Origin: Branchiostoma floridae
Taxonomy: Eukaryota; Chordata; Leptocardii; Amphioxiformes; Branchiostomatidae
Reading direction: 5' to 3'
DNA length: 64,000 bases
Assembly (NCBI RefSeq): GCF_000003815.2
Contig: NC_049983.1
Span: 2,641,007-2,705,006, forward strand
The notes under the pieces are model-generated. The model did no database searches. It was not told the DNA's origin and worked only from the letters and a program-made list of their open reading frames with translations. The stretch's first letter is position 1, and each line of letters opens with the position of its first letter. Shown here piece by piece: positions 1-64,000 of the stretch. The position numbers were made by a program, and so were the translations under genes.

Positions 1-478
1 ATAGACTGATAGATGATACATAGACTGATAGATGATACATAGACTGATAGATGATACCTTGACTGATAGATGATACCTTGACTGATAGATGATACATATA
101 CTGATAAATGATACATAGACTGATAGATGATACATAGACGGATAGATGGTACATAGACTGATAGATGATACATAGACTGATAGATGATACATAGACTGAT
201 AGGTGATACATAGACTGATAGATGATACATAGACTGATAGATCATACATAGACTGATAGATCATACGTAGACTGATAGAAGATACATAGACTGATAGATG
301 ATACATAGACTGATAGATGATACATAGACTGATAGATGATACATAGACTGATAGATGATACATATACTGATAAATGATACATAGACTGATAGATGATACA
401 TAGACTGATAGATGATACATAGACGGATAGATGATACATAGACTGATAGATGATACATAGACTGATAGATGATACTAG
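1..478. repeat. 19-bp minisatellite array
   Basis: About 25 head-to-tail copies of a 19-bp unit (ATAGACTGATAGATGATAC) with point variants run from the window edge, so the array probably extends beyond it. Open frames in it are repeat artefacts. Confidence 0.95.
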
Positions 479-727
479 ACAGACAAGCAGATAATAATTG
501 TACAGACATGGATGGTCTGATGGATGGACTGATAGGTTGACAGGCAGATGATACATAGATGGACTGACAAGTAGACAGACAGGCAGATAATACAATGTTA
601 GACAGATACGTGTAGATGTACTGATAGACAGGCAGGCAGATGAAACATAGATGGACTGACAAGAAGACAGACAGGCAGATAATACATAGACAGATACATG
701 TTGATGTACAGATAGGTAGACAAATCG
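479..727. repeat. Degenerate GACAGACAGGCAGAT-type repeat
   Basis: The minisatellite decays into longer imperfect direct repeats (about 120 bp apart) built on GATA/GACA words, e.g. the segment with GATGGACTGACAAG occurs twice. No gene is visible. Confidence 0.8.
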
Positions 728-862
728 TCATCATCATCATCATCCGGGCGTGCTGGTTGCACGGATGGCCATGACTCTCTTCCTCCATCCTTCCATATCC
801 TCCATAGCCTTGGACAGTTTTTCGGCCAAGCAGCCAGTATCTTCACAATAGTACACACCTTT
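728..862 (-). mobile_element. LINE 3' end with trinucleotide tail
   Basis: Read on the minus strand, the sequence ends a LINE ORF2 (WRKRVMAIRATSTPG followed by stop) and then a short GAT repeat tail, as in CR1/Jockey-type elements. Only the last ~30 codons remain; the element is 5'-truncated, and the next LINE abuts it. Confidence 0.65.
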
Positions 863-864
863 TT

Positions 865-2697
865 TTTTAGACAGATGGTGGATAAATACGTTACATATCA
901 TCAGGAACCAACTAGAAATGGTAATATTTTGGACTTGGTCTTAGTTAATAACCCAAACATAATTTAAAAAAACACAGTAGTTCCGGGAATAAGTGACCAT
1001 GACATGGTTCTAGTGGCGTTAACTTGGCACCCAAACAGAACACAAAAAAAAGGAAAGTGTACATTCGCGCGAAATCTGACGAGCCGGCTATCAAGAATGA
1101 CCTTGAGGACTGTGCAACAAAGTTTAACCTGAGAACAAAGAGATGTCAGTGACACAGAAATGGGATGACTTCAAAGAGAAAACGAAGTACACAATGAACA
1201 AGCACATTCCTAGTAAAATGACATCAAGCAGATACAACTTGCCCTGGTTTAACAGAAACTTAAGAAGACACTGTCGGAAGAAGCAACGTCTTTGCAAAAA
1301 AAACTAAAGGAAAAGGGCAAGGAGAAAGACTGGAACAAGTTCAAGAAGGTAAAAAAGGGAGTGCAGAAAAAAGCATAAGATCAGCACATTAAAAATACGT
1401 GGCAAACATGATGGACAGCCACTCTCACGAGTATGGCAAGTCTACGGGTTTACAGTTGCAGTTCTACTTTGACGGGCTTTCCTCGCCTTTCTCTTCACCT
1501 CGGCGGCTGCTACCCTCTCGGTCTCGAAGGTTAGGAGAAGCTTTCACTGACAAACCCAAAACATTCTGATCATACATAAAAGGCCTTTGGGGAAAGCTTG
1601 TTGGGGTAGCCACTCTAAAGGTTGGGAGTACCATTATACGTGACAGTGAGAAAAAAGCAGAAGCACTCAGTTCACAGTTTAGAAGTGTATTCACAGAAGA
1701 AGACACCACTGACAATGGAACGTATAGAAATTTCTACTTTTGGTGTAGAAAAAAATGTTACAAGGCCTTAATCCATCAAAAGCATCCGGCCAGACCAAAT
1801 ACCTCCTTGGTTCCTCAAAATGACAGCCAGTGAAATCGCACCTGTTTTGACTAACATTTTCCAACGATCGCTTGACACAGGAGAAATCCCCCAAGACTGG
1901 AGGGATGCAAACATATGCGCCATTTTCAAAAAGGGAGACAGAGCGGTCCCCAGTAACTACAGACCTGTTTCACTTACCTGTATTTCCTGTAAAATACTCG
2001 AACACATTATCCATAGCCATATAATGAAACACTTGGAAGGCCACAATATACTTACAGACTACCAGCATGGATTCAGGGCAAAGCGATCCACAGAAACACA
2101 GCTTATTTTAACAGTTCACGACATAGCTGGGGCACTGAACAATAAAAGACAAGTGGATCTAGCAATACTTGATTTCACTAAATCCTTCGACAAAGTCCCA
2201 CATAGCAGACTCATATCAAAACGGGAGTACTATGGAATTCAACGTACTACATTAAACTGGTTAAAGGCTTTCCTGACGAACAGAGAGCAAACGGTAGTGG
2301 TTGAAGGGAAGGCCTCAGCTCCAGTTAAAGTAGCGTCGGGAGTTCCGCAAGGGGCTGTCCTGGGACCATTGCTCTTCCTATTGTACATAAACGACTTACC
2401 AGACCAGCTCGATTCAAGTGTGAGGTTATTTGCCGATGATTGTTTGCTATATATAGAGGTATCTGCAAAGAATGACTCACAACTTCTTCAGAAATATCTG
2501 AACACCCTGGAAGAATGGCAAAGGAAATTGCTTATGCAGTTCAATCCTGATAAGTGCTATATTATGCACATAACGAACAAACGCACACCAAATGTGTCCC
2601 CTTACCAGTTTTGTGGTCAGACATTAGCAACCACGAAAAGCCACCCATACCTAGGTGTTACGTTAACTACTGGGCTGAAGTGGGGTGCCCATCCGTG
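865..2697 (+). mobile_element. Non-LTR retrotransposon, endonuclease end to reverse transcriptase
   Basis: This is a 5'-truncated LINE ORF2. At ~870-1060 the frame reads the end of an AP-type endonuclease (RNGNILDLVLVNNP, then PGISDHDMV with the SDH motif). A decayed linker with frameshifts and stops follows to ~1700 (e.g. FWSYIKGLWG, SQFRSVFTEE), then the reverse transcriptase. The order and motifs suit the CR1/L2/Jockey group. Stops and frameshifts mean it is dead. The same element resumes after a MITE at 3635 and again after a satellite at ~5237. Confidence 0.88.
1820..2697 (+). pseudogene. LINE reverse transcriptase domain (fragment)
   Basis: About 290 codons of reverse transcriptase are open. 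Visible motifs are NYRPVSL (residues 46-52 of this frame), LDFTKSFDKVPH (117-128, first catalytic Asp), SGVPQG (173-178) and FADD (204-207, catalytic pair). The frame is cut by the MITE at the point where the family reads 'KWG.HI'. The methionine at 1820 is arbitrary; the domain is part of the larger degenerate ORF2. Confidence 0.9.
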
Positions 2698-3634
2698 TCA
2701 TCCGACCGTATGGGGTCATTTTTGACCCCAGGCGTATGTTTTAATCTGCCATAGCAACATTTTTCATCAGAGAAAAAATTCCTTCCATGAATTTGTTTGT
2801 ATACATGTCGTACAACATTTACCAATTTTTCACCGAGTTTTGCCCATTATTGTATAAGCTATACTTGAAAGTTTGTGTCTTGCTCGGTGGGGTCAAAAAT
2901 GACCCCAGCCAATTATGATTCATTAATTACATAAATACCAAGAAATTTCAATAAAATAACAGGCCTTCCTCATCGTTGCTATTACAGCAACAGGTTATAG
3001 TTGCTTAGATGAGTAAACACCGAATATTTTGAAAGAAATTTAGTATTTTAGTGTAAAACACATTTTTTCGACATTCTGCATAAATTATGATAATACACAC
3101 TAATTACCTATGCTAATGAAGTGAAAATGTTTCTAATTAATTATAAAACAATGTGTGGACAGAATGTGCAGAAGGAACCTACAAGAAAGATCTTTGCGGG
3201 AAAATAGACAAGAGTTATTGTATGTATGTGTTTAGATGGCGGAATATAGTGCATAATTAAGTAATAAATTCGTTACTTTTCACAAATATTGTATTTTTTC
3301 TTCTTAAATAACATTATTATGCTATCAGTATTATTGCATCATCACAATCATTGTTTAGAAATTGATTAGACAAAACATTGATTAAGTAAGTTGAGTATGG
3401 TAGATTTTCAGAGCAAATGTGGTTTCTCCTCATTTTCTGCATAAATTATGATAATGAGTAATAACTACAGACACCAAAACTTGTCAAAATATTTTTCATA
3501 GATTATTTAAACAGTAAATACATAGAAATGACAAAATAAGCCAGCAGAAATATGTCTATGAGCAAAACAAAATGGGGTCAAAAATGACCCCATACGGTCA
3601 GATTCGTCGTAAAAATGTAACGGTCGGATGAGGG
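2698..3634. mobile_element. TTAA-type MITE (family B) inside the LINE
   Basis: A ~940-bp AT-rich non-coding insert interrupts LINE codons that otherwise join as KWGAH/INKITTKAKQ. Ends are inverted: TCATCCGACCGTATGGGGTC at the left and CGGTCGGATGAGGG plus TTAA at the right. Just inside each end is the palindrome TGGGGTCA..TGACCCCA, with a third copy near 2889. The right TTAA and the CCCT terminus suggest piggyBac-type mobilisation; the left TTAA has been lost. No transposase is encoded. Confidence 0.8.
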
Positions 3635-4125
3635 TTAACAAAATAACAACCAAGGCTAAACAGACATTGGGAGTGATCAAACGCAACTTGTGGGCATGCC
3701 CAGCCAGGGTAAAATCACTTGCATACAAATCACTGGTAAGACCTAAACTTGAATATGCTGCAACAGTATGGGATCCGTATACAAAGAAAGACAAAGATAA
3801 ACTTGAAAGGATACAGAACCAAGCTGCCAGATTCTGTACAAACAACTAATAACAGGGATGCTTGTGTTACCAAAATGAAAACAGATCTGCAGTGGACATC
3901 ACTTGAAGACAGAAGGAAAAGGTCTAGACTTTGCATGATGTACAAAATGACCAATAAACTGGTGGACGTACCAACTGATAAGTATCTAATACCAGCTCAA
4001 AAAGGAACAAGAAACAGTTATGACTTCGAGTACAAGAGTTACCCAGCTCTACAGAGCACCTCCATGGAGGTTGCTCGTACAGCCCTCCAGCTCCACGAAA
4101 CGGGCTCTACGCACTAATGAATGCA
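3635..4125 (+). mobile_element. LINE reverse transcriptase thumb (continuation)
   Basis: The LINE resumes with NKITTKAKQTLGVIKRNLWA, then SLVRPKLEYAATVWDPYTKK and ERIQNQAARF, the standard region after the RT palm in CR1-like elements. A frameshift at ~3845 moves the rest (VTKMKTDLQWTSLEDRRK) to another frame. Confidence 0.88.
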
Positions 4126-4199
4126 AACACTTAGTTCTCGTCACCTTCATGATTTTTTTTTTTAATCCATGGAGAAGCTTCTCTCATAGAAGAAAAACA

Positions 4200-5236
4200 A
4201 ACGGGGACGGGCTGAACTAGTACCTTCAACAAATGCGAACTATGAATGTAAATATTTGGTTCACGTTATACGGAGATATTGTAAACAACAAGCACAGAGC
4301 CGATAGCTGAACAAGCAGCGCTCTGCGCACTATGAATGTAAACACTTGGTTCACGTCCCCATCAACAAATCGGTGTTTAGGGCTCTATACAGGGATACTG
4401 TAAACAACAAACACACGGAGCCGATAGCTGATCAAGCAGCTCCACGGGCTATATGAATGTAAACACTTGGTTCACGTCACCATCAACAAATCGGTGTTTA
4501 GGGCTCTATACAAAGATACTGTAAAACAAAACACACGGAGCCGATAGCTGATCAAGCAGCTCCACGGGCTATATGAATGTAAACACTTGGTTCACGTCAC
4601 CATCAACAAATCGGTGTTTAGGGCTCTATACAAAGATACTGTAAAACAAAACACACGGAGCCGATAGCTGATCAAGCAGCTCCACGGGCTATATGAATGT
4701 AAACACTTGGTTCACGTCACCATCAACAAATCGGTGTTTAGGTCTCTATACAGGGATACTGTAAACAACAAACACACGGAGTCGATAGCTGATCAAGCAG
4801 CTCCACGGGCTATATGAATGTAAACACTTGGTTCACGTCACCATCAACAAATCGGTGTTTAGGGCTCTATGCAGGGATACTGTAAAACAAAACACACGGA
4901 GCCGATAGCTGATCAAGCAGCTCCACGGGCTATATGAATGTTAACACTTGGTTCACGTCACCATCAACAAATCGGCGTTTAGGGCTCTATACAGGGGTAC
5001 TGTAAACAACAAACACACGGAGCCGATAGCTGATCAAGCAGCTCCACGGGCTATATGAATGTAAACACTTGGTCCACGTCACCGTCAACAAATCGGCGTT
5101 TAGGGCTCTATACAGGGGTACTGTAAACAACAAACACACGGAGCCGATAGCTGATCAAGCAGCTCCACGGGCTATATGAATGTAAACACTTGGTCAACGT
5201 CACCATCAACAAATCGGTGTTTTAATAGGACTCTAT
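4200..5236 (+). repeat. ~120-bp satellite array inside the LINE
   Basis: About eight to nine tandem copies of a 119-121 bp unit, each with AATGTAAACACTTGGTTCAC and GATAGCTGATCAAGCAGC, sit where the LINE ORF should continue. Copies are nearly identical in the middle and more diverged at the edges, as expected from unequal exchange. Confidence 0.95.
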
Positions 5237-5552
5237 ACAGGGGAGTCACCATCCTAGGATTGATGTGTTCAAAAATTCGTATTTTCCCAGAACTATCGTA
5301 GAGTGGAATTTTTTATCACCGATCACAGTAGGGGCATCTTCTCTGAATAGCTTCAAAGAGCGCTTGCAGATAGATGTGCAAAAGTTAAGTGTGACGGGTC
5401 GTCCGGATTAATATAACCAGCTGCTGCCGCGCCACGTGCCCGCGAAGCTGGTGTGTTACGCCGAACGGCGGTTATACCGGCTATATAGATACAGATACAG
5501 ACACAAATAGATGGATGGATGATTAGATGGATATCATGATAGATAGATACTG
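5237..5552 (+). mobile_element. LINE ORF2 C-terminus and simple-repeat tail
   Basis: After the satellite the LINE frame returns: SHHPRIDVFKNSYFPRTIVE and SLNSFKERLQ match the family's closing 'FFPRTI..WN.L' block, ending in a stop near 5412. A GATA/GATG-rich tail (~5476-5552) closes the element, 50 bp before the first recognised exon of the FN3-like gene. Confidence 0.85.
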
Positions 5553-5602
5553 GGCAAATGGACCGGTAGATATCATATTAAAATTGTGTGACCTCTTTAC
5601 AG

Positions 5603-5706
5603 ACGTCCTACCATGTTGACCACCAAGGAGGTACAACAAAGACTCCCGGTGCGTGGACCAATGTGGATGATCTTCACACAGGGTCACAATCACTTACCAT
5701 CTCCAG
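5603..5706 (+). CDS. FN3-like gene, exon 1 seen
   Basis: Acceptor TTTACAG, donor GTGGGT; enters phase 0, leaves phase 2. Encodes half a module (SYHVDHQGGTTKTPGAWTNV). No start codon, so it is an internal exon. Confidence 0.75.
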
Positions 5707-8700
5707 GTGGGTGCACCTTAGTGTAGAGTAACTCCATGAGCCCAGTATGAAGAGTTCCTCGTCAGCTATCTGAAGTTTTAATTTGTCGTTTCTCATGAAA
5801 AAGTAAAGAGGGCGGCCCTGTGTGTCACAATTACGCCGGTGCCCGTCATGCTTTGCAGGGCTCGAAAGCCAAAAGGCCGGATACCGTGGGGGTACCTCTG
5901 GGCATTTTCACGGGTAGGCCTTGGCATCTATCTGTCGCCAGGTCTGGGCTTATTTTTACTCCGACTTTTACCAAATCCGGGCGCGGCAGTACCAACTATA
6001 GCCCGGTAGCCACAGTGTATCCCACGGGGCCTCGTAGCGGTCACGCGCGCCCGAAAGGGCTCCAAAACAGAGCACATAAACTACCCGGAAGAGTTCTTTT
6101 TCCTGCTGTCACGGAATCATGTGGAGACTTTAGGCGTTAACCCTATTCAGACCGGGGGGGGGGGGCTTTTGAGGCAGTTTTGCCAAAAATCACTATTTTT
6201 GGTTCTAGCAATGTATTTTTCACATTTATTTGTTATATTACTGCTATTTTGTTACATAAATAAAATCTTGTATTATCTAGCATATCTTTCATAATTATAT
6301 ATGCATAAATTATGCTAATTTGATGACGTCATCAGCCCAAAATCCAAGATGGCGGACCGTATGGCCAGATCAAGAATAACAAGCTAATTATCCCTTAAAA
6401 TTTGTAACTACCTGGTATTTTTTTCATCAAAAACCTTCTAAATGAATGAATTTAGTCTATTTAAATTGCCCTTTGTGATTATTTGTAGCAAAAAAAAGTA
6501 TTTTTAAAAATTCAAGGTGGTGGATATAATATGGCGGAGCCCAACTCGTATCTTGGATGTGCATGACGTCATTTTATGACGTCATTTTGACGTCATTGAT
6601 GTTGCTATTGCCAACACAAGTCGTTCTTAACATTATTATTTTGTTATTGTTACATTTTTGTAGCATAACTTGAAGTTTTCTGAGAATACCCTTTTTTCAT
6701 GTGTTCGACCAATATAATTTTTTTTTTGTATCAAATTGATGACGTCATTATTACGTCACCTTACGTCAACATAACGTCAAACGTCAAATACTTGTCAGAT
6801 ATTATGTCGAAATCACGTCCTGAAAATTTAGTGGCCCTACGGCACGTCGTTAAAGAGTTATAGGACTTATAAGAGTTATAGAAGTGGAGGGCCTCAAAAG
6901 CCACCCCCCCCCCCCCCAATCCAGGGATGACCAAAAAAGCCCGGACTGAATAGGGTTAAACTGGGGTGTCAAAGGCCGCACAAGAAAACACCGAGCAAGA
7001 AGAGTAGGGATGACGCGGTATGCTTGACTATAGTTAAACCACGTTGTACTATCAGCTCCCAACGTTTGAAGCATTACGCTTCGAGTTCAACCTTTGAGAA
7101 GCATGATGAATCTGTGAGCAAGACTTTGAATTCTTTTCATTTCCTCTTCCAGAGTTGATGGTGACACTGTGACGACCTACATCAGAGCCACTGACATCCT
7201 GGGCAACCAACAGACCGACAATGTAACCATCCACATCGACAGCACTCCTCCAATCATCGAAGACTTCTGGCTGGAGAAGAACGGCGTGGAGGGCATAACT
7301 GTCCACAATTCCAGAGATCTTTATGATTGTCTGTAAGCCACAAAACACAGTCTTGTATGGCAGATAAGATTTGTGAAAGGTCACCATTGTAATTGATCTC
7401 AACTTACATAGCTGTCATACTTTACAGTACTGTACAAAGCGTTTTTACCTTGGCGGTTAGAGCAATTGATCACACAACGCTCACAGTTTCTGTTCCTACT
7501 TTTCTTCAAAGCTGAAGCTAGCAGCCCATTTTACTGCCGATTAAAATCTTTTTTCAGCAGCCTATTCGTCAACGAGATTCATCGCTGGTGTGGAGATATG
7601 AGTAGAACCTCGACACCAAGACCAACGTTTTATGAGATCTTATTTCATTGGTTACAGGGTAAAATTCACGACATACGACATCCACAGCGGTCTGTACACC
7701 ATCTACTGGCGGTTAGTGAACATGGCGGACGAATCCATTGTCCATGGGGACGGCAACTTGGCCGTTCGCGTCTCATCCGTACGTCATTTACAACCTAGTC
7801 TATGATACTGTTACTAGTGTAAAAATCATTGTGTACCTTTCCCATACGATGTTCTCCCGTGTATCGCAACGTTATCAACGAGAATTTGAATGGATGGACG
7901 ATCCAATTCCATGTCAATCAAGAGATTAAGCAAAGTTCCCTAGCTAAGTCTTGTACACAACGAAACGTTTCGGTGAGAGTTTGTCATCTTCATCATATGA
8001 GAATACAAACAGGTTCTACTGCTAAGGCATTTTCAAACCGGGGTCTTATTTTCTAAAATCTGTATGTACACATTTCTACTTTTCAGTTCCGCAAACAGCC
8101 TGAACAGGCCACGTTTTGAAAATGTGAAGTAAGACTAAGCGCTGCACCTAAGTGTTAAGAGTTTTACAAAAATTATGATTATCTTTCAAAGGACGCTGAG
8201 CCTTGTACAGCGGACACCTGTAAGTGTACCCCCATGGAACCCTGCTACATGACCAAGTACGAGATAGCGCCTGACGCCTCCAAGATGGACATCCCCATAG
8301 GAGAACATGACAGCGACTACTACTTCTTCGTCACCGTCACAAACCGTGCTCGACTGTCCACCACTGAGAGACTACAGGTCAATATGAAATGTTCACTACT
8401 GAATGATTTTATAAAGCCTTTACGCAAACTAATATGCAAAAAAATTGTTATATAATATCTATTTATGTAACCTATATATATATATATATGTATTTCTGTT
8501 TTCTCCATCAGTGGCTAAGCATTGCTTTTTAGAGAGGCCATGGAATCACACGTGGAAACAACACAATATTTACATAGCAAAAACATAATCTTCAAGTTAT
8601 AAAAAAAGATCGCATCCTTCTCATAGTCTTTATCCGTGCCAAGTCATAATGGGTAGAGGTAGAGTCAATTCCACATTACCAAGAGGGTGTTTCTTGTCTT

Positions 8701-11700
8701 TTGTTCCAACATTTTGGAAATCTTTATAACATTATAATTGTGATAAGTAACTGTTTAGAACTGTTTATAACATCATTGTGATGTTCTAAATATTTTCTGC
8801 AGTATTTAAACATGTTAGAAACATTTATAACATAAAAGTCATTATTTCTGATAGTTTCTAAACTGTTCCAACATAAATTCATCATTTGTGATCACATGTG
8901 ATCACATGTTCGAACATGGAAACAAAATGATGAAACTGGGTCAGTGGGCTGGGAAGAGTGCAATTCACACATCCCTGCCAAGTACAGGAAATTGTGTCTG
9001 TCTCACAGCCTCTCACAAAAGAGTCACCAGTGTCTACTAAGAAAGTCTAAAAATACAAGACCCAAACAAAGGGCTCAGCTTAGCAGCTTGGTTTATGGGG
9101 GTAATAAAAGTTTTTTTGGAGGGAAAAAATAACACAAATTGTTGGAACATATGATCACATGTTCCAACAATAACAAAAACACATAGATGTTTCTAAATTG
9201 TGCTAAATAAAGAGATATTTGTACCATTACTTTCCCAATCTTTCCAACATATCCAGATAGGTTCAACCATGTTCAAACTTTCATTTTCAAATGTTTGAAC
9301 AATTTAGAACTTTAGTGACTGAAATATTCTTTTACTTAGAATAGTTCAAACTTAATACAAATATTATTTCAAAACCCTCTTGGTGAATCGGAATCGACTC
9401 TAAGAGGTCACACAATTATCTTACACAGTGTTTTTATGTGGATGAAGCGGTTATTACATCTAGTGGGAGTAAGTTTCAGACCAGCCAACAAGCCAACTTG
9501 TTGAATAAGGTTTGAAAAATATAAGTACTAATGTGATGTGTCTTTTAACAGATTACAGTTGACATCAGTCCTCCCGAACCGGGCCACGTCTCAGACAACT
9601 ATGCCGGTCAAGCTGATATAGACTTTCAGGTAAGGTGATACTTCAATGAAAACAAACAAAAAAAGAAACGAACAAAACATAAACATGTAAACAAAACAAT
9701 AAATATAGGCACAAACAAACATTAATAAATTCAAAAGTGTAAATGAATCATGACACTTATCCCCGCCTACCTTATAAAGGGATTGTAAAGATAAAGGTAA
9801 ACCTCTGACATGAAAACTAATAGACATGTTTTAAAAGCTTAACATATACGTGATAAGATAATAATAATATGACAATAATAACAATAACTTCATTGCAAGA
9901 TTATTATCCCGAGTGCTAATTGCAAAGTAAGAGAGTGGTACTATAGTATACATAGCAAAGAAATGTTTATTTGTGAAATGTAATCTATTTTCAATCTATG
10001 TCTATGTTTATTTAAACTATCTGAGCTGTTTTACTTCTTTTCGTATGCAATGAATGGGAGACGAATTGTCCAACAGTTTTGTATATAAACGGGTTGGACG
10101 TATGTATATGTGTTTCAGAGTGATCCAAACATGCACTTCAGCTGGGAAGGGTTCTTTGATCACGAGAGCGGCGTGAGGAGTTATCAAGTGTTCTTTGGCA
10201 CTCGTTGCGGGCTCCCAGGTGACTTCGGCATCCCTGTGCCTGATTCGGTAGGCATGGAATAATTTATGCCACTAGAGACTTAGCATGGAAGTTCATCTGT
10301 GTTGCTTAAATGACATTATGGATAAACGAGACTTTAACTAACCAACACTACAAATAGGTTGAGACTTATCTCAAATTTTAACGAAATGGACCGGTCTACT
10401 TTAGCTTCCGAAACGTGACGTCGGAGACACGTTACTGCAGCAGAGGGTCGTAAATGCTGGATAACCTATGTCGCCCCCCGTCTCTACTCAGTGATGGACG
10501 GAGGGCGTGTATGTACACGACTTCTTCCCTCCTCTTACAAAGAATTCCGGCGTTGAATCGAGGATCTTACCTAGAGACTTATAACATGTAGATAGAATCA
10601 CTGATAGAGTGTAACACTAGAGACTTATAAAATGTAGATAGAATCACTGATAGATTGTAGAATGTTCAGATTGTAGGCATGAGCAGAATTTCTATAAAGA
10701 GTTCTTGAGGTGTGATCTTGATGTGCAATATTTTCCAGACAACAGAAAAGACGACCACTGAGCTACAACACAGCTTCACGGCCTCCTCCCCCGGCACGTA
10801 CTACTGCACCGTGGTCGCCTTCAACCGCGCCCTGTCTGCCTCTGAACCGGTGTGTTCTGACGGAATCCTGTACGACACGTCTCCACCCTCCATAACCAAC
10901 ATCGTCATAGAGAACATCCGGGCAAGGACGGGAGCAATCAAAGATGGCGGCGGGAACGTCTGGATGGTGGATGACCAACTCAGAAAGGTAGCCGTGGACG
11001 GTCCATCGTCTGCGTGCAGGTGCGATTTTGGGTTCCTTTCCTACCTTATGTATCGACTATCACGTAGTAAAACGCACTGTTATCTGTATTCTCTCTCTTC
11101 TGTACTTTTCATCTTGACGGACGATTAGTCCACATGGACTCGGCGATGTGCAACCAGACCGGCCCGACTCCTGCACAGTCTGCCACAGGTTGAGCACGTG
11201 AAGGCATTTGTTGTGCATGGATTCTGGCTCTTTTGCGCTTTCTAGCAGCTCCCTTCGTCTCCAATTGGTTTTCAAGTTTCTTGGCCCCTTGATGGAGTTT
11301 GTGTCGCCATGCTGCGAGGTCGTGGGCTAGGTGCCCCCAGTCAGATCTTTTACTAAACCATTTTGCGTTTGCGTAGGTGACGAAAAGTGTAGTGGTGGGC
11401 CTTCTTATCTTGACTCCTTGGGGGCCCCAAGAAAATTACCACTGGGCAACCAGAGAAGTAGGTGAAGGTGTGTTGTTGTGATGGTCGTCCGTGTTGCAAA
11501 TTCACAGGTCAGCGGCCAGACAGGTTGCCGACCCCGCTATCTTCACCGATCGCCCTACGGTAAACGTCAACTCAGATTTAAATGACGACCCAGAAACCGT
11601 CAGGATGGCCTCGTCTGCGGGATGTGAATCAGATGGAGCTCTTGGATCTCCGTTTTTCATGATTGTTGACAAGCATGTGAGTATGCGGTTGATCCTTTTG

Positions 11701-14700
11701 TGTAGACGGTTAGTGTTTTATTTGCAAAATCATGCTAACTAACTGTATCTACAGTCTCAAAGACAAAGTAAGAGCAAAGTAATTGAGTACATCACACTAG
11801 TTTATAATCAACTACGAGAGTGGTTCAAAAAGTTATGTCACTAGTTTTATAACAGGCTCATTTTTTAATCGAATAAGTTGAAATTTGGCAAAAAGGTAAA
11901 GGCATATTATCCTCTTGAGATTAAAATATCTCAATTTGTTGTTCCGATTTTTATGAGCAATTGAGTTGATTTAATTTCAAGAGGAGATCACCTCAGGAAG
12001 CTTGTCAGAAGATCATTTCCTCTAGATCTGACCTTTTTTAAACTACTGTAGGAAGTCGATATTACGATACCTGTATAATAACAAATGTCTCTATAGGTCA
12101 CATGTTAATTTTCATTTCTGAACTTCCAATGGTTCATCTTTTTCAGCTGCTAGAAAGGAGCAAGCTACTATAAAATTAAAGACAGTTTGATTTATAGCCA
12201 AATACGAGATTTATTTATTAAAGCTTTTGTAGACTGCTTTTCCATTAACCAAAAGATACGAAGCTTGGCACAATTATTGGCTGTTTGAAGACCAAGAAGA
12301 GTGCAAAGCTTGATTTCTTTCAATTTATTAAAAAGTCTACTACGGAAACTTTAACGTCACTGATGACCGCGGTCATACCTCACTTCACCCGAGGAACGAA
12401 AAAAAGAAAACTTGATTGGATTTAAAAAGCTAAAAAAATTGGCATGTGCATTGTGGACAAATGGAACTTGATACATGTGTCTTTTAAGTTTCATACTATA
12501 GCTACAAGCGAGTCAGGAACATTTTCAATTGCACATTAATTGAACCTCTAATTTCTTTTGACGGGATAACAAAGGTGTGGTCATCTTGAACTCAACCTAG
12601 TCACTCATAAAAACTTGGAAAAAAATTGAGATATCTCAATCTCAAGAAGATAATCTGCCTTTACCTTTGTGCTAAATTTGAACTCATTGAATAAAAAATG
12701 AGCCTGTTATAAAACTACTGACATTACTTTTTGAACTACCCTCGTATAAGGTCTTGCGTTTACTATTGTTGGGTTTTATTTCTTCCTTGACGGCAATTAC
12801 ACAGTGAAACGGGTTCCGCAGGGAATAGTTTTGGGACCATTACTCACTATAATACAGGGGTGAATGAAAAAGTTATTTCTGAGTTAAGATAAAAAGGTTC
12901 AAACTTACGATAATGTGACGTTTTTTTCCCAGCTGGCAACCCCTATACAAATTTAAATGGTTATAAATCACTGTAACCTCTTTTGTCCCAGTTGCTTGTC
13001 TACTGGAACGGTTCTGACGGAGAGAGTGAGATAAACGACTACCAGGTCGGCCTGAGTTCTACTGAATCTGGTGCCTCCAGTCCAGACATCATGCCTCTCA
13101 CCTCAACTCAAGGACACACCGTCTTCAAGACAAGGTATGAACAATTGAGAGGGTGTTCATAGACATAACTGTCCCGTTTCGGATCCATTCATTTCTCGAC
13201 GTCTAAAACGCAGGTTTAACAATTCTATAGAGCTTTACTTAATCTAGACTATTGCTAATTCTTATAAGTAATGAATTTCCCCCCAATAAAGGCATTCTGG
13301 TCTGGGCGAGGGACAAGAATTCTACCTCGGTGTAACGGCGACAAACAAAGCAGGCTTGTCTACCACAAAGGTAACTAACGTACGGTATACTGACCTTACT
13401 GTCCAACGACTGGCTCGTTAGGAACCTTCAGTTAATCAGCCTAGGTGGACGTGAACGATGTCCTTTCTGAACTCTTTCCTATGTTGAATAATTTGCAACA
13501 ACGAGTTAATGCCATGATATTTGTTCTAAACATACCGTACGCATCTGTCTCTGTTCAGAATTGCCATTAATACGTTTTTACTCAATGAATCAATTATGGC
13601 ATTAACTTTAACAGGTTTTTTTTCAATTTTCAGACTATTGGACCGATCGTAGTTGACGCAAGGCCCCCCACGTTCTCAGGCCAGGTGACAGTGACGCTGG
13701 AAGATGACTACCTCGTGGCACGATGGCCGGCTAACGGGTTTTCCGATGACGAGGATACCGATTTGCTCACCTACGAGTGCGCCGTCGGTAAGAGGTTTTG
13801 GTATCTTTTCGACTACAGGTCTTCGAATTCCTGGAATGAAGGGACTACATCAATGCCGATACGTCAAAATGTGGCATATTAAGCCCTAATTGAGGAGGCA
13901 GACAGGTTACTGAGGCAGATAGGTTACTGTGCGGTCACATAGGTTGTGCGATCATTGTACGATCGCCAAATTTCGAGCATTTTGAGACAAAAATGTACGT
14001 CTCCTGCAAAGTCTTCGTATACGAAATGCTATCTGTCTTGGATCCTTGTCGGTGGGTGGTTCTGTCAGCTTGAAAATCAAAATCGTACGATGATCGCACG
14101 ACCTATATGACCGTGCCCTTAGCAAAAATTTGGCAACAAAAATTGTTTGTATAGCTAAGAACTCAGTATATAATATCACCGATTGTGCTAGTTCTCAAGC
14201 AATGCTGCATGAACAATCACGACTCAACATAAGTAAATAATTCTTAATAATTCTCGTACCAGTACTGGTCGCGAGGGTGATTAAGGATTAAAGAATTGAG
14301 AATTACCTTGTGAATTGAACTAATGCTAGAGTTTGTCCATTGCCATTGGTTAGGTCACGAGGCTAACAGAGAGGACATCTTGGAGTACACAGCCTTGAGT
14401 AGCGTGGGTCCGTGTGGGGGCGTCACCGGCTGCACAGCCATTCACAGGGACAGTCTACAGGTATACCAGAAAACTACATATGAACCCCCTATATACAGAT
14501 AACAAATCATTCATTCCTGTATTCAAGAGAACTACAGTGTAGCAGAACTATAGTGTAGTAAATGTGACACTAGTGCGGTACTCTGGTATCGCTTACTGTA
14601 GCATGCAAGTCGGCAACTTACACTCATGACTTCCATAGTGGTGCCACTTTTGCAACTATCCAGTCAGTTTCACTTGTACAACTATTGCCATGGCAACAGT

Positions 14701-17700
14701 CCCCAGTTTCGCATCTGCAAATACAAGTACAATTAGGCTGCAACACACTTCTTGCAAATTTTGGTCTATCTGACCACCCACAAAGGAAGGAAAAAATTCT
14801 TTTGGGTCTGAAATCAAACGAAAATTAATGAGCGCGCGGGTGCCATCCATAAAACCTACTTGCTGTGGCCTTAAGGAAAAATTCTCTTTCCTCTGCAGTG
14901 GGGTCTACACGGAACGCATTCATACTACGTGTCCGTCAAGGCCAAGGACTTTGTGGGACTGACCACTGTGGCCACGTCCTCTCCGTACGTCCATTACGAG
15001 GGCGAGCCGACTGCTGGAGTGGTAGAGGACATCAATCCTGATCCACAGGCTCCTGTTTTCGACTATCTTCAGGTGGGGGACAGAACAACTATGTCTTTAA
15101 GTTCAAGGTATCGCTTTCGGCTTGTGTGTGTTTGTCTTGCTGTGTTACAAAAGTTAACGTTACTTGAATATTGTAAGAGTGACAGAATGTGAGATGGAAG
15201 ATTATGTAGGTTGGCAGGATGGGAAAGGCCTGTCTCGGGTCCAAAGTTGGTCCCACAGGCATGGAACAACATTGCAAATTGTACATTTTGCAGATATTTA
15301 AAAATAGATCAAAAGCCTTTATGGTATATCGCACGAGTTAAACATCGAATAACATGAGACTTTATGAGGTTATTTTACGTTTTTACCTTTCTAAAATAGA
15401 GGTATTGCTTTCGGTTTGTTTGTCCGGTCCGGTTGGAGCTGCATCAAAGTGGCAGAAAGTGAGGTGAAAAATGCTGCAAGTGGAGACTTGCAGGATTGTG
15501 TTTGGCCGGGAGAGCTTGCTAGGTGTTGTTTGTCTATTTAAAAACTGCATACGCAATACAACTTGCTGCAATGCAGAATTCCTTGCCCAAAACCGTCCTG
15601 AATGGAGACGCTTGTTGCCCAATGGGTCACTAGACATGGTAGGATCTAAGTCTAAGTATGTATATAAGTAATATAATCTTTGCTAACAAGACTACGTCTT
15701 GTACAGCCGGCCGATGCAGACTTCCAGACGACCACCACCACGCTGTCGGCTCGCTGGTCCGGCGTCCTACACGAGCATCAGGACATCTCGTACCAGGTGG
15801 GGGCCGGGACGTCACCAGGTGCCACGGATGTGGTCGGCTTTACTTCTGTTGGACAAAACACGGAGTGGAGCAGGGGTGGACTGAGCCTTACATCCTTCCA
15901 GGTGGGGGAGTTGTTTACAAAGAAGATATCGATGTGTCGTGTCATCGATACATTTCTTAGAATATGTGTTTGAGTAACTGATAGAAGGAACTTACATAGG
16001 ACATAGGATATGTAAAGGTAGGCGAAAATGAATATTTGTTACCTTTTTAGTTTTACTACATCACCAAAGATAGCCCGGCTAAAGAATGGTAGACGATTTC
16101 AGGGTAAAATGTTATTATACTAGGACGCCGTACAAATGATGTGACATTTCATTGGACTAGGTTAACCCCTACCCAGACCAGACTTTTTTGTCATTCCTGA
16201 ACCGTGGTGTGGGTGGTGGGGGAGGGATTTTGAGGCCCGGCCCTGACTCCTGTAACTCTAAAACGAAGTATCATATTGTCACCAAATTTGCAGAGAATTA
16301 TGTAGACAATATCTGAAACACAAAAAACGCAACGATGACGTAATATGACGTATTTTGACGTCATCAATATGACTTAATTGGTTGTAACCGTGAAAAGGGA
16401 GTATACCCAGAAAACTTCAAGGTATGCCACGAAAAAGTAATGGGGTTACGTACATGTATGTGAGAATAAAAATTTGTTACTGTTAAACCTTTCCAGACCT
16501 ATTACATCACTGTAAAGGCCAGTAACAGCATCGGGGACACAGCTGTCACCTCAGATGGAATAACGGTTCTACAAGACGGAGACGCTCTTCAGGGGGCAGA
16601 GGTCATGGACGGGCAGGAATGTTCTGGTAAGTGTTGTTCATATTCATAACGACAGAAGGAAGTATGAATGAGATGCAGAAAATACTCCTTGTATATAATA
16701 TCTGCGGATGAGGATAGTATCCATTGGATGCTAAGGATCGTGGTTCTGTATATGATCAGTTTTTTTTTTTTTACTCTCTCCAGAAAACTAACAATTACAT
16801 CAACAGTCAAACATTTTAGTTCAAGAGATTAACATTCTGTTGTATTATATTTCAGATCAACACGATGAAATATATCAAATACAGGTACGAGTTTTCTTCC
16901 AGATTGCCCTTGAATGTGAATTTTTAACTGTAAATTATATTTCAGCCATACATAGTATGGTGAAATATATTGTATTCGTAATGTTTCTTTCTTTCTTCTT
17001 TCTCCTGTCAAATCTTCAAAGTGATTCATCTCCGCCGTTTCTGGACCGAATGACCTGAAAATTGGCACAGGGGTAGAATGGGCTAATACCTTGATGCTTT
17101 TTCTCAGTTTTTTCATATCTGCCTCTAAAATGATTTTATTGAGATTTTTTTGGTCAATTTTAGACCAAAACTGTATATTTTGGCCCCTGTACCCTGGTAT
17201 TACAACCAAATGAGCTGAAATTTGACAGAGATGTGCCTTGATAATGCCCCCATATGAATTCGATAACACTTTTGGTGTACAGTACAACAAAATGCTTATT
17301 TTTGCGATTTTTTGACCAATTTTTGACCAAAAAAGGACACTTTTGGCCCCTGTACCCTGGTATTACAACCAAATGAGCTGAAATTTGACAGAGATGTGCC
17401 TTGATAATGCCCCCATATAAATTCAATAACACTTTTGGTGTACAGTACAACAAAATGCTTATTTTTGCGATTTTTTGACCAATTTTTGACCAAAAAAGGA
17501 CACTTTTGGCTCCTGTACCTTGGTATTGCAACCGAATGAGCTGAAATTTGACACAGATGTGCCTTGATAATACCTTCATATAAATTCAATAACACTTTTA
17601 ATGTACAGTGCAACAAAAGGCTTATTTTTTGCGATTTTTGGCCAATTTTTGACCAAAAAAGGACACTTTTGGCTCCTGTACCCTGGTATTACAATTAAAT

Positions 17701-20700
17701 GACCTGAAATTTGGTATAGATAGGCATTAGATACTTGGTAACAAGATTCAAGTCAAATTTTTGACATAAACAACTTTAAAATGATTAATTTTGGCACTTT
17801 TCTGAGGGGAAATTTGTTTTCTTTTGGCCTCCTGACGTGACCTTCCGTGACCCCGCACAGAGCCACACCTGTGCGCGTCAGCCGGAGAGTTGATTGAATC
17901 AAAGACCTAGCCAATCAGCGAAGAGGAGGCCAAAGGCTAATTAATATTCATAAGCGGGGCCTCATGATCCCGTATATAGCAGTGTTCCCGCCAGGGGGAG
18001 CGAAGCCCGCCTAAGGCTCTCGCATTTTACACTATTCAGAAGGCTTTATATTGTATCAGTTCTTAGGGGCATATCTATGATAATCGCAGCAGTCACTTAA
18101 CTTCTCTTCAGGAGTTTAGCGTAACACTATTTCAGGTCAAACCGTCAAAGGCAACTAAAAACAAACTTTAACGTTACTGAGTTCAACAGTACTTATAACT
18201 TGTTATCCGAAGTTGAAACGCTAGCGATGGTATTTTCGCTGCGCTGTTAGCTCCGTGCGACTGTTGTTGACGGTCTTATAACGGTATATTTTGCACCCCT
18301 GTACCCTGGTATGAGTAACATTTGGTATAGATAGGCATAAGATAGTTGGTAAAATGATCCAAGAAAAATTTTTGGCTTAAAGTACTGTAAAAGGCTTAAT
18401 TACAGCACTTTTTTTAGGGGAAATTGGTTTTCTTTCGTTCTCCATGCCATGATCTTTCGGACGTTCACCCCACAGAGCCGACATCTGCACCTGCATCTAG
18501 CCGGCAGGAAGAGTTAATTCAATTAATGGTTCAGCCAATCACCGAAGAGGAAAGCGAAGGCTAATGAATATTCATAAGCGGGACCACACAATACGTTAAC
18601 TTGAAGACCCAGGCCGTACAGACTTCTCGCCAGGATTTTTTCAAAGCGTCGGACAGGGGTCCGGGGGCCGCCGAATGTCCCTGGCGGGGTCCAGGGGCAG
18701 GGCCACTGTAGGGGGGGGGGGACCCAGGTGGGCGAAGCCCCCCCGGAAGCTCTTGCATTTTAGACTATTGAGAAGGCTTCTTTTATCAGTTTTTTTAGGG
18801 CCATATCTACGATAATCGTAGCAGTCACTTACTTCTCTTCAGCAGTTTGACTTTAAAATATTTCGGGTCAAAGCTTCAAAGACAACTAAAACCTCATAAA
18901 CAACAAACTTTACTTAGCTCAACAGTATACAAAAATATTGTACGGGTTGCCATCCTTAGTTGAAGCGCTTATTTATAGCGCTAGTATCTTCGATGCGCCG
19001 TTAGCCGCCGTGCGACTTTTGTTGACGGTCTGATATCCCTACGTCGCCGCCTCGCTGATATTCCCACGAACATGTTTCAAGAAAAATACCCAGCAAAAAA
19101 CGCTGTTCTGCGTCAAATTCTATTCTATAAAACATGTGGGACTCAGTGTCACAGTGTTAGACAGTGGCGAGAATGATTATTTTCTCATCAATATTTCTCT
19201 TCAGAATTATTTGAACTTAATTGTACATCTAAACAATTGGCTTACCTGTGCAATGTTTATATGATTAATGATCATGTGTAACGTATGGCTCCTAGTCAAT
19301 AGATCAGCATTTTCTCTATAGTGACCACCTGTCTATAGTGGCCACATTTCCTAGTGCTGTTGTTGTTTGACATAAACTTTGAACATTTAAATTGTAAGTA
19401 ACTTTAAACTGCCAGAGTTTCAGCCCAATAAAACACTCTCAGCGCCAGCCTCGAGGGTATGAACAGACTGACCAGACAGACGAACATAAATCCTCGAACA
19501 AGGTTCAATCGTATCTTCCGGGTCTGGCAGGAAGTTGTTAAACTAAAATAAGAATAGGCTCGATGGCTGATTGCATACAAAGTAAAACAGTTTAACAGTT
19601 TTACAGCTTGAAGAAAACAAACGCTCCTACAGTACCTGCACCTGCTTGATAATTATTAAATCGTATGCCCTACTTGAATAAAAAAAAGTTCACTGCAATA
19701 ATAAATGTACCCACATTACAAGGAGCTTATACTTTTTTAAACTTACACCTAGTTATCGTACTGAAAATTGTTAATGACATTACATGAAGTCATTCAACAA
19801 TTTTCAGTCATGATGAAAATTTTCTGAATGGAAGGTGTGATTATTGTCATTTTCTGAAAAATAGAAGCAAGCTCTGTTTTTACCTGGAATCAATTCACAA
19901 TACCAGTCCACTTTGGGGGATAATGTACTGTTAAGAGGATGTTCCATTTTTGCGCAGGGGTGATTTGGAACAGTCCAATGTTGCGTGGGAAGGGGTATGG
20001 CTGAAATATGCTGTATTTGCTCTTAAGCAAATGTCGGCCTTTCTAGTAACCTTTAAAATACCATTGAATTAAAGTATATAATCTTTACGTTTGTTTTGGT
20101 TTCAGACTATCCGCTCTGCGTGCTATGACACATCGCCGTCAATCTACCAAACGTCAAAGACAGCAGTGGCTGCCCATTGGTCTATCCCAACTGCCAATCA
20201 AGCTCACGTGACTCACGTCCAATGGTCCATCGTGCAGGAGGTAGAGGGGGAGGAGACTGTGGTACAGGACTATGTGAACCTGGGCATGGCGACCCACGGG
20301 ATGGCTGTTAATCAATATCTGTACCTCTCTCCCGCTGTCACCTACAAGTCGAAAGTCTTGTTCTGTCATCAAGCAGGCTGCTTTGCTCCAGGTACGACTG
20401 TATCTTGAGTTTCGTTCTGGAGAAGAAGGGAATGTTTGGTAGTCTGTAGCAGCCTCCGTCCCAGTTCCACAAGAGTTGTATCTAGCCCATTGATTGTATT
20501 CTGACATTTTGGTCAAGCATTCTTAAGTTATTGTACATGACATGTTGTAGTTTTCAGGAATGATCAACCAATAAGACACTGCCCATGGTGCTGATATGCC
20601 ATCTTACCTTTGTTCAAATTTTATTGCTGGTCTCTGTATCTATTGTATCCTAATTATCTCGAACACTACAATGATAACCGTTGGAGAAAAGACTTGTTAA

Positions 20701-23700
20701 TGATTCTGATCATTTGCTGACAGTTGGTAACGTTTTTGGAATTGTTAACTGTTCTGTCAACACGTCTTTAAGTACGTGGGTAATATTACCATAAGCTGTA
20801 TCCTGATTCCTAATTAGCTATAAAATGTTTACTCGTCACGAATAGACTTTGTCATGATATATTCCCGTCCAGTCTACAGTCCAGGATTCCTGGTGTCTCC
20901 TGACCCACCACTTCCCGGAACACTTCACGTCAGCAGCCCGTACCCAGACTCGGGCACCAGGAGCGCTGACGTCATCTTTGACAAGTTCAGTGACCTCTAC
21001 TACCCTACTGATGACGTCATGAACTTCTATGACTGGGCCATCGCAGATGACTCGGAGAATGGAAAATTACTGACTGACTGGGCTACAGTCGTGCCAACAT
21101 CATCCAATGAAACAACAGTTAGTGCTAATAACATGTTGATAAGAATGTTGTGCTGTCTATTTTTGTCCGTTGAACTTGCAATACTCACCACAACTTTTGT
21201 AGTATGGGTCGATGCCCATACCTTTTCTAAAGCATTAGGCCACACATTTGTGCAAACGTGAGATAGCACACTAGTAATACGTGCCTTCAGTTGACAAAAT
21301 CTGTTTCTTAGTATTGGCTGCGTGAGGTGACATGTATATAAACCTGCTTTACCTTCTAAAGACTTTATAGTTATTATCGATAGAACACATATATCTCTTA
21401 CTTCACCCCAAGTGAGTGAAATATAATTTTTGGCTATGTCTACCTAAGTGGCTGAATATGTGGTTATTTGACTCTACAAGTCTCAATATGCAAACCGCAT
21501 ATTTGCCATACATTCTCGCTGCTGCTTTTTTGTGATTTGGAATGGTAGTAGCCAGAAAGGAAAGGTGTCATTCTACCATATGTAATTCTTGTCTTCCTAA
21601 TTTCGCCACAGATTTCTTTCTCCGTTGACGGGTTGCCTCGCGATCTGACCAAGTGTCTGAGTCTGGTTGTGAGAGGACACGCCCACACGGGGTTGTCGGC
21701 ATCTGTGTCCCGTGAGATTGTCCAGTGCGAAGAAACCAGCACCAACAGAGGACTGAACTACTCAACCGTCATAGATACTCGCCGTGGGTACCTATTATTC
21801 TTTAAGACAGTCTTTTTGGCAACACCACAAGGGTGGAGTCTGTAGTGTAGTACTGGATTCAAATTCCATATATTCTGGAACCACAACTTTTTCATGAATG
21901 AAGACCTTTATTGCACATTTTTGCCACACCGGGCTAAGTACAGGTCACAACAAGACATGTTGAAAAGATACAGTTAACAGATAACAATTTACGCTCTACT
22001 ACAAAATGACGTTCGTCCTCTATTCTATCTAAATTACAATATTTGCATAGTCTTTGTTCCAGAGTTGTTGGTGCGGGTATGTTTTCCTGTTTCAATATGA
22101 AGTTTATGGCAGGTGATCCTTAGTCTTGTGACATTCCTGTCGCTCATATTTTCATTACTTAGAATTTTTTTCTTCATTGCATGTAGTTGTAAATAATCTA
22201 TATGACCTTAACTTATATTTTTACCAGCTCCACCTTTGTTGTCATTATGTATTTCTTTAAAACGTTTGAAAGTATATGTCTTTTAACCACTGGCCAATAG
22301 AGTTAACAATTTGAAACGTGTTTGTTCTTAGTGGGATAGAAAAATACCACAAATATGCATACCCGCACCCTTCTTAGACTTACGCACTCCTGACGCCCAA
22401 CATTTATTTCCAGATTTGTCCAACTCTAACTGGCAGGAATAAGAGTCTGCTCGAAAACTATCGGCTGGCACGTTAAGACGAAGTCTAAGAAAATGTTTAA
22501 TAGAGTTCCGAACAAAGCCTTTGGACCTGTTTTGTATAGATGCTAGTGATTCACCTTGAAAGTGCCGGCAGATCGAGCTAACAATGATACCTTGTATTGT
22601 ACACGTCTTATAATAGATTGCAAACAATTTTACAGCTAACATCACACTGGAGTTGAACGCAGACTGGACTGAGTATGACATCGATTACACCAATGAGACG
22701 ACGATGTTGTCTGCCGTTTGGCCGACATTACGTCACCGGAAGTACGAGTGGGCAGTCCTGGAGGACAAGTCGGTGTCCAGTCTATCCGCCATGGCCGGAC
22801 ACCACCTCAGTGTTCCCAACCCGTGTGACCACCAGGATATGATAGAGTGTGGAAGAACAACCAGTGTAAGTAGGAGTAGGATGAAACATTTGTACAAACA
22901 GTTCGGATCTTTGATGTGGAACTTACCTCCCAACGTTTTAGTGCCTGGTCTCTCTGCTTCCATTCTCTGATCAATACTGACTGGTTCTACTTACCACCGC
23001 GATGTGGCACTGGATTTAGAGGTTTTTAGGCGATATTTATAATTAGTCTGAATTATTTTGAATAAAAAGAATATCTGAGTCACAATAATTAAATTATTTT
23101 CAAAAAATTGACTAAGAAAATACTCATTTATTTGGATTTCTTTTAATATTTTAGAAACATTTTTAAAGTAACTGGACAAAAATATCTTTATTTAGAATAA
23201 TTGTGAAACCTCTTTGTGATAATTTTACATTTACAAATATTTACAGAAAATGGTAAACCTGGCCAAGTGATAAAATTAGTTTATTGCCCCCATAAAAGTA
23301 AGCCCTATTGTTGCATCTGTATATTTTTATATTTCACCGCTGGGCACTGGCAGATCCTTTGTAGTGGGCCATTGTTGCATGGCACCCAACCATACTTTGC
23401 AAGGATGTGTGAATTGCTATCTTCCCAGCCCATCGAACCATTTACAAAAAATGGTAGAAAATGGTAAATAATGGTAAAATGCTGTTATCATTATTTAGAA
23501 ACCATTAGAAGTATCCAATTCCACATCATGAATATTTCCAAAGTTTTACAGGACCAGGGAGTATTGAGAATGTACGTATACGTTTATATATTCAATTTGA
23601 TGTGTACGTTACACCAAGCTACTTATGTGCTGTCAGTACTTATATAAGTGCAGTGATTATAAGCGATGCAAATCTCAGCGAAGTATCTTCTGAATAAAGT

Positions 23701-26700
23701 TTCAAAGCATGCACCATTATAATTCGTATTATTCAGCTACCGGACCTTTTACACTACTATTTTTATCTACGTCATACGCCATGTAATATATTACCTGCAC
23801 AGTAGTTGATGATACTAAAGTTATGACTCTTCACATAGGAATACATTAACGTAGAGGGTCTGAGCCTGGAACAGAACAAGCGGTATATTGTGTGCATCCA
23901 TGCGGAGGAGACGTCCATAACGTACGAGAGGTGGGTGGAGACGCTACCGGAGACGGCTGTCTGTAGCAGCGGGGTGACGGTAGACGTGACTCCGCCCAAC
24001 GCCGATGCTGCCGACGTCTGGATTGGCTCCAATGACAAATCCAATTACCAGGTAATTCACCACTTTTTGATCTTACAGTTAATGTGTGCAAAAACTTTGC
24101 TAGAACCATAGTGCAATGCTACAGTATTTGATTTTTTACAACTTTACACTGAAGTCACAAACAAGCTTTCGACCAATTCTTTGATCCTTTATAAGTGGAA
24201 ATGAACCAAGCCTGTTTCACACGTCCAGACCGGAAGTGTGACGTCAGCAATGGGTCAAACGTGATTGGAACTCGGTATCGGCCCCTATCTCGGTTGAAGG
24301 ACTCTTCCACTCCTCTTAGAAAGTAATGCTGTTTAAAATCTAGCATATTGTCAAAATCCACAGAGTGTTCAGGCGATCCATGTTTATCCATGACTTGTTT
24401 TTTATAGGTGTCCAGTACAGAGCTTTTTGTACAGTGGGACGGATTCATTGATGTTGAAGAACATGGCGTCTCTATGCACCACTCAGGAATTCAACGTTAC
24501 GAGTACGCCATCGGTAAGCAATAGATGAAATATCATAAGTAACATAAACTCTACTTCTATAACCACCGACCAGCGACATATGCTAAATGATTAAGACATG
24601 GTCATCATAATTTGATCGCCCAGCGGTCTAATCATCATAATAATCGTGGCATGCCGCTAGCTAAATGTACTGAGGGCGGTCGTCACTGTTTCCATTACCA
24701 GCTACTAAGATGGAAAATTGCACCCTCTTTAACCAGGTACGATTGCTGGAGGAAGCGACGTCCAAGCCTGGACAGATGTAGGAGTTACAGATCATGTTCT
24801 ACTGCACGGGGTAAGACTGCAACACGGATGGTCTTACTACGCCACTGTTACAGGTAGGAGAAATAAGCCTTCTCACAATAGTTAGGACGCATGTGCGGCG
24901 ACAGGAATTCTAGGTAATATGTCAAAGGGTAAGGCACACAAAAGCTAAACAGTCCTTGTCTTGACCATTGTTTCGATTTGCATAAAAATTTCCAGACGGG
25001 TTTTGTTTACTTTTTGTGTGCCTTACCCTGAGACATATTACCTAGAATTCCTGTCGCCGCACATGCGTCTTAACTAATGTGAGAAGGCTTATTCGGTGCC
25101 GTTCCAAGCCCATTCATACAACCCGTAACGTAAAACACAACAAACTCTTGTAATCATTGATTGATTGGAACCAAATTAGTGTGGAGCCATTTTCGAAAAT
25201 TATTGATTATCTATATACACATTTTATAAAAAATTGTTTGCTTGAAGTGATCGATCATTAATAAGTACGTTCACCGTTACAAGTGCAACGACAGGAATTG
25301 TGGGTAATGTCAACGGTAAAGGCCCCTGACTTGTAAAGAGTACTGGTCTCTGCCATTGTCTTGATTTGCATAACAATATGCAGACGCGTGATTTGTTTAT
25401 GTCTTATGGGCCTTCACCTTTGACATATTACCCACAATGCCACTGCACAGGAAACGGTCAACGTGGTTAAATCAACACGTCATGCTTGACTTTCTATAAA
25501 AAATTCTCTCCTCAGCTGTGGACTTTGTCGGACTGTCAACAACCAAATGGTCCCAGAGAGTGACAGTTGACACCACGCCACCACGGAAGTCAGACACACA
25601 CATCAATGCTGGAGGCAGTTTTCACTACAGCTCATCATCTGTGACAGCAAGGTAAGTCACATGTGTCGTACGCTTGTCGTTGTAAATTCTAGAGATAGCT
25701 GCGTGCATGTGTTGTACAAAATTTAGTTGTCATGTTATAGAAAAAGCTAATCCTTAAACCATACCAGCTTCAATTTCTGTCAAAAAAGATTTAAACGACA
25801 TTAAAATGATGGCCTACGACAAATATGACTGCGTCTTTGGACATCACAAGCCCTCTCACAGACATCAGAACGCATGTGCGGCAAAAGGGATTCTGGGTAA
25901 AATGGCTGAAAAAGAAAACAAAACCCGTCTGGACATCGTCATAAAAATCGAAACAATGGTCGAGACAAGGACTGTTAACAATTTTGGGGCCTTTACATTT
26001 GACATAATACATAGGATTCCAGTCGCCGCACATGTGTTCTGATCTCTGTGATAGGGCTCATTGGGTCAATAAATATATGTAGAATAAGATTTACATATAT
26101 CATTATCAATTTATACCTGACTCTGATGCATACATAATCGTATCAATATCAATGTATACATGAAAAGCGGATCCTGCGAAAGAAACTCAAAAGTTGAGTC
26201 AGCTTACAAAAGTGCTCTATGTGGCAGAGACTGTCATTATCGTATAGGGCTGTTTAGCCACTGTCGACGCTGTAGGGCTGATATCAATTAGAATTTTACT
26301 ATGGTCAATAATGACCAAAGGAGGCCATATACTATACGTGACTCTTCTTGTATACATCTTGGTCTATTATCTCTACAGTTGGGAAGGTGTGTTCTACGAC
26401 ACAGAGAGTGGAGTTTCCTTCTTTGAGTGGGCGGTGGGCTCCAGGGCTGGTCATGCCGACATCTACCCCTTCACTAGGGTGGAGGAGACGGAGGCTGAGA
26501 CAGATGAGAACAGTCCTCTTCAGCTTCATGAAGGGCACGAATATTACGTCTCAATCAAGGTATGCATAACGTCATGTATCAATATCATTCTATAATGACT
26601 ATAACTTCAAGCGTATTACAAACACGTCGGGTTTTGGCGAATCTTCTGTTGTATATCTATTGCTAAGGATACTTGATGTGGTTGAAAGTCGACCGACCAC

Positions 26701-29700
26701 TTTGGGCATCTCAACATTGCCGATAACATCTCATTTGATGTCCTACAGGCTTATAATGGAGCCGGGATGATGACTATGGCGACATCCTGGGCCGTGGTTG
26801 TTGAGACGTCCCCACCTGAGGCTGGGAACGTGTACGACGGACCCACCAGCGGCACCGTGAACGACATAGACTATCAAGATGACGTCACCACCATCCATGC
26901 ACACTGGGACGGTTTTTACGACCCCCATTCTGCCATTGTGAGTTACACGTGGAGCGTCGGGGTGTGTGCTGGGTGTAGTGACATTCTTGCTCCACAGAAC
27001 GTTGGGCTTCTTCAAGGTACTACTAACATTTACTTGAAACTCACACTCTTTTTAGTATGTATGTAAGTAAGCCTTTTTGGCGACGCCTCAGGAGTGGTGT
27101 CGCGCAATCTTGCTCCACAAAACATTGGGCTTCAAGATACTCCTAACATTTACTTGAAACTCACATTCATTTTAGTATGGCAGTAAGTGTATCTTTTTCG
27201 GCGACGCCTCAGGAGTGGTGGCTTTTCTTATGAACGTTTTCGTTTCGTTCAACAGCTGTAAGTGTGGACGCCCTTCAGCTGACCCCAGGAGAGACGTACT
27301 ACGTGACGGTGACGGCGTGTAACGCTGCCGACCTCTGTACCACGGTGTCGTCTGACGGAGTTATCCCCGACGACTCCCCGCCTGTGGCTGGGAGAGTCCT
27401 GGATGGGGCCCAGGGAGAGGAAGCCTCATACCAAGCATCCACGTAAGAACGGTCTACAGAATGCCATTTGCATGCGTTCGACATCTGCGTAAAAGTCTAT
27501 CTTTAAAAACGCTGATATATGCATCATCAGAATACCTTTTTATTTTTACCACAGAAGCAGTTTGGCTGCCCACTGGTACGGGTTCAATGACCCCCACTCC
27601 GGGCTGTCCCACTATGAGTGGCGCGCTGGGACCACACCAGGTGGAAGTGACATCGTGGGAGTGACACAGGTTAGTATATACCCCGCATATCACTAGTGCG
27701 TTCAATATTCGTGGTCTCTGTTTTGTATTTTCTAAAACAGTACCTGACCAAGACGCTTTAATGTCTAGATTCCTAAATGATTACATCTATTTGCTGCTGT
27801 GGTCTAAATGTATTTCTGGTGCTCCTATACATGTGTGTGTCGTGTTTCTCAACAGCTCCATCTGACGAATGTAGCTGTAAAGACAGGACTCTCCCTCCCT
27901 GTCAACACCATGATCTACATTACTGTGAAGGCCTACAACCGTGTGGGAATGTCTGTGGAGACGACGTCAAATGGTAAAGATATTAAACCATTTGGTTATT
28001 TCTGAGGATGCCTATGTACACAATTATAATGTTTCATAATGAAACAGTAAATGCAATGTTATCCCATGTTAGCACAGCCATTTCCTAATCCATCTTCAAA
28101 GAAAAATGGCTACATTTAGATAAGATCAATATACAAATTTTAAAGATAACACACAAAAAACGATATTTTGTTCAGGGTTCCGGGTAGACACATCTGCACC
28201 AACAGTGACGACAGCCGTACACTTTGACCACACCCACGGTTCCCTTGTGAGTGGTGCACAAACATGGCGGTCTGCTGTGAAGATAAGATGGCGGTTTGAC
28301 GATAGTGAGAGTCTGGTGGTGGATCAGCACGTGTCACTGTCCAACCATCACGGGGCGGAGGTCGCAAATATTAAGGTGTGGGAAACGTCACAATCCTACC
28401 TTTCAGTTACTAGCATTTGGGACCAAACATTTGGGAACTAGGGAAAGAGTGCTTCGTGGTGCTTCGGTGTTGAGCTCGAAACCTAGAGTCCCGAGTTCGA
28501 TGCTTGCCGTGCCCCCGACGTTGTACCCTTTGGAAACTTTAAGACACTTCGACCTTCTTCACTTCACCCAGGTGTCAAAATGGGTACCTGACTCCGGTCG
28601 GGGAGGTAAAACAAGACATGTACATTTTGTCTGTGCTTTGTATGTGACATTTTTGAATTTGTTATTAACTTAACCCTATTCAGACCGGGCTTTTTTGGTC
28701 ATCCCTGGACCGGGGGGGGGGCTTTTGAGGCCCTCCACTTCTAAGTGCTATAACTATGAAACGACGTGCCGTAGGGCCACCAAATTTTCAGGACATGATT
28801 TCGACATAATATCTGACAAGTATGTGACGTTTGACGTTACGTTGACGTAAGATGACGTAATTATGACGTCATCAATTTGATTACATTGGCCAAACCCATG
28901 AAAAATGGGTATTCTCAGAAAACTTCAAGTTATGCTGCAAAAATGTAACATCAAGTGCAGATAACAGAATAATAATGTTTATTACAACTTGCGTTGCCAA
29001 TAGCAACATCAATGACGTCAATATGACGTCATAAAATGACGTCATGCACATCTAAGATACGAGTTGGGCTCCGCCATATTATATCCACCACCTTGAATTT
29101 TTAAAAATACTTTTTTTGCAACAAATAATCACAAATGGCAATGGAAATAGACTAAATTCATTCATTTAGATGGTTTTTGATGAAAAAATACCAGGTAGTT
29201 ACAAAATTTAAGGGATAATTAGCTTGTTATTCGTGATCTGGCCATTAGGTCCGCCATCTTGGATTTGGGGCTGATGACGTCATCAAATTAGCATAATTTA
29301 TGCACATATAATTATGAAAGATATGCTGAATAATATAAGATTTTATTTATGTAACAAAATCGCAGTAATATATCAAATAAATGTGAAAAATACATAGTTA
29401 GAACCAAAAATAGTGATTTTTGGCAAAACTGCCTGTCAACAAACGGTTGCCATGGCAACACGAAAAAATGGAAAATTTGCCAAACTTCGTAAAATTGTTG
29501 CCAACAATATTTTAGGAAAACTCACCAAATTTGGTGGCTCTAGCGTAAGCCGTTCTGGCGTTATAGGACATCGAAGTTAGCGCGGGCCTCAAAAGCCCCC
29601 CCCCCCGGTCTGAATAGGGTTAAGTGCAGTGCTCGTCCGTCCCAAAGCAATATTGATTATTTTATTTATTTTTATTTTAGTCGCATTCGTTTTTTGAGCA

Positions 29701-32700
29701 TTGGACAAGAAGCTCACAATGAGCTTATGGAGGTCTTCTGCTCTGTATTACATACAATGACAATCAAAAGTAACAAAACTAAGATTATAACGAAACTCAT
29801 CACGTAAGATGACATGAACATAAACATCATTTTGCAACGTAAGAATAACATAAGTAATAACAACAAAAACGGGCTAAAGCGCATACAAGGCTGGCATTAC
29901 CAATCAATTTCGAATCAGATTAAGTGGATCTTCCAGTCATTTTGATAAAATTGAAAGCATAGTCAAAGATGTTATAATTTATCGAGTGTGGGAGGAAAGG
30001 GCTGCCCATGGTGACAAGGGTGCATAAAGTATTGTCAGATGAGTTAAGGGGGTCAGGCGAGAGTAATTCTTCTAGGTTTAAACGATATATAGATATAGAA
30101 TGCAACATATGAATCATTTCGCTATTGTATAGTTCGCAGTGCAACAAGTAGTGCTCAGTTGTCTCGTTTGAATTCCCACATTTACACGTAGGGCTAGTTA
30201 TACAATGGTGTTTGAATAGGTGTGAGTTAAGCTGGCTGAAGTCGAGTCTGAGGCTAGTCAAGCGAACTGCAGGGCGTCCGTGGCCATGGGAGTAGTGGGT
30301 GTGTCTGGGCGGGCTGTCAAAGAAATACTCCAGTTCTCTTTTGAAAAAACTAATAGATGGTGATGTTTTAAAAAGGGGCTTAAACAATGCAGCGTAACGT
30401 TTTGGGGCTGCTTTCGTCCATTCAGATGAGGACGTTAAGCCGGTGGTCTTGTTCATTGGGAGAATTTTCCATGCCTTAGCGTCGGGCGGAAATGATCTGC
30501 ACTTAAAAAAACAGAACGAATCGAACTATAAGCTATTAATCGAGAAAACATTACGTTTCAAGTGAAGCATTACAATGCAAGGTCAACCTGTTTTACTATT
30601 CTGAGTGTACATGAAAAAGTTATGACAGTTTTGTCACTCTTTGAATCACAAATATCATGTAACAATCGTAGCATCATGCATAGTACGCTTTGTCATCGAG
30701 GAACAAGCTGTGGTATCTTCAACAAAAGTTTTTTTTTTTTGTTCTTATAGAAGTTTCTGATTTCGTTTTCAGCTCAACGGCACAGTGTACGAGTACACGT
30801 TCACTGAGCTCGCACTGGATGATGGGAACAACTACGTTGCGAAGGTGATCGGATGTAACAACGCGAGACTCTGCTCACAAACACAGACTGGATCTCTCTT
30901 GGTAGGGACAGTACAACAAATGTACTTTTGTCATCAGTATAATCATGCTAAATTACAGGAACTGGCTGATAGAATAATCCTTCAATCAGTGACTCTTGAA
31001 ACCACGTAAAACTAGTACAACCAATTTTTTATGTCTGGTCTGCTCAGTCCATCTTGATCACGGAATGGTCTAATGTCACGAGATCACAATACTAGGTTCA
31101 AGACTGCGTGCTAAGAGATATGGATGCATCTGACCATTTCTTTGATTTGCCTACAAACAGGTGGACTCCTCGAAGCCGTTGACCGGGCATTTTGCGGTCA
31201 ATACTGACCACGCTGCCAGGCTGACCAGGCACAGGGACAGCTGTATGACGTACGACAACAGTGGAACTCCGACCCTGAAGCTAGCCTGGCTCGGCTTTAG
31301 TGACTACCACTCTGGGATAGACAGACTCATGGTGGCTGTCGGGAGTGGCTTCTACGGAAGGGACAAGACTCTGGTAAGTTCTCCACCAAACAAGCAAGCA
31401 CCAGTAATAGCAATAATCTCCCATCTCCAATTTTTTCATATTCCTGCATCAAAAACTACTCATCAAATATTTTAGCCCCCTTGCCACACAGCATTAAGAT
31501 TGACGACCCTCCATATGCCATTTGCCACAATAATACACCCGATATACCTTCGATAATCGTGCGACGTTGCGAGATCGGTGGACGTTCGCAGGCCTCCGGG
31601 CCACGTTGTGATGATGTTGCTGTACTCCTGGCGATTGTTGGATGGTGCAATCATCTGGCAATCAACAAATTCGGCCGAAAGCTCGTCGACTGTGTAAAAT
31701 GGGTACACGGACGTTTTTATCAGTTTAGACCGAATGGGAATTTACCCATGAAATCATGTTGTACATATATACAATCATGTTGTACATATATACAATTATG
31801 TTGTACATATATACAATCTTCCCACAGAATGGTGCACCCCAGGTTTTGGCTCATGGCAGTCAAGTCGGTGACCAGGAGAATGACGAAGGTTACGTCTACA
31901 CAGGGAGTGTGCAACTGTCAAGTTCAGTGTCTGACTACAGCACGCTGTACATCTCTCTATGGGCCATCAACGGGGTAATATTGTTGATATTTTTTTTGTA
32001 TCTAAATTTTATTTAACAGTAATTGAATTGTTATGAAAAAATCTTACATAGTTGCGATGTTGTCATTTAAGTTACTTTCAACGTATGTTTAAGGTAATAT
32101 ATATTTCCTCACAGGCTGGTTTGGCAAGACGTGGTCTAGAATATATATCAGGCATTCAAGGTCCGCAATCTCTGCTTGAGCATACTGAGGCTTCCGACTT
32201 GTTCTACCGATTGCGGCGATTTGTGCTAAAGTCTGGAAGCATAAGGGATTAAGGTATACTGTAAGCCTATAGCTACTTGCAAAATCCTAAATGTTGCTTT
32301 CCTTACAGGCTGGGTTGGCGAGTACCGTGCTGCACTCAGCTTTCCAGGCGGTTCCTTCCTCTGGTTCCACCGGGAGTTTGACGCTAGTCCGCCGCTGTGA
32401 CGCTCACTCCTGCTACGGACACTGCATCTGTGCACCCTTCAACCAGAACTGTGCCCGGCCCACTGACAACACCTGCACACAACTGGACAGCTGTGAGTGC
32501 ACAAACTCTATTCTTTTGACCGTATTTCGGTACACCATGTGTGTATCAACAGTTACTATCAATGAATGAATTCTTTTAATTCTATTTCAGCCGATTCAAG
32601 CTACTCCAGAATCGAAGTTTACGACAAAACTGACTACAGTCTCCTGACCAATGGGGACACGTCTGACGCCGCCTACACCTACTCCACATGCGCACTAGCA

Positions 32701-35700
32701 GCCAACTGGAGGGAGGCTACAATAGGGTCTACCGGGAGACCCTACAGATACGAGTGGAGCGCTGGAATCAGTGTTAGTACAGACATTTACGAGACACTTA
32801 AGAATTACAATTATTTGAAGAATATCTGGTTTTGTTGTACTTTGTGATCAGTGATTGATGCCTTGACAATATTATATTTTTATGCATATTTTTACAACAT
32901 TGTTTAGGGACAAACTGTGGGCTCAGGGCTGTTTGATCTTGTCTACGACCGTGTCTGGTACGACGTAGGTCTGGAGACCAGCGCTGTTCTCACCCTTCCT
33001 GTCGGTAGTAAGTTTGTAATAGATTAGTCCTAAATACCCCTCGTTTGCCACTTTAACTTTATCGGTCATGTGTGCAGCTACTGGGAATAAGACAGTATTT
33101 GCCACAAATGCGATGATGATACTTGCTTTCCCAAAACAGGCCTAGATATGGGAGTTCCTCCTCTTTTTTAATTCATTTCTATGGCTTTACGTTATTCTAT
33201 TACTATTTCTTGAAGCTTCACTGGAGGTTGGTGTGAGCTATGTGTTCTACGTGAGGGCCTGGTACACAGACAACATCTACAGAGAGTTTCAGTCCAACAA
33301 TCTGAGAGCTGATCAAACACCGCCGAAAAGGTCAAGTTCAAGAAAGGTCAGTGTATCAACTCTTATGTAGGAAAATCGAACTTACAATTATAAGGCTGAT
33401 TGTGAAGTTAGATTTTCGTGAAATGTGCAAGACTTGAAGTGTAATTGTAACCGTGATATCTGTCGTTCGGTTTTGTTGTAGATCAAAGACCTGACGTCCA
33501 CCTCAGAACAACATGACGTGGAGTACATGGCCGAGACAGACAGCCTGAGCGTCAGCTGGGAGTATGTTTTCCTCGATGCCATCAATAGTGGGAACGACTA
33601 TCATTTGGAGCACTTTGAGTTGTCCCTGGGCACCTACCCTGGAGGTGAGTCTTTGGATGTTACCTGTAATGAAAATTCATATTGCTTATGTTTCTTTTCA
33701 GATTTGAGACGTTCCCTCCTCATGAGAAAAAAAACTTCATTCTTCTTCAAACTATAGGTGAAGACGTGAAGAGATTTGCCGACAACGTTGTCTCAGGGAC
33801 CGCCACGTCCCACACCTTCACGGGCCTGTCTCTGCAGTCAGGCAAGACGTACTACACCTCGGTACGGGCGTACAACCATGCCGGTCTCCACAGCACCTTC
33901 CACAGCGATGGTGTCATGGTGGATACTGTCGCACCCACGGCAGGAGTGGTCTTTGATGGGCAAGGTGCGAAAATGTCTTTACGTCTTACTGAAATGTCCA
34001 AATATTGTGGGGAAAACATCTTTTTGTAAGATATTCAAGTCTTTGCATACATCTAGCATTTAATGGTGTGGCAGTCTCTCCGCTGGGGACGATAACGTCA
34101 CAGCTAGTCGCCGCTAGGTGGCATTGCAGAGAGAAGAATGTGCTTCTAAACGTTACTAAGCTTGTATCGCCCCTCTGGCTCGTACAGTCTTTGTAATCCA
34201 TCGAGCTCAAGTGTGCCTGTTGTCCTCCCTGTCTATTATGTATAATCCCAATGACTTTCACTTGCTTCCTACAATAGCTACAGATTTGCCGCTGTGTTTA
34301 AAACCTTAGTATCATCAATACTTGAAAATATTTCGTTGTTCCCAGATGTCAGGGACATGGCGTACACTTCGGACGCAACTGTTGTGTCAGCGTCGTGGCA
34401 CGGGTTCAACGACCTGGACTCAGGCATAGACAAACATTTCTGGTGCATTGGAGAAACCAACAGCCAATCAGAGTGCAACATCATGGGCTGGACAGACACC
34501 GGGCTCATGCAAGAGGGGACCGTTACTCTAGGACACAGCCTGACCAATGGTAAGAAACGTCCATCTATGTTAATCCTTTAGCACTTGGCCTATATCTTTT
34601 TTTCTGTTTGAGTCTTTATTTTGAGTCTATTGGGCACCTATATATGAGTCAAATTCTATTTCATGTTTGATTTGTGGTGACAACTTGAACTCCATCTGTA
34701 CCAAAAATAACCCAATATTCCAGCTAGCTAGATTGACGTTTAAAGACATGCAATATAAGTTTATAAAATCCTGAGTCGCAATGCCAATGACCTTGTGCCG
34801 AATTTGGTAATTGCCAAAATGTCACCGAATCTCTACATTGTCAGCTTTTTGGGTGTTTTTAAGCGGAAAATCTACCCCTTCAGCTGTTCGGGGGCTCAGT
34901 AAACAGCGAACATTAGCTGATCCCAAAACATTAGGCAGTGATCGAGATGAGTACATTGTTACTACTGCCGGCCGAAAATGTCCTTATACCACTGTCAAAT
35001 TATCCACGATCTTCGGGCCTATCGATGGAAGATCGACCATATTTAAGATCGACAGAGGGTTGCGCGTATTTTTCACCTGAAAACTGTCCTTGTCACATAT
35101 AAGCCATACTTTGTACCTTGTAAAATTGTTGTGCAATAAAGCTATTATTATACGCGAGGCTCGGGCGATTGCCGCAGAATCGTCGTCCAATCGATATCGT
35201 TAGTTATAAGAAGCTCGTCGACTTGTTGAACGAGTTATGTTTCTAAAATGTGACGCCGGATTTATGAAAGACCGATGGAGGCATTTTTTTTCATCATTTG
35301 TCGGTGCCCGACTATACTTGGTCATAAAGGAACATTACATATATGCGTTTCCACCATGTAATAAGGTCTTTTATTCTATCAGGACAACGTTACTACACAA
35401 AGGTGAAGGGTCAGGACGCTGCAGGGCACCAGTCACCAGTCGCAGTGTCTGATGGGTTCCTTGTGGACACCTCCCCACCCATACCAGAGGCCAACCTACA
35501 GATAGGGGACAACCTGCTCATCAATCCCTCATTTGAAGATGCAGTTGATGGTGGAGAAGGTTTGTATTCACATTGCAGTTTAAAATGAATAATGACAGAA
35601 GTTACGCTTAGATGAAAGCCTAGAAATATTGAACGTAGGAACAAGAAAACGGCCTTTGGGTGATGATTTCGTGTCATTTGGTAGTTAACGTTTTTTAGTG

Positions 35701-38700
35701 CTGGGCATATGATAGACATTTTGCATATATCTATAGCTGGATCTTATAACGTGATTAGGACGCTGGTTGACGCGCTACTTGTTCCTTAAAGGTTGGATAC
35801 TGGAAGGCGACTCTGTGGTACGGCAGATCTCCTCCTTACCTACTGATGACTTCCAGACGAAGCACGGACGTTCTCATCTCCTTCTTCATGGCAGCATGTC
35901 TCAGACTTTCACCACTGTGGCAGGTATGTCATACCATTCATACTGATTGGTTGGTCATTTTTAAATCAACCAATCAGCAGTTACAGATGATACATAATGG
36001 AAAAGACCAACATGCACGTAAGTAAGTTGATTAGCCGGATCGATCAAACTGAAGGTGTGAATAACTACTAGTAGTTAGAGCAGTAGGCTATGCAGCGTAC
36101 TTGCATTGGATTTCTGCAATTCATATTTGTTTGCTATTTATACAGCTCATCATGGTCATATTCACATGTAGGCAAGTCTTTATAATGTGTTTGTTCTGAT
36201 ATCAGATCAAGAATACAGGATCTCCTTCTTTGTAAACCATGACGCGACGACGGACGTTCCCCGCCTGACCCAGGAGGGTTTGCTGACAGCGCCAGGTCTT
36301 CATCAGGTCTTCAAACTGCGGAACAGACAGGTGTCAACTGTCGACACCACCTCTACAGAGCAGTGGGACACTTGGCAAAAACAGATCTACTACTTCACTG
36401 CTGTCGGCACTAGTTCAAGTGTTACCGTCCAATCTGTGGGGACGAAGACAGGGATTTCTCTGGATAACTTTAAGGTAGGTCATCATCATCTTATATTGCC
36501 GCTCAACTGACGGTCTGCAATGTAAGCTTCTCGTAGGTCGATGTCGGAACAGGCTGGGACAAGTTCACCGTTCTGTAGAAGGTTTGGTGGCGTTTGAAGC
36601 TTACACACATACCTGTGGCGTTATCTTATTTAGAAAAGCGTGAAGGTTGATTTATCTATTTATTGATTGATTGATTGATTGATCTCCAGGAGTTGATTTC
36701 CAAGGGGCTCACCATATGAATAGCAAAACAAAACGTGTTACATTCAGTAAGATAATCAGAGGACAGCAAACAATATATAAGGTATCCTATATGTGTCATA
36801 ATAAGAATTCCTTGTATCAAAACCACAAACACACACAGGNNNNNNNNNNNNNNNNNNNNNNNNNNNNNNNNNNNNNNNNNNNNNNNNNNNNNNNNNNNNN
36901 NNNNNNNNNNNNNNNNNNNNNNNNNNNNNNNNNNNNNNNGGATCCAGAGTCTCCTATTGTGGACTACTCCTGGGCAATTGGAACTACTAGAGGTAGGATT
37001 AAAACACACAAGCTTTGAAGAAACTATTTTTTTGAATTAGTGCCGTACTTATATGACTGGTTTATTTCGAAATTCAACATTCAACTGACACTGACATGGC
37101 AGCCACACGGCTGAATTGCGACACGTAGTTACAATACGCTACAAATAAAGTGATTAAAAAACGATTCAGCTCAGTTCATCCTCATTGCAATAACACAGTT
37201 CTTAAAGAATCGTTGCAGAAGGACAAATTAAAATAGTATCTGGATAAAACATTTGAAATAGTATTTGTTTAACATAGTGATATCACTATATCGCAGAGTG
37301 AACAAATATTTAAAATACACAATGCCTTACTATCTGATAAAAAACATAAGTACACAGGTGGTAATCACTTGTTCAAAAGGCGGACTATATTAGGGTGTAG
37401 CGCTGTTTCGATAGAGTTCAGTGCTACAGCGAGTAGTATTCAGTTTACTTTTAACGGCTTGTTTGCAAAGTCAATTTTTTACAACATTACTAGATAACAT
37501 GTGGTATCTGTTTGTATGTACGTTACTGAGACACATTGTTAAATTTTTCAAGGTGGAACCCAGCTGCAAGGGTTTGTGCCCCTCGGAATTCAGGAGAGTG
37601 CTCGGAACAGCAATTTGTTCTTACAACACGGTTCCTACGTATACGTCACTGTGGTGGCCACCAATGCTGCAGGACTGTCGGCAGGTAAAGTCTTTACCTT
37701 AAAGTTTGTTTCCTGACGAAATTGTAAGGTTCAGATCACATTTATTTCTTGTTATCGCATTATTGGAACACACGGTATACAGTACGGCAAAAGTCAAACC
37801 ACTAGCACGTCCAGGAAACAAATATAAAAGAAATGGAGGTTCAGCTGCAGTATCAAGGTCAACTTGGAGGTTTGTAATTAAAATTATATCAAATATATCA
37901 CATATCAAATATTATTACAATACATTCAGAGCCCTAACATAAAGGTATGCTGACCACAAAAAAATCCGGCACACGAGCATACCCACAACCACAGAGACAA
38001 TCATCATCATCATTAATCATCCTCTATGAGGTGCAGCAAGTAAAGCTTGTCTTCCAGAACAGTCTGTCTTTCATCGCGGTGAGAAGTTCCAGGCCATCCA
38101 GACCAGTTTCTGACTCAATAAGTTTCTTCAAAGTTAGCCTTGGGTGACCAACATGTTTCTTACATAAATCAGGTGTCCAGAACAAGAGTTTTCCGGCTGG
38201 CTCCGGGGCCACATGGCCGACAAGGAGTAGTCGCCGTTGTTTAATATATATATATATATATATATATATTTCATGGAGGTAATGAACACTGTATCATATT
38301 CCTTTCAGTGCTTTACTCCGACCCAGCGCTGGTGGACCTGACTCCACCGGTCATAGGAACGGTTCTGGACGGGTCTGAGCAGGATTCAGTCGACCTTGAG
38401 TACCAGAACAGTGACGTCATCTGTGCCCGCTGGCCTGATGTCGCCGACGACGAGAGCGGCATCAACTACTGTGAATGGGCTTTAGGTGCGTTACGTTTAG
38501 GTACAGAATTCTGACACAAAAATATAGTAATGGCATTAATGTCAAAACTGGCTAGCCAACCGCCTGGCATAGCTAACTACCACAACATTAAAACAGTCCA
38601 TGCAATCTCACATAGTTAAAATCCTCATGTCTGGATCCATTTTCGTCAGTCCTTTGAATTCGTTGTTGAGACCAAGTTTGACTGTACATTGTATCTTCAA

Positions 38701-41700
38701 TGCGCAAATGAATATAACATTTGTAAAGATGCTTGGTGTGGTGCTTGATTTCTGATGAATTCAGAAGTAGAACATGACGTGATGCTTTGTTTCTGATGAC
38801 TTCTGTTGCTTTGCTCACTCGGTAGTTTATTTAGTGGTTATAGAACCATGGCTTTTGACACCATATACACTACAGGGTGGGTCAGTAAATCCTGTTGTGC
38901 CAATGTTGCAAACGTACCGTGCCTTGGATTGTAAACTCAGGTACATCCTCACACCTGGCCAACCTGATGAGGTTCACCACAAGCTACATCGCGGAAGACG
39001 GAAAGTCAGCCTGTATTGACTCGTCTGGGTTCATCGCACATGGAGCCAAGGTCTACGTCATCGTGCGTTGTCATAACAACGCCGGACAGGTGGGTGATGG
39101 AATATATTTCTCAAGGCAACCGGTACGCGTTGCAATGGTGAACGTTTGAGGTACAAATGTATGGCCATGAAGGTTGAAAACATACTCTATTTAGAGTATG
39201 GCCATGAATGTTGAAAACATACTCTATTTAGAGTATGGACATGGAGGTTGAAAACACCCCATTGACAATGGTTTAGCGAGTGACAGTAGTGGTATGTCTT
39301 ATACCAAAAGGCATAAGAAACGAATCCGGAGATGGACGCCTAACCGAATCTAATGGTAACCATTTCCACACGTCAAAAAGGGGAGTTAGTAGGCAACATT
39401 TTACTAAAGGACACAGCATTAAGACCAGAAGTTTGATTTGATACGTAAAGATTCCTAACTAGGAGACAACCTTGTCGCCTCTTTATTCTACAGTCTGCCA
39501 CAGCCAGCTCAGACGGAGTGGTCCTGACCTCTGTGCCCCCTAGTATTGAGCACGCCTATGTCACGGTTGTGATCGAGCCCGTGACTCAGTACGCACCCAG
39601 GAACCACTACCAGTACTCCCCGGACAAACTGCACATCGCCTGGGGAGGGTTTGTGGACCCGTCCGGTATCCAATACTACGAGGTAAAGTTCTGCTTCAGA
39701 CGTATAATAATAATAATATCTGCTGTATTTGCAGTCTCCATGTACCCAATATTTGGGTAATGAGGCTGATTAACGTGGTTGAGGCGCTTCCTCGAGCACG
39801 CGACCCCCATTTTACGTATTTTCCGAAAGACAAATTCGTGAATCCTTGGTCGGGCTACAGTATCCGGTCTTCCGTGGTGGTCTCCCATCCAAGTACGTCC
39901 GAGATCGAGAGGATCGGGTGTATCATCGCACCACACGGCATATACATTTACTATTTACAGGAGATAAACCATGACATAAAGCTTATTAAAACGTATCATT
40001 TTCAATGAAGAAGTGTTATAGTAAGTGTCAGAATTTCTCTGAATACCAACTGTGTACTGTGACGTCTCACCTTCGCCCACGACATTTCTTTCATTTAAAT
40101 ATCTCGATAGAAACAGTAACCCTTCACCATGATACTTTATTTTGATCTGCATGTATTCAAACAAAACGACAAAAGTACAACAACAGGTAGTGCGCGTAGT
40201 CCAGTGGTTAGCGTCCTTGCCTCTGGAACTAGAAGCCGTTCGATCCCGGCTATGTCGCTCACCCGACATGCACGCTACCGGAAAGGGTTGCAGTCCTTAG
40301 GACGGGACGTTACCTTAAGCCGTGGTCCAATGTTCATTGTGCTTGTTTAAAAGAGCTAGGGGAATTTCCCTGGTACAATGAACCTGTGAATACTGTACAT
40401 AGCGTCTGTCCTCTCTGTCACGAACAGCGGAATACTAGCTCTTCAGTGAGATAAAACTGGTTCGAGATCACTTTCACTTTTACAAAAGTACAATAAATTT
40501 CCTAAGGTCTAAACTATACGTACAGTTAAGTAAACAGACATATGTGGATATCTTAAGGTATGAATAGATTGACATATAGGAACTTATGCTTTGCGAGCTA
40601 AGGCTGTTCTATTTTGTAAATAACAATGCTATTAGAATACACCTCTATTTCGTCATCTTTGGAACTGTTTTTTTTTACTTAATGGTGTCCACGTAACAAG
40701 ACCTGAAGGCCACTCAAGGTTACGGGTTACATAGTAACTCTAACAGCATCTCTTCTCCCTAGGTCAGAAACATCATGATTGAGACAAGCCCATTGCTCAC
40801 TATGAGCGAGGAACAGCTAACCCAATAGGCGAAGCATGGGTTACAAGGGCTGCACGGGAGATTCCCTACTCCATTTTGGCCGGAATGGTTTGAACCACTC
40901 ACACCGCACCATCGCACATGTGGCGGGTTCTTTGATTGTTGCTCCCCCCAAACACGGGACCTCCATTTAACGTCCTAGCCGAGCGACGGCCCTAGCCAAA
41001 GATAGCCTCATTTTCACCTGAGTAAAGTGGGAAAGTCGTGTAAAGTGCCTTCCCCAAGGGCACAAGATCGGTAACACGGCAGCCGGATCTGAACTCGAGA
41101 CCTCTCGGTCCTGAGCCCAACACGCTGCCGCTGCGCTAAGCGGTCCCACGTAGTTTACTATTTATCATCATAATCCTCGTATCATCTCTTTAGTACATGG
41201 TCGAGGGTCCAGACTTCACCTCAGCATGGCAGGAGGTGTCCTGGACAGGAGAGCACACGGCGACCCTAACTGACCTGCAGCTCGTTCCCGGGGCCACCTA
41301 CATCGTCAGTGTCCGGTCTGTGAACTTCCTGGGGATGCAGAGTGACTCTGTCTCCACGGAGGTCAACATCGCACTGCAGGGGAGGCCTTCTGCCAACCGT
41401 AGGTTTAATTTTATCATCGCATAAAGATTATACTTTCTGGTTATTAAAGGAAAATATGTAGAGGACGTCAAGAGCGTCGATACCAACTTCTATGGTAGAA
41501 AGTAGGATTTGGCGTTAGGAAACTTAGTCATTTTTCAATCACACAGAGCACAAATCGTATCATAACATCGAACTTGAATGGGGACTGATTTTATGACAAG
41601 AGGCCATTCGTCTGCTATGTTTTGCCACCGGAGACCTATCGCGTCATCACTAGCAATGTTTCCTCTCTTTTGCGTGGAAAAAGTTCTGAAAATCATATCG

Positions 41701-42556
41701 ATCCAAACATGTGTGACACAACAGATAAGGTACGCTATTGTACAAAAGGTAGCCATGCAAACTTAATACAACAATACAATGCACATTTTCTCAGGTCACC
41801 TGCAACTATCGTGGGAAGAGCAAGGCAAGATGCTGATCAACTGGGAGGGTGCCTTCGGCTCCTTGAATGCTGGTAAGTTGCGAGCATATTAAAGTGCATC
41901 TTCCTTCCATCGTCTTGTTGCGTCTTTCAGTGCTGTTTACCTCCTGATATAAACATTGTGTTGTGCTGCCCACACCAGCCTATGTAGCTAGGTGGTTGAT
42001 TGTTATATAGAAAATTATGATAACTTGTGGTCTTCTAAATCATGATTGATGCCATGCTAGAATCATACTTTAACTGTTTTTATTCAGATCTGTACTACGA
42101 AGTGTCAGTGGGTCTGGTTGAAGGTGGCAGTAAGGCTGGTCTCTGGTATGAGACAAAGCAGACCAACATGACTGTGTCCAGTCTGGATCAGACAAAGGTA
42201 CACTACATTTATATCTTCAAGGATTTCCTGCTGAAGGCAATATCAAAGAAATATACATATAAAGAATACAATCGACATCTTTGACCAGAAATAACACATC
42301 TAGTTATAATCCGAATTTAGTGATATTGACAAGTTCACAAGCTTAGCGAATGGAAAAGTAAGGATGCTTGGAAAATAGATTATAAGGGTTTTCGACGATA
42401 GAACTCTGCTATTTATTTGGTTTCCGTAGTCCCCGTATCGTTTAAAGAGAATAATCATTGAAGGTATGCCTTTCATTGTTGTTTCAGGAGTACCACATCA
42501 CTGTCAATGCCATAGATAGCGCTGGCATGTACATCACTATAAAGGGCCACGTGTAA
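5603..42556 (+). CDS. Giant FN3-like multi-module extracellular protein gene, 52 chained exons
   Basis: Seen: 52 exons with AG/GT borders join in one frame without a stop (the N gap excepted), about 8,230 coding bases, ending with TAA at 42554-42556. The protein repeats a ~100-residue module: W-x-GF-D-x-(E/D)SG...Y-E-W-A-(I/V)-G, then a Leu-rich strand, G-x-x-YYV-x-V-x-A-x-N-x-A-G, then (S)DG..VDT-PP..G.V.DG. This fits a fibronectin type III-like fold; about 20 modules are present. Exons 41-43 hold a jelly-roll module. Inferred: a secreted or surface adhesion or matrix protein. No signal peptide or membrane segment is seen; the 5' exons are not in the window or not recognisable. Most modules span two or three exons, with introns mainly in phase 0 or 1. 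The exact family name needs a search. Confidence 0.85.
5707..6136. other. Intron stretch without recognised feature
   Basis: A GC-richer segment with a 106-codon chance frame lies here; its product has no recognisable motif and no splice support. It is taken as intron of the FN3-like gene. Confidence 0.5.
6141..6955. mobile_element. TTAA-flanked piggyBac-like MITE (family A), copy 1
   Basis: Perfect TTAA on both sides (6137-6140 and 6956-6959); terminal inverted repeat CCCTATTCAG(A/T)CCGG; poly-G/poly-C next to the ends; no ORF of note; interior rich in TGACGTCA words. TTAA duplication and a CCCT terminus are known piggyBac traits; mobilisation by piggyBac is inferred. Confidence 0.92.
7153..7332 (+). 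CDS. FN3-like gene, exon 2
   Basis: Phase 2 to 2. Encodes VTTYIRATDILGNQ and the module linker IHIDSTPPIIEDFW. The preceding intron carries the TTAA MITE. Confidence 0.85.
7658..7778 (+). CDS. FN3-like gene, exon 3
   Basis: Phase 2 to 0. Encodes TTYDIHSGLYTIYWRLVN, an 'SG..Y.W' strand pair. Donor GTACGT. Confidence 0.82.
8192..8377 (+). CDS. FN3-like gene, exon 4
   Basis: Phase 0 to 0, 62 codons. Has four Cys in CTADTCKCTPMEPC and then DYYFFVTVTNRARLSTT, the module's closing strand. Confidence 0.85.
8462..8490. repeat. AT dinucleotide microsatellite
   Basis: A short TATATA run in the intron after exon 4. Confidence 0.85.
8662..9400. mobile_element. MITE with TA duplication
   Basis: TA at 8660-8661 and 9401-9402 flank inverted ends GAGTC(A/G)ATTCC...CCAAGAGGGT. 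The interior is AT-rich with TGATCACATGTGATCACATG palindromes and many GTTCTAAA/GTTCCAAC words. TA duplication suggests a Tc1/mariner-type origin. Confidence 0.8.
9552..9629 (+). CDS. FN3-like gene, exon 5
   Basis: Phase 0 to 0, 26 codons. Carries the linker VDISPPEPGHVSDN and ends ADIDFQ. Confidence 0.82.
10119..10247 (+). CDS. FN3-like gene, exon 6
   Basis: Phase 0 to 0. Encodes FSWEGFFDHESGVRSYQVFF, the typical first half of a module. Confidence 0.87.
10571..10662. repeat. 46-bp direct duplication
   Basis: Two adjacent copies beginning CTAGAGACTTATAACATGTA, differing at a few bases, in the intron before exon 7. Confidence 0.85.
10739..11019 (+). CDS. FN3-like gene, exon 7
   Basis: Phase 0 to 2. 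Encodes GTYYCTVVAFNRALSASE, then SDGILYDTSPPSITNI and a non-modular segment (VWMVDDQLRKVAVDG). An earlier donor at 10989 would break the frame with exon 8, so the GTGCGA donor at 11020 is chosen. Confidence 0.85.
11128..11480 (-). mobile_element. LINE ORF2 C-terminal fragment with C2H2 finger
   Basis: On the minus strand the frame reads LAHDLAAWRHKLHQGAKKLE and then AFTCSTCGRLCRSRAGLVAH followed by RRVH: a Cys-x2-Cys-x12-His-x3-His finger at the very end of the ORF. Some lineages of LINE ORF2 end this way. It lies in the intron between exons 7 and 8. Confidence 0.78.
11508..11676 (+). CDS. FN3-like gene, exon 8
   Basis: Phase 2 to 0. Encodes a segment unlike the module (QVADPAIFTDRPTVNV, then SPFFMIVDKH); in-frame between exons 7 and 9. 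Confidence 0.8.
11815..12744. mobile_element. Tc1/mariner-like MITE with ~130-bp inverted ends
   Basis: TA flanks at 11813-11814 and 12745-12746. Ends CGAGAGTGGTTCAAAAAGT and CGAGGGTAGTTCAAAAAGT are inverted and stay similar for ~130 bp. No transposase is seen in 930 bp. Confidence 0.88.
12803..12852 (+). mobile_element. Tiny reverse transcriptase relic
   Basis: KRVPQGIVLGPLL corresponds to the SGVPQG.VLGPLLF block of LINE RT; neighbouring sequence is unrecognisable. Confidence 0.5.
12992..13134 (+). CDS. FN3-like gene, exon 9
   Basis: Phase 0 to 2. Encodes LLVYWNGSDGESEINDYQVG, the module's W and Y strands. Confidence 0.85.
13292..13370 (+). CDS. FN3-like gene, exon 10
   Basis: Phase 2 to 0. 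Encodes GQEFYLGVTATNKAGLSTTK, a near-consensus closing strand. Confidence 0.85.
13634..13787 (+). CDS. FN3-like gene, exon 11
   Basis: Phase 0 to 1. Linker IVVDARPPTFSGQV, then LVARWPANGFSDDED and LTYECAV. Confidence 0.87.
13930..14117. mobile_element. Short foldback MITE
   Basis: Inverted arms of about 33 bp, GTGCGGTCACATAGGTTGTG at left and its near-complement ending GACCGTGCC at right, around ~120 bp. It lies in the intron after exon 11. Confidence 0.65.
14354..14460 (+). CDS. FN3-like gene, exon 12
   Basis: Phase 1 to 0. Encodes SSVGPCGGVTGCTAIHRDSL with a Cys pair. Confidence 0.8.
14899..15072 (+). CDS. FN3-like gene, exon 13
   Basis: Phase 0 to 0, 58 codons. HSYYVSVKAKDFVGLTTVAT closes one module; GEPTAGVVEDI starts the next. 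Confidence 0.87.
15073..15706. other. Intron with two diverged direct repeats
   Basis: Segments near 15107 and 15400 share ATTGCTTTCGG-type sequence and a GGCAGAAAGTGAG-like follow-on; possibly TE debris. No gene is seen. Confidence 0.4.
15707..15901 (+). CDS. FN3-like gene, exon 14
   Basis: Phase 0 to 0, 65 codons. TLSARWSGVLHEHQDISYQV and GAGTSPGATDVVGFTSVG follow the module consensus closely. Confidence 0.88.
16166..16480. mobile_element. Family A TTAA MITE, left-half relic
   Basis: Begins TTAA then CCCCTACCCAGACC, followed by the same order of interior words as the copy at 28674 (CTTTTTTG.CATTCCTG, TGACGTAA, GTATACCCAGAAAACTTCAA) but is cut off before the middle; diverged. Confidence 0.72.
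16497..16626 (+). CDS. FN3-like gene, exon 15
   Basis: Phase 0 to 1. TYYITVKASNSIGDTAVTSD, then GITV and EVMDGQECS. The preceding intron ends in a decayed TTAA MITE. Confidence 0.87.
16856..16884 (+). CDS. FN3-like gene, 29-bp micro-exon 16
   Basis: Acceptor ATTTCAG, donor GTACGA; phase 1 to 0; encodes (D)QHDEIYQIQ. It is required: joining exon 15 directly to exon 17 puts a stop eight codons in. It lies ~50 bp before the Helitron-type element. Confidence 0.65.
17160..17700. repeat. 163-bp tandem array (Helentron core)
   Basis: The word GGC(C/T)CCTGTACC recurs at 17182, 17345, 17508 and 17671, a constant 163-bp step; units share AAATGAGCTGAAATTTGACA and GATGTGCCTTGATAAT. Confidence 0.93.
17676..19050. 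repeat. ~620-bp tandem duplication within the Helentron
   Basis: Two diverged modules start at ~17676 and ~18297, each ordered: GGTATAGATAGGCAT.AGATA, AGCCAATCA, AATATTCATAAGCG, GATAATCG.AGCAGTCACTTA, and TGTTGACGGTCT. The second has a G/C-rich insert at ~18640-18730. Confidence 0.8.
20106..20391 (+). CDS. FN3-like gene, exon 17
   Basis: Phase 0 to 1, 95 codons: CYDTSPSIYQTSKTAVAAHW, then a diverged second half ending YKSKVLFCHQAGCFAP. Confidence 0.87.
20873..21117 (+). CDS. FN3-like gene, exon 18
   Basis: Phase 1 to 0. Linker FLVSPDPPLPGTLHVSSP, then VMNFYDWAIADDSENGKL. Donor GTTAGT. Confidence 0.85.
21612..21783 (+). CDS. FN3-like gene, exon 19
   Basis: Phase 0 to 1. LTKCLSLVVRGHAHTGLSAS is the closing strand; QCEETSTNRGL replaces the usual linker. 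Confidence 0.84.
21870..22335 (-). mobile_element. LINE C-terminal fragment
   Basis: On the minus strand, VTRLRITCHKLHIETGKHTR then, after a frameshift, LEQRLCKYCNLDRIEDERHF: the cysteine-containing C-terminal block found in some LINE ORF2 proteins. Truncated and frameshifted. Confidence 0.65.
22636..22865 (+). CDS. FN3-like gene, exon 20
   Basis: Phase 1 to 0. DIDYTNETTMLSAVWPTLRH and KYEWAVLEDKSVSS give the module's W and Y-E-W strands. Confidence 0.87.
23000..23838. other. AT-rich intron without recognised feature
   Basis: Only AT-rich sequence and a few short GGTAAAATGGTAAA-type repeats near 23450 are seen between exons 20 and 21. Confidence 0.5.
23839..24051 (+). CDS. FN3-like gene, exon 21
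   Basis: Phase 0 to 0, 71 codons. LSLEQNKRYIVCIHAEE and the linker SSGVTVDVTPPNADAADVW. Confidence 0.88.
24408..24513 (+). CDS. FN3-like gene, exon 22
   Basis: Phase 0 to 1. LFVQWDGFIDVEEHGVSMHH, then IQRYEYAIG across the splice. Confidence 0.87.
24737..24853 (+). CDS. FN3-like gene, exon 23
   Basis: Phase 1 to 1. TIAGGSDVQAWTDVG and LQHGWSYYATVTA. A palindromic MITE begins 9 bp after its donor. Confidence 0.87.
24863..25092. mobile_element. Palindromic MITE (GCATGTGCGGCGACAGG family), copy 1
   Basis: Arms of ~85 bp start ATAAGCCTTCTCACAATAGT and are inverted at the right end; they include GCATGTGCGGCGACAGGAAT and AGGTAATATGTC. A ~60-bp loop separates them. Confidence 0.88.
25285..25455. 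mobile_element. Palindromic MITE family, copy 2
   Basis: Shares GACAGGAATTGTGGGTAAT, the CTTGATTTGCATAACAAT loop and the inverse TGACATATTACCCACAAT; outer arms are lost. Confidence 0.72.
25516..25651 (+). CDS. FN3-like gene, exon 24
   Basis: Phase 1 to 2. VDFVGLSTTK and linker RVTVDTTPPRKSDTHI. Confidence 0.87.
25849..26058. mobile_element. Palindromic MITE family, copy 3
   Basis: AGCCCTCTCACAGACATCAG and ACGCATGTGCGGC at left, inverse GCCGCACATGTGTTCTGATC and GATAGGGCT at right; interior matches copy 1 (ACCCGTCTGG, ATCGAAACAATGGTC). Confidence 0.8.
26379..26559 (+). CDS. FN3-like gene, exon 25
   Basis: Phase 2 to 0. WEGVFYDTESGVSFFEWAVG matches the consensus; ends HEYYVSIK. Confidence 0.9.
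26749..27016 (+). CDS. FN3-like gene, exon 26
   Basis: Phase 0 to 1. VVVETSPPEAGNVYDG, NDIDYQDDVTTIHAHWDGFY and IVSYTWSVG; a whole linker plus first half. The end of this exon is duplicated in the next intron. Confidence 0.9.
26986..27229 (+). repeat. 123-bp tandem duplication spanning the end of exon 26
   Basis: CTTGCTCCACAGAACGTTGG (26986) recurs as CTTGCTCCACAAAACATTGG (27109), and the following CTAACATTTACTTGAAACTC and GGCGACGCCTCAGGAGTGGT recur too. In the second copy the donor GT has become GA, so it is not usable. Confidence 0.92.
27256..27442 (+). CDS. FN3-like gene, exon 27
   Basis: Phase 1 to 2. LTPGETYYVTVTACNAADLC and SDGVIPDDSPPVAGRVLDG: the textbook module end. Confidence 0.9.
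27555..27669 (+). CDS. FN3-like gene, exon 28
   Basis: Phase 2 to 0. LAAHWYGFNDPHSGLSHYEW and RAGTTPGGSDIVG. Confidence 0.9.
27856..27973 (+). CDS. FN3-like gene, exon 29
   Basis: Phase 0 to 1. LSLPVNTMIYITVKAYNRVG closes the module. Confidence 0.88.
28176..28375 (+). CDS. FN3-like gene, exon 30
   Basis: Phase 1 to 0. FRVDTSAPTVTTAVHF linker, then a diverged strand region (VKIRWRFDDSESLVVDQHVS). Confidence 0.86.
28455..28640 (+). mobile_element. tRNA-derived SINE-like copy
   Basis: CCCGAGTTCGATGC resembles a pol III B box; downstream GTTGTACCCTTTGGAAAC, ACACTTCGACC and TCACCCAGGTG parallel the minus-strand SINE at 40.8-41.2 kb. The A box is decayed. Confidence 0.6.
28674..29619. mobile_element. 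TTAA-flanked piggyBac-like MITE (family A), copy 2
   Basis: TTAA at 28670-28673 and 29620-29623; ends CCCTATTCAGACCGGG and CCGGTCTGAATAGGG. The interior parallels copy 1 in reverse orientation, including CCAAGATGGCGGACC-like and TGACGTCAT words. 946 bp, no ORF. Confidence 0.93.
29640..30490 (-). mobile_element. LINE ORF2 C-terminal region (zf-RVT-like)
   Basis: A 178-codon minus frame (29920-30456) ends a LINE ORF2: GHGRPAVRLTSLRLDFSQLN, then HHCITSPTCKCG and ETTEHYLLHCELYNSE, the Cys/His block (zf-RVT type) that follows the RT in several LINE groups. It is open at its upstream edge (KAWKILPMNKTTGL) but has no RT; 5'-truncated. Confidence 0.82.
30773..30901 (+). CDS. FN3-like gene, exon 31
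   Basis: Phase 0 to 0, 43 codons. LALDDGNNYVAKVIGCNNAR is the closing strand; a SINE, a MITE and a LINE lie in the intron before it. Confidence 0.86.
31161..31373 (+). CDS. FN3-like gene, exon 32
   Basis: Phase 0 to 0, 71 codons. VDSSKPLTGHFAV linker; LKLAWLGFSDYHSGIDRLMV. Confidence 0.88.
31480..31747. other. Intron segment, unassigned
   Basis: GC-balanced sequence with ATTCGGCCGAAAGCTCGTCGAC, a word partly repeated near 35210. Likely an old repeat; no coding evidence. Confidence 0.35.
31749..31818. repeat. 21-bp tandem repeat at a splice acceptor
   Basis: Three copies of a unit like ATCATGTTGTACATATATAC end about 10 bp before the acceptor of exon 33. Confidence 0.92.
31828..31974 (+). 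CDS. FN3-like gene, exon 33
   Basis: Phase 0 to 0, 49 codons. YSTLYISLWAING is a closing strand. Its acceptor follows a 21-bp tandem repeat. Confidence 0.85.
32116..32170 (+). pseudogene. Decayed copy of the start of exon 34
   Basis: TTCCTCACAG followed by GCTGGTTTGGCAAGACGTG mirrors the true acceptor and start TTCCTTACAG/GCTGGGTTGGCGAGTACCG at 32309. Similarity fades after ~20 bp; the reading frame is not compatible with the chain. Confidence 0.45.
32309..32492 (+). CDS. FN3-like gene, exon 34 (Cys-rich)
   Basis: Phase 0 to 1. Contains a compact Cys cluster, RRCDAHSCYGHCICAPFNQN plus two later Cys; likely disulphide-bonded, unlike the FN3-like modules. Confidence 0.85.
32591..32772 (+). 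CDS. FN3-like gene, exon 35
   Basis: Phase 1 to 0. AYTYSTCALAANWREATIG and PYRYEWSAGIS. The GTTAGT donor at 32773 is chosen because it keeps frame with exon 36. Confidence 0.86.
32908..33004 (+). CDS. FN3-like gene, exon 36
   Basis: Phase 0 to 1. LVYDRVWYDVGLETSAVLTL. Confidence 0.83.
33216..33346 (+). CDS. FN3-like gene, exon 37
   Basis: Phase 1 to 0. LEVGVSYVFYVRAWYTDNIY closes a module; LRADQTPPKRSSS is the linker. Confidence 0.86.
33482..33644 (+). CDS. FN3-like gene, exon 38
   Basis: Phase 0 to 1. DSLSVSWEYVFLDAINSGND and HFELSLGTYPG. Confidence 0.86.
33758..33964 (+). CDS. FN3-like gene, exon 39
   Basis: Phase 1 to 1. SLQSGKTYYTSVRAYNHAGL and SDGVMVDTVAPTAGVVFDG; near-consensus. Confidence 0.9.
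34346..34549 (+). CDS. FN3-like gene, exon 40
   Basis: Phase 1 to 1. VVSASWHGFNDLDSGIDKHF and NIMGWTDTGL. Confidence 0.9.
34860..35382. other. Intron before exon 41, no clear feature
   Basis: Contains CGATCTTCGGGCCTATCGATGG and similar CG-rich words suggestive of an old repeat; nothing nameable. Confidence 0.35.
35383..35559 (+). CDS. FN3-like gene, exon 41 (module end and jelly-roll start)
   Basis: Phase 1 to 1. QRYYTKVKGQDAAGHQSP and SDGFLVDTSPPIPEANLQIG, then NLLINPSFEDAVDGGEG, the opening signature of carbohydrate-binding-like jelly-roll domains. Confidence 0.9.
35792..35923 (+). CDS. FN3-like gene, exon 42 (jelly-roll)
   Basis: Phase 1 to 1. GWILEGDSVVRQISS, HGRSHLLLHGSMSQTFTTVA: the 'GW..EG', 'G...L.L' and 'Q.F.T' strands of a galactose-binding-like fold. 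Confidence 0.88.
36206..36474 (+). CDS. FN3-like gene, exon 43 (jelly-roll end)
   Basis: Phase 1 to 0. QEYRISFFVNHDA, DTWQKQIYYFTAVGTSSSVT and GISLDNFK complete the jelly-roll ('Y.ISF', 'F.A', 'LD.F'). Confidence 0.88.
36840..36939. other. Assembly gap, 100 N
   Basis: Exactly 100 unknown bases, the usual placeholder for a scaffold gap of unknown size. It removes the start of exon 44. Confidence 0.99.
36940..36992 (+). CDS. FN3-like gene, exon 44 (5' part lost in gap)
   Basis: Open from the gap edge: DPESPIVDYSWAIGTTR, leaving in phase 1 with donor GTAGGA. The missing part should carry the module linker and the 'W.GF' strand. Confidence 0.85.
37553..37684 (+). CDS. FN3-like gene, exon 45
   Basis: Phase 1 to 1. 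GTQLQGFVPLG and GSYVYVTVVATNAAGLSA. Confidence 0.88.
37999..38225 (-). mobile_element. LINE ORF2 3' end with ATG-repeat tail
   Basis: On the minus strand, LTLKKLIESETGLDGLELLT and AMKDRLFWK resemble the 'RP..TLK..I..DTGL...EL..AM.DR..W' close of LINE ORF2, followed by a GATGATGATGATT tail. 5'-truncated. Confidence 0.68.
38242..38270. repeat. AT dinucleotide microsatellite
   Basis: About 14 TA/AT units, 39 bp before the acceptor of exon 46. Confidence 0.9.
38309..38485 (+). CDS. FN3-like gene, exon 46
   Basis: Phase 1 to 1. LVDLTPPVIGTVLDG, VICARWPDVADDESGINYCE. Confidence 0.9.
38941..39089 (+). CDS. FN3-like gene, exon 47
   Basis: Phase 1 to 0. FIAHGAKVYVIVRCHNNAGQ is the closing strand. 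Confidence 0.87.
39161..39256. repeat. ~45-bp tandem repeat
   Basis: Two and a half copies of GGCCATGAAGGTTGAAAACA plus TACTCTATTTAGAGTAT in the intron after exon 47. Confidence 0.88.
39494..39682 (+). CDS. FN3-like gene, exon 48
   Basis: Phase 0 to 0, 63 codons. SDGVVLTSVPPSIEHAYV, KLHIAWGGFVDPSGIQYYE. Confidence 0.9.
39852..39945 (-). pseudogene. 5S rRNA-derived pseudogene or SINE head
   Basis: On the minus strand, CCCGATCCTCTCGATCTCGG, then GTACTTGGATGGGAGACC (the 5S box C region), then ACCGGATACTGTAGCCC follow 5S rRNA order. About 20-25 nt between these blocks (including box A and the GTTAAGC region) are missing, so it is not a functional 5S gene. A 5S-headed SINE (SINE3-like) is an alternative. 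Confidence 0.72.
40187..40490 (+). mobile_element. tRNA-derived SINE
   Basis: A box TAGTCCAGTGG and B box GTTCGATCCC are spaced as in a tRNA, inside GTGCGCGTAGTCCAGTGGTT...; a ~230-bp non-tRNA body follows. Inserted in the intron between exons 48 and 49. Confidence 0.82.
40790..41150 (-). mobile_element. tRNA-derived SINE, minus strand
   Basis: On the minus strand: GACCGCTTAGCGCAGCGGCA (A box TAGCGCAGCGG), TCGAGTTCAGATCC (B box), then TTGTGCCCTTGGGGAAGGCA and CTTTACTCAGGTG, a body shared with the copy at 28455. It ends 43 bp before exon 49. Confidence 0.82.
41194..41398 (+). CDS. FN3-like gene, exon 49
   Basis: Phase 0 to 1. LQLVPGATYIVSVRSVNFLG, a classic FN3 G-x-x-Y strand. A SINE ends 43 bp upstream. 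Confidence 0.88.
41795..41872 (+). CDS. FN3-like gene, exon 50
   Basis: Phase 1 to 1. HLQLSWEEQGKMLINWEGAF. Confidence 0.82.
42088..42197 (+). CDS. FN3-like gene, exon 51
   Basis: Phase 1 to 0. LYYEVSVGLVEGG and QTNMTVSSLDQTK. Confidence 0.85.
42488..42556 (+). CDS. FN3-like gene, last chained exon with stop
   Basis: Phase 0 entry. EYHITVNAIDSAGMYITIKG then HV and TAA. An alternative donor GTAAGG at 42553 would bypass the stop, leaving in phase 2, which does not fit the next EGF exon directly (phase 1). Confidence 0.7.
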   Translation, partial: EYHITVNAIDSAGMYITIKGHV

Positions 42557-43530
42557 GGATGAGGCGACAATGCAGTCTTAGTCACTAGTGCAACCTAAGA
42601 CTTTAGGAAAACATTAACCAGAGTGTGCTATGTTTTTCTTAGCATTGTGCATCAGTCCTTATACTCATTTGTGATACATGCAAGGACTTGCCTTCTTAGC
42701 TACACATCGTTTTAACCTTACTCATTTGCTTGGAGATTATGTATTGTAACAAAATCGTTGTAAAATTTAGGTAGCATGAAAACAATGCGATGTTCCAAGC
42801 TTCTAAAATGGAATTTTTGGCCCAACTTCGTAACGCTATAAGTGGCGCTCTAGTATTTTTTAATTCAAATTGTCACCAAATATAGATCATTAAAATATCT
42901 ATTGAGTTCATGGGGTCTTGCTTGGTTGTCACGTGGTTGTCCTGAAATGTAGGTCCCTATTTGTGTTTGAAGAACATTGGCGTTGTGGAACAAGTACTGT
43001 CCCTTTGCAAAATATGAGCCAATTCTATTTTTCGACCCTGACACCATTGTTTAACCCTTGCAGACATTCGCTCAATAAACGGAGAGAGCGAGCAATAAAA
43101 ACGAACCAAAAACCGGTCTTCTGTGATATAGACCCGATTGGTACAATTAAACATGTACCATATGTATATTCTCCAACAATAGATATCAACTCTTTACTGG
43201 CTATAAAACATTTTAAATTGAGCATTTCAAAGTCAACACAAACTCTGAACGGTACGTGTGATTTCAAATAGGACAAAAAATGTCTAATGAGAAAACCGAG
43301 GTATTGTAAGATGTACATTCATTTGGTGTGAATATATTATTCTAACTGAGCAAAGTACGTCTACAGTGTGTACTCAGCGTGCAAAGTCTCAGTTACCTCA
43401 TGCATCATGCTGTAATACTGACGCGGCATAAACAACATGCAGCATATGCTGATCAGAATGTGTATAAGCGCAGTGTCATCTTTATTTTACCAAGCTAAAG
43501 ACACTACATCTACTGGTACTTTCACGGTGC
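42557..43530 (+). other. Probable 3' untranslated/intergenic stretch
   Basis: No further FN3-like coding sequence. A possible poly(A) signal AATAAA occurs at ~43073. Weak family A MITE-like words appear near 42780-42860 (CCCAACTTCGTAACGCTATA). Confidence 0.35.
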
Positions 43531-43655
43531 AGATAACAGAACAATAATATTTGTTACGACTAACGTCATGCATGTTTACAATACCAGTTGGGCTCTGCCA
43601 CCTTAGATCCCCCAAATTGAATTTTTTAAAATACATTTTTAAGTAAATAAGGCCA
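43530..43655. mobile_element. Family A MITE relic, first part
   Basis: GTGCAGATAACAGAACAATA, then ACCAGTTGGGCTCTGCCACC and TTGAATTTTTTAAAATAC, match 28957-29110 of the intact copy in order and orientation. Confidence 0.72.
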
Positions 43656-43817
43656 TGCTGATTTGATTATATGGATGGCATCCTCCGGGAACTCCAAAAC
43701 TGATGCAAGAGAGCGAATAAAAAAAAAGATTGGCCAAAAAAAAAGTTGCCTTCAGTATGAAATCAAAGTGGCCAGGAAGGTTGAACATAGTCTTAGAAGC
43801 ACATATGGATGGTGCAA

Positions 43818-43991
43818 TGTTAGATAACAGGAAGATCTATTATACTGGCCATAGGTGGTCCTAGCTAGGACAGGGCCAGCCCACATGTGTTTCTGATTGG
43901 AGTTCAATAAAGGGACAGACCACAGTCTGTCCACAATCAGTTCTGACCAGGCAACCACAGAGTGAACGTCTCATCTTATTCTACTCTAACA
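43818..43991 (+). mobile_element. Short LTR (174 bp) of an LTR retrotransposon
   Basis: Starts TGTTAGA and ends TCTAACA (inverted TG...CA ends), contains AATAAAG (~43909), and is followed at once by CTGGTGGCAGC, the kind of primer-binding site used by Ty3/Gypsy elements. No second LTR is found. Confidence 0.62.
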
Positions 43992-44440
43992 CTGGTGGCA
44001 GCTTCTGGGTTGCCGCTTTCGAGCGGCCGGACCCCGTCCTAACGCCATCCGCGGCCCGCTACCATGCCGCCCGACTCGCCCGGGGACCGAGACCACCAGC
44101 CGCCCGAGCGAACACCGCCCGTACTATGATGCCCGACCCGCCACTGGGCCACGTCGCCGACCGACCTCGCCCCGACGTGCCACCACGCCGTCCGTTTAGC
44201 CAGCCTGCCTGCTACCGCCGTAGACGTAGACTACAGACCCAGCTTGCCTTACCCAGCCTGCCGCCAGACCTCATCTTCCATCGTGCCGCCTCCGCTCGTC
44301 GTCACTGAAGCCCGAAAAGACGCCACCCCGAAGCCGTCCGCAGCCGGCCACGTGTCAGCGCTGTCCTGCAGACCACGCCGCCGTCTGCCCGACCCGGCCC
44401 GCCGTGCCTGCCCGACCCAACATAGGACTAAACACACATA
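43992..44440 (+). mobile_element. LTR-element leader, GC-rich
   Basis: A Pro/Arg-rich GC-rich stretch, with a short frame from MPPDSPGDRDHQPPERTPPV to a stop. Probably the leader or a gag start; no protease, RT or integrase follows, so the element is truncated or a small non-autonomous (TRIM-like) form. Confidence 0.45.
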
Positions 44441-44454
44441 GTATGGTATACCAT

Positions 44455-44500
44455 GGTCCTCTGGACCTGAAATTTCTGTAACGGTACCTGCCCCAACCAA
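44455..44500. mobile_element. hAT-type MITE relic
   Basis: TCTGGACCTGAAATTTCTGT and ACGGTACCTGCCCC resemble the right end of the intact element at 49827-50090. Confidence 0.5.
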
Positions 44501-44639
44501 CAATAGATTTTTTTTCTTTCCGTCCTTTCACATCTTATTCATTGACTTTAGATTCATTTTGGCATTCTATATAGACTTTAGATTCATATTGGCATTAGTT
44601 ATCTGTTTTCTGATACTTTTTTTTCAATCTACGGAATAT

Positions 44640-44950
44640 TTGTGCTCTGATCATTTTGGCCACCATCTTAAATTTTGTCGGTTACGTCGCCAAATTAGAA
44701 TAAATTTTTGAATATGTGAATTTGAAAGATTTTATGTAATAAGATAGCAATAACGTAGTAAATAAACGTGAAAAATACATTGTTAGAACCTAAATTAACA
44801 ATTTTCGTCAAAATGCCAGACAACAAACAATTGCCAATACACGAAAAGAATGGAAATTTTTCAAACTAAATTTTAGGAAAACTCACTGTATTTAGTGGCT
44901 CTAGCGCAAGCCGTTCTGGCGTAATACGACATGAAAGTTAGCGCAGACCT
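44640..44950. mobile_element. Family A MITE relic, second part
   Basis: ACGTGAAAAATACATTGTTA, GGAAAACTCAC and CTCTAGCGCAAGCCGTTCTG match 29370-29590 of the intact copy, same orientation as the part at 43530. The LTR element separates the parts. Confidence 0.78.
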
Positions 44951-46700
44951 CATACGATGTCATGGAAACAATGCAAAAGTGTGTTTGCATGAATCGCTTT
45001 CTGGAAAATCAATTTTACGGCTAGAACTAGGGAGGAACGAACATAAACACTCACAGCTTGACGGAAACGGAGTATGTTGGAGAGTCTTCAATGGTGCACA
45101 ACTTAGGGTGAATTCAAGACTGTGTCGTCTTGACCAGCATCAGCTGGCGGAGAACACGGCCTGTTCATCATAAAAACAGTATCCTTTTTTGGGAATCTCA
45201 GCAGATTTTTCCTACTGTGATGGCCAGATGGAACTATCCTGCTTGAAACGGCGTCTTTCCAGGCGTATCGCCCGACACTGGACACAGGCGGTAGGCCAAG
45301 GAGTTGTTGTCGTGACCCTAAAATGAAGTACTAGTACATGTACTCGGGATCGATCACCCGAGTGGGTGCCGAACGTCGGAACGTCGGCGAGTTCCGAAAG
45401 AAGGCACCCGAAGGTCGTCGAAGGCGATCAACACCAGAAGGTGAAGGCGACCCGCGAGCGGAACGAGTGTGATTTTTCTAGTAAGGAGGGCTAGCTCAGC
45501 TCAAAGGATGGCCGAAAGTCCAGCGCTGATGGGTGCGTTTTATGAGCGCAGCGGGTTGCCATTATCTGGTGGCTCGGCTTGACTGCCAGTTTGTGTGTGT
45601 GCCACCACTGTGTACTAGTACAGTTTCTTTTGCAGCCAACAAGAACAACTCCGAGGCCTATATTGCCAATGCAATAGTCTTCAAATTGGGGACTTGAATG
45701 TAGCGCAGATTCATGTATGGATAATGTACACGGATAGTTCCCTCGGTCGACCATACAAAGTCCACAATTAGAATCAAAACATATTTTAGACGAAGCCACA
45801 GGTACCAATTAGGTATAGCATGATTCAAACCAAATGAGACACGCATACCCAATGCGGAAATCCACAACTTTATTTCTATTAGACATAAAGCTTACGTACA
45901 TGGTGCGAAAAGTTCCAATTTTAGCCGCACAAAACACATAAAACCAACCTAAAGATGCGGAAAGGGTTAAACTTACGCCGCCTTTACAAAAATAAACGAC
46001 AACTATGGTCCAAGAAAAGATCACGGAAAGCGTACGGAAGGGTCTTAAGAAACGCAAGCTTTCCGCATGTAAAGGATACGGAAATACTGTTATTAACGAC
46101 CCCTTAAAGCATCTAAATGATGCCGTGTTCACAGCTGCATTCCCAGAGTCTGCGAACAGCATTGAAGACAAATTGGATGTTTTCTGTGTCCACAGCACAT
46201 GTGAAGTGTGAATAGTAGATTTTATCGTCATCTGCTGTGTAAAAAATCCGCTAGTGAGAAAGTAAACAACAAATGTTAGGCAAAGATGAAATCAAAGAGA
46301 GAGAAAAATAATTGGATATTGGCAGTATCATTCCATCAAACTAGATAATAGATATGCAGAAGTTTCAAACTCACGATGAATGATCTTGGTAGATTCAAGG
46401 TGTTTGCGTTTCCAACCTACATGTACTTTTGCCAGTTTAACTCAAGAAGGTATCGACGAATTGTGCTGACATTTGATACATTGGTTTCATACATGCTTAC
46501 AGAACTTCAAATGTTTCACGAAGGTGAGAGAATTTGAAATCTTAAGTTAACTAGAATTTGTTTGCAATAGATGCATTTGACTAAACATGAACTAAACTTC
46601 TGTTTAAGAGTAATTCAACAGATACCCAGGTGCTCACTTGAGTGTGAACTTGAGGACTGGGACATTGTGAAATGCTGGAGTATAATAAACTAATGAAATG
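44951..46700. other. Unassigned region
   Basis: Contains a CG-rich patch at ~45340-45440 (GGTGCCGAACGTCGGAACGT) and a 68-codon plus frame at 46005 (MVQEKITESVRKGLKKRKLS) with no supporting splice or motif. Nothing firm. Confidence 0.35.
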
Positions 46701-47840
46701 CCGGTGTGACAGCGATCTCGCCCCCCCGTGATCTCGCCCCCCCGGGGGCGAAATCACTAGCGATCTCGCCCCCCCCGGGGCGAAATCACTAGCGATCTCG
46801 CCCTCCCCGGCTAGTGATCTCGCCCCCCTACCTCGCCCCCCTTTAGCGATTTCGCCCCCCCCCCCAAAAAAACGGGTTTACATGACATTTTAGAAGTTGA
46901 TTGGTATAAATCACAAAATGTAGTTCCAGAATGATATAAGTACACGAGTTTGATACATAACTCCATTCATAGTATCAATATTAACGTAATTACATGGTAA
47001 TAAGATAGTTGAACTTGTTTCAGACAAGGAGGGTTTATATTTGGTCCCTTGTTTTCCCATTATTGCATATACCTGAGTCTTGACATAAGATGTATTTCAT
47101 TGTATTCACCTGTCCTCAAGCAACCTATATATATCCAATATGAAGTCTCTACCATGAAGTGACCACAAAAGAACTATGTAATGTCTTTATTAATTATGCA
47201 AATATTAGGTATTACTTAGGATAACGCACATTTTGGTATATGCACCTGGCCAAGGGATATCTTCACCTCCAACATGACTGTTTTTTCTAGTATTTAGGAA
47301 CTGATGCATTTACCCGTGTTTCTTAAGACAAGTACTTTACCAGTGTTTGTGTAGCATTTAGCAACAGCTATATCAACTTGCGCGTAGATAGTGTTTATAA
47401 TGAGAAACTATTATTCACGTGTGTTTTTGTTAGTGCTTTGGAAATGTTTCCAGCACAAGAAAGAAAACACTGTGACAAATTGAAAACATATAGCTGACGT
47501 ATTCCGTACCATAGACGGTGTTGATTTATACGTTCGCAGTAGCACTGTTTTTATGCCACCTCAGCTGCAAAAATTGTCTTTTTCATTTCAATGTCATGTT
47601 TGCACCGAACAATATAGTATCGACTTTCGAGGTAGGACATCTTACGGTACGGTAATAAGGTGCCATATAGGTACCAGGTAACACACCATATACGTTACTC
47701 CCCAGGTGCAGTATAGTACCAGGTGGCGCACCTGTAATATGAAGTAGCCAGCTGCTTTGGGGGGGGGGGGCGAAAACGCTAGTGATCTCGCCCCCCGGAG
47801 GGGCGAGATCGCCGGGGGGGCGAGATCGCTGTCACACCGG
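46701..47840. mobile_element. DNA element with 27-bp perfect TIR and GATCTCGCCCCCC arrays
   Basis: CCGGTGTGACAGCGATCTCG starts the left end and its exact complement closes the right; identity continues through the following poly-C for ~27 bp. Inside the left end GATCTCGCCCCCC recurs about six times, partly in inverted pairs with GGGGGCGAAATCACTAGC. The core is AT-rich, non-coding. I could not define a target duplication. Confidence 0.82.
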
Positions 47841-48009
47841 TTCATTTTTTTTCTGAACAAATCCGAGAAGCAACAAATTAGATGGGTGTGGCCTAATCAG
47901 TAAATGTCATATTCCTGACGTAGCTTTATATGCTTTCTGAGCTACTCCCAACCATCACAATATTAAGCCACATGTTTTCGAGCTTCTCCGCTTTAAGATG
48001 GACCCAGCC

Positions 48010-48216
48010 AGTTACTCCAAATTTTCTTCAATCAATGACTATTTTTAAAGGTAAAGTTCATACCTCCAATGTTTTCAGGGCTGACCGTCCATCTTGTTCA
48101 CGGAGAATGACCTAGTCTCGATCTCGCGAGAGAGCACGACACTTGGTCTGGCAAATTTGGAGGTATGTACCATACCTTTGAAAACAGTCATCGATTGAAG
48201 AAAATTTGGAGTAACT
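48010..48216. repeat. Foldback repeat, ~65-bp arms
   Basis: AGTTACTCCAAATTTTCTTC at left is inverted as GAAGAAAATTTGGAGTAACT at right; pairing continues through AATCAATGACT and CATACCTCCAA. Small non-autonomous element likely. Confidence 0.82.
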
Positions 48217-48497
48217 GTATTCATACATGACTGATGAACCTCTTGAAGGACACAGCCACAGAGGGGAGATTTTGTTTTGAATCAAATGATCCATGCTTCT
48301 ATGTTGCAAACATCATCGAAAAACAAAATCTGGATCACACCTAGCTTTGATGCGGCTTTGATTTCTTTTTTATTTTTGGTTTAATACCTACATCTTTTGG
48401 GTAAAGGTCAGGGTGGCTGGCACATGTTCTGATAGCAGTCATCTTGACTGAGATTGAGTCAGCCAGATATGTCTAAGGATCAGGACTGAGTCATTTT

Positions 48498-49816
48498 ACA
48501 CTACCAACACAGAAAGGTCTACAAACAGACAGAATAGGGCTGAAACAGACTTGAAATTGTTATTGGGTGGTTAAAGGGGCTGAATGAAGATACTACCATT
48601 GTTCACTTCTGGTATGAAATCGAATGGAACCAGATAGATGAGTTTACTTTGCAGCGTTGTTACGTTTTGTACAAATACAGTTCTTTGTGTGACTCTTTTT
48701 GTGATTTGTATATATGTATAGTTTCATTAATCTACGTGGGACAATTTGACATGATTAGGTGAGAATACATCTAGCTTATTATCATAATTTATGCAAAAGA
48801 CCATTAGGACCACATTTTGCACCAACGCTATACCGACCGGGAAGGAGGTTTTTGATGCCTGTACCGACTTCAATGCCGTATAGCGCTTGGATGGCTTATG
48901 CTAGGGCCACCAAACTTGGTAACTTTTTAGAAAATGTTGATAGTAAACATTTTCAGTGAACAACGTATGTTCATCATTTTTCATGTTACCATGGCAACGA
49001 AATTCTGACATACATATTTATGACGAAATTTTCTAATTTTGTATTAAACATTTAAGTTTTAAGGTTGTTTATCACATCTTATGAAATTCAACGTAAATTT
49101 CATGACTCAATATTCATAATTTATGCTAATTGGATGACGTCATTAGTCAGAATCCAATATGGCGGCCGATATTACCTAAATGACGTAATAATGTCGTCAT
49201 TTAACATGACAATGGCATTTAAGTTAATACAATAATTTTGGCTTACATGTACATCATTCTCTATAAATTTGGTGATTCTAAAATAAGCAGTTTAGGTGTG
49301 GGTCGCAAAAGTTTGTTTTAAAAATGCTGGGGTCAGTTTTGACCCCACTGGACCATGCATAAACTTTCTACGATAACTTAATCAACAATAAGCCAATCTT
49401 GGTAAAAACTTAAGATAAGTTATAGGACATATATGCAAACAAACTCCTGGAAGGAAATTTGTTTTCGACCAGAAATGACATAATGGCACACATTGATATA
49501 CGCCTGGGGTCAGTTTTGACCCCATACGGTGGTTTGAGGGTTAAGAAAGTCAGCCCCTTTCAGCCTGACAGTTTTAACACATCGTGAATGAGGTGTCAAA
49601 AATCAGGTGAGGTGAGTGCTCCCTTGTGTGGCTACGCATATCAATTATGAATAAATTACACTGATGTGAACTTGGTTTTCAGCCCTTGGCACCTGCATAG
49701 AAACAATGCACACCAGGACAAGACTGTTTAAGCCCCTTTAACCACCCAATAACAATAGGTATTACTGTTTAAGCCCTTTTCTGTCCTTTTTCAGACCTTG
49801 CTGTGTTGGTAGTGTT
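48498..49816. mobile_element. Inverted-repeat element with nested family B MITE
   Basis: Arms 48498-48581 and 49731-49816 are inverted (ACACTACCAACACAG..., ending TTATTGGGTGGTTAAAGGGG). Between them sits a family B-like MITE. Confidence 0.72.
48770..49540. mobile_element. Family B TTAA MITE, left-truncated
   Basis: The right end GACCCCATACGGTGGTTTGA GGG runs into TTAA (49541-49544). Two palindromes GGGGTCAGTTTTGACCCC (near 49330 and 49506) and TGATGACGTCAT-like words match the 2698-3634 copy. A left terminus is not found. Confidence 0.65.
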
Positions 49817-49826
49817 AGGTTGGGAA

Positions 49827-50090
49827 TAGGGGTGGGTATCGGTACGATGTACCGATGTATAATAGTCATTTCTACAAACTTATCCAGTCAATCGTACAGA
49901 GGCAGTTAGTCTTGTCAGTGGGAGTCATATATTGCACAAAGCATACTCTTTGTAGCGAAATGGACAATTGTTTCGAGTATTGTCCATTCACATACTGAAT
50001 CAGGTCCAGGTTCAGGTCCGGACCTGGACCTGATCCTCTGGACCTGAACCGGACCTGGACCTGAATTTTCTGTACCGGTACCCACCCCTA
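49827..50090. mobile_element. hAT-type MITE with 8-bp target duplication
   Basis: TAGGGGTGGGTA at left, its complement TACCCACCCCTA at right, and the 8-bp direct repeat GTTGGGAA on both sides (49819-49826 and 50091-50098). 264 bp, non-coding; interior repeats GGTCCAGGTCCGGACCTGG-like words. The 8-bp duplication is typical of hAT transposition. Confidence 0.92.
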
Positions 50091-50248
50091 GTTGGGAACA
50101 ATTTAGCAGTAAGTCAGCAGTGATTATGGCATGGTTGGGGTCAAATTTGATTGCTGACTTACTCCCAACCACCAGCCAAACCATTAAGACCTCCCTCCTG
50201 TCTACAGCTGAATCTTCTTGGCAAAGAATGTATCTGCAAAAAACTCAC

Positions 50249-50316
50249 CTCAAACTGCTCCACAATGAATCTCTTGGCCCTCGTTACTTCTGGACCATCG
50301 CCTGGCTCATGTACAG
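50249..50316 (-). CDS. Minus-strand unrecognised gene, exon c
   Basis: Acceptor CTTTCACAG, donor GTGAGT; phase 1 to 0; encodes VHEPGDGPEVTRAKRFIVEQ then FE. Confidence 0.5.
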
Positions 50317-51073
50317 CTGTGAAAGAAAAACAATATTTAATGTAAGAAGGCCATACACGTCCCAATCTTGATCTGTTCTTGTTCTGTAAAGGAGAATTTG
50401 AGCAGTTTATGCTTTGAAATATCAATTGTCATGTACATGTCCTGCCTGGTATTTCATGAGTTGGGATCCCAAAGTTAAAGAGCATTTTCTTTGTTCTGTT
50501 TTTAATGCTGAAATAACGGATTACAATAAGTCATGCCATGTCTTGTAACTTTTAGCGAGTACACTTACAGGAAGGCACATGGAAAGACACAGCCTTTGTA
50601 TTAGTGCTTTGTTTCCAATAATGAAAAAAAAAATCAAAATGCCAGATACATGTTGATATATATAATTGCAAATAGATAGCTTATATGTAGATCACTCATC
50701 GTGTAAGGCTTGGAAAAAATGTTGTATTTCCTGTTATGCAGCTGACCAAAGCAATAGAGAATACAGGTAGACTAACCTGCTAAACTGTATGTGCTTCTCA
50801 GCACTCTGCTGGGGCACCAATGCCGGATCCTCAGTCAGTCTCCGCCCTTCCTCAACGTTTCGTCCCCTTTGCTACTGATACGCTTCCGGGCGGCGGGACA
50901 GCAGGGGGGACGTCTCCCCCCTGCTTCCGGCACTGGTGCCTCACTTCTGGGCGGCTTTCTTCCAACACTTGTCCTTCCTTTTGATCCACAGGACAAAGCT
51001 GCTTCTTTCTGCCTCTTCAGTCACCTGCCTGACAAACTGAGACTGTAACTTCCCCTGTATCTGTAGCAAAACC
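50249..51073 (-). CDS. Unrecognised gene, three chained exons (minus)
   Basis: Three minus-strand segments with AG/GT borders join in frame (phases 2-2-1-0). Together they encode ~76 residues: LQIQGKLQSQFVRQVTEEAE, RSSFVLWIKRKDKCWKKAAQ, NRVLRSTYSLA, VHEPGDGPEVTRAKRFIVEQ, FE. The composition (charged, amphipathic, no low complexity) looks like real protein, but I recognise no family. Upstream and downstream exons were not found, so start and stop are unknown. It lies opposite to, and between, the FN3-like and EGF exons. Confidence 0.5.
50777..50808 (-). CDS. Minus-strand unrecognised gene, exon b (32 bp)
   Basis: Acceptor GTGCCCCAG, donor GTTAGT; phase 2 to 1; encodes RVLRSTYSLA. It is the piece that makes exons a and c compatible. 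Confidence 0.42.
50945..51073 (-). CDS. Minus-strand unrecognised gene, exon a
   Basis: Acceptor TTTTTTGCAG, donor GTGAGG; enters phase 2, leaves phase 2. Encodes FVRQVTEEAERSSFVLWIKR and neighbours. Confidence 0.55.
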
Positions 51074-52184
51074 CTGCAAAAAACGAGTAATGAAATTGAA
51101 AAGCAGAACAAACTTCCTATATTTTACACTCTTTTAACAGCTTGGAACAGTTGTAAAGGATTGATTTTTAGGCGAAAACACGACCCTCTGTCAATCTTAA
51201 AATTGTCCAACCTTCCAATGGTAGAGAAGCAGAGCCAAAGCTTGTCGACAATGTGACATGGGAATAACTTATATAATCTACTTGCCAATGTGACAGCGGT
51301 ATTAGTTACTTTATTTACTTTAAAATGTGACAGGGATAAAGTTGCCAATCCGCCATGCAAATTGATGGTTGTCGAATATAGTTCTGGGCCTAAAACCTCA
51401 AGTTTTTTTTCCTGGTCAAATGGGCAGAAATCCTGGCAGTTTTGATGTGGGTGTGCTAGGGGAGGGTTTCTACTTTGTGATTAGGGCCAAAAAGCTGAGT
51501 TTGTGTGGTTTTTAGGGGGTATAAAGTTGGGACTTTTTTGTCCTAGCACATGGCCTCCTCACTGGGTTGTTGTGCGGATTTGAGGTCATGGGTCAATCTT
51601 TCAGTTTCCCGGAAGTTCTCGCCGTTAGATTCATGCCGAAATGTGGTTTGTCGGATAGCTGAGATGTCGGGCTTTCATATGAGGGTATGTTTGTGTGCCA
51701 GTAACGTCAGAAAGTTGAGTTATTAACAGTTGCTTTCTCCTCTTTTTTGCATAGGGAACCATTGTTTAGAGGCTGCAAATTGAATCACCTGCGGATACCC
51801 TACACACCGGCCTGGCCGGAAACTATGTGTATACGGCGTCGACCATAACCAACGTGGAACGGGGCCTTTTGATTGGTCCGCGGCGCCTGGCTATATGATA
51901 ATACATAATCAAGTTGTTTTTGCAGTTTATTCCCAGAAGTAATGTCTTATATTTTGATAAACATGAAGCTAACAGGCAGTCACAAGAATAATACAAAGCT
52001 TTTTCTTCTTCTTAGAATTGTGTTTGGTTTTAGCTTAAACATACAGGAATAAAGAAAAAGAGCATAACAGTGGATGTATATCTATATTTATTAGAATTGA
52101 GAGGATTATGTTTGATCCCTGCCATAAGACGTAAAATCATAAAGATGCCTGACGTGAATTCTTAAAGCTTATTTTATTTGACAG
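51074..52184. other. Region without firm feature
   Basis: A CCAAT-containing CG-rich patch lies at ~51800-51890 (rc ACCAATCAAAAGGCCCCG). It could be promoter-like for the minus-strand exons, but no start exon could be defined. Confidence 0.3.
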
Positions 52185-52298
52185 ACACTGTGCAGTGTGC
52201 CTCCAATCCTTGTCAGAACGGCGGAACCTGCTTTGACGGTGTCGACTCCTACCATTGCCACTGCGCTGTTGAATACGAAGGCCAAAACTGCGAGAACG
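52185..52298 (+). CDS. EGF-like exon
   Basis: Phase 1 to 1. [20 protein letters not shown] then [12 protein letters not shown]: six Cys in the EGF order with the C-x-C pair and a G-x-x-C close. Confidence 0.92.
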
Positions 52299-54272
52299 GT
52301 ATCTTTTACATAAGATATAATTTGAGCCATGGTTAAACGGCTTTCAGTAGAATGTTCGGGGTTTACTACACCTTTTATAGATAAAGTATGATTTACAAAC
52401 AGCGATAAATGGAAGGTGAGTCTGGTAATGCCTTCTTTAGGCGATTGAACGATGTCAGAGTAGATTTCCAGTCTTTCTATCTATGCCGGGCAAAGACCTC
52501 TAATTCAGAGTCCAAAAACAGGCTGTCAAAACTCAACTACCTGAGGTTTAGTCCATGGAAAACTCACATCGTTAGCGTAGTCTGACCTCAAGTATCTACC
52601 TAGTGATTTCGAGTCAAAACCTGTCGTCGACGGAAATCCCGCTAATACCAGCTGATGACCTATGACCCATTACGGAAGACCTGATGACCTGCATGCTGCA
52701 CCTACTCGACAGTTTAACGGACGTCTATTTTGCTAACAAAATGAAATAGCCCAAACCCTTGTAACCTCCAGCTCCAAAATGCCAACATTTACCAAAATAA
52801 TTGAATGAAAATACTGTTAACTTTGTTTTGAAAAGACTGGACTCATTTTGGGGGCTACTGCGTCTGCACCTTTGCCCTGCCTGTGTTTGTCGCTATTTTG
52901 TAAATCCCGTTTGTTGTGGATGCAATGCATATGTAACTGCATGCGTTATTTAAGCTGTTGCTATATTATTTACCAGGTATCCAGGGGATACAGTTGCCCA
53001 AACATTAAATGCCAAACGTTTATGCCGAAAATTACCAGACTTTCCGGTATTTAATGTAAATCCAAATCCATTGCAGTATAATTCTAAAAAGTGTATATCC
53101 CTGTGCATATATTTGTATATTTGGCATTTAATAAACGTTTAGATTTGATTTGAACCTCATGACCAATTATGCCGGTGAATACATCGGTAGGTGATTTCTT
53201 TTTTTATTTTGTCTCCAGACGTGAACCGGTGCTTTAATGATACCTGTCCACCCAACTGGGAGTGTCAGACGGTGATCATACATGACCATATGTATGGAGG
53301 CGGGCATGCCTATCCCGACTGTGTCGGTAAGGACAACCTCTAATGGTGTCAATGGTTATCTAACCTAATGGTAAACACACAAGACGACTTTCTTCGATAA
53401 AGATTAAATCAATGTTTATTCATCTTTATTTTATGTCACTCTTGTGCCAGCAAGCTCTTTGTTATAAAACAAGTGCTTTTAAAAAAGCTGGCATTTTGCC
53501 AATGTTTGCGTGTGTGAACGTTTTTTTCTAGTTATTAGAAAGTCATATAAATAGAACAGAGTAACTAAACCTGATATTGGCGCATGGAGAGATTCACATA
53601 TGTGCCTGAACTGCAGCAGATCTAGACGCCACCTGTTAAAATTTGCGTGAACTGTAGCAAATTTCACTACACATTGCCTGTTTTTGAGTGAGCTCTGTTG
53701 CGGGGCATTTTTATGTTTTTTTATTTTTTTTTTAATTTCTATTCGGCAAAAAAAACGAAGCGGCGAATCCGTTAACCAAAGAAATAAATTGGTGTGGCCA
53801 AATGGATGTAAAAATTAGTATTTTAATGGATGTAAAAAAGAAAAAAAAAGTTGAAAAAATCTACCTCCCCGGATTCGAACCGGGTGCATTGGTAAACTTT
53901 ACAAATGTTTACAAATGTATACAAATGTTTGGCATGTTACAGGTATACAAATGTTTGGCATGGATTGAACAGGTCCGTTCTTCTCAACATCACAACGGCG
54001 ACTACACTGGCCAGAAGGCATTTTGCGACTGCAAGTCGCAAAATGCAAAAATAAAGTCCTCTCTTTAAAACATTCAACTCGTTCTGGATACAACATTGCT
54101 TAAGTTTAGTCAGGTATAAAGTAACTGCCTTCTTAACATTTCACATTCTCTCTTAGAACCAGGGACGCCCCCCAGGCAGGTGGTGCCGTTTGTTTGCAGC
54201 AGCGCCTCCTGTCCGGACGGTATGTACTGCAAGGAGGAGGGGCCGGCATCTTTCTCCTGCAGAGCCGGTTGA
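52185..54272 (+). CDS. EGF-like, Cys-rich C-terminal exons (3' part of a secreted protein)
   Basis: Three exons join in phase 1-1-1 and end in TGA at 54270-54272. They encode an EGF-like module, a Cys-poor EGF-like relic and a short Cys-rich tail ([18 protein letters not shown]). EGF modules act in extracellular protein contacts. No start or earlier exon is found, so this is a 3' portion: either an alternative C-terminus of the FN3-like gene (same strand, 9.6 kb upstream) or the tail of a separate gene. Confidence 0.75.
53219..53326 (+). CDS. Cys-containing exon, EGF-like relic
   Basis: Phase 1 to 1. [34 protein letters not shown]: four Cys only, so a diverged or half EGF module. Confidence 0.82.
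54018..54046. other. Perfect 13-bp hairpin
   Basis: GCATTTTGCGACT, GCA, AGTCGCAAAATGC: arms perfect, 3-nt loop, in the last EGF-gene intron. No terminator role is expected here; function unknown. Confidence 0.7.
54157..54272 (+). CDS. Terminal exon with stop
   Basis: Phase 1 entry. [37 protein letters not shown], stop TGA. The protein ends shortly after the last Cys. Confidence 0.85.
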
Positions 54273-55600
54273 ATTCCCTCCTGTACGTCCATCCTGCAAA
54301 AACAGCGTGCTACACAAGGCAAAAAATATGAACAGCACGTTGAGCGTAATTAAAGCTGTAGAATTCAAAACCAATCCTTTGTTCCTTGACGTTGTTTTCT
54401 CTATATATATGTTAGTGGCTTTGATAAGGCAGTCTTTGTTGTCAGCTATGGTTATCAAGTGATTGGGTCACAGTTAAGTGCTTGCACATAGCCTCATATG
54501 CAACACACAAAGGTAGATTCGTTAATTTGTTTTTGTTTTTACGTTTTTAGTCCTTATTAAAGGGCTTTCTATTTTGTATTGTATCTTGTATTGTTAGGTT
54601 TTGACAACCTCTAGATGAGCCTAACCTCTGCTTGGAGAGTAAATTTGGGGCTGTTCTGAACCCACTCTCTCAAAACTAGACATAATAATGACATAATAAT
54701 CAAAACGTGTGACATGACAGAAGAAATCTACATATTAAACGCATAAGGAGACCAATTTATCAGCAACGTGAAATACATCGCCCCACAATAAAACGGGGCC
54801 ATCGTTTTAATGCCAATGCACCCTTGTCAGGTAATGTCCAAATTCGAGAACATCCAATCAACATGAATACTGTATGCGTAAGGGAGTTGCTGCCATGTGC
54901 ATTATCGATTAGACTACTTCCATGGACGGTCATACTATATGTGTGATTTGTCCACTCGTAACACTTCTCATTATTCTATACAGTAAATCCATAGGCGCCC
55001 TCTATCTATATTGGTATCACGTGGCAGCATAAGAAACCGTTTAAACTACTTTCTACCGAACCAACAACAACTTTATATTCTAAATTTACTCACTTAGTCG
55101 ACTAAAGACCATCATTTTTACTGAATAATTGGGAGCTGATGTCCATAAAACCTGTTTTAGAAAGTCAGGAAAGGTGGTAAAATCAAAACGAATAAATATA
55201 AATTTTCCTATAAAGTTTTATTGTTAGTAGTAGAATCTTGGTATCAACTTACAACAAAATTGATACGTCTTAGGTTGGTAGTTACTGACTGCCATTTTCA
55301 TCAAAAATGGTGGATTGCTTAAAAGATAGACAAATTGCGGGCTTCTTTAACTTTAACGATTTAACATCATTGCTTCTAACATATGAGGTGCAGCAGACAT
55401 ATAGAAATGAATTGTTTTTTTGTGTTTTCTTTGTATTTATTTATTTTCACAACAAGAAATGGCATAAAATGGTGTTTCCCTAAATGACTTGCACATGAAT
55501 TTTGCATTCATCTGCTTCCAACTAAAAGATCAATGCACTAAAGAACCAACATTATCAACAAATGCAAGATACGTCACACAGCATTGAGAACAGAAAACTG
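54273..55600 (+). other. 3' untranslated/intergenic stretch
   Basis: AATAAA at 54787-54792 is a possible poly(A) signal for the EGF gene. Otherwise AT-rich sequence with no recognised gene. Confidence 0.4.
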
Positions 55601-55604
55601 TAAC

Positions 55605-56090
55605 TGGACTAGATGTTGTCCAGTTATAGTCCGGTTGAACTGCACATGTACTACAGTTGGACATGTTTAGTCTATAGTCTACTACACAACTGGACTACAT
55701 ATTCAGTGCAGCTGGGCAACATTTAGTACAACTGGACTACTGTCCAATCCAGTTGGACAGCATGTAGTACAACCGGACTACATGTCCAGTCCAGCTGGAC
55801 AACATGTAGTACAACTGGACTACATGCCCAGTCCAGCTGGACAGCATGTAGTACAGCTGGACTACATGTAGAACAACTGTACTACATCATACATGTAGAA
55901 CAACTGTACTACATGCCCAGTCCAGCTGGACTGCATGCAGCTGGGCAACATTTAGTATAACTGGACAGCATGTAGTCCTATCCAGTACTACATGTTATTC
56001 AGCTGGACTGGACATATAGTCTAGTTGTACTACATGCTGTTGTACTACAAACTGAACTACATCCGGGCTACATGTAGTACATGTAGTTTC
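55605..56090. repeat. Palindromic minisatellite
   Basis: Degenerate tandem units built on ACTGGACTACATG and GTCCAGCTGGACAACATGTA; CCAGTCCAGCTGGAC-type palindromes recur. It lies 3' of the kelch-like gene, perhaps in its 3' UTR. Confidence 0.88.
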
Positions 56091-56283
56091 TTCCAAGCTC
56101 TAACATGCAATGCCTGGCAATAAAAATGGCAACAGAGTTTACGATACAGAATATTGGGTATCATTGTACTAGTACTAGTAAGGGGCCCATCAACTAGCCA
56201 CTTTCCCATTAACTAGTCAATTATAGGAAATTTGCAAAACCTTTAAGCTAAGGCAAAGATCTTTTCTGATAATGCTGCTAGTA

Positions 56284-57825
56284 TCAGTCCCTTGTATGGT
56301 TATCCTGACCTGCCGGATATGCATACATACGGGCTACAGGTAACACAGAATCGCGCATCCACCAAAGCCCGTCAGGCAGATTGACCTGCAAGTCTCCCCA
56401 AGCCCCTGCAGATCTGTCATACACATATATGTTCTGACTACCTTCAAAGAATCTTCGACTTGGGCTGAAGAATTCCACCAACACATGCAGCTGACCTTCA
56501 TATACAAAAAGTTTAGGATTCTGCCTTGGGACTTGGTCTGGGTCGCACCACCCTGGAATCTCATTCCATCTGTCCGCTTCCACATCATACAACGCCATCT
56601 TCCTTAAAGTTGCATCCATGCAGAAGATCTCTGTTCCCATGGCAACAGCTGTACAAGGGTAAGGAATGTTCTGTGGCGGGGTTCGCTCGCACCAACTGTC
56701 CTGACTTGGGTCATAGCGATGCATCTCCGTGCTTGTGATGAGATAGAGGTGTTTACCACACGACACGGCCACATTGAAATAATGCTCGTCATTAGTAGGC
56801 ATGGGCTTCACCCTCGAACAGTCCTGCCATTGGCCTGAGAAGCATAGGTACTTTTTCAACACCACAACGATTCTTTTCCTTCTTTTTCTCGGCGGCGATG
56901 TGACATGCACAGCAAAGTAGTAAAGATAGCCATCGACTTCAACAAGATATTCAGTAAACTCTGGGTCTTCTAAGGAGTGTTTTGGTATGTCCCAAAAGAA
57001 AGATACTGACGACTTCTTTTCCCACACGTTCTCCAGATGGATGTACCGAAACAAGGTCTGTTGGTTTGACTCGTCGACCAGGATGTAGATGTCATTATTA
57101 CTGGTAACTGTTGCTGCGCTGATTGTATGCTGGGCATGGGTGTAAATGTACTTCATGCACTGATTTGACCTACGGTTCATACAGAGCATTTCCATTGTGT
57201 CTTTTTTCATTGTCCTGAAAAGTAGTACCATTTCCTGTGCATCCATCCCCACTCTCCTCTTAAGACTGGATGTCCCTACCAGATCAGGCTTCCCTACCAG
57301 ATTCCTCATCTCAGAACTCCTAGGAGTCTCCCTGACCAGGGGGTGACCCAAGATGGCTGCTGTGTCATCTGAGGTCAGCAGGTTGAAGCGGATGTGAGGG
57401 AGGATGCTGGGTAGGTGGTGCAGTCTGTCCTCCCTGCTGTGCTGCACCCATCTCACCACAGCCTCCCACACTGCTGTCTCCTCTTTAACATCCAGATTAT
57501 CATTACTGATGATCTCAGTCAGCTGATTCACACTCAGGCTGTAGAAGTCGTCGGTGTGAGAAACCTCAGCAAAAAACCTGCAGATAAAATGCAGGCTACG
57601 GTTTTGAACCTTTTCTATAGAGAAAAAATCAGCAAACTGGTACATGTCCACACAAGTGGAGCGCTCCACGTTCATGACCATGTAGCTGCTGCAGGTGTCT
57701 CTCACATAGTCCAGTTGGAGGAGGTCAGCTGCCTGGTACAGGGGCTGCACTTTGTCCAGGGACACATGGAGGGTTCCCGAGTAGATGTAACTCAGGATCT
57801 CCTCAAACACATCTGCATCCATATC
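56284..57825 (-). CDS. Kelch-like gene, exon 2
   Basis: Acceptor TTTTGCAG, then [20 protein letters not shown]; 513 codons and TGA. It contains the rest of BTB, all of BACK and the kelch region in one exon. Confidence 0.96.
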   Translation of the reverse strand, partial: DMDADVFEEILSYIYSGTLHVSLDKVQPLYQAADLLQLDYVRDTCSSYMVMNVERSTCVDMYQFADFFSIEKVQNRSLHFICRFFAEVSHTDDFYSLSVNQLTEIISNDNLDVKEETAVWEAVVRWVQHSREDRLHHLPSILPHIRFNLLTSDDTAAILGHPLVRETPRSSEMRNLVGKPDLVGTSSLKRRVGMDAQEMVLLFRTMKKDTMEMLCMNRRSNQCMKYIYTHAQHTISAATVTSNNDIYILVDESNQQTLFRYIHLENVWEKKSSVSFFWDIPKHSLEDPEFTEYLVEVDGYLYYFAVHVTSPPRKRRKRIVVVLKKYLCFSGQWQDCSRVKPMPTNDEHYFNVAVSCGKHLYLITSTEMHRYDPSQDSWCERTPPQNIPYPCTAVAMGTEIFCMDATLRKMALYDVEADRWNEIPGWCDPDQVPRQNPKLFVYEGQLHVLVEFFSPSRRFFEGSQNIYVYDRSAGAWGDLQVNLPDGLWWMRDSVLPVARMYAYPAGQDNHTRD

Positions 57826-58703
57826 CTGCAAAACAATGTTCAAACTGTTACTACATGGCTGGAAGTATGTCACAGTTAATATGCACTGTAGTATTTTGTA
57901 TTCCGTTTGGTTATACATATGTAAAATTTCTGCCCCATTGTTATTTTATCTATATTCTAGTTGCATATGTTCTGATATAACTGAACAAATCTTTTAGGTA
58001 AAAACTCTTTGCAAACATGACAAAGTTGACACCAATCCTCTAAATTGGAAATCAGAAAGGGTGGCCTTTTGGCCTCTTTTGGAAAAGGTGTAGGCTATCT
58101 CAGTGAGGTGCCCTTTCTGGGCTTATAAATGGGGCCTCACCAATACCCATAGCTATTATTGCCAGTTTCTCAAAATAAACTTCATTACATGCTTAACCTC
58201 CATGCATAGCCTTGGGACTCACAGAGGGTAGCCCGCTGAGACAGCCTGTCCCACTAGCCTAGCCCATTCTTTCCGGAAACCCTAAGTGGGGAGGGGGGCA
58301 TGGTAAAGCACGCTCACCAGCACAGGAAAATTTTTAACATTTCCTGCTTTGTGTAAATGATGGTTTTCCCTAGCTTTACATGTTCTCTATGATACATTGC
58401 ATCTTTGGAAATTCACGGTATTCTAACCACACCTCACATCAACCCTACCTGTAAAACAACCGTCTTCTGCCGACTTTCCGCCATGTCACTTGTAAACATG
58501 GCCCTGAAGTAGGGACTGCGAGCGGACAGAACAAGCCGATGACAGGGAAACTGGCGGCCCTCGACTTCAAGGACGACATCCTGCAGTACCCCAGTCTTCT
58601 GAAAGTCACCAATGGTGTCGAAGAAAGAGTACTTTGTGTTGTTTTGGTGGTAGGAACGCGGACGAACTGCTCTGGCGTGGTTTTCTTGCTCTGCGGCAGC
58701 CAT
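56284..58703 (-). CDS. Kelch-like BTB-BACK-Kelch protein, 598 aa, two exons
   Basis: Known role of the family: substrate adaptor of CUL3 ubiquitin ligases, cytosolic. Seen: BTB at residues ~26-137 ([20 protein letters not shown], then [15 protein letters not shown]), BACK at ~140-245 ([56 protein letters not shown]), and a C-terminal beta-propeller of weak kelch repeats (~300-575: [51 protein letters not shown]). Length is normal for KLHL proteins. Start chosen at 58703 because AACATGG is a good initiation context and family N-termini are short. A single phase-0 intron splits the BTB. It looks closest to the KLHL6/24/35 kind, but lancelets have many KLHL paralogues, so no symbol is given. Confidence 0.95.
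58449..58703 (-). CDS. Kelch-like gene, exon 1
   Basis: 85 codons from [13 protein letters not shown] to ...KTVVLQ; donor CAG/GTAGGG, phase 0. The frame stays open 52 codons upstream, but those residues look untranslated. Confidence 0.92.
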
Positions 58704-58859
58704 GTTGATGATGAATTCTACTGGGCTAGTCCATTTGAAATGGGGGAAAGTATTTGCAGGTTTGCGATAGCAGAGCCTGTCTTGTTCGTAAATAAATATT
58801 TGCCCTAGACACCAAATTACTATTTTAATACATGCTAACATATGTCTGTTAGCTATCAA

Positions 58860-60268
58860 AATCTATATCATTTTCGATACTACCAAATGATACGAATACG
58901 TTATGTAAAATGCTTCCCCATGTACACTACAATGGCACAGTCCGCCTGCTTTTGTGTTTAGGCTACGACAATTCAGTTATATGGATGACATCAACACGCG
59001 CATTAATTTTCGCATGATTTCAGAAAATAAAGAAGATTTTTTTCGTTTTAGATAGTCAACATGACGAGAAAGTAACGCTAGTTCACCTTTATCCGTTGGG
59101 TAACCTATATCCGTTGCTTTTAGAAACAGAATATTTCCGGATATCACGTCAACGGACGTTGTTTTCAAATTGCAATATTTTCAGCATGCAGTTTAAAACT
59201 ACCACCCATCGGCTTGATGTGCCTAAGCACCCTGTTTTGAAAAACAACGGATAAAGGTTACTCCGCGGATAAAATACAGAAATGGACGTCTTCTCGCCGT
59301 GGATGTTGTCCTCAGATCGTTTAGTGGACTTCGTAGTCGCCATTGTTTGACTTCTCTAGATTGATGACTCTAACGCCTACAGATTTCAAAGAAAAAATTA
59401 ATGACAGCTGTCTTGAGCAAATAGTTATGATTAGTTTATACATCTTTCAATGTTTTGAGAGATAAATAATGATACATGGTTTTATTTCATAGCTGCCAAA
59501 CATTCTGGTTTTGTCCTTGTATGTATGTTATAAAACGTACAAGTAACATATGATATTAATTTGTTATTTACCATTGGTATTTTGCTGAATGTTTAGGCTA
59601 CAATCTGCAAGAGTATAAAATCCCACCTCCTTCTATCGCTGGCAAGTTCATCTGTGTCCATGGCAACAAGAGTAAACATGGTGAATCGAACACGCAGGAG
59701 GAATGGTCTTGAAAATCTTGAGTTGAAACTGCTAAAATAATGTTTCAAAGTATCGTTTCTAGACGCCCTGATGATTATTTAAGTCTTCCTCTAGGATGTA
59801 ATTATACATGTGTCTATAAGAACCTGTTATAGTTGATGATAAGAGTATAACTTGGGAAAATATTGATGCATTTTGATGTTCTTATATCCTGGATATTCCT
59901 GTAGGACATACGTAAGGCGGCCATGGGCACAGCTGTAGCACTCACTCTCACTCACTCATCCTCGCCGCATATCAGGCTTCGCTGAGACGGGCCGAGCTGT
60001 AGCAACCAGGTTGCGGAGGGCACGATCTAGACACAGTTTTTGCCAATATCGGCGAGCCGACAACCTCTCGCCGACATTTGACATTTTTTCTTTCAGCGTC
60101 TAGATGGAACTGCAATATCGCCATTAAGATGTCGTCAAAATTTCTCCCGAAAGGTCAGGAGCATTCGCCCGATAGCTTAACAAGGGTCCCCGATAGCTTA
60201 ACAGGGGTCCCCGACAACTCCCGCGTGCGTGTAGATGCGTCCCGACTTCAGGAGGACTCATTAGCATA
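58860..60268. other. Upstream region of the kelch-like gene
   Basis: Should contain its promoter. Two short frames with good initiation contexts are seen, MATTKSTKRSEDN (59343, minus) and MATRVNMVNRTRRRNG (59660, plus), but without splice or family support. Confidence 0.35.
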
Positions 60269-62361
60269 CTAGAAAGGCCGACATTTGCTTGGGTGCAAAT
60301 AGAGCATATTTCAGCCATACCCATTCCCACGCAACAATGGACTGTTCCAAGTCACCCCTGCCCAAAAATGGAATATTTTAACAGTAACTTAACCCCAAAA
60401 GAAAACTAATATTGTTACATGATTCCAGGTCAAAACGGAGCTTGCCCAATATGCCCCGGGCCCATGTGGAAAAATATAATCTTCCACAGGAGCCCCTATG
60501 CATAACGAATTGGTTATTAGAATCGCGGCAGCTCCTATTTTTCAGAAAGAGAGAAAAAACAACTCACCTTCCATTCAGAAAATTTTCATCATGAAATTAA
60601 ATGAAGCCATTCAGCAGTTTCCACTGCAATAACTAGGTCCAAGTACCGTTATAAGCTCCTTGTGGACTAGAAGTACCTACATTTGCTCGGGAAAAAATAC
60701 ATCACTTTTCTTTCCAGTACAGTGAGAGAACTGTTGCCACTATAGGCATATGGCCACTATAGATAAAATGTTGATCTATTGACAAAGAGCAACAAGTAAC
60801 ACATAATTTAAGTACCCACTGATCTTTATCCATACAAAAATTGCACATGTAAGCCAATTGTTTAGATTTACAGTTTGAATAATTATGACAAGAAATATTG
60901 ATGAGAAAATAATCATTTTCGCCACTGTCAAACCTACGTATCAAAACTAATGCAAACTGGCCAATTTTCCCGCGTTTTCCGCCAAGTAACATTTTCTCGA
61001 TTGTCTCAACCCAAGGACTAACCTTACCAAAGTCAACTCTGCCAAAAATGATTGATATCGCCATGCGGAATTTTGGTTAATTCAACGTGTAAGACTTGTA
61101 TTCTCATACGTACCGTCCGCTACCGCTCAAATGACCCTGTCTGAACTCCAAAATACTCGCAAACTACCATTTTAAACCAGGCACACCTCGGCGCTGATTG
61201 GCTGGCTCATTAAACTCAATTAACTCGCTAAAGCCCAGCCTGGTGGGGGGTGTGGGGGGTCACTGGAGTTCACGGGAAGAGGCCGATAGAAAACCAATTT
61301 TCCCTCAGAAAAGTGCTGAAATTAAGCATTATAAAGTAGTTTATGCCAAAAATTTTACTTGGATCATTTTACCAACTATATAATGCCTATCTACACCAAA
61401 TTTCAGGTCATTCCATTGTAATACCAGGTACAGTGGGCAAAAATATACCGTTTAGGTCAAAACATGACCTTTAAACCTCAATAAAATCATTTTAGAGGCA
61501 GATATGAAGAAAAAAAACTACCGCAAACTGGCCAATTTTCCCGCGTTTTCCGCCAAGTAACATTTACTCGATTGTCTCAACTAATTGTAACCCTACCAAA
61601 GTCAACTCTGCCGAAAATGATTGATATTGCCATGCGGAATGTTGGTTAATTCAAAGACTTGTATTCTAACGTTCAATGCATGCGTACCGTCAGCTACCGC
61701 TCAAATAACCCTGTCTGAACTCCAAATCCTCGCAAACTACCATTTTAAACCGGGCAAAGGCTGACATGTGGCCACTGTAAGGCTGTAATATGCATGTGTT
61801 TCTGTATAAGCGACATTGGAAGCCAGCTTATGAATATTGATTAGCATTCGTCTTACTCGACGCTGATTGGCTGGCTCTTTAAATTCAATTAACTCTCGTT
61901 TAAGCCCAGGCTGCCGCAGGTGTGTGGGGTCACTGGAGTTCACGGGAGAAGGCCGATAGAAAACCAATTTCCCCTCAGAAAAGTGCTGAAATTAAGCATT
62001 TTAAAGTAGTTTATGCCCAAAGTTTTACTTGGATCAGTTTACTAACTATCTAATGCCTATCTACACCAAATTTCAGGCTATTCCATTGTAAGACCAGGGT
62101 ACAGAGGGGCCAAAATATACCGTTTTTGTAAAAACATGACCTTTAAACCTCAATAAAATCATTTTAGAGGCAGATATGAAAAAAATGAGATAAAAGCATC
62201 AAGGTATTGGCCCACTCTACCCCTGTGCTGAATTTCAGGTCATTCGGTTCAGGAACGGCGGAGATTAATCACTTTGAAGATTTGACAGAGAAAGAAAGAA
62301 AGAAGAAGAAACATTATGGATACAATATATTTCACCATACTATGTATGGTTGAAATATAAT
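60269..62361 (-). mobile_element. Helitron/Helentron-type element, copy 2
   Basis: Its 3' end (on the minus strand) has the hairpin ATTTGC-ACCCAA-GCAAAT, GTCGGCCTTT and CTAG followed by T; its 5' end is ATTATATTTCAACCATACAT, as in copy 1. The interior has two diverged ~570-bp modules (CATGCGGAATTTTGGTTAAT at ~61062 and its match at ~61633) but lacks the 163-bp array. Confidence 0.78.
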
Positions 62362-62810
62362 AACGCGGGCTCATTAGGCTATATAGCTGTTTATGACTGC
62401 AAGCGAGAACTAGGTCACTACATAAAATAAGTTATCCAATGATATTCAGAGGTGATGATATGAATTTAATAAAGTATTTATTGATATTAAACTTACCACG
62501 ATAAACGGTTTTATGTGCTAAGGCGTCATAAAAATGTGTTTCCAGGAACGGGGCTGAAAAATATAGTGTCGGTTATTAGACAGTCGGTAGATAGGGAATT
62601 TCAGATCTTATTCTGACTAGATCTTGGCTGATTCGATCCAACAAATACAGTTAAACTGTAGACTGTTTTGAACATCATATTGTACTTATGCAGATAATAC
62701 ATTGTACAGGCACAAAGTATATCAACAAAGTGGAAAAAGAAGTAGTTACATGTTAACTACACATCCTTACATCAACAGTTCCTAGCATTAAACTATTAAC
62801 AGAGTGTGAA

Positions 62811-63130
62811 CTAGAAAGGCCGACATTTGCTTCAGAGCAAATACAGCATATTTCAGCCATACCCGTTCCCATGCAAAATTGAACTGTTCCAAATCACCCC
62901 TGTGCGGAAATCGAACATTCTATATAACAGTAATTTCTCGAAATGAACGACAAGAAAGGCCGACATTTACTTATGAGCAAATGCACCATTTTCACTCCGC
63001 CCCTCTGCCGATGCAACAATGTTCTTCCACAATCACACATATCGAAAAAAATAAACATTCCAAAATGGAGATATCTGTGGTCTGGTATTACAACAGAATA
63101 ACATGGAATTTGGTATAAGGGTGCCCTCGA
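62811..63130 (-). mobile_element. Helitron/Helentron 3' ends, copies 3 and 4
   Basis: CTAGAAAGGCCGACATTTGC starts at 62811 and a variant CAAGAAAGGCCGACATTTAC at 62952, each with the hairpin (GCAAAT/ATTTGC type). Two 3' ends 141 bp apart suggest a nested or tandem end. 5' ends are not found. Confidence 0.68.
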
Positions 63131-63417
63131 CATATGCACGGTAGAACGAAACATTTTTGGCATACATCACTTCAAGAGGATTAATTTTTGGCCATTTTTA
63201 GTATCATTTTTGGCCCCTCTGTATTGCCATGGTATTGGAACAAAATTTTGTATGGAAATGCCTGTGATATATACCTCCAGGGCCTTTGCAATTTTGGTAT
63301 ACATGTCTTGACAATGATGAAGTCTCTGGTCTTCTTGTATTAAAAAAAATGGTGATGGCATGTTGGATAGCAAGTGGGATGAAGTTCAGAATGATTATCT
63401 CTTCTCTCTCTTACAGA

Positions 63418-63441
63418 CACACACACATACACACACACAGA
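63418..63441. repeat. AC dinucleotide microsatellite
   Basis: An ACACACACAT/ACACACACAC run. Confidence 0.85.
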
Positions 63442-63444
63442 CAG

Positions 63445-64000
63445 CAAACAGTAAGAATGAAAAAAAAAACTTTCAATTTTTACAGTTTTACTTTCACAAA
63501 ATTGCAATTTTACACTTGTCTGCTCTCACAATCTGATTGACTTAATGTAAATACAATGTAATTTGAGCTTAAGTTTTTACATTGTTAAAAGTTAATCTGG
63601 AAAAATAGCAAACTACATGCTAGATCTTATTCGCAGAAAATTACAATTCCGTCAAAATATATACATCTTTTCAGAATCGGTTGCGATCAATATCTACGTG
63701 TCCTTTTCTGGCTGGTTGGAATCAAGTCAGTCTGCTTCTTCCACATACAGTCAAAGGCCAAGCTCTGCTTCTCTTCTGTAGAGGGGTATGGAGGACAGAA
63801 ACAGGGAGGTTAGAATTTCAATGCAAAGCAGAAACATCAAACTATAGGCAGATTTGGAAACAGTACACATTTCCACAACTATTTGTAATCTGCCATCAAT
63901 CTGTTGCTGCCTGGGACAAAATCTGTGTGCCTCCTCCAAATACAGCTTCTCATGGACCAATTGTTTTCTTCTCTAGAGGTCACATCTTAACAATGCAAAC
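63445..64000. other. Window end, no firm feature
   Basis: Two stretches (~63725 and ~63925) share TC(T/C)TCCACATACAG-like and CTCTAGAG-like words and may be a diverged repeat. A 69-codon minus frame there has no motif. Confidence 0.35.

What the first reader, a model, noticed from the sequence alone, without database searches (positions are those of the whole stretch)
5603..42556. A 52-exon FN3-like modular protein recoverable from phases alone
Every splice junction (gap excepted) keeps frame and the product has ~20 copies of a module with a 'DG..VDT.PP..G.V.DG' linker, plus a jelly-roll and a Cys cluster. This size and mix is unusual, gene predictors will likely have split it, and I know no named counterpart.
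Basis: partly seen in the sequence, partly recalled or inferred. Interest (0 to 1): 0.72.

Follow-up and report, generated by a model that had tools for sequence, protein, structure and literature searches.

The report
Long animal gene of FN3-like repeats
A real, intron-rich animal gene encodes about twenty tandem fibronectin-III-like domains, a jelly-roll-like domain and a cysteine cluster, most likely part of a large extracellular adhesion or matrix protein; its beginning was not found in the window and nothing here shows that it is a new kind of protein.

Summary
My splice-site and codon chain finds the gene again on the + strand, 5603-42556: 51 exons, 2,721 residues; 48 of 49 testable junctions keep frame. 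One (16626 to 20106) does not, and one exon is cut by a 100-N gap. Without a phase rule, 44 of 51 neighbouring strong exons match in phase, 22 of 33 with another gene's codon table. With that table the chain scores 443, against 46-84 for 10 shuffles and 131 for the opposite strand. The repeats are divergent FN3-like domains: Pfam fn3 passes its cut-off for the C-terminal 1,095 residues only; a profile of 16 modules matches contactin, RPTP and fibronectin in the PDB. The jelly-roll resembles DUF642 / choice-of-anchor C, below both cut-offs. Corrections: the strict linker string occurs in no copy; the first exon starts at an acceptor, so the 5' end is missing; EGF-like exons at 52-54 kb may or may not belong. 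Introns avoid 11 of 20 module boundaries, unlike class 1-1 shuffled FN3 modules. Most likely an extracellular rod or adhesion protein: a new member of a known kind. No animal genome or proteome collection could be searched.

The parts
5603..5706 (+). exon 1 of the chain (0->2), half of a module; starts at an acceptor, no start codon
7153..7332 (+). exon 2 (2->2)
7658..7778 (+). exon 3 (2->0)
8192..8377 (+). exon 4 (0->0), carries four close cysteines
9552..9629 (+). exon 5 (0->0)
10119..10218 (+). exon 6 (0->1)
10746..11019 (+). exon 7 (1->2); acceptor chosen by phase over 10739
11508..11676 (+). exon 8 (2->0), less certain; acceptor chosen by phase over 11524
12992..13134 (+). exon 9 (0->2)
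13292..13370 (+). exon 10 (2->0)
13634..13787 (+). exon 11 (0->1)
14354..14460 (+). exon 12 (1->0)
14899..15072 (+). exon 13 (0->0)
15707..15901 (+). exon 14 (0->0)
16497..16626 (+). exon 15 (0->1); its 3' junction is the one frame mismatch
20106..20391 (+). exon 16 (0->1)
20873..21117 (+). exon 17 (1->0)
21612..21783 (+). exon 18 (0->1); donor chosen by phase over 21787
22636..22865 (+). exon 19 (1->0)
23839..24051 (+). exon 20 (0->0)
24408..24513 (+). exon 21 (0->1)
24737..24853 (+). exon 22 (1->1)
25516..25651 (+). exon 23 (1->2)
26379..26559 (+). exon 24 (2->0)
26749..27016 (+). exon 25 (0->1)
27256..27442 (+). exon 26 (1->2)
27555..27669 (+). exon 27 (2->0)
27856..27973 (+). exon 28 (0->1)
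28176..28375 (+). exon 29 (1->0)
30773..30901 (+). exon 30 (0->0); donor chosen by module fit over 30844
31161..31373 (+). exon 31 (0->0)
31828..31974 (+). exon 32 (0->0)
32309..32492 (+). exon 33 (0->1), carries the Cys cluster
   Evidence: no Pfam match for the cluster
32591..32772 (+). exon 34 (1->0)
32908..33007 (+). exon 35 (0->1)
33216..33346 (+). exon 36 (1->0)
33482..33644 (+). exon 37 (0->1)
33758..33964 (+). exon 38 (1->1)
34346..34549 (+). exon 39 (1->1)
35383..35559 (+). exon 40 (1->1), end of a module and start of the jelly-roll
35792..35923 (+). exon 41 (1->1), jelly-roll
36206..36474 (+). exon 42 (1->0), jelly-roll
36840..36939 (.). 100-N assembly gap hiding the 5' part of the next exon
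36940..36992 (+). visible 3' part of exon 43 (?->1), mid-module
37553..37684 (+). exon 44 (1->1); acceptor chosen by phase over 37594
38309..38485 (+). exon 45 (1->1)
38941..39089 (+). exon 46 (1->0)
39494..39682 (+). exon 47 (0->0); donor 39665 used in other chains
41194..41398 (+). exon 48 (0->1)
41795..41872 (+). exon 49 (1->1)
42088..42197 (+). exon 50 (1->0)
42488..42556 (+). exon 51, last module half and TAA stop at 42554-42556 (overlaps a possible GTGTAAGG donor)
43074..43099 (+). two AATAAA hexamers (43074, 43094), candidate polyadenylation signals

Best explanation
A protein-coding gene of an animal, open at its 5' end, encodes a long extracellular chain. About twenty divergent FN3-like beta-sandwich domains of roughly 105 residues are strung end to end through short linkers that often carry a Pro-Pro pair. 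A Cys-rich stretch lies between two modules, and a galactose-binding-type jelly-roll sits between modules near the C end. Likely mechanism (inferred): the FN3 domains make a semi-rigid rod that spaces or presents binding surfaces, and the jelly-roll and Cys-rich parts bind a partner, perhaps a glycan, at a cell surface or in the matrix. Shown: exon chain, phases, repeats, FN3 profile similarity. Inferred: secretion, rod shape, fold, binding function.
For: Frame-consistent chain well above controls. Modules found on + within the gene. Pfam fn3 4.8e-11, 43.2 bits against cut-off 25, for the C-terminal 1,095 residues of the earlier chain; 22.9 and 15.6 bits (below cut-off) for the first and middle parts; 5 of 16 modules match fn3 alone at E up to 0.1. 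PDB profile search: contactin-2 1.8e-8, RPTP-delta and -sigma 2.6e-6, fibronectin 5.2e-6. Jelly-roll: choice-of-anchor C 9.9e-7 over 114 residues, below cut-off; DUF642 0.0024, below cut-off. Highest 19-residue hydropathy in the blocks is 1.4, so no transmembrane-like stretch; 43 cysteines. The stop falls at the end of a module and AATAAA follows.
Against: No signal peptide or start seen, so secretion is not shown. Only 8 N-glycosylation sequons and no RGD, KGD or LDV in 2,721 residues. One junction breaks frame. Most single modules do not match fn3 on their own (11 of 16 do not at E 0.1); 3 of 16 match PKD and one bacteriophage Ig-like family passes its own cut-off on the C-terminal part (Ig_J_second, 28.7 against 27 bits), so the exact beta-sandwich family of some copies is open. 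The jelly-roll has no significant sequence match in the PDB (best E 0.42). Four hydrophobic stretches occur in + frames at 44.5-54.5 kb, so a membrane segment downstream is not excluded.
Confidence: 0.8

Rival explanations
1. The gene does not end at 42556: the TAA overlaps a donor-like GTGTAAGG, and splicing continues to the EGF-like exons at 52.2-54.3 kb, giving a receptor or a longer matrix protein.
For: Donor score 4.2 at 42552; EGF exon 52185-52298 passes Pfam EGF (44.8 against 21.5 bits) on the same strand; Cys-rich exons at 53219-53326 and 54163-54272; hydrophobic stretches downstream.
Against: The donor would leave phase 2, the EGF exons enter in phase 1, and the chain run over 42.5-56.3 kb gave only weak bridging exons. 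The last module is complete at the stop and AATAAA follows at 43074 and 43094.
Confidence: 0.2
2. Two or more adjacent FN3-repeat genes (for example split at 16.6-20.1 kb) rather than one.
For: The only frame mismatch and the widest exon-to-exon distance (3,479 bp), holding a 163-bp tandem array, lie there.
Against: One module seems to span the break: a linker-like start at the end of exon 15 and the rest in exon 16, which enters the profile at column 21. I did not look for a stop, polyadenylation signal or start in that interval.
Confidence: 0.12
3. A decaying pseudogene of such a protein.
For: One junction out of frame; a LINE-like fragment (by eye) in the 28376-30772 intron.
Against: 51 exons read without an internal stop and with matching phases over 37 kb.
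Confidence: 0.05

Closest known systems
FN3-array adhesion proteins (contactins, RPTP delta/sigma, fibronectin; among the PDB hits)
   Same: Tandem FN3-type domains; profile similarity E 1.8e-8 to 5.2e-6.
   Different: Pfam listed no PTP, FN1 or FN2 domain for the chain (E up to 1); it listed several Ig-like families weakly, one above cut-off (Ig_J_second). An internal jelly-roll and Cys-rich stretches; more FN3-like copies than contactin or RPTP (their copy numbers recalled).
Tenascins
   Same: Extracellular chain with many tandem FN3 domains.
   Different: [quoted passage not shown] Here no fibrinogen-related hit was listed, and the chain ends in an FN3-like module.
DUF642 / choice-of-anchor C jelly-roll proteins
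   Same: The 160-residue insert aligns to positions 43-154 of 157 of the choice-of-anchor C profile.
   Different: Scores below both curated cut-offs. The abstract of PMC6651502, seen in the listing, calls DUF642 exclusive to seed plants.

Membership tests
FN3 domain (Pfam PF00041) | score above curated cut-off | tested here: met
   43.2 bits vs 25 for the C-terminal 1,095 residues (3 stretches); first and middle parts 22.9 and 15.6 bits, below
FN3 domain (Pfam PF00041) | strand-B tryptophan and strand-F Tyr-x-Val pattern (recalled hallmark) | tested here: met
   W36 is 90% or more conserved, majority consensus YYxxVxAxNxAG in alignment A1 of 16 modules
FN3 domain (Pfam PF00041) | seven-strand beta-sandwich fold | not testable with these tools
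   structure prediction switched off
class 1-1 exon-shuffled FN3 modules | phase-1 introns at both module boundaries (PMC8001218, passages) | tested here: not met
   20 hand-placed boundaries: 11 have no intron within 12 residues; 9 have one, 5 in phase 1 and 4 in phase 0; one module has phase 1 near both ends (20391, 21783)
Tenascin | C-terminal fibrinogen-related domain | tested here: not met
   no such hit listed; the chain ends in an FN3-like module, unless the gene continues past 42556
Tenascin | N-terminal assembly domain and EGF repeats | not testable with these tools
   5' end not found in the window
DUF642 (PF04862) | score above curated cut-off | tested here: not met
   18.1 bits vs 27
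choice-of-anchor C (TIGR04362) | score above curated cut-off | tested here: not met
   29.1 bits vs 120

The most novel reading that the evidence does not exclude
A so far unnamed animal protein family: a giant FN3-like array that was not built by class 1-1 exon shuffling (introns fall mostly inside modules, at varied positions and phases), with an inserted, perhaps glycan-binding jelly-roll of a type better known from bacteria and plants.
Probability: 0.25. Interest if true: 0.5.

Novelty: new member of a known kind. Interest (0 to 1): 0.34.

Why it matters
It shows that a 51-exon gene can be read by phase alone and gives an exon map for a protein that automatic annotation could easily miss or split. 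The intron pattern offers a testable exception to the rule that animal FN3 arrays grew by shuffling modules flanked by phase-1 introns.

Tried and rejected
Short exons proposed by my first chains (for example 7561-7587, 10492-10508, 16161-16215, 16411-16421, 22063-22076, 28572-28605, 30426-30442, 38058-38078, and others in the low-penalty chain) were dropped because the flanking exons join in phase without them, sometimes after another boundary was chosen, and give a normal module; some could still be real. 18634-18727 and 19958-19994 were left out as doubtful, although one small 1->0 exon is still needed between 16626 and 20106. Exon 5859-5913 was dropped in favour of 5603-5706 joined to 7153. 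Exon 43951-44308 (Pro/Arg-rich) was rejected as a last exon. Rfam at gathering scores: 0 matches. tRNA: 0. Relatives: a 215-residue pair of modules found none in viral contigs or prokaryote genomes, and the jelly-roll found none in prokaryote genomes; these scans reach close relatives only and hold no animal genomes, so they say nothing about orthologues. Paper searches named no counterpart in the rows they listed. The species was not determined.

Full report
What the window is. Base composition is about 41% G+C, there is one 100-N gap, many short frame-consistent exons, a LINE-type reverse transcriptase at 1772-2725 (Pfam RVT_1 1.9e-37) and a BTB-kelch gene on the minus strand at 56-59 kb (best PDB match KBTBD2, 1.5e-32). 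This is animal DNA by inference from these features; I could not name the species.

Check of the chain. I wrote a simple dynamic-programming chain finder (splice-site weights recalled from general animal consensus, codon table first from the neighbouring kelch gene only). It gives 64 to 110 exons depending on the exon penalty and the stretch searched. After removing short exons that are not needed and choosing at least seven alternative boundaries by phase and module fit, 51 exons remain: 8,168 nt and 2,721 residues in three blocks. Of 49 testable junctions 48 match. The mismatch is 16626 to 20106. The N-gap hides the first part of the exon ending at 36992, whose visible part reads on in frame into 37553.

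Is it more than chance? With exons picked locally and no phase rule, 44 of 51 neighbours match in phase (trained table) and 22 of 33 (kelch-only table), both at threshold 14; at higher thresholds the shares fall (trained 36 of 43, 22 of 32, 14 of 25; kelch-only 13 of 23, 7 of 11, 1 of 1), I think because intervening exons drop out. The trained table was made from phase-constrained exons, a mild circularity that the kelch-only table avoids. On the opposite strand 2 of 10 and 3 of 5 match. The best kelch-only chain scores 443 against 46-84 for ten shuffles and 131 for the opposite strand; the trained one 879 against 41-73 and 188.

Modules. A profile of seven seed modules finds eight further segments of the earlier translation with E below 1e-5, and in six-frame segments all 25 hits below 0.01 lie on the + strand between 10.1 and 41.4 kb, many of them pieces of the seeds; the best minus-strand hit is E 5.6. 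The later profile gives 22 hits, 19 at E 4e-4 or better, most of them training rows. Mean pairwise identity among 16 modules is 26%, the highest 40%, so the duplications are old. The consensus keeps VDxxPP, a strand-B Trp and YYxxVxAxN.

Identity of the parts. One search used the earlier chain in three pieces: Pfam fn3 passes for the C-terminal 1,095 residues (43.2 bits) and not for the other two (22.9 and 15.6 bits); Ig_J_second also passes there (28.7 against 27 bits). Of 16 single modules 5 match fn3 at E up to 0.1, 3 match PKD, 2 Ig_J_second. The module profile matches contactin-2, contactin-4, RPTP-delta and -sigma and fibronectin among solved structures (best 60 of 145 rows seen; the top row, titin at 3.2e-16, has no single stretch passing alone). 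The 160-residue insert at exons 40-42 matches choice-of-anchor C (9.9e-7), a phage spike-fibre domain (4.3e-4) and DUF642 (0.0024), all below cut-off, and nothing significant in the PDB. The Cys cluster in exon 33 matches nothing in Pfam.

Introns and modules. Phases at 50 acceptors are 24 (0), 20 (1) and 6 (2). Of 20 module boundaries, placed by hand, 11 have no intron within 12 residues; the other nine have phases 0 (four) or 1 (five). Some positions recur inside modules, for example phase 1 at profile column 51 (three times) and phase 0 at columns 24-25 (twice). Passages of PMC8001218 describe the modules of shuffled animal proteins, FN3 included, as class 1-1. This array does not show that pattern, apart from one module with phase 1 near both ends. 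Intron gain after an old tandem expansion, or loss of boundary introns, would both explain it.

Ends. Exon 1 starts at an acceptor; no credible upstream exon was found in 1-5602, which holds tandem arrays and the LINE. The stop at 42554-42556 lies at the end of a module and AATAAA follows; a donor-like site overlaps it, EGF-like exons in phase 1 lie 10 kb downstream, and hydrophobic stretches occur there too, so a longer gene is not excluded.

Verdict. The finding is real and well read. It is an FN3-array gene, probably of an extracellular protein, unnamed in what I could search. Novelty against animal proteomes could not be tested.

Noticed in passing
52185-52298, 53219-53326, 54163-54272 (+): EGF domain exon (Pfam EGF 44.8 bits) and two Cys-rich exons, all entering in phase 1; part of another gene or a continuation of this one.
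   Followed up: partly
56284-57945 and 58434-58862 (-): BTB-kelch (KLHL/KBTBD-type) gene; the larger exon's best PDB match is KBTBD2 at 1.5e-32; the smaller exon is assigned by eye.
   Followed up: partly
1772-2725 and 3740-4117 (+); 29920-30525 (-): LINE reverse transcriptase (RVT_1 1.9e-37) and, by eye only, two open frames that look like LINE C-terminal parts, one inside an intron of the gene.
   Followed up: partly
1-480, 4267-5222, 17127-17713, 55686-55937: Tandem arrays with periods of 19, 121, 163 and about 42 bp; the 163-bp array lies in the interval with the one frame mismatch.
   Followed up: no
43865-44308 (+): GC-rich, Pro/Arg-rich open frame of 147 codons, probably not coding.
   Followed up: no
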